64,000 nt of DNA from Branchiostoma floridae. Its lineage: Eukaryota > Chordata > Leptocardii > Amphioxiformes > Branchiostomatidae. The stretch is taken from NCBI RefSeq assembly GCF_000003815.2, contig NC_049984.1, positions 4,626,959-4,690,958 on the forward strand, given 5' to 3'. The notes under the pieces were generated by a model. The model searched no databases, was not told the DNA's origin, and saw nothing but the letters and a program-made list of their open reading frames with translations. Below are positions 1 through 64,000 of this stretch, piece after piece (the first letter of the stretch is position 1; every line of letters starts with the position of its first letter). The position numbers and the translations under genes were made by a program.

Positions 1-119
1 TGAATATATTTTTTACCAGTTGTATGCCGATACTGAGGTATTGAAAGTCTTTCTGACCGGATATAAGTCCAAAAGCTATCGATATCAGATGTACATGCAT
101 TGAAAATAAAGATGAAAAA

Positions 120-350
120 GACTTTAATATATGGTCCGGCTCTGTCCCAGCCCTCCCGCGGGTTGGATCTCCCTCCAGCCTTCGGCTGTCGGGCGATCCT
201 TCCCGCTGTCGGGCTGGCACCTCGGGTGATACGGAATACACCGTGTTGTAATCTATATGTATTGTAGTCTGAGTCTCCATTGTCGTTCAGTTCCTTTGCC
301 TAGTGTCATAGTCTGCATAGACTGACAGAAGTAGTAGTAGTAGTAGTCTT
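120..350. repeat. Dispersed repeat fragment ending in (GTA)n
   Basis: Bases about 205-256 recur in reverse orientation near 13222-13275: both carry a 'cacctcgggtgatac' core next to 'ggaatacaccgtg'. A GTA microsatellite follows at 330-347, as often seen at the 3' end of retroposed elements. The family is not identified. The rest of 1-830 shows no coding pattern that I can support. Confidence 0.45.
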
Positions 351-849
351 ACCTAAGGAGGCTGTTGCTCCTATGTGCATAAATGTTTTTGAGAATTTAC
401 TATCAATGTTACACATTGTTGAAATTTTAAAACTCAGCGACAGTTAAGCCAACAGAAATATCGTTAGGTGTGCTAGTTGTAGACGACGTTCACAATAATG
501 CCAGATGCGAACATATGTAGACTGATATTTTCTTTGTGTAAAAGAGCCGAAGCTGTTACATGTATATGATACTATAACAATTGATAAAGTGGTGAAATGT
601 ATTAGGCACTGGTATTTTCAACAAGATATTGTAATTATACGGATATAACGTTATATTGTACAATTACAAGCGTATGTTAATGAATTGAACAAAGGCGTAC
701 AACGTCTACTGCACATATTCTTACTTCAACTGTTCAAAGAATTAAACTGTAAGCAGAATGTGAAGTACAGTATGTCTGGCGTGAATTTTATACCCTTTGC
801 TAGCGGTCAACCAAAAAACTTAGGTTTTTGTTAGGTCTAAACACGACTT

Positions 850-1690
850 TTTTTTTTTTCATTGACCATGACATTTTACATAGACCTTGTTTGTGGGTTA
901 TTTAGGTTTTTGGCCTTGAGCTTCTCTGGAAATATTTCCGTTCCAGCTAAATCCTTTATTATCTCCATGAATCTCCATGAAAAATGGAGATATAGTTTTG
1001 GGTGTGTCTGTCCGTCTGTGTGTCCAGATTTTTGTAGTGAGCATATCTCAAGAACCTCTGGATAGATTACGATGATATTTGGTTTGTGGGTAGATGTTGG
1101 GAAGACAAAGGTCAAGGTCAATTTTAGGCCACCTGGTATGTGACCTTGGTACTGCAGCAGAAATTCATTTTTTGGATCTTTTGAACTGGATGTCTTGACT
1201 TTTGGATGGCAGATAGCTTGTGACATAAGGGATATGTGGTGTATATTTGGTCCCCCTAGCAGGTTGCTCTGGAACTGCAGGGGCAGTTTTGTCAAAATCT
1301 TCTAAGGTGGATAACTGAAGAAGGGAACGACAAATTTACATATTTGGTATGTAGGCACCTTGGACAGAGGTGCATATCATGAAGTGCAAATTATGCAAAC
1401 TGACACCTAATTTGCATATTCAATGAGGAAAATCTGTATTTTCAGTATTTCCTTTATAGAACTCAAATACATGCAATATATGTAGTTTGTGGCAGGTGGA
1501 ACATAATCAGATACTAATTATGCAAATAAGTCCTTAATTTGCATAATTAATGCAAATGTGTCAATTCATCGATGTGGTAAATGATCAACAGGTTATTTAC
1601 AGGTGTAACGTTACATAACTAAGCATAGATTATGCAAATGTGGAAGTCATTAACATAATCAGACTATTTCATGGAGATATGAGGTCTCCG
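850..1690. repeat. Unclassified AT-rich repeat upstream of GCSH
   Basis: The stretch holds a short inverted motif near 970-990 (ctccatgaaaaatggag), a 'tgtctgtccgtctgtgtg' tract and repeated 'taatttgcat(a/t)' blocks near 1410-1560. A similar 'catggagatat' motif occurs at both ends (about 980 and 1672). Open frames across it have no recognisable domain, so I read it as transposon-derived non-coding sequence. Confidence 0.35.
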
Positions 1691-1868
1691 AACTCTTGTT
1701 CTCCCTGTTTTGCTCATTTTTGCTATCTTTTCAGCCCGCAGAAAAGCCAGATCGAGACTGGGGCCAAACTTGGCCGTCCCAACTTGAGTTGAAAGTTCAC
1801 CCAAAGTTATCAGCTGCGCACAGCTTGCTGGGAAAAAATTTCGAGTGCGCCATTTTCTCGTCCGAACC

Positions 1869-1879
1869 AAGATGGCGGC
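1869..1879 (+). promoter_or_regulatory. YY1-like motif over the GCSH start codon
   Basis: AAGATGGCGGC spans the predicted start codon. This is the classical YY1 core placed at start sites of many animal housekeeping genes. Seen in the sequence; binding is inferred. It also supports the ATG at 1872 over the in-frame ATG five codons later. Confidence 0.45.
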
Positions 1880-4800
1880 GGTCGCGATGAGGTGCGCAAG
1901 GGGTCTGGCCTTTGGAGCCACAAAACTTCTTACTTCGACACAAACACCCACCTACTATGGTGCCCAGACGTTCAGAAGGTTCAGCAGAACAGTCACGGCC
2001 TTCGATTCAGGTGAGACATAGCCCTGCGTGTTTGAAAAGGCGAGGAAAGTTGTCGCAGTTAATGGTTTTGTTTGTTAGCCTTGGAAGGGGGAGGTCACTT
2101 GAGCTAGGGCATCGGTCCTGAAGTCCGTAGTACACTCAGGTCACGTTTGCTATAATTCGTAGCAGCGCATGATTTGTGCTGAGCACGCTTCAAGTGTTGA
2201 CCTTACAATAACGATATTTACGTTAGGGATTGGGCACTGTTTCTCTAGCGTATGTACACGGCATTTATAAATGGAACCAGCCCCCTTAATTTGCGCGCTA
2301 TGGAAAATTCCCCATTGTTGTCTGCCACTAGTGTCTGTCAGTCAGTACCTTTTGTGTTTGTCTGCCCACATTGAATATTATCGTGACAAGCCTTGGGCAA
2401 TTTAAGGTGTTTACACAGCAACTACAGCCTGTAGTCTACAGCACTCAGTGGGCGTGGATATACCCAAGGCTAGCTTTTAACTCTACTCAAGGAGCTTTCA
2501 TCTTGCTGTATCATAATAGTATAGTCTATTCAACAACAACTACTGCTATAAAACTGCTAATTGTGAAATGGTATACTTGGGGTGAAAAAGCTAAAACCTG
2601 TTGGACCACCACACCAGGTAATTTTCCACATTGACTGTACACGGCACATGCCCGTAGGACAGTGCTGGAAGGATTTTGTGTTGGAACAAAAAGTATGAGC
2701 CTCATTATTCAACACATTGGGTACCTACTGCCTATGGCACTGACTGAAAATACACCCGTCAGGTTATATATGAGCTCTGTTTATAGCATGAACTAATTCT
2801 TGCAACATCTATAAGTTCAACTTCATAACTGACCTATGCCTTGGGGGTGTAAGAAAGCAGACCAAGGACAATCGTTGTGCAATAAAGTTGATTATGACTA
2901 TGTAACATCCTTGAGCAGACAACCTCACGCATCAGAAATGTAAAAGCCGCAGCTGTTTGGATAATTGTTAGCCACAACGTTAACCCCACCCATCTATCTA
3001 TAGAAGATTAGTTATAGGGCAATCTTTGATTGTGTTGTTGTCCTGGTAACCAGAGTCCAGACCATTGTTAGCTCACTGATAATGCTATAATCATATATTA
3101 CTCTGGGTGGTGCCCATGGCAGCCTGCCCAGTTCATTGCTGCACACCAGGGAACTTTTATAGGGTTCGTTCAATTCTATTCATTCAACGTGAACGCTCAA
3201 ACTTTATCCTCTAACGTAAATAACATGAACCATAACTACACATTCATAAGCTAAAATGGTCATTTGCTATATGTAGGCAAGGCATACTTTTTCCTACTCT
3301 CCAAGCAGAGGTTGTTGGAGAAAATCGTGACCCTTTTCTTCAAAGTTATATGCCCTCCTTTTCTGTCCGCTAACCCGCCTGCGGCCATTTTAATGGCATT
3401 ACTAGACAGAAAAAGGCATGATTTTCCCTATCAAACTCTTCCATGGTCCATGGTGAAATACCAGAATATACCACAAACATACATAGATTGAAAAAAACAA
3501 ATCACACTGAAAATGTAACCTTAGTGTCAAAGGTAATATACTATATACACATTATTTAGTACTGTGTGAAGGTACTATATTTTTCATACACCTTAATAAT
3601 TAATGTGACCCAAGGAGGTCGTAGAACACAATATTTAACCTCCTTATAACCCCCTTACAGTTTATTCAGAAAAATCAGCCTTGCAGTCTGTGAAACCAAA
3701 CTGAATATCACTGAATTGTACAAATTGTTGCATGGCGAATACAAAATATATCAATAAGAATCAATTAAACAATTACAAACAATATTTATTTCATTCATGA
3801 CCACCATTTCCAATTACTTATTAGGGCTGGGTACCGGTACAAAACCATTTTTTTTTCTTATTGGAGGTTCCATGTTTGAGGAGAGCCACACCACCTGCAC
3901 ATGTAACAAATCCACCACACTCATTAAAAAAAGCAGGGATCCTTCCACTAAGTGAGTGCTTGAAATATCTCTCCAGATATGTAGCCTACAGTACAAACCC
4001 GGTGTTTTATGCCAGAAATAATCTCCAAGCAGATCCTACGGTAGCATAAGATAGTATCAAAAGCTGGCAGAGGAGTGAAGCCGGCTTAGGGGTGTGTTTC
4101 GCTACTGGGGCATGGCAAATGTACACCTCTTGGCTGACTTCAATCCTTGGCCAGTTTAGTACTATCTTATTTATGCCATCGTAGGATCTGCTTGGAGAAT
4201 ATGCCAGAAAGGCATAAGGCCGTTTACCTGGTATGCAATACATACGTAAACTAATTAACTCATTCGCACTCTGCCCAAATATTCACTATGAAATTGCACC
4301 ATTGCTATTTGATTTAAGAATGTCCTATCTAATGCCAACACTCTCTGTTTTGCAGTGAAGAAGTTTACTAAAGACCACGAGTGGATAAGTATGGATGGAA
4401 CCACTGGTACTATTGGTATCACCAACCATGCACAGGTTAGTGCTCTTCTTATGTATAGAAAATGCCTTGTAATACTGGGTGCATGTGCACTCTTGTACTC
4501 TCAGAATTGGAGCTGCAGACCTGAGTTTTTACTCTGTACGCCAATGCACCCAGCTACAAATGTATTTGTGTTGGGTTATGTAAGTGAAGGTACAATAGTG
4601 CACACTACAATTATTATGTGTATGGGCTGTTCTTGAAATTAAAGTGTTGTAGAAATGATAAAACCTATATTTCTGGCATGCTTGCATACGCCTGTTGTGA
4701 AGTGAAGGAACTCACTAATACTCACTATCCATTGTTTGATAGTTATATAGTTAGGACATTTTGAAAATATTTGTTGTGTCACTCTTTAAAAATTTTAAAC

Positions 4801-7800
4801 AAGGTACTGAATTAGAGTATATCGCCATTTTTCAAAGCTTGAAGGTGGCACTGTGTTTGCACTGACATCAGGTGTGTGTTAGTTGATAAATGCTCTCAGT
4901 GGTGAACGTTGCATATCTTGAAAAGCACACACGGCCTTTAACATTTCTGCCCTTCATAGGAGAGCCTGGGTGAACTTGTGTATGTGGACCTCCCAGAAGT
5001 AGGAAAAGAAGTGAGCAAAGGAGGTGAGTATATATTGTCAACCAGACATTTTTTTGTGCCAGAACGTCAGCGCTAGCATAGATTCCCTTTCCTGGTATCC
5101 AAACCAACTCTATCTACCGAGTCTCTTTAGTCCTCTTTTATCCCATTTGCAAAAGAGAACAAAAGAGACTCGGTAGCCGTACTAGGACTGAATACCAGGC
5201 AGCAAATTTCCTTGTTTCTGTAAAAATTACCCTCTGGAAAAAAATCTGCAATGTATGATTGTACTGATTATTACCAAGACTGAATGTTAGACTGTTAATG
5301 ATAATTTTGTTCCCACTATAATATCAATTCGTTTCTGAGTTGCAACGGAAGCTGATAAGAAGATATAGACAAACTTTTGTGTATCCAACTCTTATACTGC
5401 TTTGACAGTGAAAACATCTTTGTGGTATAAAAGGAGAGGGTGATACAACGCAGACGTGTCAGAAAACCTCCGCTAGTTGCCATCGCTATGGGGCATACCG
5501 GCGCTCACGGCAGGATGTCTCGTATCGTTTCAGGCCAGTGGATATTGATACGCAGCGTTACCACATTCCCAAAGTGCCGCTTGTTACCGACCCTGCGGGG
5601 CGGTGTGACCCTCGAAGTCTTCTGTCCCATTCAGGACGCCAGTTTTGCATTCCGCCCCGAACTGGGACCTTCCCAGGGATGCTCCTTTTGGCCGTTATGT
5701 GGTAAACACACGACACTTCTCTTCTCCACTCCCTCTTTCCGTCTCATGCGTGACGTGATTATTGTGCGTTCAGAAGAGGGCAACCCATACCGTCTTGTGT
5801 CTCAGCCACACTTCCAAGGGCTAGGCCGCAAAATTAGCTTTTTCCTCTGCAGTCCCTAAAAGTGTCGCTAAAAGAAATTCTAACTGTCCAGAAGTGAGAC
5901 TCAATTGTCCCGGGCTAGTACTAGTGAGTAGTACTACAAAGGGTATGACAGTAATGATGAAAAATGCTATTATCTCTACCACAATGTACAAAGTACAATC
6001 TACACAAGTAAATGATGCTAAAAAGTGTATCTATTAGATTCAGAATATGAGAAAATAAAACATGAGTAAATAAACAATATAACAACACAAAATCAGAGAA
6101 TGTTGAGCATCTCTCCCTTGTGGCCAAACAAGTAGCACGACTACAGAAAGATATCCAAGTACATAAGAGTCATAAAACACTCTTAACCTGTTATATATGT
6201 GTTATTTAAGTTCCATCGACATTTGAAATATGCCTGTGTTCTGGCAGTGGCCCTGCTGATATTTTCATAGTTGTTTATGGCTTGTTTTTGAGTACGAGCT
6301 GATTTTAAGTCAATTTCATGCTGCAAATGAGCCAGGCAGCTGCCAGGAGTCCCATGCGGCCCTGTCAGCATGTGGAAAACACAGCTTGTAAACTACCTGT
6401 TAGGGTACTGGTTTGGAAATCTGACTAATGGGACACAATGAGACTTAAACTAAGTCATCAGCGAAAGGCCAACATCAGGGTACATTGTCTTTGCAAAATC
6501 AAGCTATTTTAAAACAGCTAGTTAAATATGCATAACAGTTTTTGAGAGAGAAAAAGCATAGTTCTACAGCTACAAGTCTGGATTATGTAGCTATCCTCTT
6601 CTTAGCTTGTATCTAAATCTGGAATGGGATATTCCAAAGTGTTGGAATATCCATTGTCAAACAGTTTTGTCTCTGTAAGGTTCAGTACGGACAAATAGAA
6701 TTACATTGGCATATTGTCTTTGGGACAAACTGACGAATTAACTTAAAACCTATTAAAAGAAATGCGCCTTAGATCGACTGGCATTGAGAGCACTCTTGTT
6801 TCCTGCTAAATATTCAATGTCTATTAATGCATGCATCAGTTTTGATTCTTTTTAATTCTATGGCACAACTTTTTGTACAGCGTGGTTCACATCATGAGTA
6901 GGGGCCGTAGTTTTGGTGAAGGTGATAAACAACTGTACATTGAATGACACATCATGGAGATAGCAGTCCCAATATTGCCCAGCGCTTGCAATCAAAGGCA
7001 AATAAAAGCTGGCCACAATCAACGTTACAAGTCAACTGTGTTTCATAATTCATGCTTTTATTTCTTTGCGACGCATTCTTCACAATTCCTTACTTTCTCA
7101 AGCAACCTTCGGTGGTGGATAGATGGTGGATAAGGCCCAGGAAAAAAATGTTGTGTTTCCAGTTAACCAAGTTCCAGCCAACCTTAGTAAAAACCTGCCA
7201 ACCCTGGATTTTTTTGGTTGAACGCTGTGTTCTATCCAGCCTGAAATTTTTTTCCGTCCCCTGAATTTTTAATGGCAATCCTGACGAAGGCACAACGAAC
7301 CTAGGGGTTGATATGATATCCAGGAAAATCGTGAGATCTAGAGACTAGACCCTCTGAAATGACATTTCCTTCATTTTGAGGTGCAAATAAAGGTGGTAGA
7401 CTCAGCTTGGTTCAATTATAATCTTTTAATGCCGATTTTTGTCCATCACGGAACAGAATGGGCAAGATTTTTTTTCGTTCTCCAACAGCAAAAATGGAAG
7501 GACAGATACTGGGTAGAACCCTGGGACTCGAACACTGGCAAGGGACATAGAGTTTTTTATCTGACATCTGAGGAATAAAAATAAAAACACCTCTTTCAAC
7601 ATGTTTGCCTCATTTCTGTTGCAATAGAAGATTTGGCTTGCATACTGTACATCTGTAGCATTAGCTATATAACAAATCAATGAATTAATTAATTAATTGA
7701 AAGTACTAGTGTCCTGATGCACTTAAGTGCAGCATATGTCAAACAGTATGTGTTGGATCACCTAAGCCTAAATCTGAACAAGAAGAAGAATGTCCTAACT

Positions 7801-9299
7801 TGATGGGATAATATTACAACTTGGTATTTCCAAAAAACAGGTCAAAGTATTCATTTAAATGGATCTATTTTCATTTTTGGAATACTTCTCCCTGGTACCC
7901 CTGTGAAAAAGAACCCCCTACCTGCTTACTCCAACTTTGATTGGAAGCACAACATTTTTTTCCCTAGGCCTGGGTTTGTTCAAAGTCCTCCTTTTGTGTT
8001 CCTCTTGCCTTCCAGAGGAGTGTGGCACTGTGGAGAGTGTAAAAGCAGCTAGCGACCTGTTAGCCCCTGTTAGCGGAGTGTGCATAGAAGTCAACAGCGC
8101 CTTGGAGGGAGCTCCTGAACTCATCAATAAGTCCCCCCACGAAGAAGGTAAGGAATGAAATTTAAACTTTGATTTGAAGCAAAGCTCATCGGTAATTTCT
8201 AACACAAAAGAGTGGGCTTAGTGCAATGCTAAGCTTTCTAACAACACAAGGTATACACAGATACAGATGCAGGGAAGCAGTGTTAACCGCTGAGTTGGAT
8301 TGTAGGCATCCTTCCATCTTTGCAGATGATGGTAGCGCTCTGTATCAGGTCACGGTGGTTGACAGCGTCTACTGTGGCTCTGTAGGCCGACCCTGGGTGA
8401 ATATGACATAAATAAGTAAATAAATAAAGATCAAATTGTCAACGACCACTGTTGCCTTTTTCAGGATGAAATAGAAAAGAGATACAGTTTACTTAGGAGT
8501 GCTAAAAAATTTATCAACATATAGTATTACATACACATGGTACAAAAAAGAGTAGAGTAAAAGGCTTAGGGTTTTGGTCACTTTAACTTTAACTTAAACA
8601 TGATATGACATTATTGGACTAGTTAAAGTGTAATATCCAACACAAAAATTGGACTCTTTTGATTGAACAGTACCAGTCCTTGAATGTCAAGGAATGAACA
8701 ATCCACAATTTTTGTGTAGGATATTGTTGTGTGTTGAGTGGAAACCCCCTACAAGTATGTGGAGTGGTAGGACCGAGAGGGGTCAGAGAGGAGGAAATTA
8801 GGTCTGACAGGAGTCTGGAAGGGAGAGCCAGAGGTGAGGGGCACTCCTGGAGGGAGTCCAGGGGTTGTGTGCCATGTGCGAGGAGAGATGAAGAATAAAA
8901 TAGACTATGTCTAGATCGTGTGTCTGAGAACCGAATAATGGCATTGTCGGCAGTTACAGTTTAACTAGTCCAATAATGACTTCTACCAACACAGATGAAC
9001 TTTCAAGTTATGATATGACATTGATGTTTTCCTTCTCCAGGCAGTTCTGCTAGAAGTGCTAGAAAATTTATCAACATATATCATTACATACACATGGTAC
9101 AAAAAAGAGTAGAGTGAAAGCTCAGGGTTTGGGTCACTTGTTTTACATAGACTTGAACTTAAACATGATGTGACATTGATGTTTTCCTTCTCCAGGCTGG
9201 ATACTAAAGATGAAGCTGAGCAAGCCAGAAGAGTTGGAGGAGTTGATGGATGAGGAGGCGTACCAGGCGTTTGTGAAGTCCGAGGAGCAGGAGTCTTAA
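1872..9299 (+). CDS. GCSH: Glycine cleavage system H protein, mitochondrial
   Basis: Five exons: 1872-2010, 4356-4435, 4960-5023, 8016-8147 and 9196-9299 (519 nt, 172 aa; human is 173 aa as I recall). All introns are GT-AG and the phases fit. The H protein carries a lipoyl arm that shuttles the aminomethyl group of glycine among the P, T and L proteins in the mitochondrial matrix. Residues 1-46 are rich in Arg, Ala and Thr without acidic residues until the end, like a mitochondrial presequence. The mature part starts with KKFTKDHEW, followed by GITNHAQ. The lipoylation motif TVESVKAAS places the modified Lys at about residue 104. The end [23 protein letters not shown] is typical of the family. 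The reading frame is complete with no frameshift. Intron 3 holds a GC-rich island and intron 4 a tandem duplication that copies the last acceptor. Confidence 0.95.
4019..4199. mobile_element. Foldback MITE in GCSH intron 1
   Basis: A 181-bp near-palindrome whose arms share ctccaagcagatcctacg in opposite orientation (about 4022-4050 and 4170-4197). It is flanked by identical 11-bp direct repeats TATGCCAGAAA at 4008-4018 and 4200-4210. A target duplication of 9-11 bp fits Mutator-like insertion; the superfamily is an inference. Confidence 0.7.
5113..5176. repeat. Short inverted repeat in GCSH intron 3
   Basis: Arms ctaccgagtctctttt and aaaagagactcggtag flank about 30 bases. It could be a solo hairpin or a tiny MITE. 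Confidence 0.55.
5400..5860 (+). other. GC-rich coding-like island in GCSH intron 3
   Basis: This segment is visibly richer in G+C than the intron around it. A TATAAAAG box lies at 5426-5433. One plus-strand frame stays open from before 5400 to TAA at 5705 (about 100 codons) and includes the stretch [19 protein letters not shown]; a second frame is open from 5440 to 5859. There is no ATG-initiated recognisable protein and no match to a family I know. It may be a captured exon, a retroposed fragment or the coding remnant of a transposon. Confidence 0.35.
7133..7971. mobile_element. TIR element in GCSH intron 3
   Basis: The left end aggcccaggaaaaaaatgtt and the right end, inverted, aggcctagggaaaaaaatgt pair as terminal inverted repeats about 28 bp long. 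The same end sequence bounds the nested complex at 34492-37345. No clear target duplication was seen and the interior has no transposase. The right end stops 45 bp before exon 4, so it supplies much of the sequence just upstream of that exon's acceptor. Confidence 0.5.
8428..8480 (-). mobile_element. Penelope-like 3' end fragment
   Basis: On the minus strand this reads as a diverged copy of the 'tgaagaaggtgacagtggtc' tail that also occurs near 15470 and 57900. It is a short remnant in GCSH intron 4, recognised only by similarity to those two longer copies. Confidence 0.35.
8496..9190. repeat. Tandem duplication in GCSH intron 4, split by an insertion
   Basis: About 110 bp at 8496-8610 (aaaatttatcaacatata... 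to taaacatgatatgacatt) recurs at 9046-9180. The two copies are separated by the inverted-repeat element at 8609-8978. In addition the acceptor tract tgatgttttccttctccag occurs twice, at about 9022-9040 and at the real exon 5 border 9177-9195. Confidence 0.7.
8609..8978. mobile_element. Inverted-repeat element in GCSH intron 4
   Basis: Both ends carry CATTATTGGACTAGTTAAA in inverted orientation (19 bp). The length is 370 bp. The interior is non-coding and no clean target duplication is visible. It sits inside one copy of a local tandem duplication. Confidence 0.6.
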
Positions 9300-9361
9300 G
9301 AGTCCTTCCTCCAGCAGTCATCACGGTCTTCTGCTGTAAAGCCTGTCTATCTAGGGGAGGG

Positions 9362-9695
9362 CAGGGTTGGACAAGTTTTCTAAAGTTCACTTGTCCTATC
9401 GGGCAAGCACATAAGAAATTTACTTGCCCGAACAAATGTTTCACTTGCCCAAAATTCAAATGTCACTGTTACTACTAATACTGTATGCATTTTCACTTCC
9501 AGCAATGGAATTCTCTGTTGACCATTGCTTGATGTCATGACAGTAAAAAGTAACAAGTATATCAAAATTGTACTCTGACTCTGAGTCAATAGAAAAATCT
9601 TACTTGCCCGATCGGGCAAGTAGGGTAGGCCCGAACAGCACTTTCACTTTGCACTTTCACTTGGACAATAGGGCTAGTGGACTTGTCCAACCCTG
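9362..9695. mobile_element. hAT-like MITE in the GCSH 3' UTR
   Basis: It begins CAGGGTTGGACAAG and ends with the exact inverse CTTGTCCAACCCTG. CAGGG ends are typical of hAT elements. The interior has short palindromes such as ttgcccgatcgggcaag. The flanks are G-rich and show no exact 8-bp duplication. It lies between the GCSH stop and the likely poly(A) signal, so it should be transcribed in the 3' UTR. Confidence 0.6.
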
Positions 9696-9708
9696 GAGGG
9701 GGTGAAGG

Positions 9709-9714
9709 AATAAA
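9709..9714 (+). terminator. Candidate GCSH poly(A) signal
   Basis: AATAAA about 410 bp after the stop codon. It is the first canonical signal downstream. Confidence 0.5.
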
Positions 9715-11769
9715 TGGTTAGGCTGCTACAGGGTATCGCAGAAAAAAGGATTTGTTGCCCGCATATTAGTCTCCTTATAACAGGCTCTCTGGGCCTTTCT
9801 TTCTTATTATACACTTACATATCTGCCAGCCCGGCAGCACAAGCAACCTAGTACAAAAAGAAATGACCAGCAAAAGCGTTTTATGCCACAAACACACAAA
9901 AAGCCAAGAGAGCCTGCTATGGAGGCTACCCATTTATAAAGTGTATCATTATGATAGCAAGTTTTTCATAATATGCTTTCAATTAATCCTAGATGACATC
10001 AATGTCTGTTAACATTACCCCAAGACTATTCCCCAGAAGAGACAGTTGCTAGAGTTGAGAGTTGAGTGCAGCCTTGATTTGAAACCCAAAACAAACTGGG
10101 GCGCGCCCTTTAAACCGATGATTTTCTGTTGTGAATGATTGGAGAAATGTGTTGGCATTATCAATTGAAAGAATATTATGTCTACTTGCTGAAAAACTTA
10201 CTGTTATAGTAATGATATCTCTATAAAGTCGGGCATCCTTATTTCTGTTATACCCTGAGTAGTCGCGTATTTTGGCTTCTTCCAAAGCTTGTCCCTCTAC
10301 ACAAACAAAGATACCACAAGAACATATTAACAGGCCAATGCTTTTTCGAAAATATTGAAATGTATCGCAGGCTAGATTTGTATCGTCCTGAATATATTTA
10401 CTGTCCAATGGAATGTTGAAGATTCATGCGTCAATTTAGTCTGTCATAAAAAGGTTCAAACTGTTTCTACTCCCTTACCCGATCCTTTTGAAGGAAAGTC
10501 TTTGTTCAGCCCTCAAAGACCACATTTTATTTGTTTGGATTTTGAATAAAAAAGAACTGATGGTCAAGAACAACACTCACGCTCTAAGTGGAGAGAGAGC
10601 ATTTGCCCCAGTACTTTGTTGGTCTTGTTAGAATGCCTTTTCTGTATTCCCCACCGACACACTTGCACTTGAAGGGGTAGAAAGCATAATAGGCCACCAA
10701 CGAATGGTACTTTTGGGAGCCTGTTGGGAGAAGTAATGTGTTATTAGGCATTACTTCTAGTGTGCTACAGATTGCTGAACACAAAGATCGTTTTGTCGCT
10801 TTTGTCTGAATGGCTACATGTTTGAGTAGTAGCTAACAGCAATAACCTCATGCAAAATGTAACCCAAGATCAAGTTGGTGATGGAAATTTCAGCTTGTTT
10901 CGCTGGCATTTGTTTGGCCGTAGTCTTCAGGCAGACCTTCCAGTGTCCTGTGTCTTGGCGGCAGTTAGATTTTGCACTCAGAAGGTCTGCTTTGAGAGCA
11001 TCGGTCCATACCAATATCTTTGCACACTGATCAGTACGTAATGGTACTACGGGAACTATCAGAAAGTTGTGTTTGGGGCATTATGGTTAATATTGAAAAT
11101 CTTGAGGTTGAGGGAGTTATTAAGTGTTTCATTATCGATTTGATATTTGCACGCTCTATCTTGTCTTACCCGAAAGAATGGATTAATTAAGAATTTATTC
11201 CCTCCCCCTAATCGAGGTCAAGAAATACAATAAAACACAGCATCTGATGTGTTGTATCATTGTAGCTTTGCATAAGGACACTTGGATATGACTGTTTGTA
11301 GATTATACCCAGTGGAGGACTTTGTTAGCATTAGTACTGTGATAAATGTAATGATGGGAATAAGGGAATGTGAGTCAATGATGAAATGACATTTCCTTTG
11401 AACAAACATGGTCAGAATACAAACTAATTGGTGCTTGCGTCACGATGTTCCTGTTGCCATGGGAACACATTAGTCCACTTGAAGTGTTACAATGACTTGT
11501 AATATGTAGCAAAACAAATACCATGTCTTTGCTGTTATACACCACACAGTCAATGTGTTATTTGTCCTGAAGTCATTTTCTGAGGCGCCATCTGGTGTAC
11601 ATGTTGTGAACTGCAGGTAGAGAAAGCTACATTTTCCAAGGCTCAAGATCTTCCAGGAAAAAAAGTCATTCAGTCTCGAAATAGTGGCACGGTTGCGCAA
11701 CATTGCTGGAGAAATTGTGACACAAAAGTCTGAATTGATGCCGATATTGCATGTCAGTAGTGTGTACTG
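9715..11769. other. Gene-free interval between GCSH and HERPUD
   Basis: I see only short, unrelated open frames here and no splice-compatible coding series. No clear inverted-repeat element or microsatellite stands out. Confidence 0.5.
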
Positions 11770-11779
11770 AGTGCAAGAC

Positions 11780-12018
11780 TACCCTGGGAGCCAGCCAGGA
11801 CCGGGTAGCTAGCGAGTTTTGTTCGGGGAGCCAAGGCAGTCAGCCCGCCTATTTCACATAAGCACTCCGGGGAGTTTAAGCCTGAATGAGTTATCGCAAG
11901 GTGGACCTCATCGGGCTTAAACTCCCCGGGGCGCTAATAGGAGATTGGGCGGGCCTGACTGTCTTGGGCCACTGAATAAACTGTCCTAGCTGCCCGATCC
12001 TGGCTGGCTCCCAGGGTA
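11780..12018. mobile_element. 239-bp palindromic foldback element
   Basis: Ends TACCCTGGGAGCCAGCCAGGA-type and the inverse TCCTGGCTGGCTCCCAGGGTA-type, with further arm pairing inward (gggcttaaactccccgg opposite ccggggagtttaagcc). Exact 10-bp direct repeats AGTGCAAGAC flank it at 11770-11779 and 12019-12028. The 10-bp duplication suggests a Mutator-like insertion mechanism (inference). Confidence 0.75.
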
Positions 12019-12959
12019 AGTGCAAGACTAGCCAATTCATGGATGCAACTTTAAGTAATAAATTGAAATTATTGGTTCTGGTGGGAAAATACTGTCTGTG
12101 CTTCACTTGCCTCTCATGTATTTCTTTTAGTTCTTAAGAAAGGCATGCCTTTGTGTTAGACATGGGGTTTTTGCCAGATATGGCTTTATTACTGTAAAGT
12201 ATAGTTGTTTATTCTCTATTCTCTTTTAAGAAAAAAAGCAAAATGACACTCAACGAATTTCAGAACTCCGCATTTTATTGCCACTACTATGTAGCAATGT
12301 TAGCAAACTACAAACTATTCTAGAAAAACATCCAATGCTGAGGAACTTTTTGAAGTTTAAGTAAACTTAAAAGTAAGCAATACCAGCAAATATTTTCAAA
12401 CATTGTTATCAATATCAAAACATTTGCTGCCTCCTTTTTGGTGCTACGGTGGAAAAAAAAACAGACAACAGAATGGCCGCCATATGGTCTCCAACTCCCA
12501 TTACTAATAGTATTCCAATTCACAACTTTGCAATAGTCTTTGTGGCCTTCGTAGGCACAAAACTGCATGTACAAACTTGCTGAACTAAACGTTTTGGAAC
12601 TTGGCACTTACTCACTAGTTAAAAGCCTAGTTGCCTTTGCAGACCTATTGGTTTGGTGTACCAATATACCTGTCGTACAAAAAGAACACAATAGCGATCA
12701 AACAGCACAAATAAACCCTCTGCATTTTTCAGTTTGTTTGTTCTCCCCAATGCATGTAGTGTCACCTTTACGCCCCCATCACAATGTTGTTTCTTGCATG
12801 TTTGTGTGCCTGTAGTTTCTGCATGTTCCACAAGAGGGCGCTTACTAGCCATTTGGAACTTCCTCTACAATGCAATTTTGTTGTCATGCAGTAAGTAGGT
12901 ATAAACTGACACAAACACAAATGTAATGCTAACCAATGTGGTAAATTTACTTATGTCAT

Positions 12960-13280
12960 ACCTGGGCCGCAAAAACGTTTGATTCGGGTGTTCCGCACCG
13001 TGTGATAACTTTCCGTATCATACAGGTTCGAAAGTTGTATCACACAGGCTTCCTTCGAGTAAATCGAACTATTTCGAACGGGCCGAATACGGCACGGTTG
13101 AAAATTTGAATACTGGATTCAGACATTAGAATTGCTGTTGTTACAATCTTTTGTTCGAGGACACAACAACTTCTGGTGCATTTCGCATCGAAATATGCGT
13201 TTTCTCAGTTGGGCATGACATAAAATACAACACGGTGTATTCTGTATCACCCGAGGTACCAGCCGAACGCTGGAAGTCAC
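12960..13280 (-). repeat. Dispersed repeat related to 120-260
   Basis: It contains several self-complementary motifs around 'gtgtgata' and 'cgaatacggcac'. Its right part matches, in reverse, the repeat near the window start. Unclassified. Confidence 0.4.
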
Positions 13281-14115
13281 TGGAAACAGACACACATGGA
13301 TAAAGCTTTTCAGGTTTATTTCAGAGAGCAACATTTCCATGTTGATGTTAGCATTTCCACTAGCATAATGTACTGTGTATTCCACTTCCACCAACTTCTT
13401 CAATACAACGTACCAAAATTCAAGTATATCTAAAAGCTGGTGACAAAGTTGCGAGTGGTGACCAACCCACCTACATATGATTTAATACACTTTATATGAC
13501 ACTTTGGTATGTTCGACACAGTATTTTTGTTCTGTCAATGAATTTATTCGACTCCAAAACCTTCTCTCGCACACACTTATGGCAAGATATTAAAACATTT
13601 CATGTGCGATGTCCGTCACAATGTATTGTTGGCTGCTTTGTACAATTATTATGGTACATTTTCATTGATTCTTTATTTCACTTTCTTCCAGCTTGAAGCT
13701 TCTGTAACCTGTATTACGGTAATTTTCATGTTATTTCAGCTCTGTGGGATGACCAAAAAAAATGTGGCCAAGAAACAAGTAAACTGAAGCAAGGAATTAA
13801 AAGGAAAAAAATTAATCTGCTAGATGCATGGCCAAAAACAACAGCAGAAAGGAACAAAATAAATCATATGATTATCTACAAATATACAATAATAATACAT
13901 GTGCTATACACTTAATATCTGAAATTATAAGATACATGTATACATAAATCATAATAATGCTCTGGTAGTTCTGTACAAAGTTTTGACTCCTCCATCCACC
14001 TTTCTTTTACACTTCAAAGATATTTTATAACTTGCTTACTGGGTGTACATTGTCTTGTTTTTGCAAATGCTTAAACGCACCCTAATACAGCTAGTAAAAT
14101 TTCCCTTGCACTGTC

Positions 14116-14121
14116 TTTATT
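14116..14121 (-). terminator. Candidate HERPUD poly(A) signal
   Basis: AATAAA on the minus strand, about 1.07 kb past the HERPUD stop. A second candidate lies at 13672-13677. The interval 13280-15193 otherwise shows no coding pattern and is probably the 3' UTR plus spacer. Confidence 0.4.
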
Positions 14122-15193
14122 GCTTCTTTAACTCAAGCAAACAAATATCATAGCACCGACCTCCACGATTCCTTCGCTTTGTATCCACCACCACTAGCCT
14201 ATGGATTAACCACCACATTACCACCACCTATTGTAATATCAGTACCTTCCATTTCAATGACAATTTTTAGTAAGGCACTTCAGAGAATGGTACATACTTG
14301 TACTTTCCTATGTACTTTCATTTCCACAATCTTAGTTAGCAAAAAATCCTTAGTGACTGGAAGAACAAAAAATTATAGAGTGGGAATTTGTTTCCAAATG
14401 TAATTCTCTCTTCTCTCTCTCCAAACGTAATTATACAAAAGCAAAACATGACATCCTGGTTTCTGACTTGTGAATGCTTAACACGTTCAAACAAAGGTCC
14501 TAGCAGTCATCAGACTTACTGGCAGTTGCTTTTGTCCATCTTTTTAACACTTTGTACAACTTTTTAAGATCACTTTTCATGTAGTTTCTTTCACAGTTAG
14601 GTTGCAGAAGGCATACTGATTCTTTGAAATATGTGGATGTGATAGGAGCGACCATACATGTATGTAACTATCTACCACATACAAGCAAGTTTACTGTAAG
14701 AATTTATACCATGTATGTATGTTACACGCAAAGTTAACAACTGTGTTGTGTTTGTGCTCACGTGACATGCTTTCAGCCATATTGGATGGTTAAACCTTAA
14801 TGTTCTTAGATGAGTTTCACTCTGATCACAGTCCCATAATTAAGAGATAAGTACAGGCCATCTGATCCAGTGCCATTATCCTAACACTTGCAGATTTGTA
14901 ACCTACTCCCAGGCTTGACCAAACACCATGGCAGTTATCACGTCACATGCAGAAAAGACTAAACAAGTTCAAGTTTGATACTGCGAATGCACATGGTGGG
15001 TGACATGTCAAACTTAAAGTCCCCTGAGACATATAAAAAACGTCTGCATGTGTGTTAGCATGGTCTGTACAAGAACTGTTTACAAGTTAGGGGCCTTAAC
15101 CTTTGACATATTACCCACAATACTCCTCGCTGAACATGCACAGTTTGAACAGCAAACTGTCTTGACTGTAACACTGGAGAAAAGATGGCGTCC

Positions 15194-18100
15194 TCAGTTG
15201 AGATTTACGGGGGGAGGTTGCTGCGGAATGAGGGAAGTGAAGAATGTAGAAAGGAAGGTCCATGCCGTCAGGAGCATCCCTGGTTGCTGGATCGGCGGTG
15301 GTTCGGCCGGGTTGTCCCTCTCGTCTTCCGTACCGCTGCCTTCGCCGTTTTCCTCCTCAGCTTGGTCCTGGTTGGCAACACACAAGTCATTCATTTATTA
15401 TGGAAGCTCATCTGTGTCCATAGTAATCATTGTACAATGCAAAACCTCTTCCAACACAGTATTGATCCTGAAGAAGGTGACAGTGGTCGCTGAAAATTTG
15501 ATCCGTGTATACTTTTGTGTTGGAAGAAAGTTAAGCATTCTACTAACATGTATTCATTATTAATTTACTCATCAATCTTGGACAAAGAAGGGCAGCTCCT
15601 TGCAGCCAGATTTGGCTGACTGTCCAAAGGAGCCCTTGACAGGTAAACTTGACAGGAGGTCATGAATGATAGAAGTTAAATTACATTCAATTGTACAACC
15701 AAATATATGAGGTATGCATAAAGAGTGTAGCTGTATGCATAGACAGAATGCAGTGATTTGATCTAAATTCTGACCTTTTTTCAAATCAGATTATGTATAG
15801 CGATATTTTTGGTCAAAATAAGATTCCACCAAATGATAGAATGATGAAAGCTGGAGAAAACTGTGAAAGAACACGACATCATTTGGAAGAGGAGCTTTTG
15901 CCTGACTCACAGTTGACCAACCATACCAGACTGTAGATGATAAACAGGACATACCTGGTTTTCTGCCTCGTTCCTGGGTGGGTTCTCCACGACAGGCTCT
16001 CTCGGCGCCGGCGGTTGTCTCCTGCGAACTCTAAACCAGCCAGCCTGGAACCTAGAAACCGAAGATTATCTTTAGAAAATTCCTCAACCTCTGATGTATA
16101 GACTTGAGCAATAGCCAAGTGGGTAGAATAGTTCGCCTTGCATTTTGAGGTTAAGACTCAGGAAAAAAATTAAAGCTGGACATAGATGAAGATACCCCAA
16201 GTTGTTATGTACAATCATCAAGACTAACAAACAAATGCCTGTCATCTGGCCCCTTGTTTCATTTTCACCTTCAATCTAAGGTCGTTTATTTCAAATTTTT
16301 TCCCTGTGTTATTTCTTTTACTCTCACGTTAGATTTGGGTTCTGTAGAGTATGTCATCCATAAAATTTACTTGCTGTAGCCTTAGGCCACACCAATTTAA
16401 TTTCTTGGTTCACGGATTTTCTTAAGTGAAAATATAGCAAGCGGACATCATAAATGCAGCAGGCAGGGAAGAAAACTGGAATATGACCGTATTCACTTAA
16501 TAAAACTGAGTGCACTAAGGCATAAACCTGGTCCTCAGGCTTTGTTTTCATTGTGTTTTTCCAGTTAAGCATATCTTTTCTATTTTTTGAAAATCCTTGA
16601 ACCAACAGTGGCCTTGCAGGGCTCGAAATACTGGGGTTTTGTGCACCCAGGTGCACCCAAAATTGGAGCTGTGCACCCATTTTTTTTCTGTGGGTGCACA
16701 CCCAGGGGTGCATCCAAATGTTTTGATAGGCTTATGTATGTTAAGATGTCAGTATACTAAGTAAACACCATATTCTTGACATCTGTGAGTTAGAAAGATA
16801 ATAAAATGACTGTCATAGTACAGTTCCGATTTCTGAAGATACTAATTATAATAAGTAGGTTTGCAATTATGTTATTCTGATATTCTACTTTATTTTATGT
16901 GGTGCACCCAAAAATATTTTGGTGCACCCAATTTTCTAGTTTGGGTGCACCAGTGCACCTATTCCCAAAAATGAATTTCGAGCCCTGCTTGTGTTTCTTA
17001 TGCTTTATAAACATTGCCAGCTGACAGACTTACAAGTAAATGACTGTCAGCCCCACGAGCAGCAGCACAAATCTGCTGGTTGTGAAGTAGAAGTACACAC
17101 TGCTTGTTTTGCTATTGTTATGATTGCTGACAATGTGTTTTGGCGCCCTTTCCCATACGATAATCTCATAAAAAACCCGTTTTTCAAGGTCCCTGTTCAT
17201 TCTCTCTAACTCATGGAATAGTGTTTTCGCAACAGTGGGCATTGGCTGACGAAAAAAATTTCGAGCTGGCTAGATCCCTGAGGCAATATAAGATGATCAT
17301 CTTACAGTCTATGTTATTACATAGAATTTGCCAGTAGACTTACAAGTAAATGACCGTGAGTCCCACGAGCAGCAGCACGAATCTGCTGGTGGTAGAGTAG
17401 AAGTACACAATGCTCAGCAGCACGGCCGCCCGGCTCAGCGTGTACAGCCAGTCCAGCCAATCACGGTTCCCCTCCTCGTCGTCATCGTCGTCCATCACCA
17501 TCCCGCCCTGCGCGTTCATCCGCACGTTCTCCGGCCTCTGGTTGGCCGGCTGGTTGGGCGCAATGTTCTGATTGGCCACGACGGGCTGCTGGACTTGGGG
17601 GGCGATTGGTGCGGCGGTGGTTGTCGGCAATCCCCCGTATTGCTGAGCACTGGGGGGAAAAGAAGTGGTCTTGTGGTTAGGGGTGTTGATTTAGAACTGT
17701 AGGTTCTGGTTTGAACTGCGTGGAAATGAGCTTTTAAAAGCATAAAAGGGTCATTCGAAGGGGAACTGACAGATTTAAATAACAGGTCGTAACCTAATTT
17801 AGTTACTGATTAATCTGTTTTTCCAGTTTGAGCTGGATATGTTCTCTGGGGTAAGATTGTGCAAGTTGGCCGACAGGCTGAATAAAGGTTCAGAAACTAT
17901 GCGGCTCCATTGAGGAATGACTGCGGTGCGATAGTCCACTCTACTATATACAGTGCAAGTTGGAAGTTATGATGGTGCAGCAGCCCTGTGCAAAGAGCTG
18001 TTCATTATAAAACAATGGTGTCCAACTTACAGCTGCATGTATGCCATGTGCTGCGCGTACTGCCCGTACATCTGCATCCAGTAGGCCTGCTGAGGGTTGA

Positions 18101-21100
18101 TGGGATAGCCAGCTGTGGTCGTCATGGGAACCTGTGCTCCTGCTCCGTACTGTTGCATCATACTGTGGCAGGGAGAAAATAAAACATAGGTGTGAGATCT
18201 GATTTTTCTTCCCATGCTTATTGCTCGGACACTTGACGGAATAACTCAATTAGATAACAAACTGTGGCATCTTGCTGCTAATGAGGAAAAAGAATGGCAG
18301 GATAAAGAATGGCAAGCAAGTTTGACAGAGCGTGAAAGAAAGCTGCATTGGTGTGTATTTCCTTTATAATGGTCATAATATTACCCCTACATTAACAATT
18401 ATATCTCACAAACATACTTACTTACTTAATGCTCATCATGCTTCCTATATCTCCCACAGAAAGAGTATATTACTAAAAGTTTGGGCTGGACGTACCTGTA
18501 CATGTAATAAGCCTGATGGGAGTGGTAAGGGCTGGCAGGTGCAGCAGGTGCTCCAGGTGTGCCCCTGTGTCTCAAGCCACCTGCTTCAGGTGCTGATGCT
18601 TGACTCATGCCGCCAGGGGCCATAGAAGGTGGGACCTACGAAAAAGAGACAGACACATGTAATAAAACTATAACTTACAAGTATAGCGCCCTGCTACTAC
18701 ACGATTGCTGAGAGACTGTACAGTGACAAAAACTGGATTTGTGTGACAGTTGATTTCACAATTGGAGCATAATACAATACGGGGCACAGGTCTTAAGGCA
18801 GACAGCATGGGGAAAGCGATGCTTGACAGTGTCTTCTGAGCTGCTACAGTGGTTCGGGTGGCAGGGGAGGAGCGACACCCGACATAAGTCAAGTCACAAG
18901 ACGTTGGAGACTCTTGGAGTACAATTTCAAGACAGTAATCTTTGACTAATCTGTCAAATCTTTCGTTACAGCACTATTGTACTACAGAATTGTTTCAACG
19001 GCAAATCTACCACAGTAAAAAAAGCCTTTTCCTTCTTACAGTGAAACAACACCTCCACAAAAGAAATTCATAGTAAAACATCTACTATTCTATAAATTAA
19101 AATGTTACCTAGCACCACTACTTCAATCTTTCTTCGAAAACACACACTGACTGTCAAAATCTGACGACTTATTTTCAAGTTTCCAAACAATGGCTAAGAT
19201 GTTCAGTGTGTATCTCGTGACAAAAATTTAGCGGACAACTACTAGTGACTGTTAAAACTGCTAAAATTAAGTTACAGTTAACAAATCAAGAATTACAGTA
19301 TCTCCTTACCATGTCTGTGGGAACAGTTCTTGAGATCTGCTCGTAGGAAGCGCTTTCTGAAGACGTAGGGGCACAGACCAGGTGTACTGTGTGGGTGGAT
19401 GTCTCCTCATACTGAAGGAGGGGAGGGGGGCAGAATGGTGAGACAGAAACACAAAATTCAGTATAATTGTGAGTTATTATTCTCAAGTCCAGACGAGATA
19501 CTGGCAGCACAAAGTATTTGATCTACAGCTTACAGCCACAACGTTTTCAAATTGTTATACGTCCTTTTGTGTCATACCTGGATCCCGAGAACATTCAGTA
19601 TATGATATAACACAGGCTCTAAGCAAGATGTATCACAAGGTTTTTATAATATAATTAAAACAAACATGGGAAGCCTGGAGTCCAGTCTTGTTAGCTCTAG
19701 TCTGCTCCTGAAGGTCGCTACAGTGGGGTAGTGACCATCGGGAGCAGAACAAAGCTAACAAGACTGGACTCCAGGCTTCTTCACTGGTGCTGCTATCTAC
19801 AATTTTTTCAGACATTGGAATTTTTGTTTTTACAATTTTTGTTTGAGGATGCCATATTTTTTCAACTTCTGGCACATTCTTCATTGAATACAGCAAAGTA
19901 TTGTATTCTCTAAAGACGAAATGTAACTATCTCCTGGCTAAAGCAGCCTTTTCATACTGAATTAGCAGGGAGAAGGTCAAGATTGTGACACTAACTCACC
20001 TGTCTAAGCACATCTTTCAGCAGGTGGTGGTCCTCCAGGAGTTTTCCTGAATAGATCAGCCGTTGTTGCTGCTCAGTCTGAAAAACAAGTCCAAAGTTTT
20101 GTTTACAAACAAGTACATATAATGTAAACATCCTTTGCTATAAGGTATAGAAGTCTGTTTCAGCAACAACTACAGTAACTGTAAATGTTTGTAGTGGTTT
20201 CATGTTCATGGTTTTCACGGTGAACGATTCATACTAAAAAAACAGCACAATTTTTTGGGTCTTTTTCCCACCTACTCCTGTGTCTAAGCGCTACATATAG
20301 GGCTTATTCACGTGACGTCATCACCCCTTGCTCCCGTACGCCGCCATCTTGGGGTCCATGTGCTACACAGTACAGCGATGTACAGCGTGGGTCTCCAAGT
20401 GTCCGAAGAAAGTGAAGTGGGTTGCACGATTTTTGACTATACAAAGAGTCTACAACCTTAAATCTTATTTTCACTACATAAATCGGGTGGAAATTACCCA
20501 TTTTCCCATTATCAGTGAGGGAAAGTTTGACCCACTCCGGGTCCTCGCCTGAGCACGGCACTGCGGCAGTGACAGTGGAGTATCAGTTGATAGTGAATTT
20601 TGTGGGTGAGCTGTGACGTTGTTGTTCACAGACACTGTGATAGCCATTATGAACGTTAAATGTTGTACTTTTGTTTCATAGAAATTCTTCACCGAACCTG
20701 GGAATATGTTCTTCCTATCATTTCTTGGCTTCGCTGTTTGTGCGGCTCTATTTTGTCCTTCCTGCTTTAGTGGAGTGTAGGTCCATGTACATGTATTTAC
20801 GTTGTGCCGGAGTAGGTACCCAGTCTACCGTCGTTGAAAGTTATCTGACAAATCGTTTACTGTCTTGTTTACATACAAAATTTGTACTACACACATTCGT
20901 TCTGAAAACTCTACCAGCTCTACTTATGGCAGAAACCCAAATTTGTTTCCGAGTCGTAGCACTAGTACATGACTTCGTCCCCGTCCCGGCTTTGCTTGTT
21001 TGTTACACGAGAAACGCGAAACAAACTTAACTGTTACCCGATGTGTGTAGGCTTTACCAGTGCTAGACCAACATCCCACCATAAGATAGCACACCCTGAT

Positions 21101-22384
21101 TATGAACCTAAACGTTTTGAAGGGAAATTGTGCGTTGCATAAGAAATATTTTCAATTTTTACGGAGAGTTGCATAGCCAGCCATTGTGAGCCGCGCTCAA
21201 AGTGGACCCCAAAATGGCCGACTTCGCTCGTTGCCATGGCGTCCGGAGGGTGGATCACGTGACTGAATAAGCCCTATAGATACTATACAATGTAGATGAT
21301 TGTACAATATCATGATGTTTTGGAGGTGTTTGTTACAGTGAAGACACACGAATACTTACAAATTGCAAATCTAACACAACCTATCTTTGAATATCATGAG
21401 GTGCTACGTATTCAGAGGATAGATATGTTTGGATCAGTGACAGCTCATCACGCCATCACTGCCCAAAGTGACTACTACAGATAGAACAGTTGCTTTGGGG
21501 AGTGATGCTACTAGCACCTAGTATCCAGTATTTGATTATACTGCTGCTGGGGTCCATGACACAGGGGTAGGCAGCAGTGGAGTAGTCTAGCATCTTTGTC
21601 CTTACACTTGTAAGCGGTTTCCAACTGCCTGTCTGTTAAGGCACCAGGGTTTCCATTTACTGTGAAGTATCAGAATATAACGATTGCACTATGTCGAACA
21701 TTTTCCCCATACCGCAAAATGGAAAATCCCTGCCAACTTAAATGCATTTACCGTACACCTTTGATCTGCATTTTCCTGTAGGTAATCACTCGTGATTAAC
21801 CATCCTTTCACTTAATTACTTAATTGTTTTTAATTATTCCCCTCTGAACATTTTCAATGGGACAGTCCAGACATGTACAGTGGATTTCACAATGACATAA
21901 AACTTTTGAACCTTACAATTACATAATTCACGTCCGGTCATATGATGTTTGTTTTTGTTTGTACACGTATGACGCTACAATAAATCGTGTTCTTCATCTT
22001 CTTTCTCATCATAAAATGCTAGAAGAAAAGATGACTTCACTATGGAAAATCTTATGATTTTCTGAACACAAGCAAGGTGGTTATGTCCTTAATATTATAT
22101 ACCACAAGATATACTAGTATTTGAAGAAGTGGGGTGGGGTGGGGGGCGCAGCAACAAATAATTGAATTAGGAGTCTTGTAACCGAAACTTTACAACAAAA
22201 ACGAACCGTTTTTCTCTATTAATGTCAGTAGACTTACGGGTTTGCTGGGATAGACCTCGGACAGATGTGACTTGAGTTTTTTGACCGTCCAGCCGAGGAC
22301 ACACTCCACAGTTTGGTCATGATATCTCTGGTTCGGTGCCTTAATGACCAGAGTCACCGATCCGTCCAACCCTTCCAGATCCAT
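15194..22384 (-). CDS. HERPUD: Homocysteine-responsive ER ubiquitin-like protein (HERPUD1/2 type)
   Basis: Eight exons, minus strand: 22384-22238, 20077-20000, 19411-19310, 18635-18496, 18162-18031, 17649-17344, 16051-15955 and 15367-15194 (1176 nt, 391 aa, the length I recall for human HERPUD1). All junctions are GT-AG and in frame. Herp is an ER-membrane protein that helps assemble the HRD1 ubiquitin-ligase complex for ER-associated degradation and is induced by the unfolded-protein response. Residues 10-80 form the ubiquitin-like domain (KAPNQRYHD, QRLIYSGKLL). A Gln/Tyr/Met-rich linker follows, then RMNAQGG and an acidic run before NRDWLDW (about 261-267). A hydrophobic hairpin covers about 272-302, then GWF, and an end LLTAWTFLSTFFTSLIPQ as in human. 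The start chosen is the first in-frame ATG after an upstream stop. The sequence alone does not separate HERPUD1 from HERPUD2; length and end favour HERPUD1. Confidence 0.93.
15440..15530 (+). mobile_element. Penelope-like element 3' tail in HERPUD intron 7
   Basis: The tail ttgatcctgaagaaggtgac, followed by the 'gtggtcgctgaaaatttgatccgtg' type sequence, matches the end of the GIY-YIG-bearing fragment at 57826-58104. It is on the strand opposite to the host gene. Confidence 0.45.
16617..16987. mobile_element. hAT-like MITE in HERPUD intron 6
   Basis: It starts CAGGGCTCGAAATA and ends with the near-exact inverse TTTCGAGCCCTG. Inside are repeated 'gtgcaccca' blocks on both strands. No exact 8-bp target duplication was found (flanks tggccttg and cttgtgtt). 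Confidence 0.55.
17034..17101 (-). pseudogene. Truncated copy of the HERPUD transmembrane exon
   Basis: Read on the minus strand this encodes VYFYFTTSRFVLLLVGLTVI, nearly identical to the end of the real exon (17344-17411), and it has the same donor. The copy has lost everything upstream of the second membrane segment. It is joined at about 17102 to the distal part of a hAT-type MITE (17103-17280). No acceptor is visible, so splicing in is unlikely. Confidence 0.85.
17103..17280 (+). mobile_element. Truncated hAT MITE fused to an exon copy
   Basis: The segment from tgcttgttttgctattgtta to gagctggctagatccctg aligns by eye with the distal half of the intact MITE at 34711-35039. The proximal half is missing and is replaced by the HERPUD exon fragment. 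Confidence 0.7.
19670..19779. mobile_element. 110-bp foldback element in HERPUD intron 2
   Basis: Perfect 27-bp inverted ends (gaagcctggagtccagtctt... and its inverse) with a spacer of about 56 bp. No target duplication was recognised. Confidence 0.65.
20176..20245. mobile_element. Partial MITE of the CTGTAAATGCA family
   Basis: It resembles one end of the elements at 40714, 43669 and 52220: an actgtaaatg end followed by gtggtttcatgttc and a 'ggttttcacggtgaac' block. The other end is missing. Confidence 0.5.
20298..21276. mobile_element. 979-bp TIR element with TA duplication in HERPUD intron 1
   Basis: It starts TAGGGCTTATTCACGTGAC and ends with the inverse form CACGTGACTGAATAAGCCCTA, flanked by TA on both sides (20296-20297 and 21277-21278). 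Subterminal zones pair again (ttggggtcc and ggaccccaa) and carry YY1-like CCGCCATCTTGG and CAAAATGGCCG motifs. The frame at 20671-21030 has no recognisable transposase, so it looks non-autonomous. Confidence 0.75.
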
Positions 22385-22823
22385 GTCGTCCGCACTTTCC
22401 GTAGGTTTTTCCGCCGTCTTTTGGTCCGCAGACTCCACTTTCAGGCAGGAGAAGTCCAGAGACACTACTAGGAAGGTGTCTGGTGGCTTGTCGCTGGTTT
22501 AAAACCTCCAGAAACGGCAACGCCCGAGCCGAGAAAGTTGTTGTCTTGGTTGCTCTCGTACGAGATCGTCAGTTGTCACGATAGTTCAGTTGCATAATTT
22601 CTGACCGGACGACTTCCTCGAAGAAAACCTGATGATTCCGCGCCTTTTCTGAGAAATCACAGAAAGTTGCCTCCTTAGTTAGAACCTAGACATCTATCTA
22701 GACTATCCTAGCCTGAGAAAAATGGTCTGGATTCGGTAATTTTGAGGCAAAATTGATTTTTCTGGAACGATCCGGTCTGATGTGGCAAACATGGACGGCC
22801 GGGTGGTGGTGTCTGCTGTTGGC

Positions 22824-22831
22824 TGACGTCA
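22824..22831. promoter_or_regulatory. Perfect CRE upstream of HERPUD
   Basis: TGACGTCA lies about 440 bp upstream of the ATG. ATF/CREB-family factors bind this palindrome, and HERPUD1 is a known ATF4/ATF6/XBP1 target. A second stress-like arrangement, ATTGG then CGTGG five bases on, is at 22867-22881; it is not a canonical ERSE. Function is inferred. Confidence 0.5.
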
Positions 22832-24700
22832 TCAAGAGGAATTTCCCTGATCATGTGTGCTTCTCTGATTGGTCAAGCGTGGAGGTCAAAGGTAGCTTCC
22901 CGCGAAACATGGATGATGAAATTGCCACAATCAAAACAAACAAAGCGATCTTGTTCAATGCATTTTTATATTGTTGCTTGTCGCATTTTGTCAGCCTATA
23001 TGTGCCATATCGGCTTATCGATTTTATCAGCCTATTTTGTGCTATATCTGTGTGCACAAAAGCAAATAGATAAGTTTTTAGATTGGTAAAGAAACAAAGT
23101 AATGTTTTCAAAGCAAGGCAAAGAACTGAAACTTAAGATATTTGTTTATCAATTATTCGACCAAGGAGGTCTTGAATACCATATTAATTTGATATATCTG
23201 ATACATGGTGTTTGGGCGATGGATTGCAAAAAAATAGAGTCACCGTTTTTGGTCATTTTTCTACACCATGTTACGAATCTACCCTATTACACTGCACATC
23301 AATATTCACGACATATGGATACAACAAATATGCGGCTTCCCAAATGATCATTCTCATCGCTTCATTTAATCAAGGAGGTTATATATTTAACCATACACGT
23401 TCCGTGACATGTGTATGACATTGATTTTTTCCCCAGTTTTCAGTGAGTGTGATTTGTAGTACCATTCCTGGCCGCTGGGAGGGGACTATACCTTATCAAA
23501 ACGTCCATGAAATCAGGGACAAAACAGATGTGACTCGATGTTTACGGGAGCCGTCAATGTTCATCTCCATCTTTCCGCCATCTACTTTCTAACTACGTTA
23601 TCATCGTACTCGATTTACCTGCGTTTCTAATGGTCTATTTTCCCAAACAAACATCTTCTATTACCTTTTGATTTATTCATTTATTCTAGTTTCCAGCTAC
23701 GCCTTAAATTGTGCTAAATTTGTCCCTCTGCAAGAAGGGATATGTTTTCCATGGATTTTCATTTGTTTTTGGAAATCCAAAGCAGCCTATCAAATGCTAA
23801 GTATCAGCGAAAATTCGCATTGGCAGTAATGATCAGTAATGTGCAGACAACAGCAGGAACGGTTCTCACATGTTGATTGGATGATTGCCAAGATACTTAT
23901 TAATACGCTCTGTAAGTGGACAATTACCATACTTAATGCGTTGTGTTGTGTAACAGTTAATGTACACGTAGATGTGAAAAGGCAATAATCATCAAGAAGC
24001 TGCAGAAGCCAGCTCAATCTCACCGCCTTTATCATAAATGAACTTTCAATTTCTTATAGAGAGGAGAGAAATATTTGAGGTGAGCTAGCCCCTATAGCAA
24101 GCGCCGTTACCTTTAGAAAACATATTCTCTCCAAAGAACGTCACTGAAGGATTTATATACAGGAGCCAAAACAATGAGAAATATTACAGAGCTAGAGTCG
24201 TTTCAAGAGATTTATCTACAACTGATAATACAAGCTAAGGCACTCGATTTGTTTAGCGTCCGCCTTCAACGTTTAATATCTCTCTCTTTTATGTCTGAAA
24301 CGCAGCATGATTTCGCTGCATGATAACATTAGATACATTTCTCCTTCAGACGTGAATGCCAAAGGACGTTTCTCTAAAGCGGCGCTGCAGTGGTCTATCT
24401 ATATATGGCAACACGTAATTACCGGTGTCAAGTCGAATACTGGTAATTGTCGCTTGCCAAATAACTGTCGGTACACTACTTGGGGGTTTCTGAAATACCG
24501 TAGTGCGTTGCAATCGATCGTGAGACATTGTTTTTAACGAGATTATTTTTGTTCGAAGCAAGGTCACGAGACCTTTTCAGGGCAATGAGCTTTTGAGAAG
24601 TTGGAAGCTGTGCACGGAGATAGCGGTGGACATTTGTTTTGAAGAAATGATTTTCAAGCAGGATTCTGAGTAGATTTTGGAAGCAGGGGTCCCGGCTGTG
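22832..24700. other. Gene-free AT-rich interval upstream of HERPUD
   Basis: Nothing beyond short random frames. No spliceable coding series, long inverted repeat or tandem array was recognised. Confidence 0.45.
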
Positions 24701-24708
24701 GAGATTAT

Positions 24709-24783
24709 CCCAACCCTAATCCAAGCCCAACCCTTATCCTAACCTCACTGGCCCTTACCCTAACCTAATCCCAATTCTAACCT
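24709..24783. repeat. Degenerate CCCTAA-like tract
   Basis: Repeated variants of aaccctaat, cccttatcctaac and cccttaccctaacc. They resemble a decayed interstitial copy of the animal telomere repeat (CCCTAA). It could equally be a simple C/T-rich minisatellite. Confidence 0.4.
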
Positions 24784-24809
24784 TACACTAGAGACTAGAC
24801 CTACCCCTA

Positions 24810-25062
24810 GTTAATTCTAGTATATAAAATCCTACAAGGCTAACTGCCTCTGTACGATTGATTGTAAAACTTGGTAGAAATAAATATAGACTCTATTCTA
24901 CTTCTCGACCAGTAGGCCCCAAAACGCGTGAATGTCTGTTCATTTTCCAATGGGTCCAACATCTGGTCTACCGAATTTTTTGAGGTCCGGTTTTTCTGGA
25001 CCGGTCCAATAAGAAAAAAAAAACGGTTTTGTACCGGTACACCGTACCGGCAGCCACCCCTA
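24810..25062 (-). mobile_element. Truncated copy of the AGGGGTGGGTACC family
   Basis: It aligns by eye with the right half of the element at 42658-43092 (shared aggctaact, gattgtaaaacttggta, ggtccaacat) and ends in cagccacccctac. The left end is missing. A further isolated end of the family is at 3822-3860. Confidence 0.55.
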
Positions 25063-25418
25063 CTAACCTTTTATCCAATCCAAACTCTCACCCCAAGCTT
25101 TAATAACTCCATACAGGCACGATACTCATCTGACAATTATTTGACAAGACAGTTATTTGACGTGACACCGGCAACATGAGGATCAACGCGCTCTCAAAGC
25201 CCTCTCGCTGACAGGGGTGCCATTTGTTGCTAGGTTACGCACGCTCATGCGCGCTATTTTGGGTACTCTTTCCTGATTAAGGGCTCTAATACAGCCTTGA
25301 CCTAATCCAAAAGCAATCCTATATAAAGCTCTCATGCGTGCATTGTATATTGCGACCTTTGCAGGTACGTGTATTAGACGTTCACAAGAGGTTTCTACGG
25401 TGATGTCTAATTTCCTGT

Positions 25419-25480
25419 CGAAAACTCAAACTTGCCACCACTAACATTACATGGTTAGTGGTGGCAAGGTTGAGTTTTCG
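25419..25480. ncRNA. 62-nt near-perfect hairpin
   Basis: The arms are 27 nt with one mismatch (cgaaaactcaaacttgccac... opposite ...gtggcaaggttgagttttcg) around an 8-nt loop. The size is that of a small-RNA precursor, but it may simply be a solo foldback repeat. No expression evidence. Confidence 0.3.
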
Positions 25481-25628
25481 ATAGTAGATATATGGTGTTC
25501 ATGCTAGCATTTTAAGTACTTACATATAGGCAATACTTGCTGAATATTGCAAATGTTATCAATCATAAACTCTTAAGCAACAAATCAAAGTACCAAACAT
25601 ACTGCGCTTTTTTGTTGTTGAAAAATCT

Positions 25629-25810
25629 CGGTAACCTAACGTTATATCCGCTGTATTAAATTACAAGACACTTATGCGGCCTATGTTAGGGATATGAAAT
25701 TGAAATATTTTCAAAACAGTGCAGTTTGAAACCACCCTCCGTCTACTTACAACACCCTGTTTTTAGAAACAACTGAAGTTACCCTGCCGCCTGCGGATAA
25801 AAGTGAACAG
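25629..25810. repeat. Diverged copy of the GTTCACC/ATCCGTTGC MITE family
   Basis: It shares 'ggtaacctaacgttatatcc' and a distal 'gcggataaaagtgaac' arrangement with the copies near 28661 and 49481. The copy is strongly diverged. Confidence 0.35.
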
Positions 25811-25884
25811 TGCATTATCAATGGTTAACTTAGGAAGATTCATAATTGCACACACGCGCACATAGAGCAATTATCCACGATGTA

Positions 25885-26475
25885 CGAGAGGCGGTCAATA
25901 AGTAATGCCCCTGACCCACTTTCAGTCGTTTGATCTAGATGAAATTTTGCATGTGTAATGATTCATATCTTTATAGATTATGTTGCAAAAAACAGCTCTG
26001 AACTACTAGTAATTGTGGTTTCTGATTTACTGGTGTTTGAACTGAGTCAGGTGCGAAATGGACCAGGTGTGAAATGGAACCAGTTGAGTGTCGCGCAGTG
26101 ATCCGGTTTTTGTATTTGAAAGGACGCACACCAAAGAAGACTTTTGATCAAATGAAAGAAACTTATGGTGATGATGCCCCATCATATGACCTTGTAAAAC
26201 GCTGGCATCCTGAATTCAAACATGGCCGGAAGTCTGTGGAAATAGCTCCCAGACCTGGTCGTTCCTCTTCTGCCATTGATGAGGCATCTGTTGGAGGACC
26301 AACCTGGGGTGTCCTACAAAAAACGGTGTCCAGAGCTGCATCAAACGATGGGAGAAATGCATAACTCTGGGTGGTTCCTATGAAGAGAAAGACTGATAAA
26401 TGTGCCAAGTTTCATTAATCTCCCGCTATGGAAAATGGGTCAGGGACAGGGGCATTACTTATTGACCGCCCCTCG
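25885..26475 (+). mobile_element. Internally deleted mariner element
   Basis: Inverted ends CGAGAGGCGGTCAATAAGTA and, inverted, CGAGGGGCGGTCAATAAGTA are flanked by the TA dinucleotide expected for Tc1/mariner. The frame at 26074-26364 encodes the N-terminal helix-turn-helix (HTH_48-like) part of a mariner transposase: RAVIRFLYLKGRTPK..., YGDDAPSYDLVKRW, PGRSSSAIDE. It then runs straight into the 3' terminal region, so the DDD catalytic domain is absent and the copy cannot transpose by itself. Confidence 0.85.
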
Positions 26476-27003
26476 TAGGTTATAGAATTGCCCTTCACGG
26501 ATTAATTGCTGCACATATAATGCTCAGCAGCCAGCAAACCATTTGAAATGACCTTGTAGCATTTGAAGGTCAACCAGGGCAGGATACACTTGTTGGGTTT
26601 GAAATTCACAATTTTGAAGTGCGCTACAGGAAGAGTGGGTTTATCTTTGGAAACCAGGATTGTAACAGAAATAAAATTTGAGGTAACCTTACATATATTT
26701 GGATGGTTGCAAGTACAGTTGTATTAACGTTATATATGCAAAATGACTTGATTGTAACACTAGGTATATTGACTTAGGTTGAGGAAGGTTTGACATTTAG
26801 ATAATGAGATTAACAATTGAAAGGTAATTGCGTGAGCAACTGTAGTCTTCTCAGGGACAATAATTATTTTCCGTCACTGAAGAGAGATTGGTTGATTGCC
26901 GATGCTGTCTGAAACGTCTGACCTTACAAAATCTAACCTATCGTATTGGGTATACTGGGTTGCCATGGAATGTTAGTTTTGGTGGAAGGACACATTTTTC
27001 AGC

Positions 27004-27364
27004 CTGGGTAGTGGGTACCATCCAATTACATGTACTACTGGGGCTCCACTACAAGTTGGCTGCCCTTATTTTCCTCTACCAGACTGACTACACTAGCTAT
27101 TATGGGGGGAAAACTTGCCAGGGGAGTTTTGCTACCAGAAGAATTGGCCGGGCGAACCACGATATATATGTGAATCTTAGTGTTCGTTGTTCGGCCGCGG
27201 CGGAGGGGGAACATGAACCTTAGCGTGGACTGACTCCCCTGGCCAATTTCCAGATTTTTTTTGCCGAATTCTACGATCCCCGCACCCCCGTAGGAAGGCC
27301 TGGTTGATGCTAGTAATTTTCAGTGTAGGGAGCCCGGGTAGTAATCGGATGGTACCCAGGCAGG
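27004..27364. mobile_element. Probable MITE with GGTACCATCC ends
   Basis: TGGGTACCATCC near the left end and GGATGGTACCCA near the right end are inverse. An internal 'cgaattctacgatc' motif is shared with 36853-36870. The boundaries are uncertain. Confidence 0.4.
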
Positions 27365-28660
27365 TCAATTTTGCTGCTTCTGAGTCAATCTGGCATGCAG
27401 TGATTAAATGTTAACCATTAGTATGTGCACCCTTTGGGACCTGCAGGCACAGATCTATATGTACACTTAAAGCACATGATTATGGAAATTTCTTATAGTA
27501 CATGCAGGAATATAAATGGTCTGCAGGAAAGGCATGTCATGGGCGTCGCTCAGAGTTACTTGTATGTATTGAATCCCTCTGTGCAAGTACTAGTGTCGGA
27601 GTTTCCTGTTTCCATTAAAAATGTGGGTAGATCGTCTATACTGATACCAGGAATATACTGACAGAAAATATGTAACGCTAATGTAACTGTGAATAGTGTG
27701 ACTTCTAAATTTTATACTTATATGTGCATAAATAAAGTGTCACTATGAGATAAATGAAATTACAAGACAGAATTAAGCTAACAGCACTAAAGTGTCATAG
27801 GACACAGAAGCGACATAGACAAGGCTGTAACATTATGTACCTGTTTATTAAAATGTCCCACATGTGGATATGGGGTAATGGTACAGGTGTCCCCGACTTT
27901 AACTGGCTCTCAGTCCCGGCATGACATACAATAAATGTAAGTAAACAAAAAACAATTGATTGTCTAGCATATTGAATAAACATGTAACACTTATACAGCA
28001 TAACAAAAATGTAAAAAGCAGTCATATATGCTTTGTAGCACTGTAGGGACAATGGGTTGTTATCCTGCATGTCCAGCCCAGCCAAACCCTCTCCTTTCAC
28101 TACCTTTTCCCTCCCCAACCGAAGTCAGGTAACCATTTTTACACTTGGGTGAAGTCAGGAAATACATGTCAGGGTCCTCCCCAAAGGATGGAATAAGGGA
28201 GGTCCTCCACTATACTCCTACCCCAGCTCCACTATACTACTTTTGAAATTTAGTGTGTTTCTTTCCTATTTTCTTGGTTAGTTTTGTTAAAATCAATGAA
28301 AATTCACAGATTTTTGTGCCAAGTGGCATCACTTTTCCAGTGGGCATTGTGACGATTGTCTGCAAAAACTTGTGAATGGGCTATGATCAAAACAATAGTC
28401 ATTTTGCCACTTCACAACAATGGAATCACAATAATATATTGTACTTGTAGTATTTGACACCTTCTGTTTTTGCAAAATGAACCCATTTACATGAAAGAGC
28501 AGCGCGTTGGTTTGGGTTATTTTTGCCAGCCCCTCCACTATACTAAAAAATTCTGGGGAGAACCCTGCATGTTAAGTGCTTTCCCAAGGACATAAGTTTG
28601 GTAGCATGACAGGACTCGATCCGACCTCTGAGTTTTGGACCAAACATCCAGCACTTAACG

Positions 28661-28872
28661 CAAGTTCACCTTTATCTGCGAGGCACCCTATATCCGTTGC
28701 TTTTAAAAACAGTGCTAAACGATATCAAGTCTACGGTCAGTGGTTATAAGCTGCAATATCTTGAAAATACTGCAATTTGAAATCACTGCCCTTAGACTTG
28801 ATATCCCTAAATACCGTTTTCAAAAGCAACGGATAAAGGTTACCTTACGGATAAAGGTAAAGTAGCGTTACA
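28661..28872. mobile_element. MITE of the GTTCACC/ATCCGTTGC family
   Basis: The left arm reads caagttcacctttatctgcg with atccgttgc; the right arm reads gcaacggataaaggt. The internal sequence atatcaagtcta is opposed to tagacttgatat. Other copies are at 25629, 30011 and 49481. Confidence 0.55.
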
Positions 28873-28926
28873 TAAAATGACCCCATCAACTGCATAACAA
28901 AACACAATGTTTCAACATACTTAAAC

Positions 28927-29355
28927 AACAACATAATTTAACACAACATTTTCCATGACAACACAATTCAGTTCTGTACAGCACACACACAACTGTCCCC
29001 AAAATGTGCACATTTTCTGTAATAAACGAATCATATAACATAACCCTCCAACAGCTGCAGCTGTACAGTATCTGAGAATTCAGCACCAAGGACAGATGCC
29101 ATCATAATAATGAATGTAAGAAGACCTTTATAAATGTTACACCATACAACATAATTCAATGAAACAAGGCAGCGTTTTTCAAGATAACAGTTCTGTGCAG
29201 CACATCCACAGCTGTCCCTAAAATATGCACATTTCCTGTAGTAAACAAATCATATAACATGACCCTCCAACAGCTTCAGTTGTATACTATACAAACAATC
29301 AGCACCAAGGACAGATGCCATTGTAATAATGAATGTAGGAACACCTTTATAAATG
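28927..29355. repeat. Two-copy tandem duplication of about 220 bp
   Basis: 28927-29136 and 29150-29355 align almost throughout, for example gttctgtacagcaca and gttctgtgcagcaca, ataaccctccaacagct and atgaccctccaacagct, and cagcaccaaggacagatgcc in both. Confidence 0.75.
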
Positions 29356-30010
29356 AGGATTCTGGCACCAGTAATACTGTATGGTATGTCCTTGATACAG
29401 TGTATAGCCTCTATGTTGGTCCTTAAGTTACCACCAGAATGACGACTGAAAAGATAGGTATGATTCAAAATGTACTGTTACATTTTGCAGTGGATACTTT
29501 GTCAATAGATTCTTCTTCATATGTTTGTATGATTGCACATGTAATGTCACTTATTGCGGTATGTCCTTTGTCATTCCTTCTCCTCTACGCACTTCACATA
29601 CAAAAATATCTGAGACCTACAGAGTGCAAGCTCCTAGTCTGTGGATAGCACCAGTACAACATTAAACCTAGTAATGAATGTGACTTTCAGGAAATTTACA
29701 GTCATAGAGAGAATTTGTGGGTAATTCTTCACACGATTAAGATCTGTAACAGCCAACCTAGCTGCAGGGACATTTACAAAGCCTGCCAGCGACTATTCCT
29801 GTGGACCATGATTGCACTTAAGTGTGTTCATATCTGTGTCCAGACGAACATTAAACGTCAAGCTGCATGGGAGAGATAAGGCCATACGTGAGCTGATTTC
29901 GTGGCAAGCTTGACAAGAGGGAATACTGGTAGATGCTTAAAGTTTGAGATCTAGGGAATATCATTTAAGTTGTAAAAGGTAAGATGCAGCAATTTTTGTC
30001 TTTCAGGAGG

Positions 30011-30105
30011 TAATGCTAGTTCACCTTTATCTGCAAGGTAACCCCATTCTGTTGTATTTAAAAACAAATATTCAGAAATGCAATATGTAATATGATACAT
30101 GTAAT
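30011..30105. mobile_element. Partial MITE of the GTTCACC family
   Basis: Left end taatgctagttcacctttat with the usual 'ctgcaaggtaacc' block. The right arm is missing or decayed. Confidence 0.45.
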
Positions 30106-30212
30106 TCACAATGTTGAATATCTGGAAATTTCCATATAAAACTACCACAAAATATTGAACAGTTGCTCATGGAAAAAGTTAGTGTTCACACAACTTTCCC
30201 CACATAGGCCTT

Positions 30213-30215
<3 letters not shown>

Positions 30216-30253
<38 letters not shown>
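30216..30253. repeat. (TA)n microsatellite
   Basis: About 19 uninterrupted TA units. Confidence 0.95.
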
Positions 30254-30255
<2 letters not shown>

Positions 30256-31562
30256 AGGCCACACTTTTTTGCTTTCTTTGTACTTGGACATTTTTGCAAC
30301 AATAAAAATGGTAACGTTAAAAGATCAAGATAAAAACACAGGACTGGGAGGAAAATTAGCATCTGAATTCGTTCACTCCCTAAAAGTAAGTTCCTAAAAG
30401 TAAAAACAGACTTTTTCCCTCTAAACGTTTTCATTTTGATAATTCAATTCTATTTATCTGACAACTAAGAAATTTTAAATTAATTGGTATTCCCTATCAT
30501 GGTTTTCTTGGCTGCACAGCCAAAAGCCGACACTAGAAACGTTGGCAACACTACGACTAGAAATCTTAACTCTCTGACAAAGCCCCTGTAGCTGGTACCT
30601 CTGTTTACCAAAATATTACTAGACTTCTCTCTGCACAAAAATACTGTACTCTATACATCATGTTCTCTATAGAGGGAAGCTGGTATTGTGTATCCTGGAC
30701 AAAAACACTTTGAGTTTGTGACTGATCATTTTGACATGAAGAAAACACCAGAGATTCTCTACACTGTTAGTTCAAGATTGAATACCTTGGTTCACTTCCA
30801 AGGACTTCCAAATAAATTTTGTATAATTCATGAATAGGTGTAGCATTTTTCTTGAATATTTAGATCCGTAATGTTACTTTGTAACTTGACATAAGCAATT
30901 TCAACTACATTGTATTGATTGTCGAGAATGAAAGTTGCTGTAGATCAACACTTGAAAACAAATCATCCCAATGGCAAAGACTGCAAATATGATTGAAAGA
31001 AGATGGCCAATATTACATCAGTGATTTTCTTTTCCCCAAACCATGTTATTTTCCTGATTTCTTTGCTGAGGATATAACATCAACTCTCATAAGTCCACCG
31101 ACGGCCATAATATTATAAGCCTTGTTATAGAGGCCTTCTCATGATTGTATTTAACATCTAAATATCTGAAGTGTATATACCTCAGGATTACTGATGCTGC
31201 ATTGGTACATCTCTCTAAATCACTTTAAATCATTCTGTGTATCTTTTTCTTATGTGGCAATATTATGGCATCCAGTGGAAGAGCTGATGCTACATTTTGT
31301 TTGGCACTGTGACAAATCTTGAACGAAAACTGAATTTGTGGTGCAACAACATGTAGGCTTGCAACAATACATAAATAAAAGCAATAAATACACTGTTCTA
31401 AAGTGTTTAACAACGGCCTCTTTGTATGATACAGATTTGTCCTCTGCTCAAAGACATCAAGTTACATCTAAGAATGTATCATCTAAGAAAATCCTCAGTC
31501 AAACTCGAAGCATAATGCTTGAGACTTCAAGCATACTGATTTCTTCGATATCAGAATGAAAG

Positions 31563-34500
31563 TCAAAAGTCATAATGTCCTGATAAACACACTGCAATCT
31601 GCCGACACAGCTCAGTATCAATGTCCCTCTGGAAGAGGCAGGACAGGGTTGTGGTGGAAATCACTGCCTTCAGCGGCCTCAGGGCGATGCTCTTTTTCCG
31701 GATGAGGCTCTTCTTTCTCCGAGGGTTTATCGGGCACATGTAATCCTCTAGGTGCACGCCGTCTGTGAGGTCGCAGAACACGATACCTTTGTCCCGAAGG
31801 CTGTTTTTCCTGCTTTCGACAATGCAGCTTCCTGCCAGTGTGACTGAAAATGGTCAAAACGTTACATTAACTGTAACATCGAATCAGGGCTGTCTCCAGG
31901 ACCCATCCCTTTGTCCTGGGATGTAATTTTCTTGTTGGGACGAGAAAAAATTTCAGCTCATTCCACTAAAATATCTGATCTTCATGACATTAAATAGATG
32001 AAAATATATTTTCGAAACTAGTCTGCACCTTTAAAATACAGAGGTTTGTGTTGGAGTGCTGTATTTAGAGATGCTGTATTCTGGAGATAAGAATTTCAAG
32101 CAGGAATTGTCAGTACAGTAAAAGCTGCCCCAATAGACCACCTAGGGGATCAATTAAGTGGACAGGATTATCAACGATTGTGTCAATGGGACAAATCATC
32201 TAAGGGACCACTAAAAAGGTCAAGTGGTCCTTCTGTACTGACAAATATAGGTTTTATGTTATTAGAAGCACCTGATTAGAAACAAATCACTATACTAAGG
32301 CCACACCAATTCTATTTGTTGTTTCTCAGATTTTTTCAGAAAAAAATTGGGTCGGTCGGTCGGTCAAAACAAAAAAATTTAAAAACAAAAATTTTGCAAA
32401 AAGTCGGGGGTAGGAGAGATCGAGGGGCTTACTCAAGTTACACAACAGAAATGACAACATTTAGGGGGTCCCTGATAGCAAAGTTTAAAGTTTGAAGAAA
32501 AATGATAAATGTACCATCCAAAATAGGCACGTACAGCTACTGGAATTTGAGGCCCATGAGAAAGGAGAGGAAGTAAAATTTTGTCAACACAAGGTGTGGC
32601 CATCAATTTGAACACTTTTTTCAAATCAGAAAAAATAGAGTTGGGAAATCTGAGAAACAATAAATAAAATTGGTGTGGCCTAATGGTTATCTATCATCTA
32701 CAATCAATCAGTATAAAGGAGTGTGTGAAATTCAGTAATACCTGCAAAGTTCTCTGTATCCTGGGAGAGTTTCTGCATGTAGTCATGTAACGCCTTGAGA
32801 AGTTTGTCTGAACCATAACATCCATCGTCACTTGACAGTGTGTTAAGATTCACCTGGCCAAGAAATCGATAAATGGAGTTAACTTGTGAAAACCATAGAT
32901 TGTGGAGTTGAGTATTGCCAGTTGCTAACATTATGAGCAACTGGATATTGATTTTAAAAAATCATAAAACAGTTCTTATGTTTGATTGTAGTGATAGGGA
33001 AGTACTGTACATGTACCTAGAAACTAGCTGCTCGCTGTATAAGAGTAACCAATAACAGATGTACAATACTTCTGGGCAGCCACAGTGGTTTGGGTGTCAG
33101 AGAAGGAGTGGCACTTGACATAAATCAAGTTAACTCAAACCCTGAGAAAGCAGACAAATAAAATAAAAACAGTGGACCTCACTTACCTTAACAATTCCAT
33201 ACTTTGCAAGCTCAATTCCTTTCAGGTCTTCCTCCTCTAAAACAAAAAGTACCACAGTTTTCACCGGTCTTCTCGGTCGGAACTCCATCTCGCAAAAAAA
33301 CGACTGCACCCTTCCCCAGATTAGGTCCGGGATGCCACACGACACGTCCACGGTCACCACGCGCTCCGTTTGATGAAAGTACTCCAGAAACGCTTTAACG
33401 CTATTCTGGTAGAGCTCGTGCCTTCTACGCGTCCGCGACGTGTCCATCTCGTCGGTCTGTTGCTGGTCCACTTCGGGCATGTTGTCCGCCTGCTTCTTCT
33501 TACACAGGGCCTCCTCCACCTGTTTCAGCACGCGATCCTCGGGAATGGCAAGGTTAAGGGCAAAGGCACAGGGGTGGTGCTCCTCGAATTCCTCCATCTC
33601 TGCCGTGCAGTCCTTCATGAAGCTCTTGACCTTCAGGAGGAACTTCAGGTTTGGCACCATGTCGATCAGGAAGTGCTTCTCCGTGTCCGCAAATATCCTG
33701 TCTCCCATGAGCTTGAGCACCCAGTCCAGGGTGAGATGCGACGGATCCTCGCGTAGAAGACTGGACATGCTCTGCGTGTTCCGCACGTCGATCGCGTGCG
33801 AGACCCGCTTGGGGAGCTGGTGCAGGATGAGGTCCTCTGCCGACAGGAGGATGAAGCCGTACATCTGAATCAGCCGGTCGATCACGATGCCTTTCCTCGA
33901 ACCTGCATGGAAGAAGTCAGTTTATGAGAATATCCATAGATTGCACCTATGGTAATTGCATCCTTAACACCGAAGCTGACACAAATGCAAGCTTTTTATT
34001 CTAAGGTGTCTTAAGATAAGAAAATAACAATATACAAGAAGTAGAGAATGATAGGACACCAAATTACTAGTTAATCAATGATTTTCTTCATTTTCTGCAA
34101 AAGCAATTCAGTATCAAAAGACACTTTGATTAATTTCATGTCACAAACTTCAGATCTTTTGTTTTGGATGGACGAGGCACAATTTCTGTCCATATACCAA
34201 CTAGCACATTTCCATTGCAGGATGGAAGAACAAGTCCTCACGGAGACAGCCCTGGAAGATTTCTTCCTGTAGCATTAATTAGGATACAAAACTGCCCCGG
34301 GAAGTTACAAGGAATTCATTAAGCACAGTTGCTCTGATGAATAACAAGAAACGACCCATTTCACTGCCCAGTTGGGTTGCTTTTCCTTCCAGGCAGTTTA
34401 TTTGATATGCAGACTGAGGTTTGATACCTGAGGCTATACTCCGTACATCTGACAGAAGGCTTACCTCCCATCTAAAGGATGAATGTAAGGTCCTAAGGAA

Positions 34501-37500
34501 AAAAATAATGTGTTTCCTGTTTCTGTCCAGAAAAGGGTGGGTAGGTAGGGATAATCTTTATTTTCTAGTATTTTCTTAGGCTGGCCCAAACTCTAGTGAT
34601 ACATATAATTACAATAGAGTAGAACGAAGTAAACTGAAATGCATCAGAACACTTGTCTTTCAATGTCAAACTTTAATGTTGTGTATAAATAGATATATTT
34701 ATCCTTCATTCAGGGCTCCAGCCAGCGTCCGTTTTTCCGTCAATTGACGGAAATTTGCTGCGTCTGACGGAAAAATTTTAAAACCAATCCGTCAACCTTG
34801 ACAGACAAAAATCCTTGGTGGAAGCTACAGGTGGCCGTCCACGGCCGTAAAAGCCACAACTGTTTGTTTTGCTATTGTTATGATTGTTGACAATGTGTGT
34901 CGGCGGCCTTTTGCATACGACAATCTCATTAAAACCCGTTTTTCAAGGTCTCAGTTCAGTCCTTCTCATTAATTTTTGCGGTTTTTGCGACGATCGTAAT
35001 TGGCTGACGGAAAAAAATTTCGAGCTGGCTAAAGCCCTGCCTTCATTACATAGGGCAAGCATTTTGTTTTACTTCAATAGGAAGCAGACTGAATAAAAAT
35101 TCTAACTGGAAGCTATGTGACTCCACTGCCCCCCCCCCCCCCCTACAAAAAAAGTCTAGGGTAGGCAGGTTTTCCTAGGGTAGGTAGGGAAACAGGACCT
35201 CTGTGAAAATTCAAGCGTCCGAAACGGCTAAGACGGCGTCTACAAGCGTCCAAAGGCGTCTGAGCGCGTTTCAAACTCTCTGGACGCGTCCATTGCAGTC
35301 AGAAACGGCCGCGAACACATCGTGAGCGTCCGGGCCGTTCTGTCCGTTTTTTTGTTGGACGCCCAGACGGCTGAAAGACGTCTGAGACGGCCGTCTGAGA
35401 CGGCCACTGATGGGGCTATAAAATACTTAGGAACCCGACGCCCTCAGACGGCTTGCGTCTGTCCTTATCCCCATGGGAAACATGACGTTTTAACTTCTGC
35501 ACATGCGCCAATTTCAGCGGGTGAATTCGAATTTCAGACCGTTGAACAATCCGGCGGTTGCAGGACATATGTTCAGAAGGTGACTATTTCTGTGGATTTT
35601 ATGTCTGTTTGTTAAAATTTTGCTTACTTTTAGACCAAGGACATCACGTCTAGAAGTAGCAGTTGATGTTTCTACGACATTGTGCTGAGGTTGGGTTTAC
35701 GGCGATGACTTTATTCGTTATTTATACTAAAAAAGAATGTACAAAAATTATTTGTCGTGCGCCGACAAGTGGGATAAATCATACTACTTACCTGAAGCAA
35801 CTGTGAAACGTAACGGACAGGAGAAATCACAGATGCCGTCAAAAGAAGCAGCGTCCTTCCGTTAGCTGACTGTCGATACTTTGCTGGCGCCGGTAAGTGA
35901 ATACTCATTTTATTCTTATTTTTGTACAACATGTTGTTGCAAAGTTTGCCGACGACGGTTGCAAAGTTTCGGTGCCCTCCCCACATACGCAAAGGAATGA
36001 TAAAATTTAGGATCTTACTTTGATGCCACAAAATAAAAAGACTTATGAACACGTTGTAAAATACTTGTAAAAAATATCTGTGGTTTCGATTAAGAATGAT
36101 AATGCTGTTAAAATGTAGATTTAGACAACAGATAATGAGATAGCACCTACCGATTTTGCTGTCAATGAAATCGGCCCTCCCAACTACTAGGGGTTGGGAA
36201 CTTATGAAACGGACGAATTTGTTTCGCTACCGCGAAATAAAAATGACATATGAGCTTTGTAGAAAATGTATTGCACATTTACAATGTATCCAGTCTTTAA
36301 TTAAGACTATTGTGATTAAAATGTACGATAGAGAATTATAAAACGTCCTGTATTCACCCTTGATGTTATGTGGACTCGTCCATTATGATGTGCGGGCGGC
36401 ACGGCGGCACAAAGAGCCGCGGACACGATTGAAGGTCGGATTGAATTTCATACATGTAGCAAAGTTTATCAAACGCCGCGAAGTATGTCTGAATTTACGA
36501 AGAAATTTGTTCAAGTTGCGTTTGATTTTAACTAAACCTGACGGCCCGGTCGTGGGTGGTCTTCCACTGCCTGGTTGAATATTTGTTTGTTTGGTATGTG
36601 GCAACGCTTGTCCCAACAGGCCATAAAATTATAGCCGTGACCGGACGGCGTCAGAAACGGCGTCCAGGCAGCCGTCTACGCACGTTCCAAATTAAATGCA
36701 CCGGCCCGTTATGAGTTTCTACCGTACTGCCTGACTAACTAAAACTGTGTCTTGAAGAAAAAAATATTTTGCTAGGAGTTTGGCCCAGATATTAACCTTT
36801 AATAATATAGCGATGACTGCCTCTTGGCCTTTCATTCCATTTTCTGTCGAATTTTACGATCTGTACCCCCCGTGGGAAGGCGTGGTGGAGGCTACCGCCC
36901 GTACCAGCGGCCTGGATTACGCCGTTTATGCCCGTCGCAATCGGCGTCCGATCCGTCCCAGCAGCCTGGATTACGTCATTTACGTCCGTCGCAATCGGCG
37001 TCTGGTCCGTCCGCAGAGACGTCTGTTCCCAGCGGGGGGGCCGCCCGACGAAGCGCGGGAGCGTCCGGCTGCCCGCTTTCAGACGCCGTCTCGGACGTCC
37101 CGAACGTCCGACCGGACGCGTCTAAAGTGCCAATCTAGACGCGTCCGAGCGTTTGTTATGCCGTTCGGACCGTCTTGGACGTTTCGTCGGGCGTTCAAAA
37201 GCCCGTCCCATGCCGTCCGCCGCCGTAACCGTCCAAAGCGTCCCAATAATTTAAGACGCCTTGGACGGTTGTCGCAAACGGCGTTTCGCCGTCTGAGACG
37301 CTTGAATTTTCACAGAGGGAAACACAACATTTTCTTTCCTAAGCCTAATCCGTAACCAGAACATGCCTGTAAGGGGCGAGTCTAACCCCTGACCCCCAAG
37401 TCCACAAAAATCTAGACCCAGAAAATCATGATGGAATATGGATTGAATAAAATAAGGCACATTTATGAGTCTGCATTTATGGCCAGCCCACGATGCCTTA

Positions 37501-40500
37501 TATACTCATTGCTCAAACAGCGCATGACCTAACATCCATTGGCATAATACCGGCAGTAATACTTATACCGGCAAATGACATAAACGATAAATTTTCGGTG
37601 ATCCACTAGCGCAGCAACAGTAATTTCCGAGGTATGCACACTTCAGACATCCACGTATTTCACACATTTTCAAAAAGGCTTCGAAAACAGTGCATTCGAA
37701 GACAACAAGGCCAAAAGTTTTCAGTTCATTTTTGGGGCAGGCGAGCTCGTCGTGGGACGAACACACTATCACGTTCATCGCAAGATCTGTAGATAATCAC
37801 ACATGCTCACGGCACAAGATGAGCATGATTCAACAGCAATCTTGAATTTCTTTTGGTGACCAACAACTCGTGTAAAAGTGTGAAGAACCGTTGCATTATC
37901 GCCCGGATCTACGGCTGAATGGGTCAAATTGAACGTACGCCGCCATTTTTCCCGCCATCTTTAATGCTACGCCAGCAGTAAAGTTTTACGTCATAACGGT
38001 TGTGACGGACCAAAATTAAATGAAAATTCTTGATAGTATACGCCCATTTTCTCATGACTTTTTGTATGCTCACGCAGGTTTTTGTTTTGTGCAATTACTA
38101 ACAGGAAGGGAAGGAACAACAGAGGATGTATAAAGGTACATAGCGGCAGTTAATTGTGCCGTGCTTTGTTCTGCCGGTATTATTGCACCCCCTTCCAACC
38201 ACGCGCCCGTTCTCCGTGCAATTCCGCGGTGTGTTCCAATTACGATATTATGTTTTTAGCAGGGCAAGAGAGACAAAAAAAGATACACGGAAGAAGTGGC
38301 AAAGGTAAGCTGTAACAGCAACATGTAACTTGAGAAAATGATGTGTTGATCATTTGCCAAATTAGTATTGCTTGAGAAATTGCAGCAAACCTGCCGGTAT
38401 TATGCCAATGGATGTTAGTCCTAGCTTGCAGTTAACAGCGCAATTTATGGTTGATGATTACAATGATCATCATTCAATCTGAATCAATCAACCCCGGACC
38501 TTATATAAGTCATATCATTAGATGGAGGTAACTTGATTTTATCAATATAATATTCCAGCCTTTTGGGACTTAAATAAAGCAATTAAACTACAGGATGTTG
38601 CTTGGGGATAGTACATGGTTAACTTTGGCCTTTAATATATAAGTCATATCATTAGATGGAGGTTACTTGATTTGATCAAATGAAATGGATATCATATTTC
38701 AGCCCTTTGGGACTAAAAATATAGCATACTTTAGCTACAGGATGTTGCTTGGGGATATGTAGAAATGTAGAAATACTGGAATAAGATGGAAAGATCACCG
38801 GAATACGGTGCATTGCATATTGCAATTCTTTTCTGATACAAGTATAAGGAAACTATATGGCACATTATCTATAGACACGAATCACATAAGGTGTGTTCAG
38901 GGAATGGCCTTTAAAAAAAGCTTAATCCATTCAATATTTCTGCAGGCAAACCTATGACATTTGACATTTCGGATGCTAAATATAGACCGTCAGATATCAA
39001 GCAGTCTTTGAACTGCTGAAAGGCACCAAATCCAGAAATACATTTGACTCAAAAGATGCGTCAAATCATGTGAAGTTGTGAATAGATCTTTGACAAGTCT
39101 TCATATGCAGGGCTAAGAATACCCACATTGTAACCTGCACAGAAAATGTTTCTACACTGCATTCGCAGGTAAAAATATACATGCAGCCGAGTGTGGTATT
39201 TTCAACTTCATTTAAGAAGGAAAATATCTTATGCTTGGTATAATAAATCACAGTATTCTCAAACTCATGCATGAAGGCAGAAATTAATTTCCAAAAAGGT
39301 TTCTCTAATTGCAACTGACAACTAATAACAGTGTTACTGAAGAAGAAACAAATTTTTACTTTAGTCATGTATCTGTTTATGCTACATTCTCTAATTGGCA
39401 TGCAATATAGATGTAGTCTCTACCAAACTCTGGGTCCCAGGAAAAACTGTAGAAATAGAAGAAATAGAGGAGTAAGCCAGCTGGAGAAATACAGCCGTGC
39501 ATGACTGTTCCCTATAGCCAGCTATACTTCTCTGGCCGGCTTACTCCATTTCTACGTTTTTTCAGCAACCCGGAATTTGGTAGAGACTACATCAGTTCTA
39601 TATTGCATGCCAATTAGAGCATGTAGCATAAACGGATACATGACTGAGGGTATCATGAAATTTGTTTCTTCTCCAGTAACACTGTCTATTGCAATTGGAA
39701 AAACCTTTTTGGAAATAAATTCTGGTAGAGACTATTATAGATGTACCGACAGTACCTTTATGATGTTATATATAATATGAAAACAAACCCACACATATCT
39801 TGATATGCTCCAATTAAGTCCAAAACATCTGCTCAGAAATCAACTACGCTGCTTCAAGATGTTGCAGCCTTGTTGTTTTTTTCCTGTGAAGTTTGAAGCT
39901 TTTGTTCCTTCAAACACAGACTGATAAAAAAGGGCTGCGCGCAGCTGCCGACCGTCGGCAGTACATCAAAGGGGATGACTTCAGAGTCATTGAGTTTTAT
40001 TTTTGGAAGTTACGTGAGGTACCACCTGACGAGACTCAATAGTGAAGTTGAGGGGGTTAATCAGAAATTAATTGGACATCCAATCCAAGTGATAAACATA
40101 TCAAAGTCATCATTACTCCATCGATAAGACTGCCACAGTGATAAAAATGTAAATCTTTATAAATCTAAGAGAAATACCAATGCAGCACTTAATCCCCAAG
40201 GTATGCATACTTAAGACATGTTGGTTTTCAAGACATTGTTGAGAAGGTCTTGATACAGGTCTATGAGTCTAACCAGCTTGAATATTTTTTCATCATTGAT
40301 GCAAAGCAGGGCTCTAGCCAGCTCGACCTTTTTTCCGTCAGCCAATTCCCATTGTCGCGAAAACACTATTCCAGGAGTTAGAGAGACTGAACTGAGACCT
40401 TGAAAAACGGGTTTTAATGAGATTATCGTATGCGAAAGGGCGCCGACACACATTGTCAACAATCAGAACAATAGCAAAACAAACAGTGTGTGGCTTTTAC

Positions 40501-43500
40501 AGCCGTGGACGGCGTCCCCAAGCAGCCTGCAGCTTCCACCAAGGAGCTTTTATCAGATTTTTGTCTGTCAAAGTTGACGGATTGGTTTTAAAATTTTTCC
40601 GGCACACGCAGCACATTTCCGTCAATTGACGGAAAAACGGACGCTGGCTAGAGCCCTGATGCAAAGACAACTTTTTCTTCTGGTCAAACAGGCTTCCACT
40701 GGACTACAGGAGCTACTGTAAATGCAGAAATGTTCGCAGTGGTTTTATGTTCACGGTTTTCGCGGTGACCACCACTATGACTGCGAACATTTTTCTATTA
40801 TGGTATGAGACTGCAGTCTATGGTGCTACCGCAAACTTAAAACCACCGTGAAAACTCCATTTTCCCGCTACCGCGAAATTAGATCCCTGCGAACTTAAAG
40901 ACATTTACAGTATGTGCATAGAATCTATCAGAGTCTGTCCTCCACGGTTCCATTAGATTTGATATTTCCAGACAGGCTTTATCACTTTCATCCCCATCAA
41001 AATGGCAGGGATCCTTATAAAAGCCACTAGATGGCCTCCTCTGTGCACTGCAAATCCCAGCTGACATTTAATACCGGAACCTGTATGCCCTTTTCCATAT
41101 CTAAAGGCATAGACAAGCTGCCATATTTTCATTTCCTGTATTTTACACACCAAAAATATCTCGTTTTTCCTCATTCCTAACAACAAGGTGTCAACAATTT
41201 TTAAGCAAACTGTAGTGGCCCCTTCCTAAATCCTGCGTATTTCAGTTTTCTTCCCTCTTGTCAAGACCGATTGTTGCCATGGTAACGGGCCAAACAAGTT
41301 GTGGTGTCATTTTGCATGATTAAGATCCATCGAATCACACTAAGTTTAGGAACCCCCCCATACAGGACCTCGGGTATAAAAAGGGGTATCAAAAGCAACA
41401 CATTACCGAAAAAATCTCTAAAATGTCATGCTCGTATATAAGGATCTCCTCTCTAGCTTCTATGTGGCTCAGTGTCTAAAGAGATATTGTATGCAAATTT
41501 GCACAAGTCATAGATTAGAGAAATACACAACTCTGCCAACATGACTGATGCATGTAATTTTCCTAATATTTATTTATTTGCTTGTTTGTTTGTTTATTTT
41601 GATCTCCAATTAGACTTTACAAATGCAAACATCAGTACATCAACGTGGATGACTTCAAAGCTATTGAGTTTTATTTTTGGGAGCTATGTGAGATACCACC
41701 TAACGTGACTCAATAGTGAAGTTATGCACCTAGACTTTAGAAATATGATTGGTTGATTGTGGGATTAAGTGGGTGGGTGACCGAGCGAGCGAGTATTGCT
41801 CCTGAAACAGCTGTCTGGCCCTGTATATGAGTCAATGTCCTATAGGCTATAAGTAGTGTTAGCTGTATCCGGTACACACATGTAGCAGATGTTTCCTAGG
41901 TCCATCACTAATGCTTCCAAATCTGCCGTGAGCCCCAATGTATTATATAAGTGTAATATAATGAATTATTGCATGACATGCCACATGTGTATTAGCAGAT
42001 ATAACATACAAGCCAATAAGGCCCACAGGCTGAATAAAAGTTCAAAACTTGAACTATGCGGCTCCAGATGTCTTTCTGAGGGATGACTGCAGTGTGCAAG
42101 ATATCAGTAGCTTGAGGGATGAATCTACTCTACTATATAATACATGTACAAGCCAATAAACGATACATAAGTTACATTCTGAAGTGTTTGAACACATTCT
42201 GAAGTGTTTGAACACAACAATGTATGACTCTGAATACTGGTCAAAGTGTGACAGTGTTTTCCTATACCCGAGACTGAGTTGGAAGAAACACAGAACAAGC
42301 TTTGAAACAATTTCTCAGCTTTTGGTGGTGTACTGGGCAACCTTAGGTCATGCTATTGTCGCACAATTGCTGACTTTGGGCAATTTGTAGGACAAAAATG
42401 TACTAGTACATCTCCCGCAAAGTTTAACTGTCTCGGTACACAAAAAGCTGCTTTGCATCCATGTCCTTGGTTTGTTCCGTCACTGCCTGCTTGAAAATCC
42501 TGTGGCATCCAAAGTGTACGACGATCGCATGACTTATGTGAGCGCGCCCTTAGCTAGCTTAGTAAACATGATGTGCATGTATGTAGCCCAGACTGCTGCT
42601 AATGGTCTCATCTTTTAGTCATGAAAACAGATTCTCTTCATCTTCAACAGTTGATATTAGGGGTGGGTACCGGTACAGACAATTCAAGTCCAGATCCGGT
42701 TCAGGTCCAGAGGATCAGGTCCAGCTCTGGACCTGAACCTGGACCTGATTCAGTATGTGCAAACCTGTGATTGGGCGATACTCAAAACAATGGTCCATTT
42801 TGCTACAAAGAAATCTATTTGGTGGAGTTTTCGATTCCCAAAGACATTTTAAAATCCTTGAAGGCTAACTTCCTCTGTATAATTGATTGACTGTAAAACT
42901 TGGTATAAAAGACTATCAACTCTACTTCACTCGTTATTTTCTTCGACCAATAAGCCCTGAAACTGGTTGAATACCGGCTTGTATTATCTCTTCATTTTCT
43001 ATCAGGTCCAACATTCGGTCCACAGAATTTTGAGGGGACTGGTCCAACAAGAAAAAACGGTGGGGACCAGATCGTACTGGTACCCACCCCTAGTTGGCAC
43101 AACCCGCCGTACGAGCAATTTGTCTGTAGGTTGTTTTTAAGGCCACGTCCGCCACGTATTTCTGAAAACGTTCAGACTGTACAGGGCAGGCGAATCTGCA
43201 GCTTAAAAAAGATTTTCAGCAGACAAATCTACAGCCCGATGGCACACAAAGTTTTGCATGCACGTTAAGTTCTACAGCGTGTCTGCATGCTCCAAAATCC
43301 ATTGGATTCCCTACGAGTTCGTACGGAGGCGGTACTTACCACTTACGGATCCCCAAAAGATTGCCCACGTTTTGGCACGTAGACAGCACTTATTTGCATG
43401 TACGGCGGATTGTGCTCTTAGCTAAAGGCAACCTGTATTCAAAACCCATCACAAAAATTGATTGGCCTGAGGCAACCTCCCTGAGAGTACTTGCAGTTGC

Positions 43501-46500
43501 AAGATCAACCTCTGATACTGTTATTCTGGTTTCCATGACAACTCGGCAAGGATAAGTCCCCTGGATTTCCATCCCCCCCTTCAATCATGCAAGATCATAG
43601 GGAAGAATAATGGCATTAGTCTGCATTACAATCTGCCCTTCTGATCTTTTGATCAAAATACATTGAGATACTGTAAATGCATTTAAGTTCGCGGGATTTA
43701 ATTTCGCGGTAGCAGGAAAATGGACTTTTCGCGGTGGTTTTAAGTTTGCGGTAGCTCCATGCACTGTAGTCTCTTACTGCCATGGAAAAATGTACGCAGT
43801 GGTTTTAATTTCGCGGTGAGGCGGCCACCGCGAAAACCGCAAACATCAAACCACCGCCAAAGTTTCTGCATTTACAGTATACATTTGTATTCACTGAAAG
43901 CAAACAGTCTTCTGATCTTTTGACTTCTTTTTAAATATATATATGTAACGTTGAAGATTTTTAAAATCTCAACACAAAGATATGGTAATTTGAAAAGATA
44001 AACATTTCCTACTGGTTCCTTACATACAGATCTAGCAAAACGTAATTTTTAAAGTGAACTCGAGTAATGACGGTATAATAGCAGTGTGTTATGCCGTGTG
44101 CGATTACTGGTGTGACGAATATGTGAGAAATTGCCTCTCAAAAATGGGTAATTCATACTGTATATCATCTGTGTGTGTGGATGAAACTCACACATTTTGA
44201 TCAAAACAACTCCTAGGGCCCATTTCTCTTTGGTCCTCCGAAGTAGAAGATGAAAACAATTCTCCTCTCCTCAAAAACAAGTGTCCTTTGAAAATTTGTC
44301 ATCATAACCTACATATTAGTCTGTATTTATATTATCTGTATTACCGTTCCTACCCTTGGCGAACCCAAAGCTCCAACTATCCCCTCCCTTAACATCACAG
44401 TGGAGGGGGTAGCCAAACAGCTCTCCTGTCTTAACCCCAGCAAGGCCACAGGACCAGACGGATTACCACCTCGCCTCCTGAAGACCGTAGCCGAACAAAT
44501 TGCGCCAATATTACAGGTCATATTCTCCCAGTCAATATCCACGGGAGATGTTCCTGAAGATTGGAGAACAGCTAACATCGCTCCAATCTTCAAAAAGGGG
44601 GACAGAACCTTGCCATCAAACTATAGGCCGGTGTCTCTGACATCGGTCTGTGGTAAAGTGCTCGAACACATCGTGCACAGCCACATGATGAAACATCTAG
44701 ACGCTCATGGCATTCTGTCCCCTGCGCAACACGGCTTCAGGAAGGGTCTGTCCTGCGAGAGCCAGCTGGTGCTTACCCTCCAAGACCTGGCCAAGAACAT
44801 GGACCAGAACAAACAGGTCGATGCCGCGGTGCTTGACTTTAGCAAAGCATTCGATACTGTGCCACACGAACGTCTGCTGAGCAAGCTCGAGCACTATGGT
44901 ATTTCTGGCCTCCTTCAGTCTTGGCTTAGGGCCTTCCTTACGGAGAGAACCCAGAGGGTTGTCTTTGACGGTGGAACATCTAAAGCTGTCAAGGTCACCT
45001 CTGGAGTTCCGCAGGGTACTGTGTTAGGCCCTCTGCTATTCCTGCTCTACATTAATGACCTACCCGATTCCGTAGACTCACATGTTCGACTGTTTGCTGA
45101 CGATTGCTTGATTTATCGAACTATCAGCAAGCCTTCTGACGCACAAGGGCTGCAGTCTGACCTCGATGCGCTAACAGAATGGCAAAATCGTTGGCTCATG
45201 TCGTTCAACCCCTCTAAATGTCACATCCTCCATATCACCCGTAAAAAGCACCCCATCATAACTCAGTACTCCCTCTGTGGAGAAGCCCTTAGGGACCGTA
45301 CGGCGTTTAGTGAGGGGGGAGGGCCGGTCGTCAGAGGGTCGGGTCAAAAATTTTTTGGTAGGCCCTCCCCCCAGGTAAAAATTTTTTTGCTAGGCCCTCC
45401 CCCCAAGTCAAAATATTTTTGCTTGGCCCTCCCCCCTCCTATCAACTTTGAAAAAAAAATTCAAGACGCCAATGAAACACCGCGCTCCCATTTGGAAATG
45501 TGCTTTGCGTCATACTTTTTCATGATTTTCATCGCGAAGCAGATCTCTCACCCCTAGTAAAAAAAAGGAAAACAGAATGGCTCAAAATATCTGCTTATTA
45601 GAGGGATAAATATCTGCTTCATAGAGGCATAAATATTTGCTTTACAGAAGCTATTTCATTGTTTTGATATTAAAACAACACCTAAAAAGCATTTATATCT
45701 GGATTTCTAGCAGATTTGCGCCACGAAGCGGCGCGCGCCCCGCACCCTAAATTTACGTATTGCAAGCTCGCGGGCCTGAGCGGCTTGACGGAAACTATTT
45801 TCAATTTACATATATTTTGGACTTTTCCTTGGTTCTGTGGTGGTAATAACTTACGGTAAATCGAGGAAAAAATGAAAACCAAGACGACAGCACGATTTGA
45901 CTAACCAAAACTGTAGTGGGGAGGGGGGGCGCCGACGCTGATTTTCCCACGGCGGGGTAGATCGGCAGCCTCTCTCTAGCCGCCGGCGGGTGTGAGAACG
46001 CAGACTTGCAGGAGATCTTTTAGAAATGCCACGCTTTTTTGCCACGATTTCCTGCATTGCTTTTTTATGGGAAAATTTGCTGGTCAAATGACATTTCTAT
46101 GAAAAAAATACGACGGTTTCAAGTTTTTGAGAACGACGTTCCGAACACCATGTCTGGCGCGGCAAAGGCACAAAGAATCGCAAGGTAGGTCCGGGGAAAT
46201 TTTGAAATCTTGACCCTCTTAAAAGCTATTTCCTTCAGTTTGAGGGAAATATTTTGCTGACAAACAAAGCAAACTTTAATGGCATTTCAATTTAGAAATA
46301 CAAAATTGAATCCCCCTCCAAACACATTATCACGATGTCGGTCATCAAAGGCGCGAGTCCGGTCACGTCAAAAGGGATCCAGGGAATTTGCAAATATTTA
46401 CCCACGAGCTCTGAAACGCCATTTCTTACATTTTGATGGTAATAACACAGGGGTAAATTTTGCTGGCAGACTAATCTAGAGTTTAATAACTGTAAGTGAA

Positions 46501-48191
46501 AAAGGTTTTCGAGGGCGTCATGCATAAGCCCCGCCCCCTCCCTTTCGCATTTTCACTGTGTCCCGAGCGCCGACCTTGGGCGATCCCTTGCAGAGGTCCA
46601 GAAAAATTTTGAAATCTTGAGCCTCTGAAACGCCGTTTCTTGGATTTTAAGGGACAAATTTTGCTGGCAGACTAAGCTATTTTTTTTTGCTTGGCCCTCC
46701 CCCCAAGTCAAAAATTTTTTGCTAGGCCCTCCCCCTGGCAAAATATTTTTTTGCTTGGCCCTCCCCCCCCTGGCGACCGGCCCTCCCCCCTCGCTAAATG
46801 CCGTACGGTCCCTTACCGGTGTTAAGTCCCACCCCTATCTTGGAGTACAACTGTCCGACGATTTGCGGTGGGACACCCATATCAACCACGCCACTAGCAA
46901 AGCTGGTAAGGTCCTAGGAGTCATTCGGCGCAACTTGACCCATTGTCCATCTAGGGTCAAGGCCACTTGTTACAAAGCGCTGGTACGGCCTCACTTGGAA
47001 TATAGTGCCATCGTCTGGGACCCGTACACCAACAAAGGGATACAGGCGGTGGAGGCCGTCCAGCGCAGGGCAGCCCGAGTGACCCTAAATGACTACCGGC
47101 AGACTAGCAGCGTGACACAAATGCTTTCAGACCTGCAGTGGCGCCCTCTCTCCGAAAGGAGGAGGAACGCCCGCCTCACCTTTTTCTATAAAGTAGTCAA
47201 CAATAATATTAACATAGACGCCAGCAATATTCTGAAGCCTGCCCAAGGGCGCACCCGGGGTAGTCACGACTTCAAATATCAACACATATTTGCACGCACC
47301 GATATCTACAAACATTCTTTTTTCCCACGCACAATTCCCGAGTGGAATGCCCTGCCTGGCACGGTTGTAAGCGCTCCCAACGTTGAGCACTTCCGTGCCA
47401 GGCAGGCGGCCTGCCCGCCCTAACCCGGGAGCCTCAGCTCCCCCCCCTACTTTTGCCCCTCACGGGGTCATTTGGGGGTATCCTATGCAGATGCAGATAT
47501 TTTACTGGAAGCTATACTCATATCAAAACAACTCACAGCTACTTCCCAAGATGAAAGCCAAGGAGGTTATGACCGCATATAACCTAATATAACCTTCTTG
47601 ATTAAAATGTAGCTGTAAATAAATAGCTCTCCAAGAATACTACCGACATATAACATCACATGTAACCTTATATATTAAGATACTATGGCTAATTTAAAGG
47701 GACAATTATTGTCCAATAATTAATTCAATTTGAAAACCAACGAGCGCAAACGCACTGGGCGACTCTGAAGAGAAAGACCTTAGTTTGGATCGTTAAACGT
47801 TGAATAAATATTTTACATTGTAACTCTAAAGCTTTGTAGAATAAGATTACGATACGTTACGTTATATAGGATAACGTTACCATGCATAATCTTTAAATTT
47901 TAATATAGCTAAATATATAAACTATATGATTATAGTTGTCGTGTGCGTTTAGACCAAGGGCGTTATATATTATAAAACGTCTTATATAATGCCCTTGTTC
48001 AATTCAGACCCAAACAACTCACCGGGTCCGCCGAAGATGAAGACGATCTTGTGCTCGTCCTCCCGCACCGGCCTGACCGCGGGCCCCACGCGGATGCTCA
48101 CCTTGGGGCGGCGGAACATCCTGCCGCGGCCCCGCTCGCGCTCGGCCCCGCTGCCGTCCCGCACGTAGCCTCGGCTGGGCGAGCAGCCCAT
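31563..48191 (-). CDS. N-acylated adenylate-kinase-like P-loop protein, uncharacterised
   Basis: Four exons, minus strand: 48191-48023, 33902-33187, 32853-32742 and 31843-31563 (1278 nt, 425 aa). All are GT-AG and in frame; intron 1 is 14.1 kb. The protein starts Met-Gly-Cys, a classical N-myristoylation plus palmitoylation signal, then a Gly/Arg-rich segment. KIVFIFGGPGSRKG (about 48-61) is an adenylate-kinase Walker A in which the usual second Gly before Lys is Arg. Downstream parts echo the nucleoside-monophosphate-kinase fold: YGFILLSAEDLI, FLIDMVPN in place of LIDGFPR, CAFALNLAIPEDRVLKQ, and a C-terminal helix. The LID arginines are not evident. After about residue 295 comes a domain I do not recognise (VTLAGSCIVESRKNS, CDLTDGVHLEDY). 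It could be a weak kinase or a nucleotide sensor at membranes. I cannot name an orthologue. Confidence 0.82.
32299..32680. mobile_element. Harbinger-type MITE in the P-loop gene's intron 3 to 2 interval
   Basis: Ends GGCCACACCAATT and the exact inverse AATTGGTGTGGCC, with pairing extending inward (tgtttctcaga opposite tctgagaaaca). TAA is duplicated at 32296-32298 and 32681-32683. GG-start ends with a TWA duplication fit PIF/Harbinger. A lone related end lies at about 16385. The position is between exon 4 (31843) and exon 3 (32742). Confidence 0.75.
34711..35039 (+). mobile_element. hAT MITE, intact, with 8-bp target duplication
   Basis: It starts CAGGGCTCCAGCCAGC and ends GAGCTGGCTAAAGCCCTG. 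The exact 8-bp repeat CCTTCATT flanks it at 34703-34710 and 35040-35047. CAGGG ends plus an 8-bp duplication are diagnostic of hAT transposition. It is non-coding. It is the same family as 40307-40658 and the truncated copy at 17103-17280. Confidence 0.9.
35129..35143. repeat. Poly-C run
   Basis: Fifteen consecutive C residues. Confidence 0.9.
35198..37318. mobile_element. 2.1-kb CpG-rich inverted-repeat element
   Basis: Perfect 22-bp ends CCTCTGTGAAAATTCAAGCG(TC) in inverted orientation. Hundreds of bases inside each end are crowded with variants of ACGGCGTC, GACGGCCG and CGTCCGAA on both strands, far richer in CpG than the surroundings. The middle (about 35560-36760) is AT-rich and non-coding. 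The 191-codon frame at 36780-37355 is low-complexity Arg/Pro/Ser read-through of this repeat and I reject it as a gene. The flanks share gaaaca, a possible imperfect target duplication. Confidence 0.75.
37529..38418. mobile_element. 890-bp element with perfect 28-bp inverted ends
   Basis: CTAACATCCATTGGCATAAT plus ACCGGCAG at the left and its exact inverse at the right. TACCGGCA-type motifs repeat just inside. No target duplication is visible (cgcatgac and tcctagct). No recognised protein; a short minus frame at 37563-37778 is Cys-rich but unassigned. Confidence 0.75.
38501..38757. repeat. Two-copy tandem duplication
   Basis: 38501-38611 and 38637-38757 share tataagtcatatcattagat at the start, a middle 'ttgggact' block and acaggatgttgcttggggat at the end. 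Confidence 0.8.
39281..39720. repeat. 440-bp imperfect palindrome
   Basis: The left arm from about 39281 (aaattaatttccaaaaaggt) to 39470 pairs with the right arm 39535-39720 (ccaaa/tttgg junctions, ggcatgcaatatagatgtag opposite tatattgcatgcc, ttatgctaca opposite tgtagcataa). The centre (about 39470-39545) is itself a smaller foldback (ggagtaagccagc opposite ccggcttactcc). Confidence 0.8.
39955..40055. repeat. Dispersed repeat shared with 41632-41722
   Basis: Both segments contain tcattgagttttatttttgg (or cta- variant), a 'taccacctgacg/taacg' block and gactcaatagtgaagtt. Unclassified. Confidence 0.65.
40307..40658 (-). mobile_element. hAT MITE, intact second copy
   Basis: Begins CAGGGCTCTAGCCAGC and ends GCTGGCTAGAGCCCTG. 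An exact 8-bp duplication ATGCAAAG lies at 40299-40306 and 40659-40666. It is in the opposite orientation to the copy at 34711. Confidence 0.9.
40714..40912. mobile_element. TA-flanked MITE, CTGTAAATGCA family, copy 1
   Basis: The ends tactgtaaatgcag and ctttaaagacatttacagta are inverse in their outer bases. Inside are alternating 'cgcggtggttttaa' and 'ttaaaaccaccg' blocks. Related copies are at 43669-43879 and 52220-52476. Confidence 0.75.
42658..43092. mobile_element. TIR element, TAGGGGTGGGTACC family
   Basis: Starts TAGGGGTGGGTACCGGTAC and ends GTACTGGTACCCACCCCTA. The interior is rich in self-complementary 'caggtccag/ctggacctg' motifs. The flanking octamers gttgatat and gttggcac agree only in part. 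Probably hAT-like; non-autonomous. Confidence 0.65.
43669..43879. mobile_element. CTGTAAATGCA MITE, copy 2
   Basis: Ends tactgtaaatgcattt and aagtttctgcatttacagta. It is in the opposite orientation to copy 1, judged by the internal asymmetric blocks. Confidence 0.75.
44352..47500 (+). mobile_element. 5'-truncated CR1/Jockey-group LINE, split by an insertion
   Basis: The frame before the insertion (about 44352-45291) and after it (46813-47423) encodes the reverse-transcriptase and thumb/C-terminal part of a non-LTR retrotransposon: NPSKATGPDGLPPRLLK, NYRPVSLTSVCGKVLE, QHGFRKGLSC, VLDFSKAFDTVPH, SGVPQGTVLGPLLF, catalytic FADDCL, then the HLEYSAIVWDPYT and RRAARVTL region. No endonuclease domain is present upstream, so it is 5' truncated, as is usual for LINE copies. 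Apart from the insertion I see no stop or frameshift, which suggests a young copy. The 3' end is probably near atgcagatgcaga at about 47485-47498. Confidence 0.88.
45292..46812. mobile_element. 1521-bp Harbinger-type element inside the LINE
   Basis: Perfect inverted ends GGGACCGTACGGC followed by a near-identical stretch to ccggtcg (about 38 bp in all). The TTA duplication is at 45289-45291 and 46813-46815. The subterminal zones hold repeated 'ttttttgctaggccctcccccc' type units on the left and right. No transposase was recognised, so it is non-autonomous. Removing the element and one TTA restores the LINE reading frame exactly. Confidence 0.85.
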
Positions 48192-48760
48192 GACCGGGCT
48201 AGGCACCGCGGTGGTACGGCGTAGCTCACAGTTTTCCCGCGGCGCTTTCTTCTGAAAAGCTGGGATATGATTCAGGAGGATGGACGGCCTCTGTTACGCC
48301 TCCGCGCGCTCTACGAAAACAACACCGCACTGATGAAAGTGAAAGTGAAGGCATATGGCATGATGGGAGATCTGGACGATTCCTTTCTTTTGCTGGGCTC
48401 AGAGAGCTCTGTGCTGGGCTGGATTGGAGAAGGAATATATGCTTACAGTAGTAACGTTACATGTATTATTAAAAAAAAAATTCAAGCGAAACATACGGCT
48501 TGTAGCATTTCTGTTTGGAATGGATTCCATACTTTCCCGCAAATTTGAAAAAAAAATTCATTACACATGTATTTTTTGTCATATCATCTATTTGGTCCAT
48601 TATCTTATAGATATGATTGATATATCAGATGAATATTTCAAGATAGGTAGAATTTGTAAAAGTAGGATGGATAAAAGTTATTCGGCATTCCCCCTGTAGT
48701 GAGAAAATAGTTTCTTCCGGCACGCACGCGTACTTCGTCCATCCAACATGGCTGCCGAAC
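48192..48760. promoter_or_regulatory. Likely bidirectional promoter, P-loop gene and CNOT10
   Basis: The P-loop gene starts at 48191 on the minus strand. A CpG-rich stretch with an E2F-like TTTCCCGC (48233-48240) lies just upstream of it. On the other side, ACATGGCTGCCG near 48747-48758 is a YY1-like start-site motif that probably marks the 5' non-coding exon of CNOT10. The head-to-head spacing is about 0.5 kb. Confidence 0.45.
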
Positions 48761-48762
48761 GG
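48730..48762 (+). other. Possible CNOT10 5' non-coding exon
   Basis: The sequence around caacATGGCTGCCGAACG|gtgaaag offers a donor, and ttgatcacag|gattcaag just before the coding exon offers an acceptor (exon from 49825). If these are joined, the upstream ATG opens a nine-codon frame that stops before the main ATG. Inference only. Confidence 0.3.
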
Positions 48763-49480
48763 TGAAAGTTTGCGAGGTTTGTGTCTTTTTTGTCGAAAAT
48801 TCATTCATTTTGGACACTTCTGAGAGTAGATTGTTTCGTAAACAAAGCTACCGTATACAAACGCGTCTACCCATATGTTATCATTGAGTCGGAGTGTGCA
48901 GAAGTGACCATTGACAGCTATAAAAGTCGCCGGCCATGCTGCCATGCCACAAGCTCGGTGGCGGTTGATCAGAAAGGAAATTTTACCTGTAAGCAGAAAA
49001 GATATTACTAGTATATGAAGGTAACGTTGCAGGTACGGAGAGTATCAAGAAGCCCTGGCCTGTGCCTGTACCTGCGCCTGTACAGAAACAAGTACATTTG
49101 TTGTATAGCCAAGTACATGTTTTTTGAGAGTTGAAGTCAACTTTTGGTTATGTAAACGTGATATAGAGTAGAGCAGAGGAGAGTAGAGACTGTAGAGTAG
49201 ACTGTAGAGTTCTTCGGTTAGATTTGTCAACTTTGTCATCATTTATGGGGTTTCCATAATATTTGCAACCCCAGAGCAAGAGCATTTACGTGTTTTCTTC
49301 ATGGTCAAGTGCAAAACTGTGCAAATCGTGTCAAATTTGAGAGGGGATTACGTATCTTTAGTTTGATGGAAAACAATGCAGGCAGCAAATCTTAAATAAG
49401 ATTAAGGTGGCTGCCTTAAATGAGATAAGAGAAACAAAGTTAAGTCCACCAATTTTGTATTAGTTTCTTCAGGTCTAGGT

Positions 49481-49577
49481 AATGCTAGTTCACCTTCATC
49501 CATCGATATCTTTTTAAATGCCCTGTCTTAAAAAGCAACGGATATAGGTTGCCCCGCGAATAAAGCGAACTAGCATT
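49481..49577. mobile_element. 97-bp MITE of the GTTCACC family
   Basis: Ends aatgctagttcacctt and the inverse aaagcgaactagcatt. The internal gcaacggatataggtt is the family hallmark. It lies in the predicted first CNOT10 intron. Confidence 0.65.
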
Positions 49578-49843
49578 GTTCTGGGTATCCTAAGACTGGC
49601 AAAAAATGTGATTAAGGCCTTCTTAAGAATGTCTTGAACACCTGGATATCTGAAGTGTGCACACCTCATGGATAATTGAAGCTCCAATAGTGGATCAATT
49701 CATTCATATTTACATGTATTATCTTAGGATACTCAGCAGAATTATGACAGCTACTTTAAATATGTAATGTTACTGGTACACAGTCCATATGCAACCATTA
49801 AAGATGAGTTGTCGTTGATCACAGGATTCAAGAAATGTGAGAC

Positions 49844-52800
49844 ATGGCAGAGTCTTCAGACAAGCCGGAAGAGGCGGCCGAAGCCACGGAGACGGTTCCG
49901 AGTGTAGCGGTCATCACGGACGAAGAAAGAGAGCTTGCTGGGAAGGCGTTGCTACAGTTTGAATCTGGGAAGTACGACGCGGCATTGAACACTATCAGCA
50001 GACTAGAGGAGACACGACAAAATGATCACAAGGTTGGTTTGTATTGTATTATTATGTAACTGGTAAACCACCTAAATGTTTGGTCCACTCACACTCACTG
50101 GGGTAGACCCCTACTCTTTACTGGTAAGTGTGGTGATTTTTTAAAAGTTGGCTTTCCTACAACACAGACCCCCAGTTTTATATCCTATCAGGGAGTTTGT
50201 CCCTAATGGAACTCGGAAGCTTAGAAGTCATTTTTACAGAATGAATATTGTAAATGTTTAATGTAATGTAAATGCTAAGTGCCTTTCCCAAAGGCATAGA
50301 TTCAACAACCTTATGATAGTTATATAAAGGCCCTGATGACACTATTGTAGAAGAATTATTTTTATTAAACAAAAACTTTTCAAAGACTTAACATGTAAAA
50401 TTTCAGCCTCTTACAGTACCGGTAACAGAAACATAGGAAGTAATGGGTCAACAGAAACACTTTCATACATATAGGGAAAGTCTTGATTGACCTTCCCTTA
50501 TATTGTCCATCAGGTCTTACATAATAGAGCAGTGGTGGAGTTCCACAAGTCCAACTGTACCAAAACTGACGAGTTCAGACAGAGGTTGCAGACGGTATGC
50601 TCACAGGTGAGAATACTTTTCACTTCAAATATTCTTATCGTCATCGGAGGAATCCCTCCCTTGGTTGGCTGACTTCACTCTGTGGGAGACACTCTTATCG
50701 ATTTGACCTCTTCTGAATTGTTTTTTAATATTAGACATGCCAAATTCATTGTCATGGTGATGGAAATTCTGTAATTTTTTAAAAATTGTTTTAGTCCTTT
50801 TTTGGTAACAAGGTATAAAAGTAAGTGTAATGGTCCCAGGATCATTCCTTTTGGAAACCCCTGGTACTGTGTCTAGAACTGAGGCTTAGATATGCATTAA
50901 TGGTACTTCCATTTGCTCCATGTTTGTATGAATGCTTTCATCAGGGTAGAGTCGATTTCACATTACCAAGAGGGTCTTTCTTGCCTTTTGTTCCAACATT
51001 TTGAAAATCTTTATAACGTTCTAAATGTGATAAGTAACTGTTTAGAACTATCTATAATATCTGTGTGATGTTCTTAATATTTTCTATAGTGTTCATACAT
51101 GTTAGAAACATTTCTAACATCAAATCCATTATTTCTGTTAGTTTCTAAACTGTTCCAACATAGATTTATCATTTGTGATCAAATGTGATCATATGTTCGA
51201 ACAGTGAAACAAAATGATGAAACTGGGTCAGTGGGCTGGGAAGAGGGCAATTCACACATCCCTGCCAAGTACAGGAAATTGTGTCTGTCTGACAGCTTTT
51301 CACAAAAGAGCCACTAGTGTCTACTAAAAATACAAGACCCAAACAAAAGGCCCTTATTGGGGTAATAAAAGTTTTTATGGAGGAAAAAAATGACGCAAAT
51401 TGTTGGAACATATGATCACATGTTCCAACAATAACAAAAACACATAGATGTTTCTAAATTGTTCTAAATAAAGAGATATTTGTACCATTAATTTCCCAAT
51501 GTTTCCAACATATATAGATATGTTCAAACATGTTCACACTTTCATTTTCATTTGTTTGAACAATTTAGAACTAGTGACTGAAATATTCTTTTGCTTAGAA
51601 TAGTTCAAACTTATTACAAATATTATTTCAAAACCCTCTCGGTGACTCGGAATCGACTCTTTTGCCATATTTGACAGATAATGGGGAAATACCATGACCT
51701 TTTTGACTAGATTATGTTTTTGTTTTAGTTGCCTGTAACTTTTACCTCTTGTTACCCACAGTGCATCTTGCGTCTTATGTACTGATTTACTTTAACAATA
51801 AACCAGCCTATTAAATCCCATAACCTTTGTTTTCCAGCTCAGCATCAAAGTGAATGACCTGGATGGTCTGGAGGATGTGGACAACGGTGTCATTTTTCAT
51901 TCATTCATTCATTGTAGCATTTGTGCTGTGTAAAAAGATATTCACAAACTATTTGAAAGATAAAGAGGAAAACAAATGGCTTTAGTACAAACTTATGTAA
52001 CATTATATTCTTTGTTTTCCAGCTGAGCATCAAAGTGAATGACCTGGATGGTCTGGAGGATGTGGATAACGGTGTGCTGTACTATAACCAAGCCGTGGTG
52101 AGGTTCCACACCAGGCAGTTCCAGGAGGCCGCTAATATCCTGGAGAAACTCTTCCAGTTCATCGAACCTCTAGGTAAACTTTCTCCCCTATATGATGTGA
52201 TTTTTCATAAATGAATTGATACTGTAAATGTAGAAATTTTCGCGGTGGTTTTATGTGTTTTTTGCAGTTTTAGCGTTGCCAATTCACTGCAAACTTAAAA
52301 CCAGTGCGAACAATTTTCCATGGCATTCACTGCAAACTTAAAACCAGTGCGAACAATTTTCCATGGCAGTAAGAAACTACAATGCATGGTGCTACTGTGA
52401 AATTAAAACCACCGCAAACAGTCCTTTTCCCGCTACCGCGAAATTAAATCCCGCAAACTTAAATGTATTTACAGTAATGGATTTGATGCTCATGATTATT
52501 ATGATCAGTTATGAAAAGTATAATATCCAAAGAAAGGCAGAGGGCCTGGTGTTTTGCTCGGTCAAATACATGTATGATACGCTTGGGCCAAAGTCCATTG
52601 GATGCTCAAGTTCTGATGAAAAGTATGTTGCAGCCACAGACTGACACATAATTCTTACTAATATTAATTAAAATCAACTGTTGGCTTATTAATAATTTAC
52701 ATTCACAGTGTTTATTGGGTGTAATTTTTACTGTATTGTATTCTATTTCAGAAGAGACTCTTGCCAGGAAAATCTATATGGTGTTGATCGACCTGTATCT

Positions 52801-55163
52801 GCTCACATACCAGGTAGGATTTTTGGCAACACTTCAGGGGCAGGGACATTTTGTTTAACTGAAATAGGATTCATGACCCTCATTGTGATTGCTACTAAGT
52901 TTAGTTGATGCATTTTCTACTCCAGATGGCGCATAGGGCAGTGCCTATCTCTTTAAAGTTTTTCAACAGCCCTACGGTTGCACCACACAATCACTGCAGA
53001 AGGCACTGGTAGTGGTGTGTGTACAACTACCATATGTGCTCCTTTACAATTGCTGAATGGAAAGCAGAGAAAGCGAATAAGTCTTTGATATGACTTGGCT
53101 GGGGATCAAACTAATGACTAATACGTAGAATGCAAAGGCAAACACTCTACTCATTTGGCCATTGCATCAAGTAATTTTTTCCTGAATTTTCAGGCTGAGA
53201 AAGCGCTACACATGGTCAGTTACTTTGACAAGATGCTCTTCGACCCCCCGAGTGCTGGGAAAAGCAAGGAGGGAGCCCAGGACAAGGACAAAGACAAGGA
53301 GAAAGACAAGACGCCAGAGGTAAGATGTGTGTTTTGGTTACTTGTGTGGTCCTGTAGCCAAGAGATAGAAAGGCATCAGAAAATGTTCTAAATAGATCTC
53401 CTACAGAAAAATCTATACAAAAAATCTATAAATCAATAAATTTCTAGACCAGTTTTGACTGTACTTGCATAATCACAAGAAGACTGTTCAGATCTATTAT
53501 CAAGAATTTTGAAAATATGATCATCTGATCAAAACAGACTTTACAATGTATATTGCTTAACAAAGCAATCTTGTTGGTATATTCAAAAGAATATCATTAA
53601 GAAATAGTATAAACAATTTTGAAAACAAGTGTTGCTTTTGTATTGTTAAATCAGAGCGGAGCCACGCCCGCTGCTGCCAAGGAGACAGCGATAGAAACCG
53701 TGTCTCCAAACGAAGAGTTCCGACCGCTCCTGCACCAGTACAAAGCTCGCTGCTGTCTGCTCGCCAAGTCCATCAAGGCCTGCAAGAGAGAGATCAAGGC
53801 TGTCATCAACACACAGGGCATGGTGGGAAATCATGATGCTAGTATATGCAGATTTATGCAAATGAACCACATGTTATGATGGGTAATGTTTTGTGAAAAT
53901 GGTATGACTGGTAACCCAAAAATGGCACAAGTTGCTCACCAGTAAAGGTATGTGATGAAAACTACAATCTTAAGAATACTGCACTGCAAAAATGTCTACA
54001 TTTTTACCATATTACCATGATTATTCATCTGTTATGCAAATTTATGCAAATAAACTATATGGGATGGATAATGTTTAGTGAAAATAATAAGAATATTGGT
54101 AGCCCAAAATAAATGGAACAAGTCGCTGATACCAGTGAAGCTATGAGACTACGAAAGCTAAAAACTTCAAAATACTGTACTGCAAAAATGTAAATTTCTT
54201 ACAGTTTTACAATAATGGTGGACATCTGTTGGTCTCAAGTATTACAGAGGTTATATTGTAATTTAAAAAAAAGCATTATTGTATCAAATTTTGCTTCATC
54301 AGTTTTACATTGTAATCCATAGATTGTTCAGCTAGACTTACTGAAGAATTTTTACTGGATATTCCAAAAAGCAGTTACTCAAGCAACTGGATATGATTTT
54401 GGAAACGCTTAGACGTTTAAACTTGCATCCACTAGTTTTCGTCAGCGACAAAACCATATCCAGCTGCTTGAGTAACTGCTTTTTGGCATCTTATTACCTG
54501 GGTGTCTAACCTTCATCGACGTTACTGGATGTTCATTTGTTACTTACGCATTTACAGACGAGCACTACCATCTTCCTGAAAGCGAACTTCGAGTACCTGC
54601 GGCACAACTACCGGAAAGCGGTGAAGCTCCTGAGCAGCATTCCCGATGCTCCACGGATGATGGAGCTGGGAGAGTGGATCCCGGTCATGTTTTACAACAA
54701 CCTGGGTGAGTGTGTGTGTGTGTGTGTGTGCGTCTGTGTGTGTATGTGTGTCTGGCTGTATGTGAAGCTCCTGAGCAGTATTCCCGACGCCCCGCGGATG
54801 ATGGAGCTGGGAGAGTGGATCCCGGTCATGTTCTACAACAACCTGGGTGAGACAGGTTTATCATGGGTGTTTGGAATAGTCTTTTAATATGCTTGAGTAA
54901 AGATAAGTGTAGAGCTCTTTACTTTACCTTCCTGAAGTAGGGAGGGAGTTGAAGTATTGTTTTTGGATTGTGTGCGTGTGTTTGTGTGTGCTGCACGTGT
55001 GTGGATGTGTGTGTGTGTGTGTGTGTGACTATGTGTATGTGTGACTATGTGTGTGTGTGACTGTGTGTGTGTGTGAGACTGTGTTTGTATGTGTCTGTCT
55101 GTGTGTGTGCGTGTTCGTCTGTGTGCATGTGTCTGTAACTGTGTCTGTGTGAGTCACTGACTA

Positions 55164-55205
<42 letters not shown>

Positions 55206-58200
55206 TGTATCTGTGTCTGTGTGAGTGTCAGTGTGTTTCCTAAGGTTCCTCATCTACAAAATACATATGGAATCTATATCTGATGAAATGTAGTTCTTTG
55301 AAACACATTCTGTATTGATACTGATGATAGCCTCAGGACCAATCTAGATTGCAGTTCCTTTGCCAAGCACTAGGGGGTGCACTTTCACTTATCTGCACTT
55401 TCCTTCCCCTTTGCCAGGCTGTATACACTTCTACATGAAGAAGTACAATCTGGGGGCCTTCTATTTCAAAAAGGCCATGCAAGAGAACGACAACAGGGCC
55501 CAACAGCTGCCCAAACGGGAATCAGGTTAGTGCCTGAAAATCCAGGAATCTACATATGTCAATTCATACGTACACATGAACCCACAGTGCCTAAAAATTT
55601 TTAAGTTTACCTTGCTTTCAGAGGTGCTATAATGCCAAGAGCTGAATTTTTTTTTCTTTTTTTTTTGAAAACACACAAAATTGATTTTATAATTGTTATG
55701 ACTCAAGGGGCAAAGAACAGCTGGTTTTGATGACGTAAAAACCTTACCAATACAGAGATGTGGGTTCAGATAAACAGCTGTTGATGCCTTTATCATTGTT
55801 TATGACATGTGCCATGCCAAGGTGTCCTTGGGCTCAAGGTCATTATATCAGAGTCTTAAGGTTCTGGGTATAAATCTTTAGCAGGTCCTTATGTTGTTGC
55901 GGTTAGGAGGTTTGTATAACATTAGGAACTGATGCTTTGCCTGACTCTACTCTGTACGTCAGCATTTAAAATACTGGTTTGACTCTAGCTGTGTCGCTCA
56001 CCCAACATGCATGCTAATGGACAGTGTGGCAGTCCTTAAGACGGGAGGTCAAGCAGTGGTTCACTGTTCATTGTGCTTGTCGAAATGAGCTAGAGGAATG
56101 ATACAATGAAGCTGTAAAAATGTTCATAATGTCTGTCTTCTCTGTCACGACCAGCGGAAGCATAGCTCTTCAGTGAGCTAAACTGGATCGAGATCACTTT
56201 TTTGACCTCCTGTCCACACAGACCAAATTGTATCAGTCCCCTCAGTTTTTGTCCTGGACAGTTTTGACTGTTTTTTCCTTAATATTCTAGGACAAGTATT
56301 ATCAGGGCGCCCGCTGCACACCCTGGCCACCAACAAGCACTACGAGATCAACGTTACTTTTACTTTTCTTGACCACCTGTCCATAATCCACACAGACCAG
56401 ATTGTATCAGTCCCGAAGTAGTCAACTGGACAGTTTTGACTTAACCGGTGTAACACAAGCTCTGCTGTCTGGGGCTGTAACTGGCTTCTCCCGCAGAGTT
56501 AGAGGTGCACCTCTTACTATGAACTGAGGGGGCTGTTACGGAAAGAAGTAACAGTATGCAATGGTAGGCTGGCTGGATGTTAGGCAGGCTGCTATAAGCG
56601 AGAATTAATCGGGCTAGTTTTGACTGTGTTTTCTTGATTCTAGGACTTGTTACACCAATGGTAGGCCGGCCGGATGTTAGGCGGGCTGCCATAAGCGAAA
56701 TTTAATCAGGCTAGTTTTGACTGTTTTTTTCTTGACTCTAGGACAAATATTGTCGGGGCGACCGCTGCACACCCTGGCGACCAACAAGCACTACGAGCTG
56801 CTGTACAACGCAGGGATCCAGCTGCTGCATGCTGGGAGACCCCTGGCAGCGTTCGACTGTCTGATTGAGTCTGTCCAGGTGTACCACTCCAACCCCAGGC
56901 TGTGGTTACGGATCGCTGAATGCTGCATTGCTGCAAACAAAGAGGTGAGGCCATAGCTCCTTTTTGTCAAAGTCAAAAGTCCTTCCCGCACCTGTTGGTT
57001 CATAGGGCGGCACCCATCCCTGTTTCAGTAGCCCTGGGCCACACACAACCTTGTGCAATCACTACAGCAGGGGGCTAGTCCACTGCCATATTCTTTCCGA
57101 ATGCTGAGTGCTAAGCAGAGGAAGCAGCATGTACCACTTCTTAAAAGCCTTTGGTATGACTCAGCCAGGGATAAAACTCCTGACCTACCAAATGCAAGGC
57201 ATATACTAATCAGGTGCAATTCGTTGAACTACTAATTGCAATGGACAGTCAGGATCAGTCTAACTCCTGTGTGTAAAACTGATTTTGGTTGGGGAGGTAA
57301 AAGGCTGTGGAAGGCAATTTGCCAGGTTATTTCATATTTGTGTTAATTAAGATGTTTATCTTCAACCTTTTTTGTTGTTTAGACCCCTGAGAAGGAGAGT
57401 AGGGGCATCCCCAGCAAGAAGCAGATGTGTTTGCCTATACACTGTAGGGCGTGTAGGCTGATGACAATTTTCCAGGCTATTTGTGTTCAGATGTTTACAT
57501 TTACCCTTTTTATTATCTAGACCCCAGAGGAGGAGAGTACCTCTATGACCTTCTAGAGGCTATGAGAGTCACACTCACTGTCTGGTTTTATCATCTCTCA
57601 AGGGCTAGATGTGTTTGTTTATGCCCTGGTGGCTGATTTATGTATAGAACTTACCTTTGCCCTTTTTTATTATCTAGACCCCAGAGGAGGAGAGTAGGGG
57701 CATCCCCAGCAAGAAGCAGATGTCGTCCCAGGGCGTGGTGGGGTCGGGTTTCCACAGGAAGCTGGTCGTCATGTCCCCCAGTCAGAAGGGCAACAAGTTC
57801 ACGTAAGTCAGGGCTCAAAATATAGTACAAAGCTAAACTTTATTCCAACACAATACTACACACGGATCATATTTTCAATGACCACTGTCACCTTCTCCAG
57901 CTCAGGATGAATACTGATGACCAATCACTTCAGAACGTCAGCTCGCAAGTGTCTTGTCTCTCCAATGTAGGATTCTTCACAAGTCCCATTCATAGTAGTT
58001 CCCTTATATGAAATGTGGTATACCACGCCATATTTCTTTTCTCTGAGGTTTTGTCCTTCAGTGGCATGAGAAGCTGTCACAGTGCTCGAAATACTTTTTT
58101 CAGCCAGTTTTTTATTATCACCTCACCTCACCTCACCGGTCCCATAGCCTCACCGGCCGTAGGGGCAGCACATCCATCAACATAAGTTTTCCACCCTTTT

Positions 58201-61200
58201 CTGTCCTCAGCCAAGGTTGCAAGATGGTTGACTGTTTGTCCTGACCAGTCTTTCAAATCACTAGTCCAAGTCCGCCGTGGACGACCCCTAGGTCTTGCAC
58301 CCTCCGCCCTTCCTTGGAGTATGGTGTGGGTCAAAGTACCCTTTGCTCTTGTAGCATGGCCAAACCACTGTAGTTTCTTCTTTTTCACTAGTGACAGGAA
58401 ACTTGGACGCGGGCCTACTAGGGACTTAACACGCTGCATGACTTCTCTGTTAGAAGTGTGAGTTGACCAGTGGACACGAAGTAGTCTTCGGTAGCAGTTC
58501 ATCTCGAATGCATTTATCCGTTTCACAATCTCTGCATTTAGAGTCCAAGACTCAGCGCCATACAGGAAGATTGATTTTTATTATATTGAAACATATTTAG
58601 TATAATTCAATAAACACAGATGTTTGTACAAAATATATATGTAGGAGTCCTTCCCGGTATGAGTGGATCAAACCTTACAGTCTGGTCTCTGGGTTGACAT
58701 CTTGAAAAGGTGATACATGTAGTCACCCGTTATGTCAATCCTTCCACAAATGTGGCTCCCAAACTACAAGTGAAATGGAAAAAGTTTAAAGCTGGAGAAA
58801 GCCCTGATCTAAGTTTTAAAGTATGTGACTCGTTTTTATTTCTGTTTTCCCAGTGGCCCCAGTGGCCAGTCCTCTGCCATCCCGGTCGCTAACCTGGAGT
58901 TTGCCGCCATCTGCCTGAAGAACGCTGCCATGCTGCTGCCGGAGGAGGCGGGCACAAAGGATGCTGGGAGTGCAGGGCATGCTGGGACAGGTGTGCAGCT
59001 GGGCGGCCACAGTCTGGACTCTGGTGACATGTTTGATGGGTGAGGACTGAACGTTGAGAAAAGGATGATTTTGTGGATTAGTAAGGGGCCACACTGATTC
59101 AATAATATGGATGACATCCCAGGGCAGTTTGATTTACCTTATTGTAACTTATTTTCAACATAGCTGCATCACTTTTTCACAAATCTAGCTGGTGTGTTAC
59201 GCCGAACGGCGGTTATACCGGCTATATAGATACAGATACAGATTTAACAACGCCAAAGTATGCCGCGACCAAATCCACTTACTTCCAGGTAGCCTACCAG
59301 AAGTAAGCCAGTCGTAGATTTCCCAATCGACCTTTGAGGTCAGAGTTCTAAGGAGCTTGGCGAGGGCTTTCAACAAACTTCAGTAACGATTCGAGCGAAC
59401 CACCGAACGCGTTCTAGTGCATTCCTTGGTTCATCAGAAAGATGGAAAATAGCGGACAACTCAAGCGGCGGTGGGAAGTCCGCATATTTCAAGATGTCCT
59501 CACGGGACAACTAAGTCATATCCATACGTTGTGAATATTGCTGTGCAATGTAATAAGGTAGACTCATTCATAATGTAGAAAAATGACCAAATAATATTTT
59601 TTACAATACAGTGTATATCCCTTTAAGGAAAGCACAAGATGCCACCATCTTCTGAACTGTTGTTCATGATGATACCTTGTCCCACCCACAGGTCATTGCC
59701 GGGAGACAGTGGGTGTGTAGCAGCTCCCCCTGGCTTCCCTCTCAAGCCACTGCAGGCAGCCAGCCTAAGGTAAGGGTTTTACCAGCCTCATTGAGCTGGT
59801 CATGACTATCCTAATAATATTGTTTTAGACTATTGAAATCAACAACACAGCCAATAGGTAGACTATATTGAAACAGACATGCAGGGTAACATACAGAGTG
59901 TTTATTTTGAATTCCAAGTCAAATTACATAATTCTAGTTGAAATGGCATCACACAACATGTTCAAAGTCCATAGAGTGGCTATAATATGGTCAAAAACTA
60001 AACCATAGATTCATTATATTTATTAAAATGAAGACAACATTAAGGTGATGCCTTCTTGCCTGTTTTAGCTACCAACTAGGTTTCTCTTCAAATGAGGCAA
60101 TAGAATTCTGTGTATATCTAATTTGAAAGTACAGTTTGTACTACTAATGACCACCTCAACATAAGGGCTAACGTAGCCAATTCGGCCATATTTTGTCAGT
60201 CCCTTGGATAAATTTTTCCCATTGACACAACCATTAAGAATCCTGTCTTTGGTGACCAAATTCTATCTGCCCTCCGAGTGATCGAGTGATATTCCTGGGT
60301 AGTTTCGACTGTAAAGGAAATTGTGGATCTTTGATTTGTTTTTGCACAGATTTTTCCTGGTACACTGTGTTATTATGCTATGCATGTGATTTATGACATT
60401 TGCTCTGTTTCAGGTGTTCGGTGTTAGCGTGCAGTGCGTACGTTGCGCTCGGACTGGGAGACAACGTGACGGCTCTCCACCACGCACAGAACCTTCTCAC
60501 ACAACCTTCACTCTCAGGGTCCCTCAAGTAAGTTTAAAAAGAACCAGGAAATATCTGGAAATCATTTTGTAAATATTAACCTTTGTTTAGAGAGCATAAG
60601 TTAGCGCTATCAGAGCCTGTTGCCGCATGCTCAAATATGGCCAAAACAAATTCTGTATATGTTTTTCAAAGTGTGTCTTGTGTAATATAAGATATTTCAA
60701 GAGCGAAAGTCGGTAAAAGTTACCTCACTGTAATTAAGTGTAAATATGTTACTTTGGTTGGATGTGGGACAACTCAATGTTTAAATCATAGTTGTTTGAA
60801 TTTTTATAGGTTTTCTTCTGCTATAAGTGTAGACAAATGCAAAAAACTTTTGAGATTTGCACACCACTACTAATTGTAGTAGTAGTTTCTTTAATATATG
60901 GTTCTTGAAAGCTTTTTGAGAGTAGGTACATTTATAACTGAGTTTTTCCCAAAAAATTGTCAGTGTGTCAACTATACAGAGACAAATCTATACTGCAGTT
61001 CCTCTATGTGTCACTAGGAAGCACACATATTAATCGCTCGAATTACTCCCTTAGATTCCTGGGGCACCTGTACGCAGCTGAAGCACCGATCTCCCTGGAC
61101 CAGGCTACTTGAATTACACTGTAGTTTGCAATAAACAAGGCATTACCATCATATACATTAGCAGCATACATTCTGATGTTCTAATAACATTTCAAAAACA

Positions 61201-63957
61201 TTTACCTAATATCTTAAATGACAATCCGTATACATCATGTATTGGGTAAAAAAATGGAATAAAAGTCCGGGGGAATTATTCTCCCTTAAGTTTAGTCTCT
61301 ATGTACAGTGCTGCTTCTGGTAGCAGAGGATGCTGGGATCATCAGTCAGCAGCTTTATGGCATACTATTTAAAAGTTGAACCAGGTAAGGGATTGCCTGG
61401 CATTATTCAGCTCCTCTTTGAGTTATTAGGATAATCACTTTGATCATTCCCCTAGATTCCTGGGTCACCTGTACGCAGCTGAAGCACTGATCTCGCTGGA
61501 CCAGGTGTCTGAAGCCATCCAGCACCTGAACCCAGACAACATCAGCGACGTGTCGGTCTCCTTACCTGGCACTGTGGATACCACAGGTGAGCTGCTATAC
61601 AACTTTTCCTCGTGACTTTCCTCACTTCACTCAGAGTTGAAAATGAGTACCTACATTCAGTTTGGACCGTCCTTCGGATAGGACGTTAAATGAAGGCCCC
61701 ATTTTTGAGGAGGCCATACTTTGAGCATGTTAACAAACCCATCGCACTTATCGAAAAGAGTAGGTTCCTTCCCGGTGTGAGTGGATGAAATAAATATGTC
61801 TGGATATGCAGCTTGTATAAAGTTCAGTATAAACCTGGTGTGTTATGCCAACAACAAAAATGAAAATTTCTTCATTCTTTTTTCTCCTCCTTCTCCCCTT
61901 TCCCCTTCCTTACTGGGTTTTCTTCTTTTATTTTCATTCGTTTTCTCTGGCTCTTCCTTCCCTTCTTCCATTCCTTTTGTTCCTTCCTTCTTTCTTTTGT
62001 TCCCTTTTTCCTACTTTTATCCCTTCCTTCCTTCCTTCCTTCTGCGCATCCTTCCTTCTTCCTTTAGTGGTATATGGAATGAGTAATTGTCAGTCTCTAG
62101 CTTTTATGTCATCGATGTAGTTGAAGTTTAAAGAGGAGAGGACTAATGCTTGCCAATGTTGCTCCTTCTTCAGCTGAAAAGGGGAAGGGATCAGACGAAG
62201 GAGAGGAAAGAGAGAGCCAGGGTAGGTACAGTAAGGCTGTAATGCTTTCACATTGCAAAATAGAAGGAAAGTTATGTTTGTTAGAGTAGTACAGATCTTC
62301 CACTGTTAAGTATGCATGCTTGTCGTAGAATGTACTATGAATGTTGGGACTCGATCCGAATATGTGTTGTTTTGTATGTATGTGTGTGAATTTTTCCCTA
62401 AGTAAAGAGGAACAAAAGCAGATTAACAACTGACCCTTGACAGTAATTTATCTTCTTGTTTGTGGATGCTTACTACATTTGCCAAGTAGGTTATTTTTTG
62501 GTAGCATGTGTAGTTTACTTTGTAGTGTGACAATGAGCTGTTGTCATGATATCTGGTACTGGTATGTTGGTAGGTGTTGAAATAATATAGAATGAGTTCA
62601 GTCATGAGCCTCCTAGTGGTTTCCTTTGGTACAGCAGCAGAACATCCAGTTTGGTTGTATTTTGTACGAAACATGCCATGGTCATGCCATGTAAGTGGCT
62701 GGTAGCTTTTAGGTCAGGAAAGAAGTGTTGATTGTTTTAGCCCCCTAGTGGCCTTTCTTGGACCTACAGACATGTTTTTATGAGAAGCTTTAATGTTTAC
62801 CTTTTTCCCCACAGCAGTGCACAGTCAAAATTACCCACACTCCCTGCAGTCTGCCAAAGCCACCTTAATGTTCAACCTGGCCAGCGCTCACTGTTTACGA
62901 AGCGAGTTTGAGAAAGCCAAGAAGTGTCTACATCAAGTAAGACTGCAGTTTCAAATCTCTTTATTAGTGTAAGAAGTTTATTTGCAAGTTCGTGCCCGAT
63001 GGCTATTAGTAATGCAATCTACAGGTACATTTTGTGCCTTTAAGTAGTTTGCTGCATTTACAGATTTTTTTACACATTCTTGGTTGTTTGAGTGGTCATT
63101 GACACATTAACTACTGTTGGTGTATCTGTTACTGGTATACTGTAATGGAGTATACAGAAAGAGTAGTAGTACTAAGTATCACATGTTGGGTTACTGGGAA
63201 TACTATATAGTAGCATATTTAAATACAGCAGATAAGGCTCACATTTTAAAAACTTTTTTTTTAATGAAATTTATAAAAAAAGAAGGTACTAAAACCATAG
63301 TGCAGTTTATTTCAAATGTTACATTTGTAGCAGCAATTGCTGCTGTGTTCAGAAAAAAAGTATTATTATCATTGTTAGATAGAAGTCAGATTGAAATCAG
63401 AGCAGTCTTGATATGACAGTTTCAAGTTGGCTGTTCTATTTTGCAGGCTGCCTCCCTGATCCCACCCAATGAGATTCCTCCACAAGCAATAATGCTGGGT
63501 GTATATCTGGAGCTACAGAGTGGTAAGACCACTGTCTTTTTTTATGTGTTAAAATACAAATATCTCACTGATGATACATGTACCCAGTACTAGATGTTAT
63601 TAAGTCAAATTCTCAAAAAGCAATTGCTGAAAATGTGTCACTGACAAAAGACAATGGATGGTTGTCTGAAACGTTTGACCGTTTCCAAAATCATATCCAG
63701 TTGCTTGAGTAACTGCTTTTTGGCGTGAAAGACATTTAAAACTCAAATATCTTAAAATATACAGTACCACCTCTAGGCCCTTGTTAAGTTGTCTCTTCCT
63801 CTACCTCCCTACAGGAAACACGAAGCTGGCTCTACAGATCATCAAGAAGAACCAGCTCATACCACTGCTGAAGGGGAGCGACTCTAACGCCCCCCTCCCC
63901 GCCAGCAACACCCCTCCCACACCGCTCACTAGGGCCAAACAAAAACCTCGCAAATAA
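49844..63957 (+). CDS. CNOT10: CCR4-NOT transcription complex subunit 10
   Basis: Eighteen coding exons: 49844-50032, 50514-50606, 52023-52173, 52752-52813, 53194-53319, 53655-53822, 54558-54705, 55418-55525, 56742-56944, 57678-57802, 58854-59039, 59692-59769, 60414-60527, 61456-61586, 62174-62221, 62815-62936, 63447-63522 and 63815-63957 (2271 nt, 756 aa; human about 744). All junctions are GT-AG and in frame. CNOT10 binds CNOT11 and docks on the N-terminus of CNOT1 in the CCR4-NOT mRNA deadenylase. Tetratricopeptide-like helices run through it. Strong family stretches are [108 protein letters not shown] and [14 protein letters not shown]. Lys/Asp-rich insertions (exon 5) are lineage-specific. 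The copy is intact. Introns hold partial exon copies and transposon fragments. Confidence 0.96.
51838..51890 (+). pseudogene. Partial copy of CNOT10 exon 3
   Basis: The acceptor tract ctttgttttccag and 53 exon bases recur here, 185 bp upstream of the real exon at 52023. The two differences in the exon part (CTC/CTG and GAC/GAT) are synonymous. The copy stops inside the exon and has no donor. Confidence 0.85.
52220..52476. mobile_element. CTGTAAATGCA MITE, copy 3, with internal duplication
   Basis: Ends tactgtaaatgtagaaattt and aaatgtatttacagta. A 'cactgcaaacttaaaaccag...ccatggca' block of about 45 bp is repeated in tandem inside. Confidence 0.75.
54364..54486. mobile_element. Foldback MITE in CNOT10 intron 6
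   Basis: The arms ccaaaaagcagttactcaag and cttgagtaactgctttttgg are perfect inverses, followed by 'ctggatatg' opposite 'catatccag'. A related, less complete copy is at 63612-63723. Confidence 0.75.
54712..54761. repeat. (TG)n tract between an exon and its copy
   Basis: An interrupted TG microsatellite directly after the exon 7 donor and before the partial exon copy. A second long TG-rich stretch lies at 54970-55214. Confidence 0.9.
54762..54846 (+). pseudogene. Partial copy of CNOT10 exon 7 with donor
   Basis: 85 bp matching 54621-54705 plus the following gtgag donor. There are five base differences, all synonymous in the CNOT10 frame (AGC/AGT, GAT/GAC, GCT/GCC, CCA/CCG, TTT/TTC). The copy has no acceptor of its own. 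Confidence 0.9.
56291..56346 (+). pseudogene. Partial copy of CNOT10 exon 9
   Basis: After a 'cttaatattctag' acceptor, 56 bases match the start of the exon at 56742. There are four synonymous differences and one conservative change (Ile to Val). It breaks off at tacgag. Two more acceptor-like 'gttttgactgt...ctaggac' copies in the same intron (about 56615-56647 and 56713-56746) show repeated local duplication. Confidence 0.85.
57383..57540 (+). pseudogene. Two partial copies of CNOT10 exon 10
   Basis: 57383-57428 repeats the acceptor and the first 46 bases of the exon at 57678, with one Glu to Lys change and one synonymous change. 57521-57540 repeats the acceptor 'tattatctag' and about 20 bases. 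Both are truncated at different points. Confidence 0.85.
57826..58104 (-). mobile_element. Penelope-like element 3' fragment with GIY-YIG motif
   Basis: On the minus strand the sequence encodes [13 protein letters not shown], then [11 protein letters not shown], which fits the GIY-YIG endonuclease start of Penelope-like elements. It is followed by a stop and the 'ctggagaaggtgacagtggtc' tail found also at 15440-15530 and 8428-8480. The reverse transcriptase part is missing. Confidence 0.55.
58112..58575 (-). mobile_element. RTE-like LINE 3' fragment
   Basis: The minus-strand frame 58128-58570 encodes [43 protein letters not shown] and a Pro-Arg-Gly-rich end. This is the conserved C-terminal region of many invertebrate LINE reverse transcriptases. 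A GGTGA-type tail follows at 58112-58134. It is 5' truncated and abuts the Penelope-like fragment. Confidence 0.7.
61055..61103 (+). pseudogene. Partial copy of CNOT10 exon 14
   Basis: The acceptor ccttag and 49 exon bases match the start of the exon at 61456. There are two synonymous changes and one Leu to Pro change. The copy stops right after the GACCAG codons. Confidence 0.85.
61858..62063. repeat. Polypyrimidine tract in CNOT10 intron 14
   Basis: About 200 bp of nearly pure C/T on the plus strand with (CCTT)n and (TTTC)n runs. Frames across it are low-complexity Phe/Leu/Ser/Pro and are rejected as genes. Confidence 0.85.
63612..63723. mobile_element. Second copy of the intron-6 foldback family
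   Basis: The right arm cttgagtaactgctttttgg is intact and preceded by aatcatatccagttg. The left arm is decayed (ctcaaaaagcaattgctga). Confidence 0.6.
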
Positions 63958-64000
63958 CTCAACTTTAACCCTTACCTAGCTGAGGTAGCCTTTTGGCATC

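Follow-up and report, generated by a model that had tools for sequence, protein, structure and literature searches.

The introns of CNOT10 and HERPUD in this stretch of lancelet DNA contain truncated copies of the ends of neighbouring exons, and these copies differ from the working exons mostly at silent positions, as if they were recently working exon ends. The stretch analysed, referred to here as the window, is 64,000 nt long (C6:4626959-4690958, C6 being the record that carries it). The copies are real mirages, that is, short local duplications spanning an acceptor or a donor, very probably of Branchiostoma floridae. The explanation preferred here, to which close to an even chance is given, is that the intronic units of these mirages are exchanged with the working exon ends of other haplotypes.

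Gene models and exon-edge copies

All gene models were assembled manually, guided by reading frames and splice signals. That of CNOT10 comprises 18 exons with 756 codons, the first 684 residues of which are matched by human CNOT10 chains (1e-216). HERPUD lies on the minus strand with seven exons modelled inside the window, and its best PDB matches include the ubiquitin-like domains of HERPUD2 and HERPUD1. Four exons were modelled for GCSH (GCV_H 2e-44). Self-comparison of the window, read against the gene models, revealed boundary copies at five of the 18 CNOT10 exons. Acceptor-side copies lie upstream of CNOT10 exons 3, 9, 10 and 14, and donor-side copies lie downstream of CNOT10 exon 7 and HERPUD exon 6. 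The features are as follows (window positions).

52023..52173, plus strand: CNOT10 exon 3, working (gene model, CNOT10 match)
51825..51890, plus strand: acceptor-side copy of exon 3, intron end and 53 exonic nt; 97% over 66 nt; 2 silent, 0 amino-acid differences
54558..54705, plus strand: CNOT10 exon 7, working (gene model)
54762..54851, plus strand: donor-side copy of exon 7, 85 exonic nt and GTGAG; 94%; 5 silent, 0 amino-acid differences; 141 nt downstream, in frame, open
56742..56944, plus strand: CNOT10 exon 9, working (gene model)
56260..56346, plus strand: acceptor-side copy of exon 9, 56 exonic nt; 4 silent, 1 amino-acid difference
56559..56646, plus strand: further intron unit of exon 9, acceptor at 56644 and about 3 exonic nt; 89% to 56656-56744
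57678..57802, plus strand: CNOT10 exon 10, working (gene model)
57356..57428, plus strand: first acceptor-side copy of exon 10, 46 exonic nt; 1 silent, 1 amino-acid difference
57495..57539, plus strand: second acceptor-side copy of exon 10, 18 exonic nt; exonic part identical, 0 differences
61456..61586, plus strand: CNOT10 exon 14, working (gene model)
61031..61104, plus strand: acceptor-side copy of exon 14, 50 exonic nt; 86% over 74 nt; 2 silent, 1 amino-acid difference
17344..17649, minus strand: HERPUD exon 6 with membrane segment, working (gene model; ubiquitin-like domain match of the gene)
17026..17104, minus strand: block holding the donor-side copy of HERPUD exon 6; 90%; 6 silent, 1 amino-acid difference over 63 nt
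9196..9299, plus strand: GCSH last exon, working (gene model with the GCV_H match)
9010..9042, plus strand: copy of the end of the last GCSH intron with AG, about 2 exonic nt; 97% to 9165-9197
8485..8612, plus strand: upstream intron unit of the GCSH repeat; 8485-8563 is 89% to 9042-9120 and 8494-8612 is 85% to 9051-9177

The earlier note had described such copies in three unrelated genes. This holds for the five exons of CNOT10 and for HERPUD exon 6; at GCSH the last acceptor is repeated with only about 2 exonic bases, which makes it a copy of an intron end and not of an exon. Repeats that span an acceptor or a donor, the defining mark of an amphioxus mirage, are present at all these sites of the window, at GCSH by the intron end only. 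Exon 10 of CNOT10 has three units; at exons 3, 7 and 14 and HERPUD only two are seen.

The HERPUD exon 6 copy runs from 17098 to 17034 with 65 exonic nt followed by GTAAGTCT, and adjoins a dispersed repeat. It starts at the end of that repeat (17095-17280; also 34710-35043 and 40303-40659), one breakpoint being the repeat edge (partly by eye). The upstream GCSH unit seems, by eye, to be interrupted at 8612-8977 by an element whose ends are inverted (ATTATTGGACTAGTT and its complement). At 56431-56722, in the interval that separates the exon 9 copies, GTTTTGACT borders a segment whose ends are inverted and GGTGTAAC-like; judging by eye, a transposon may have split the array there.

Other features of the window include a LINE-like reverse transcriptase ORF at 44292-45557 and 46629-47423 (RVT_1 1.4e-34), which is interrupted by 32 nt repeats and has insert edges that are repeated further, some of them inverted. 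A minus-strand ORF of 263 codons (33130-33921) has weak similarity to adenylate kinase, below the cut-off, and an ORF at 26041-26364 carries the HTH domain of mariner-type transposases (HTH_48 4.3e-9).

Codon pattern of the window copies

The seven exon-bearing copies of the window, one of them without any difference, show 20 silent and 4 amino-acid differences from the working exons. Over 84.7 silent and 278.3 other sites this amounts to pS 0.236 and pN 0.0144. The site counts include the second exon 10 copy (18 nt, no difference), which stands outside the 11-locus set described below. If the copy decays freely and the exon remains constrained, about 14 of the 24 differences are expected to be amino-acid changes. 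Simulation with kappa 2 and with kappa 4 each gave a single run in 5000 with four or fewer, and kappa 1 gave none; when CpG sites were made 15 times as mutable, the fraction was 0.001 of 3000 runs. Among the CNOT10 amino-acid changes, that in exon 14 is derived in the copy, since the exon and the human protein have L and the copy has P; at the other two the human protein has a third residue. The HERPUD change is presumably also derived in the copy, judged by the human residue.

The intron flanks of exons 3, 10 and 14 and of GCSH differ at 15 of 95 sites. Overall, silent and intron divergence is about 0.16-0.3; of the silent sites alone, 24-30% are different between copy and exon. The copies and the exons seem to have diverged while both were constrained, the copies having lost constraint only recently. 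With this divergence, and with an array of five units upstream of the window, the suggestion in the earlier note that the window shows an early stage of the process is not borne out.

Loci outside the window

Positions upstream are given as G, the record position minus 4427000. Exons outside the three genes were located by a codon score that recovered 13 of the 18 CNOT10 exons, and the upstream loci are a partial list, chosen by eye. Outside the window 11 duplication clusters overlap a codon-score segment, and the four read first (51567, 68375, 72593 and 171564) looked like exon edges. One of the repeats read as exon edges is listed here.

C6:4598783-4599519 (G 171783 to 172519): five-unit array upstream, with four intronic copies, u1-u4

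Compared in pairs over 20 codons, the array copies differ by 4 (u2/u3), 6 (u2/u4) and 8 (u3/u4) silent and no amino-acid changes, all at third positions; u1, which has a 1-nt deletion, was left out of this comparison. Against the exon, u4 shows 7 silent and 0 amino-acid differences, u2 4 and 1, and u1 7 and 1 (one codon lost to the deletion), while u3 shows 2 and 0 over the 20 codons and 4 and 3 over all 24, the last four lying outside the pair count. Copy u4 represents the array in the 11-locus count.

The DENND11 gene was named from Pfam (3.6e-12), and its copy shows 2 silent and 1 amino-acid difference over 13 codons, or 1 and 2 over 14 codons with the gap placed as by the aligner. At the likely gene G72 the copy follows the stop codon, and at G68 36 nt are identical, without differences. 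Another upstream gene is provisionally termed AUTS2-like. The exon texts of the AUTS2-like gene and of G72 gave no Pfam match, and both are read as coding from their codon score, open frame and splice signals. A globin family search of the genome gave nine loci, of which L032 carries a 157 nt donor-side repeat and L036 three acceptor-side copies at spacings of 154, 158 and 158 nt (4 units). One Gb6 copy, D1, represents three, D2 and D3 having 2 silent and 0 amino-acid differences each. Codons were omitted at the 1-nt deletion of DENND11, at the 7-nt deletion of G72 and at the edge of Gb9.

Counted with one copy each, 11 loci in seven genes or likely genes (five exons of CNOT10, which make up 5 of the 11, HERPUD, DENND11, G72, the AUTS2-like gene and two globins) show 48 silent and 9 amino-acid differences, with pS 0.302 and pN/pS 0.057; free pseudo-copies are expected near 0.5. 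Simulated free copies gave 33.3 amino-acid changes of 57 on average and never fewer than 20 in 3000 runs. Dropping any one gene (1500 runs each), or raising the mutability of CpG sites 5 times, still gave no run that reached the observed value. The loci not chosen by their pattern, namely the window copies and the two globins, give 36 silent to 8 amino-acid differences (binomial P 5e-8).

Seven further clusters were scored later. With one copy in the segment, cluster 54563 gave 2 silent and 1 amino-acid difference, 152957 gave 2 and 3, 163579 gave 0.5 and 6.5, and 190496 gave 0 and 2. With both copies in the segment or its ORF, 78738 gave 1 and 1, 198187 gave 1 and 10 or 6 and 5, and the array of cluster 133233 gave, by pair, 1.5-8.8 silent and 7-31.2 amino-acid differences. 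These seven may be candidate exon edges only and are perhaps non-coding. When the four one-copy clusters are added and DENND11 is taken in its less favourable form, the sum is 51.5 silent to 22.5 amino-acid differences, with 43.2 of 74 expected (P 2e-6). The later-scored clusters are richer in amino-acid changes and the upstream list was picked by eye, which weakens the generality of the silent bias.

Controls

A degenerate tandem GCSH gene 11 kb upstream shows no silent bias. Its mismatches fall 6/7/7 by codon position, and no stop was found at the matching place. Compared with the working gene, its exons show 2.7 silent and 17.3 amino-acid changes when the final 18 nt are disregarded, and 6.3 and 21.7 when they are counted. 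A relaxed copy in this region thus looks different from the exon-edge copies. The tandem pair occupies G 195263-198181 (record about 4622263-4625181) and window 4356-9299, and an 89 nt stretch is identical between the two. Beside it, on the minus strand, two long tandem ORFs with receptor-like text (by eye) are found at G 190823-191478 and 198279-198934, with 94% identity over 656 nt. Among 30 non-coding pairs (ungapped block of 48 nt, 3 mismatches) none had 80% of its mismatches in one phase.

Three other causes of the silent bias were considered and rejected. CpG hypermutability was excluded by the simulations at 5 and 15 times; few CpG>TpG mutations are given in the accessible part of a de novo mutation study. 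Gene conversion within one chromosome after duplication erases both kinds of difference alike and, by this argument, cannot take pN/pS below 0.5. As for detection bias, free copies of such age would by arithmetic be about 88% identical and easily found.

Frequency against background

A same-strand copy (score of at least 50, on the intron side, within 700 nt) is present at 7 of 54 splice sites, compared with 73 of 1636 one-sided intron windows of the same genes and 58 of 2596 windows overall. At a score of at least 80 the figures are 6 of 54 and, for the intron windows, 26 of 1636. A splice site of the three genes lies inside 7 of the 11 duplication clusters of the window, against 1.88 expected by circular shift (P 0.0007). 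Within CNOT10 this applies to 5 of 6 clusters, against 2.81 expected (P 0.07), and the enrichment inside this gene alone is only suggestive. Copies of constrained exons stay recognisable longer than copies of introns, so no claim is made that duplication targets splice sites.

Local direct duplications are common in this region. There are 64 clusters in 314 kb, or one per 4.9 kb, with a median best identity of 82% and a median offset of 185 nt, and the 11 of the window are an average number. A 43 nt unit at 52282-52368, exactly repeated twice, is a very young local duplication. The formation step of the exon-edge copies may well be ordinary short tandem duplication. It is improbable that nothing further is involved, that is, that common duplications spanned splice sites by chance and left inert, freely decaying truncated exons. 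The cluster density, the P of 0.07 inside CNOT10 and the amino-acid changes of the later-scored upstream clusters agree with such dead duplicates. They predict, however, about 33 amino-acid changes of 57 where 9 are seen, and 43 of 74 where 22.5 are seen with the four uncertain clusters included. Moreover, none of the 54 splice sites scores between 23 and 59 (the next score after 59 is 23), so strongly decayed copies were not seen among them.

Divergence between haplotypes

The same low degree of probability as for dead duplicates is assigned to capture in a single step, in which one unequal crossing-over between strongly divergent haplotypes made each copy, and what now separates copy and exon is old allelic variation. 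Such an origin accounts directly for the silent bias, and haplotype regions that differ considerably, occasionally by more than 5%, are described in the accessible part of PMC6461651. The mean allelic silent divergence at these loci would, however, have to be 0.24-0.30, against a species mean silent diversity of 0.0397 for B. floridae (PMC12862219, in part), and arrays of 3-5 units require several such events. Repeated exchange of units between haplotypes is the preferred reading and is taken up below.

Splice signals, anatomy and flanks

The AG or GT is kept in all nine scored copies. Their splice-site scores range from -0.0 to 12.3 bits and those of the working sites from 1.5 to 14.7, each copy scoring no higher than its working site. 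The acceptors or donors are shifted by 98 to 451 nt, a distance that is not a multiple of 3 in eight of the nine copies; only the exon 7 copy (141 nt) keeps the frame. A correct protein requires the unit that runs on into the remainder of the exon. Duplication of an acceptor must therefore leave the truncated copy upstream and duplication of a donor must leave it downstream, and the cases in the window fit this placing.

The intron flank is also repeated clearly at exon 10 and partly at exon 3, and the right flank of exon 7 was borderline (P 0.034) in the flank test. The same test detected no homology beyond the exon piece at exons 9 and 14 and HERPUD, although intron units around exon 9 are separately repeated. 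An arrangement in tandem, like that of a minisatellite, was seen at exon 10 and in the five-unit array upstream, and in part at exon 3. With flank homology clear at exons 3 and 10 only, simple tandem duplication is not demonstrated for every site.

That the copies are translated as alternative exon ends and selected as protein is quite unlikely. The retained splice signals would agree with it, as would the exon 7 copy, which is near, in frame and open. On the other hand, nearly all shifts break the frame, and inspection by eye showed no strong donor where the acceptor-type copies break off, though the exon 3 copy has a weak GT close to its end. The copies of DENND11, G72 and array u1 contain frame-breaking deletions and are therefore intronic at present.

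Haplotype mis-joining in the assembly, by which the copy is the other allele placed in tandem and which the earlier note had offered as pervasive, is the least probable of the alternatives. It would give a silent bias, and according to PMC12373286 the reference assembly of B. floridae used there does not resolve the haplotypes. Against it, pS is 0.236 in the window and 0.302 at the 11 loci, about 6-8 times the silent diversity of the species, and there are more than two versions at exon 10 (3), the upstream array (5) and L036 (4). The flank test gave no homology past the exon piece at exons 9 and 14 and HERPUD, the window is without N, and the repeats of PGBD5 were confirmed by re-examined Sanger and Illumina data (PMC3902484, in part). 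When the 90 nt piece of exon 7 was searched against the genome, only its two window copies were among the best-scoring candidates. The codon pattern does suggest that the units came from different haplotypes, through exchange and not through assembly error.

Comparison with published mirages and other systems

The reading of the copies as mirages, made in the earlier note, is upheld: the anatomy is that of the published amphioxus cases (accessible parts of PMC3087553 and PMC3902484), and repeats of BflGb6 and BflGb9 length occur in the same genome. Published B. floridae units measure 157 bp (BflGb9) and 150-160 bp (BflGb6) (PMC3087553, in part), with which L032 and L036 agree in unit length and boundary type; on this agreement the genome is taken to be that of B. 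floridae. In the accessible parts of both papers, units range from 10 to 160 nt and their numbers differ between haplotypes or assemblies (6 and 3; 2 and 7; 3 and 6). The mirages of BflGb6, BflGb9, Adh3, troponin C and PGBD5 share with the present ones low-copy boundary repeats, intronic copies and conserved splice signals. New here are the five exons of CNOT10, HERPUD, the GCSH intron end, the DENND11 gene and the AUTS2-like gene; the shifts of 98 to 451 nt and the mostly silent divergence are different. No mention of the codon positions of the copies or of mostly silent divergence was found in the accessible parts of PMC3087553 and PMC3902484. The loci are thus new and the kind is already known; as far as the searched literature shows, the mostly silent divergence is apparently undescribed.

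Rogers-type intron gain by tandem AGGT duplication (cited in PMC3087553, in part) likewise involves duplication across splice signals. In the present case, visual inspection of the duplicated exon 3 and exon 7 pieces revealed no AGGT, and no new intron was seen. Mutually exclusive exon duplicates are tandem exon copies with silent-biased divergence; the copies described here differ in being truncated and, by eye, without a good second splice site.

Proposed exchange of units between haplotypes

Splicing can use only the unit that continues into the remainder of the exon, so the other units are read as intron and look like truncated exons. Under the proposed exchange, and with an effective population size of about 1.7 million, units would repeatedly pass from the working to the intronic position and back through recombination between haplotypes, either non-allelic conversion or unequal crossing-over. 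Every intronic unit would then have served as a working exon end not long ago, or would have been overwritten by one from another haplotype. Such exchange would purge amino-acid changes and let deep silent divergence build up.

A coalescent model with interchangeable units, pi 0.0397 and 3-10 moves per 2N generations gave pN/pS 0.02-0.10. Against exchange, the mean pS of the model is only 0.08-0.22 for 1-4 copies, below the observed values for the window and for the 11 loci. The reading rests on one assembly, in which no second haplotype was seen. With the B. floridae mutation rate of 5.89e-9 given in a source accessible in part, the move rate needed would be about 4e-7 per generation (arithmetic, pN over mutation rate). 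Non-crossover conversions are abundant in this species and mostly under 200 bp (PMC12500494, in part), so a rate of this order is not extravagant.

Implications

In PMC3087553 mirages are treated chiefly as an oddity and as one way in which new introns might arise. The codon pattern found here suggests something other than inert debris. It also cautions against taking low dN/dS alone as proof that a copy is translated, and against assuming that exon copies in introns must be errors of assembly. A wider view is put forward tentatively, with perhaps one chance in three: mirages may constitute a population-wide pool of interchangeable exon ends, in which recombination swaps intronic spare parts into the working exon, and non-coding DNA would come under a protein-level selection that is not its own. 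If this is general, a measurable share of lancelet intronic DNA would evolve under borrowed coding constraint.
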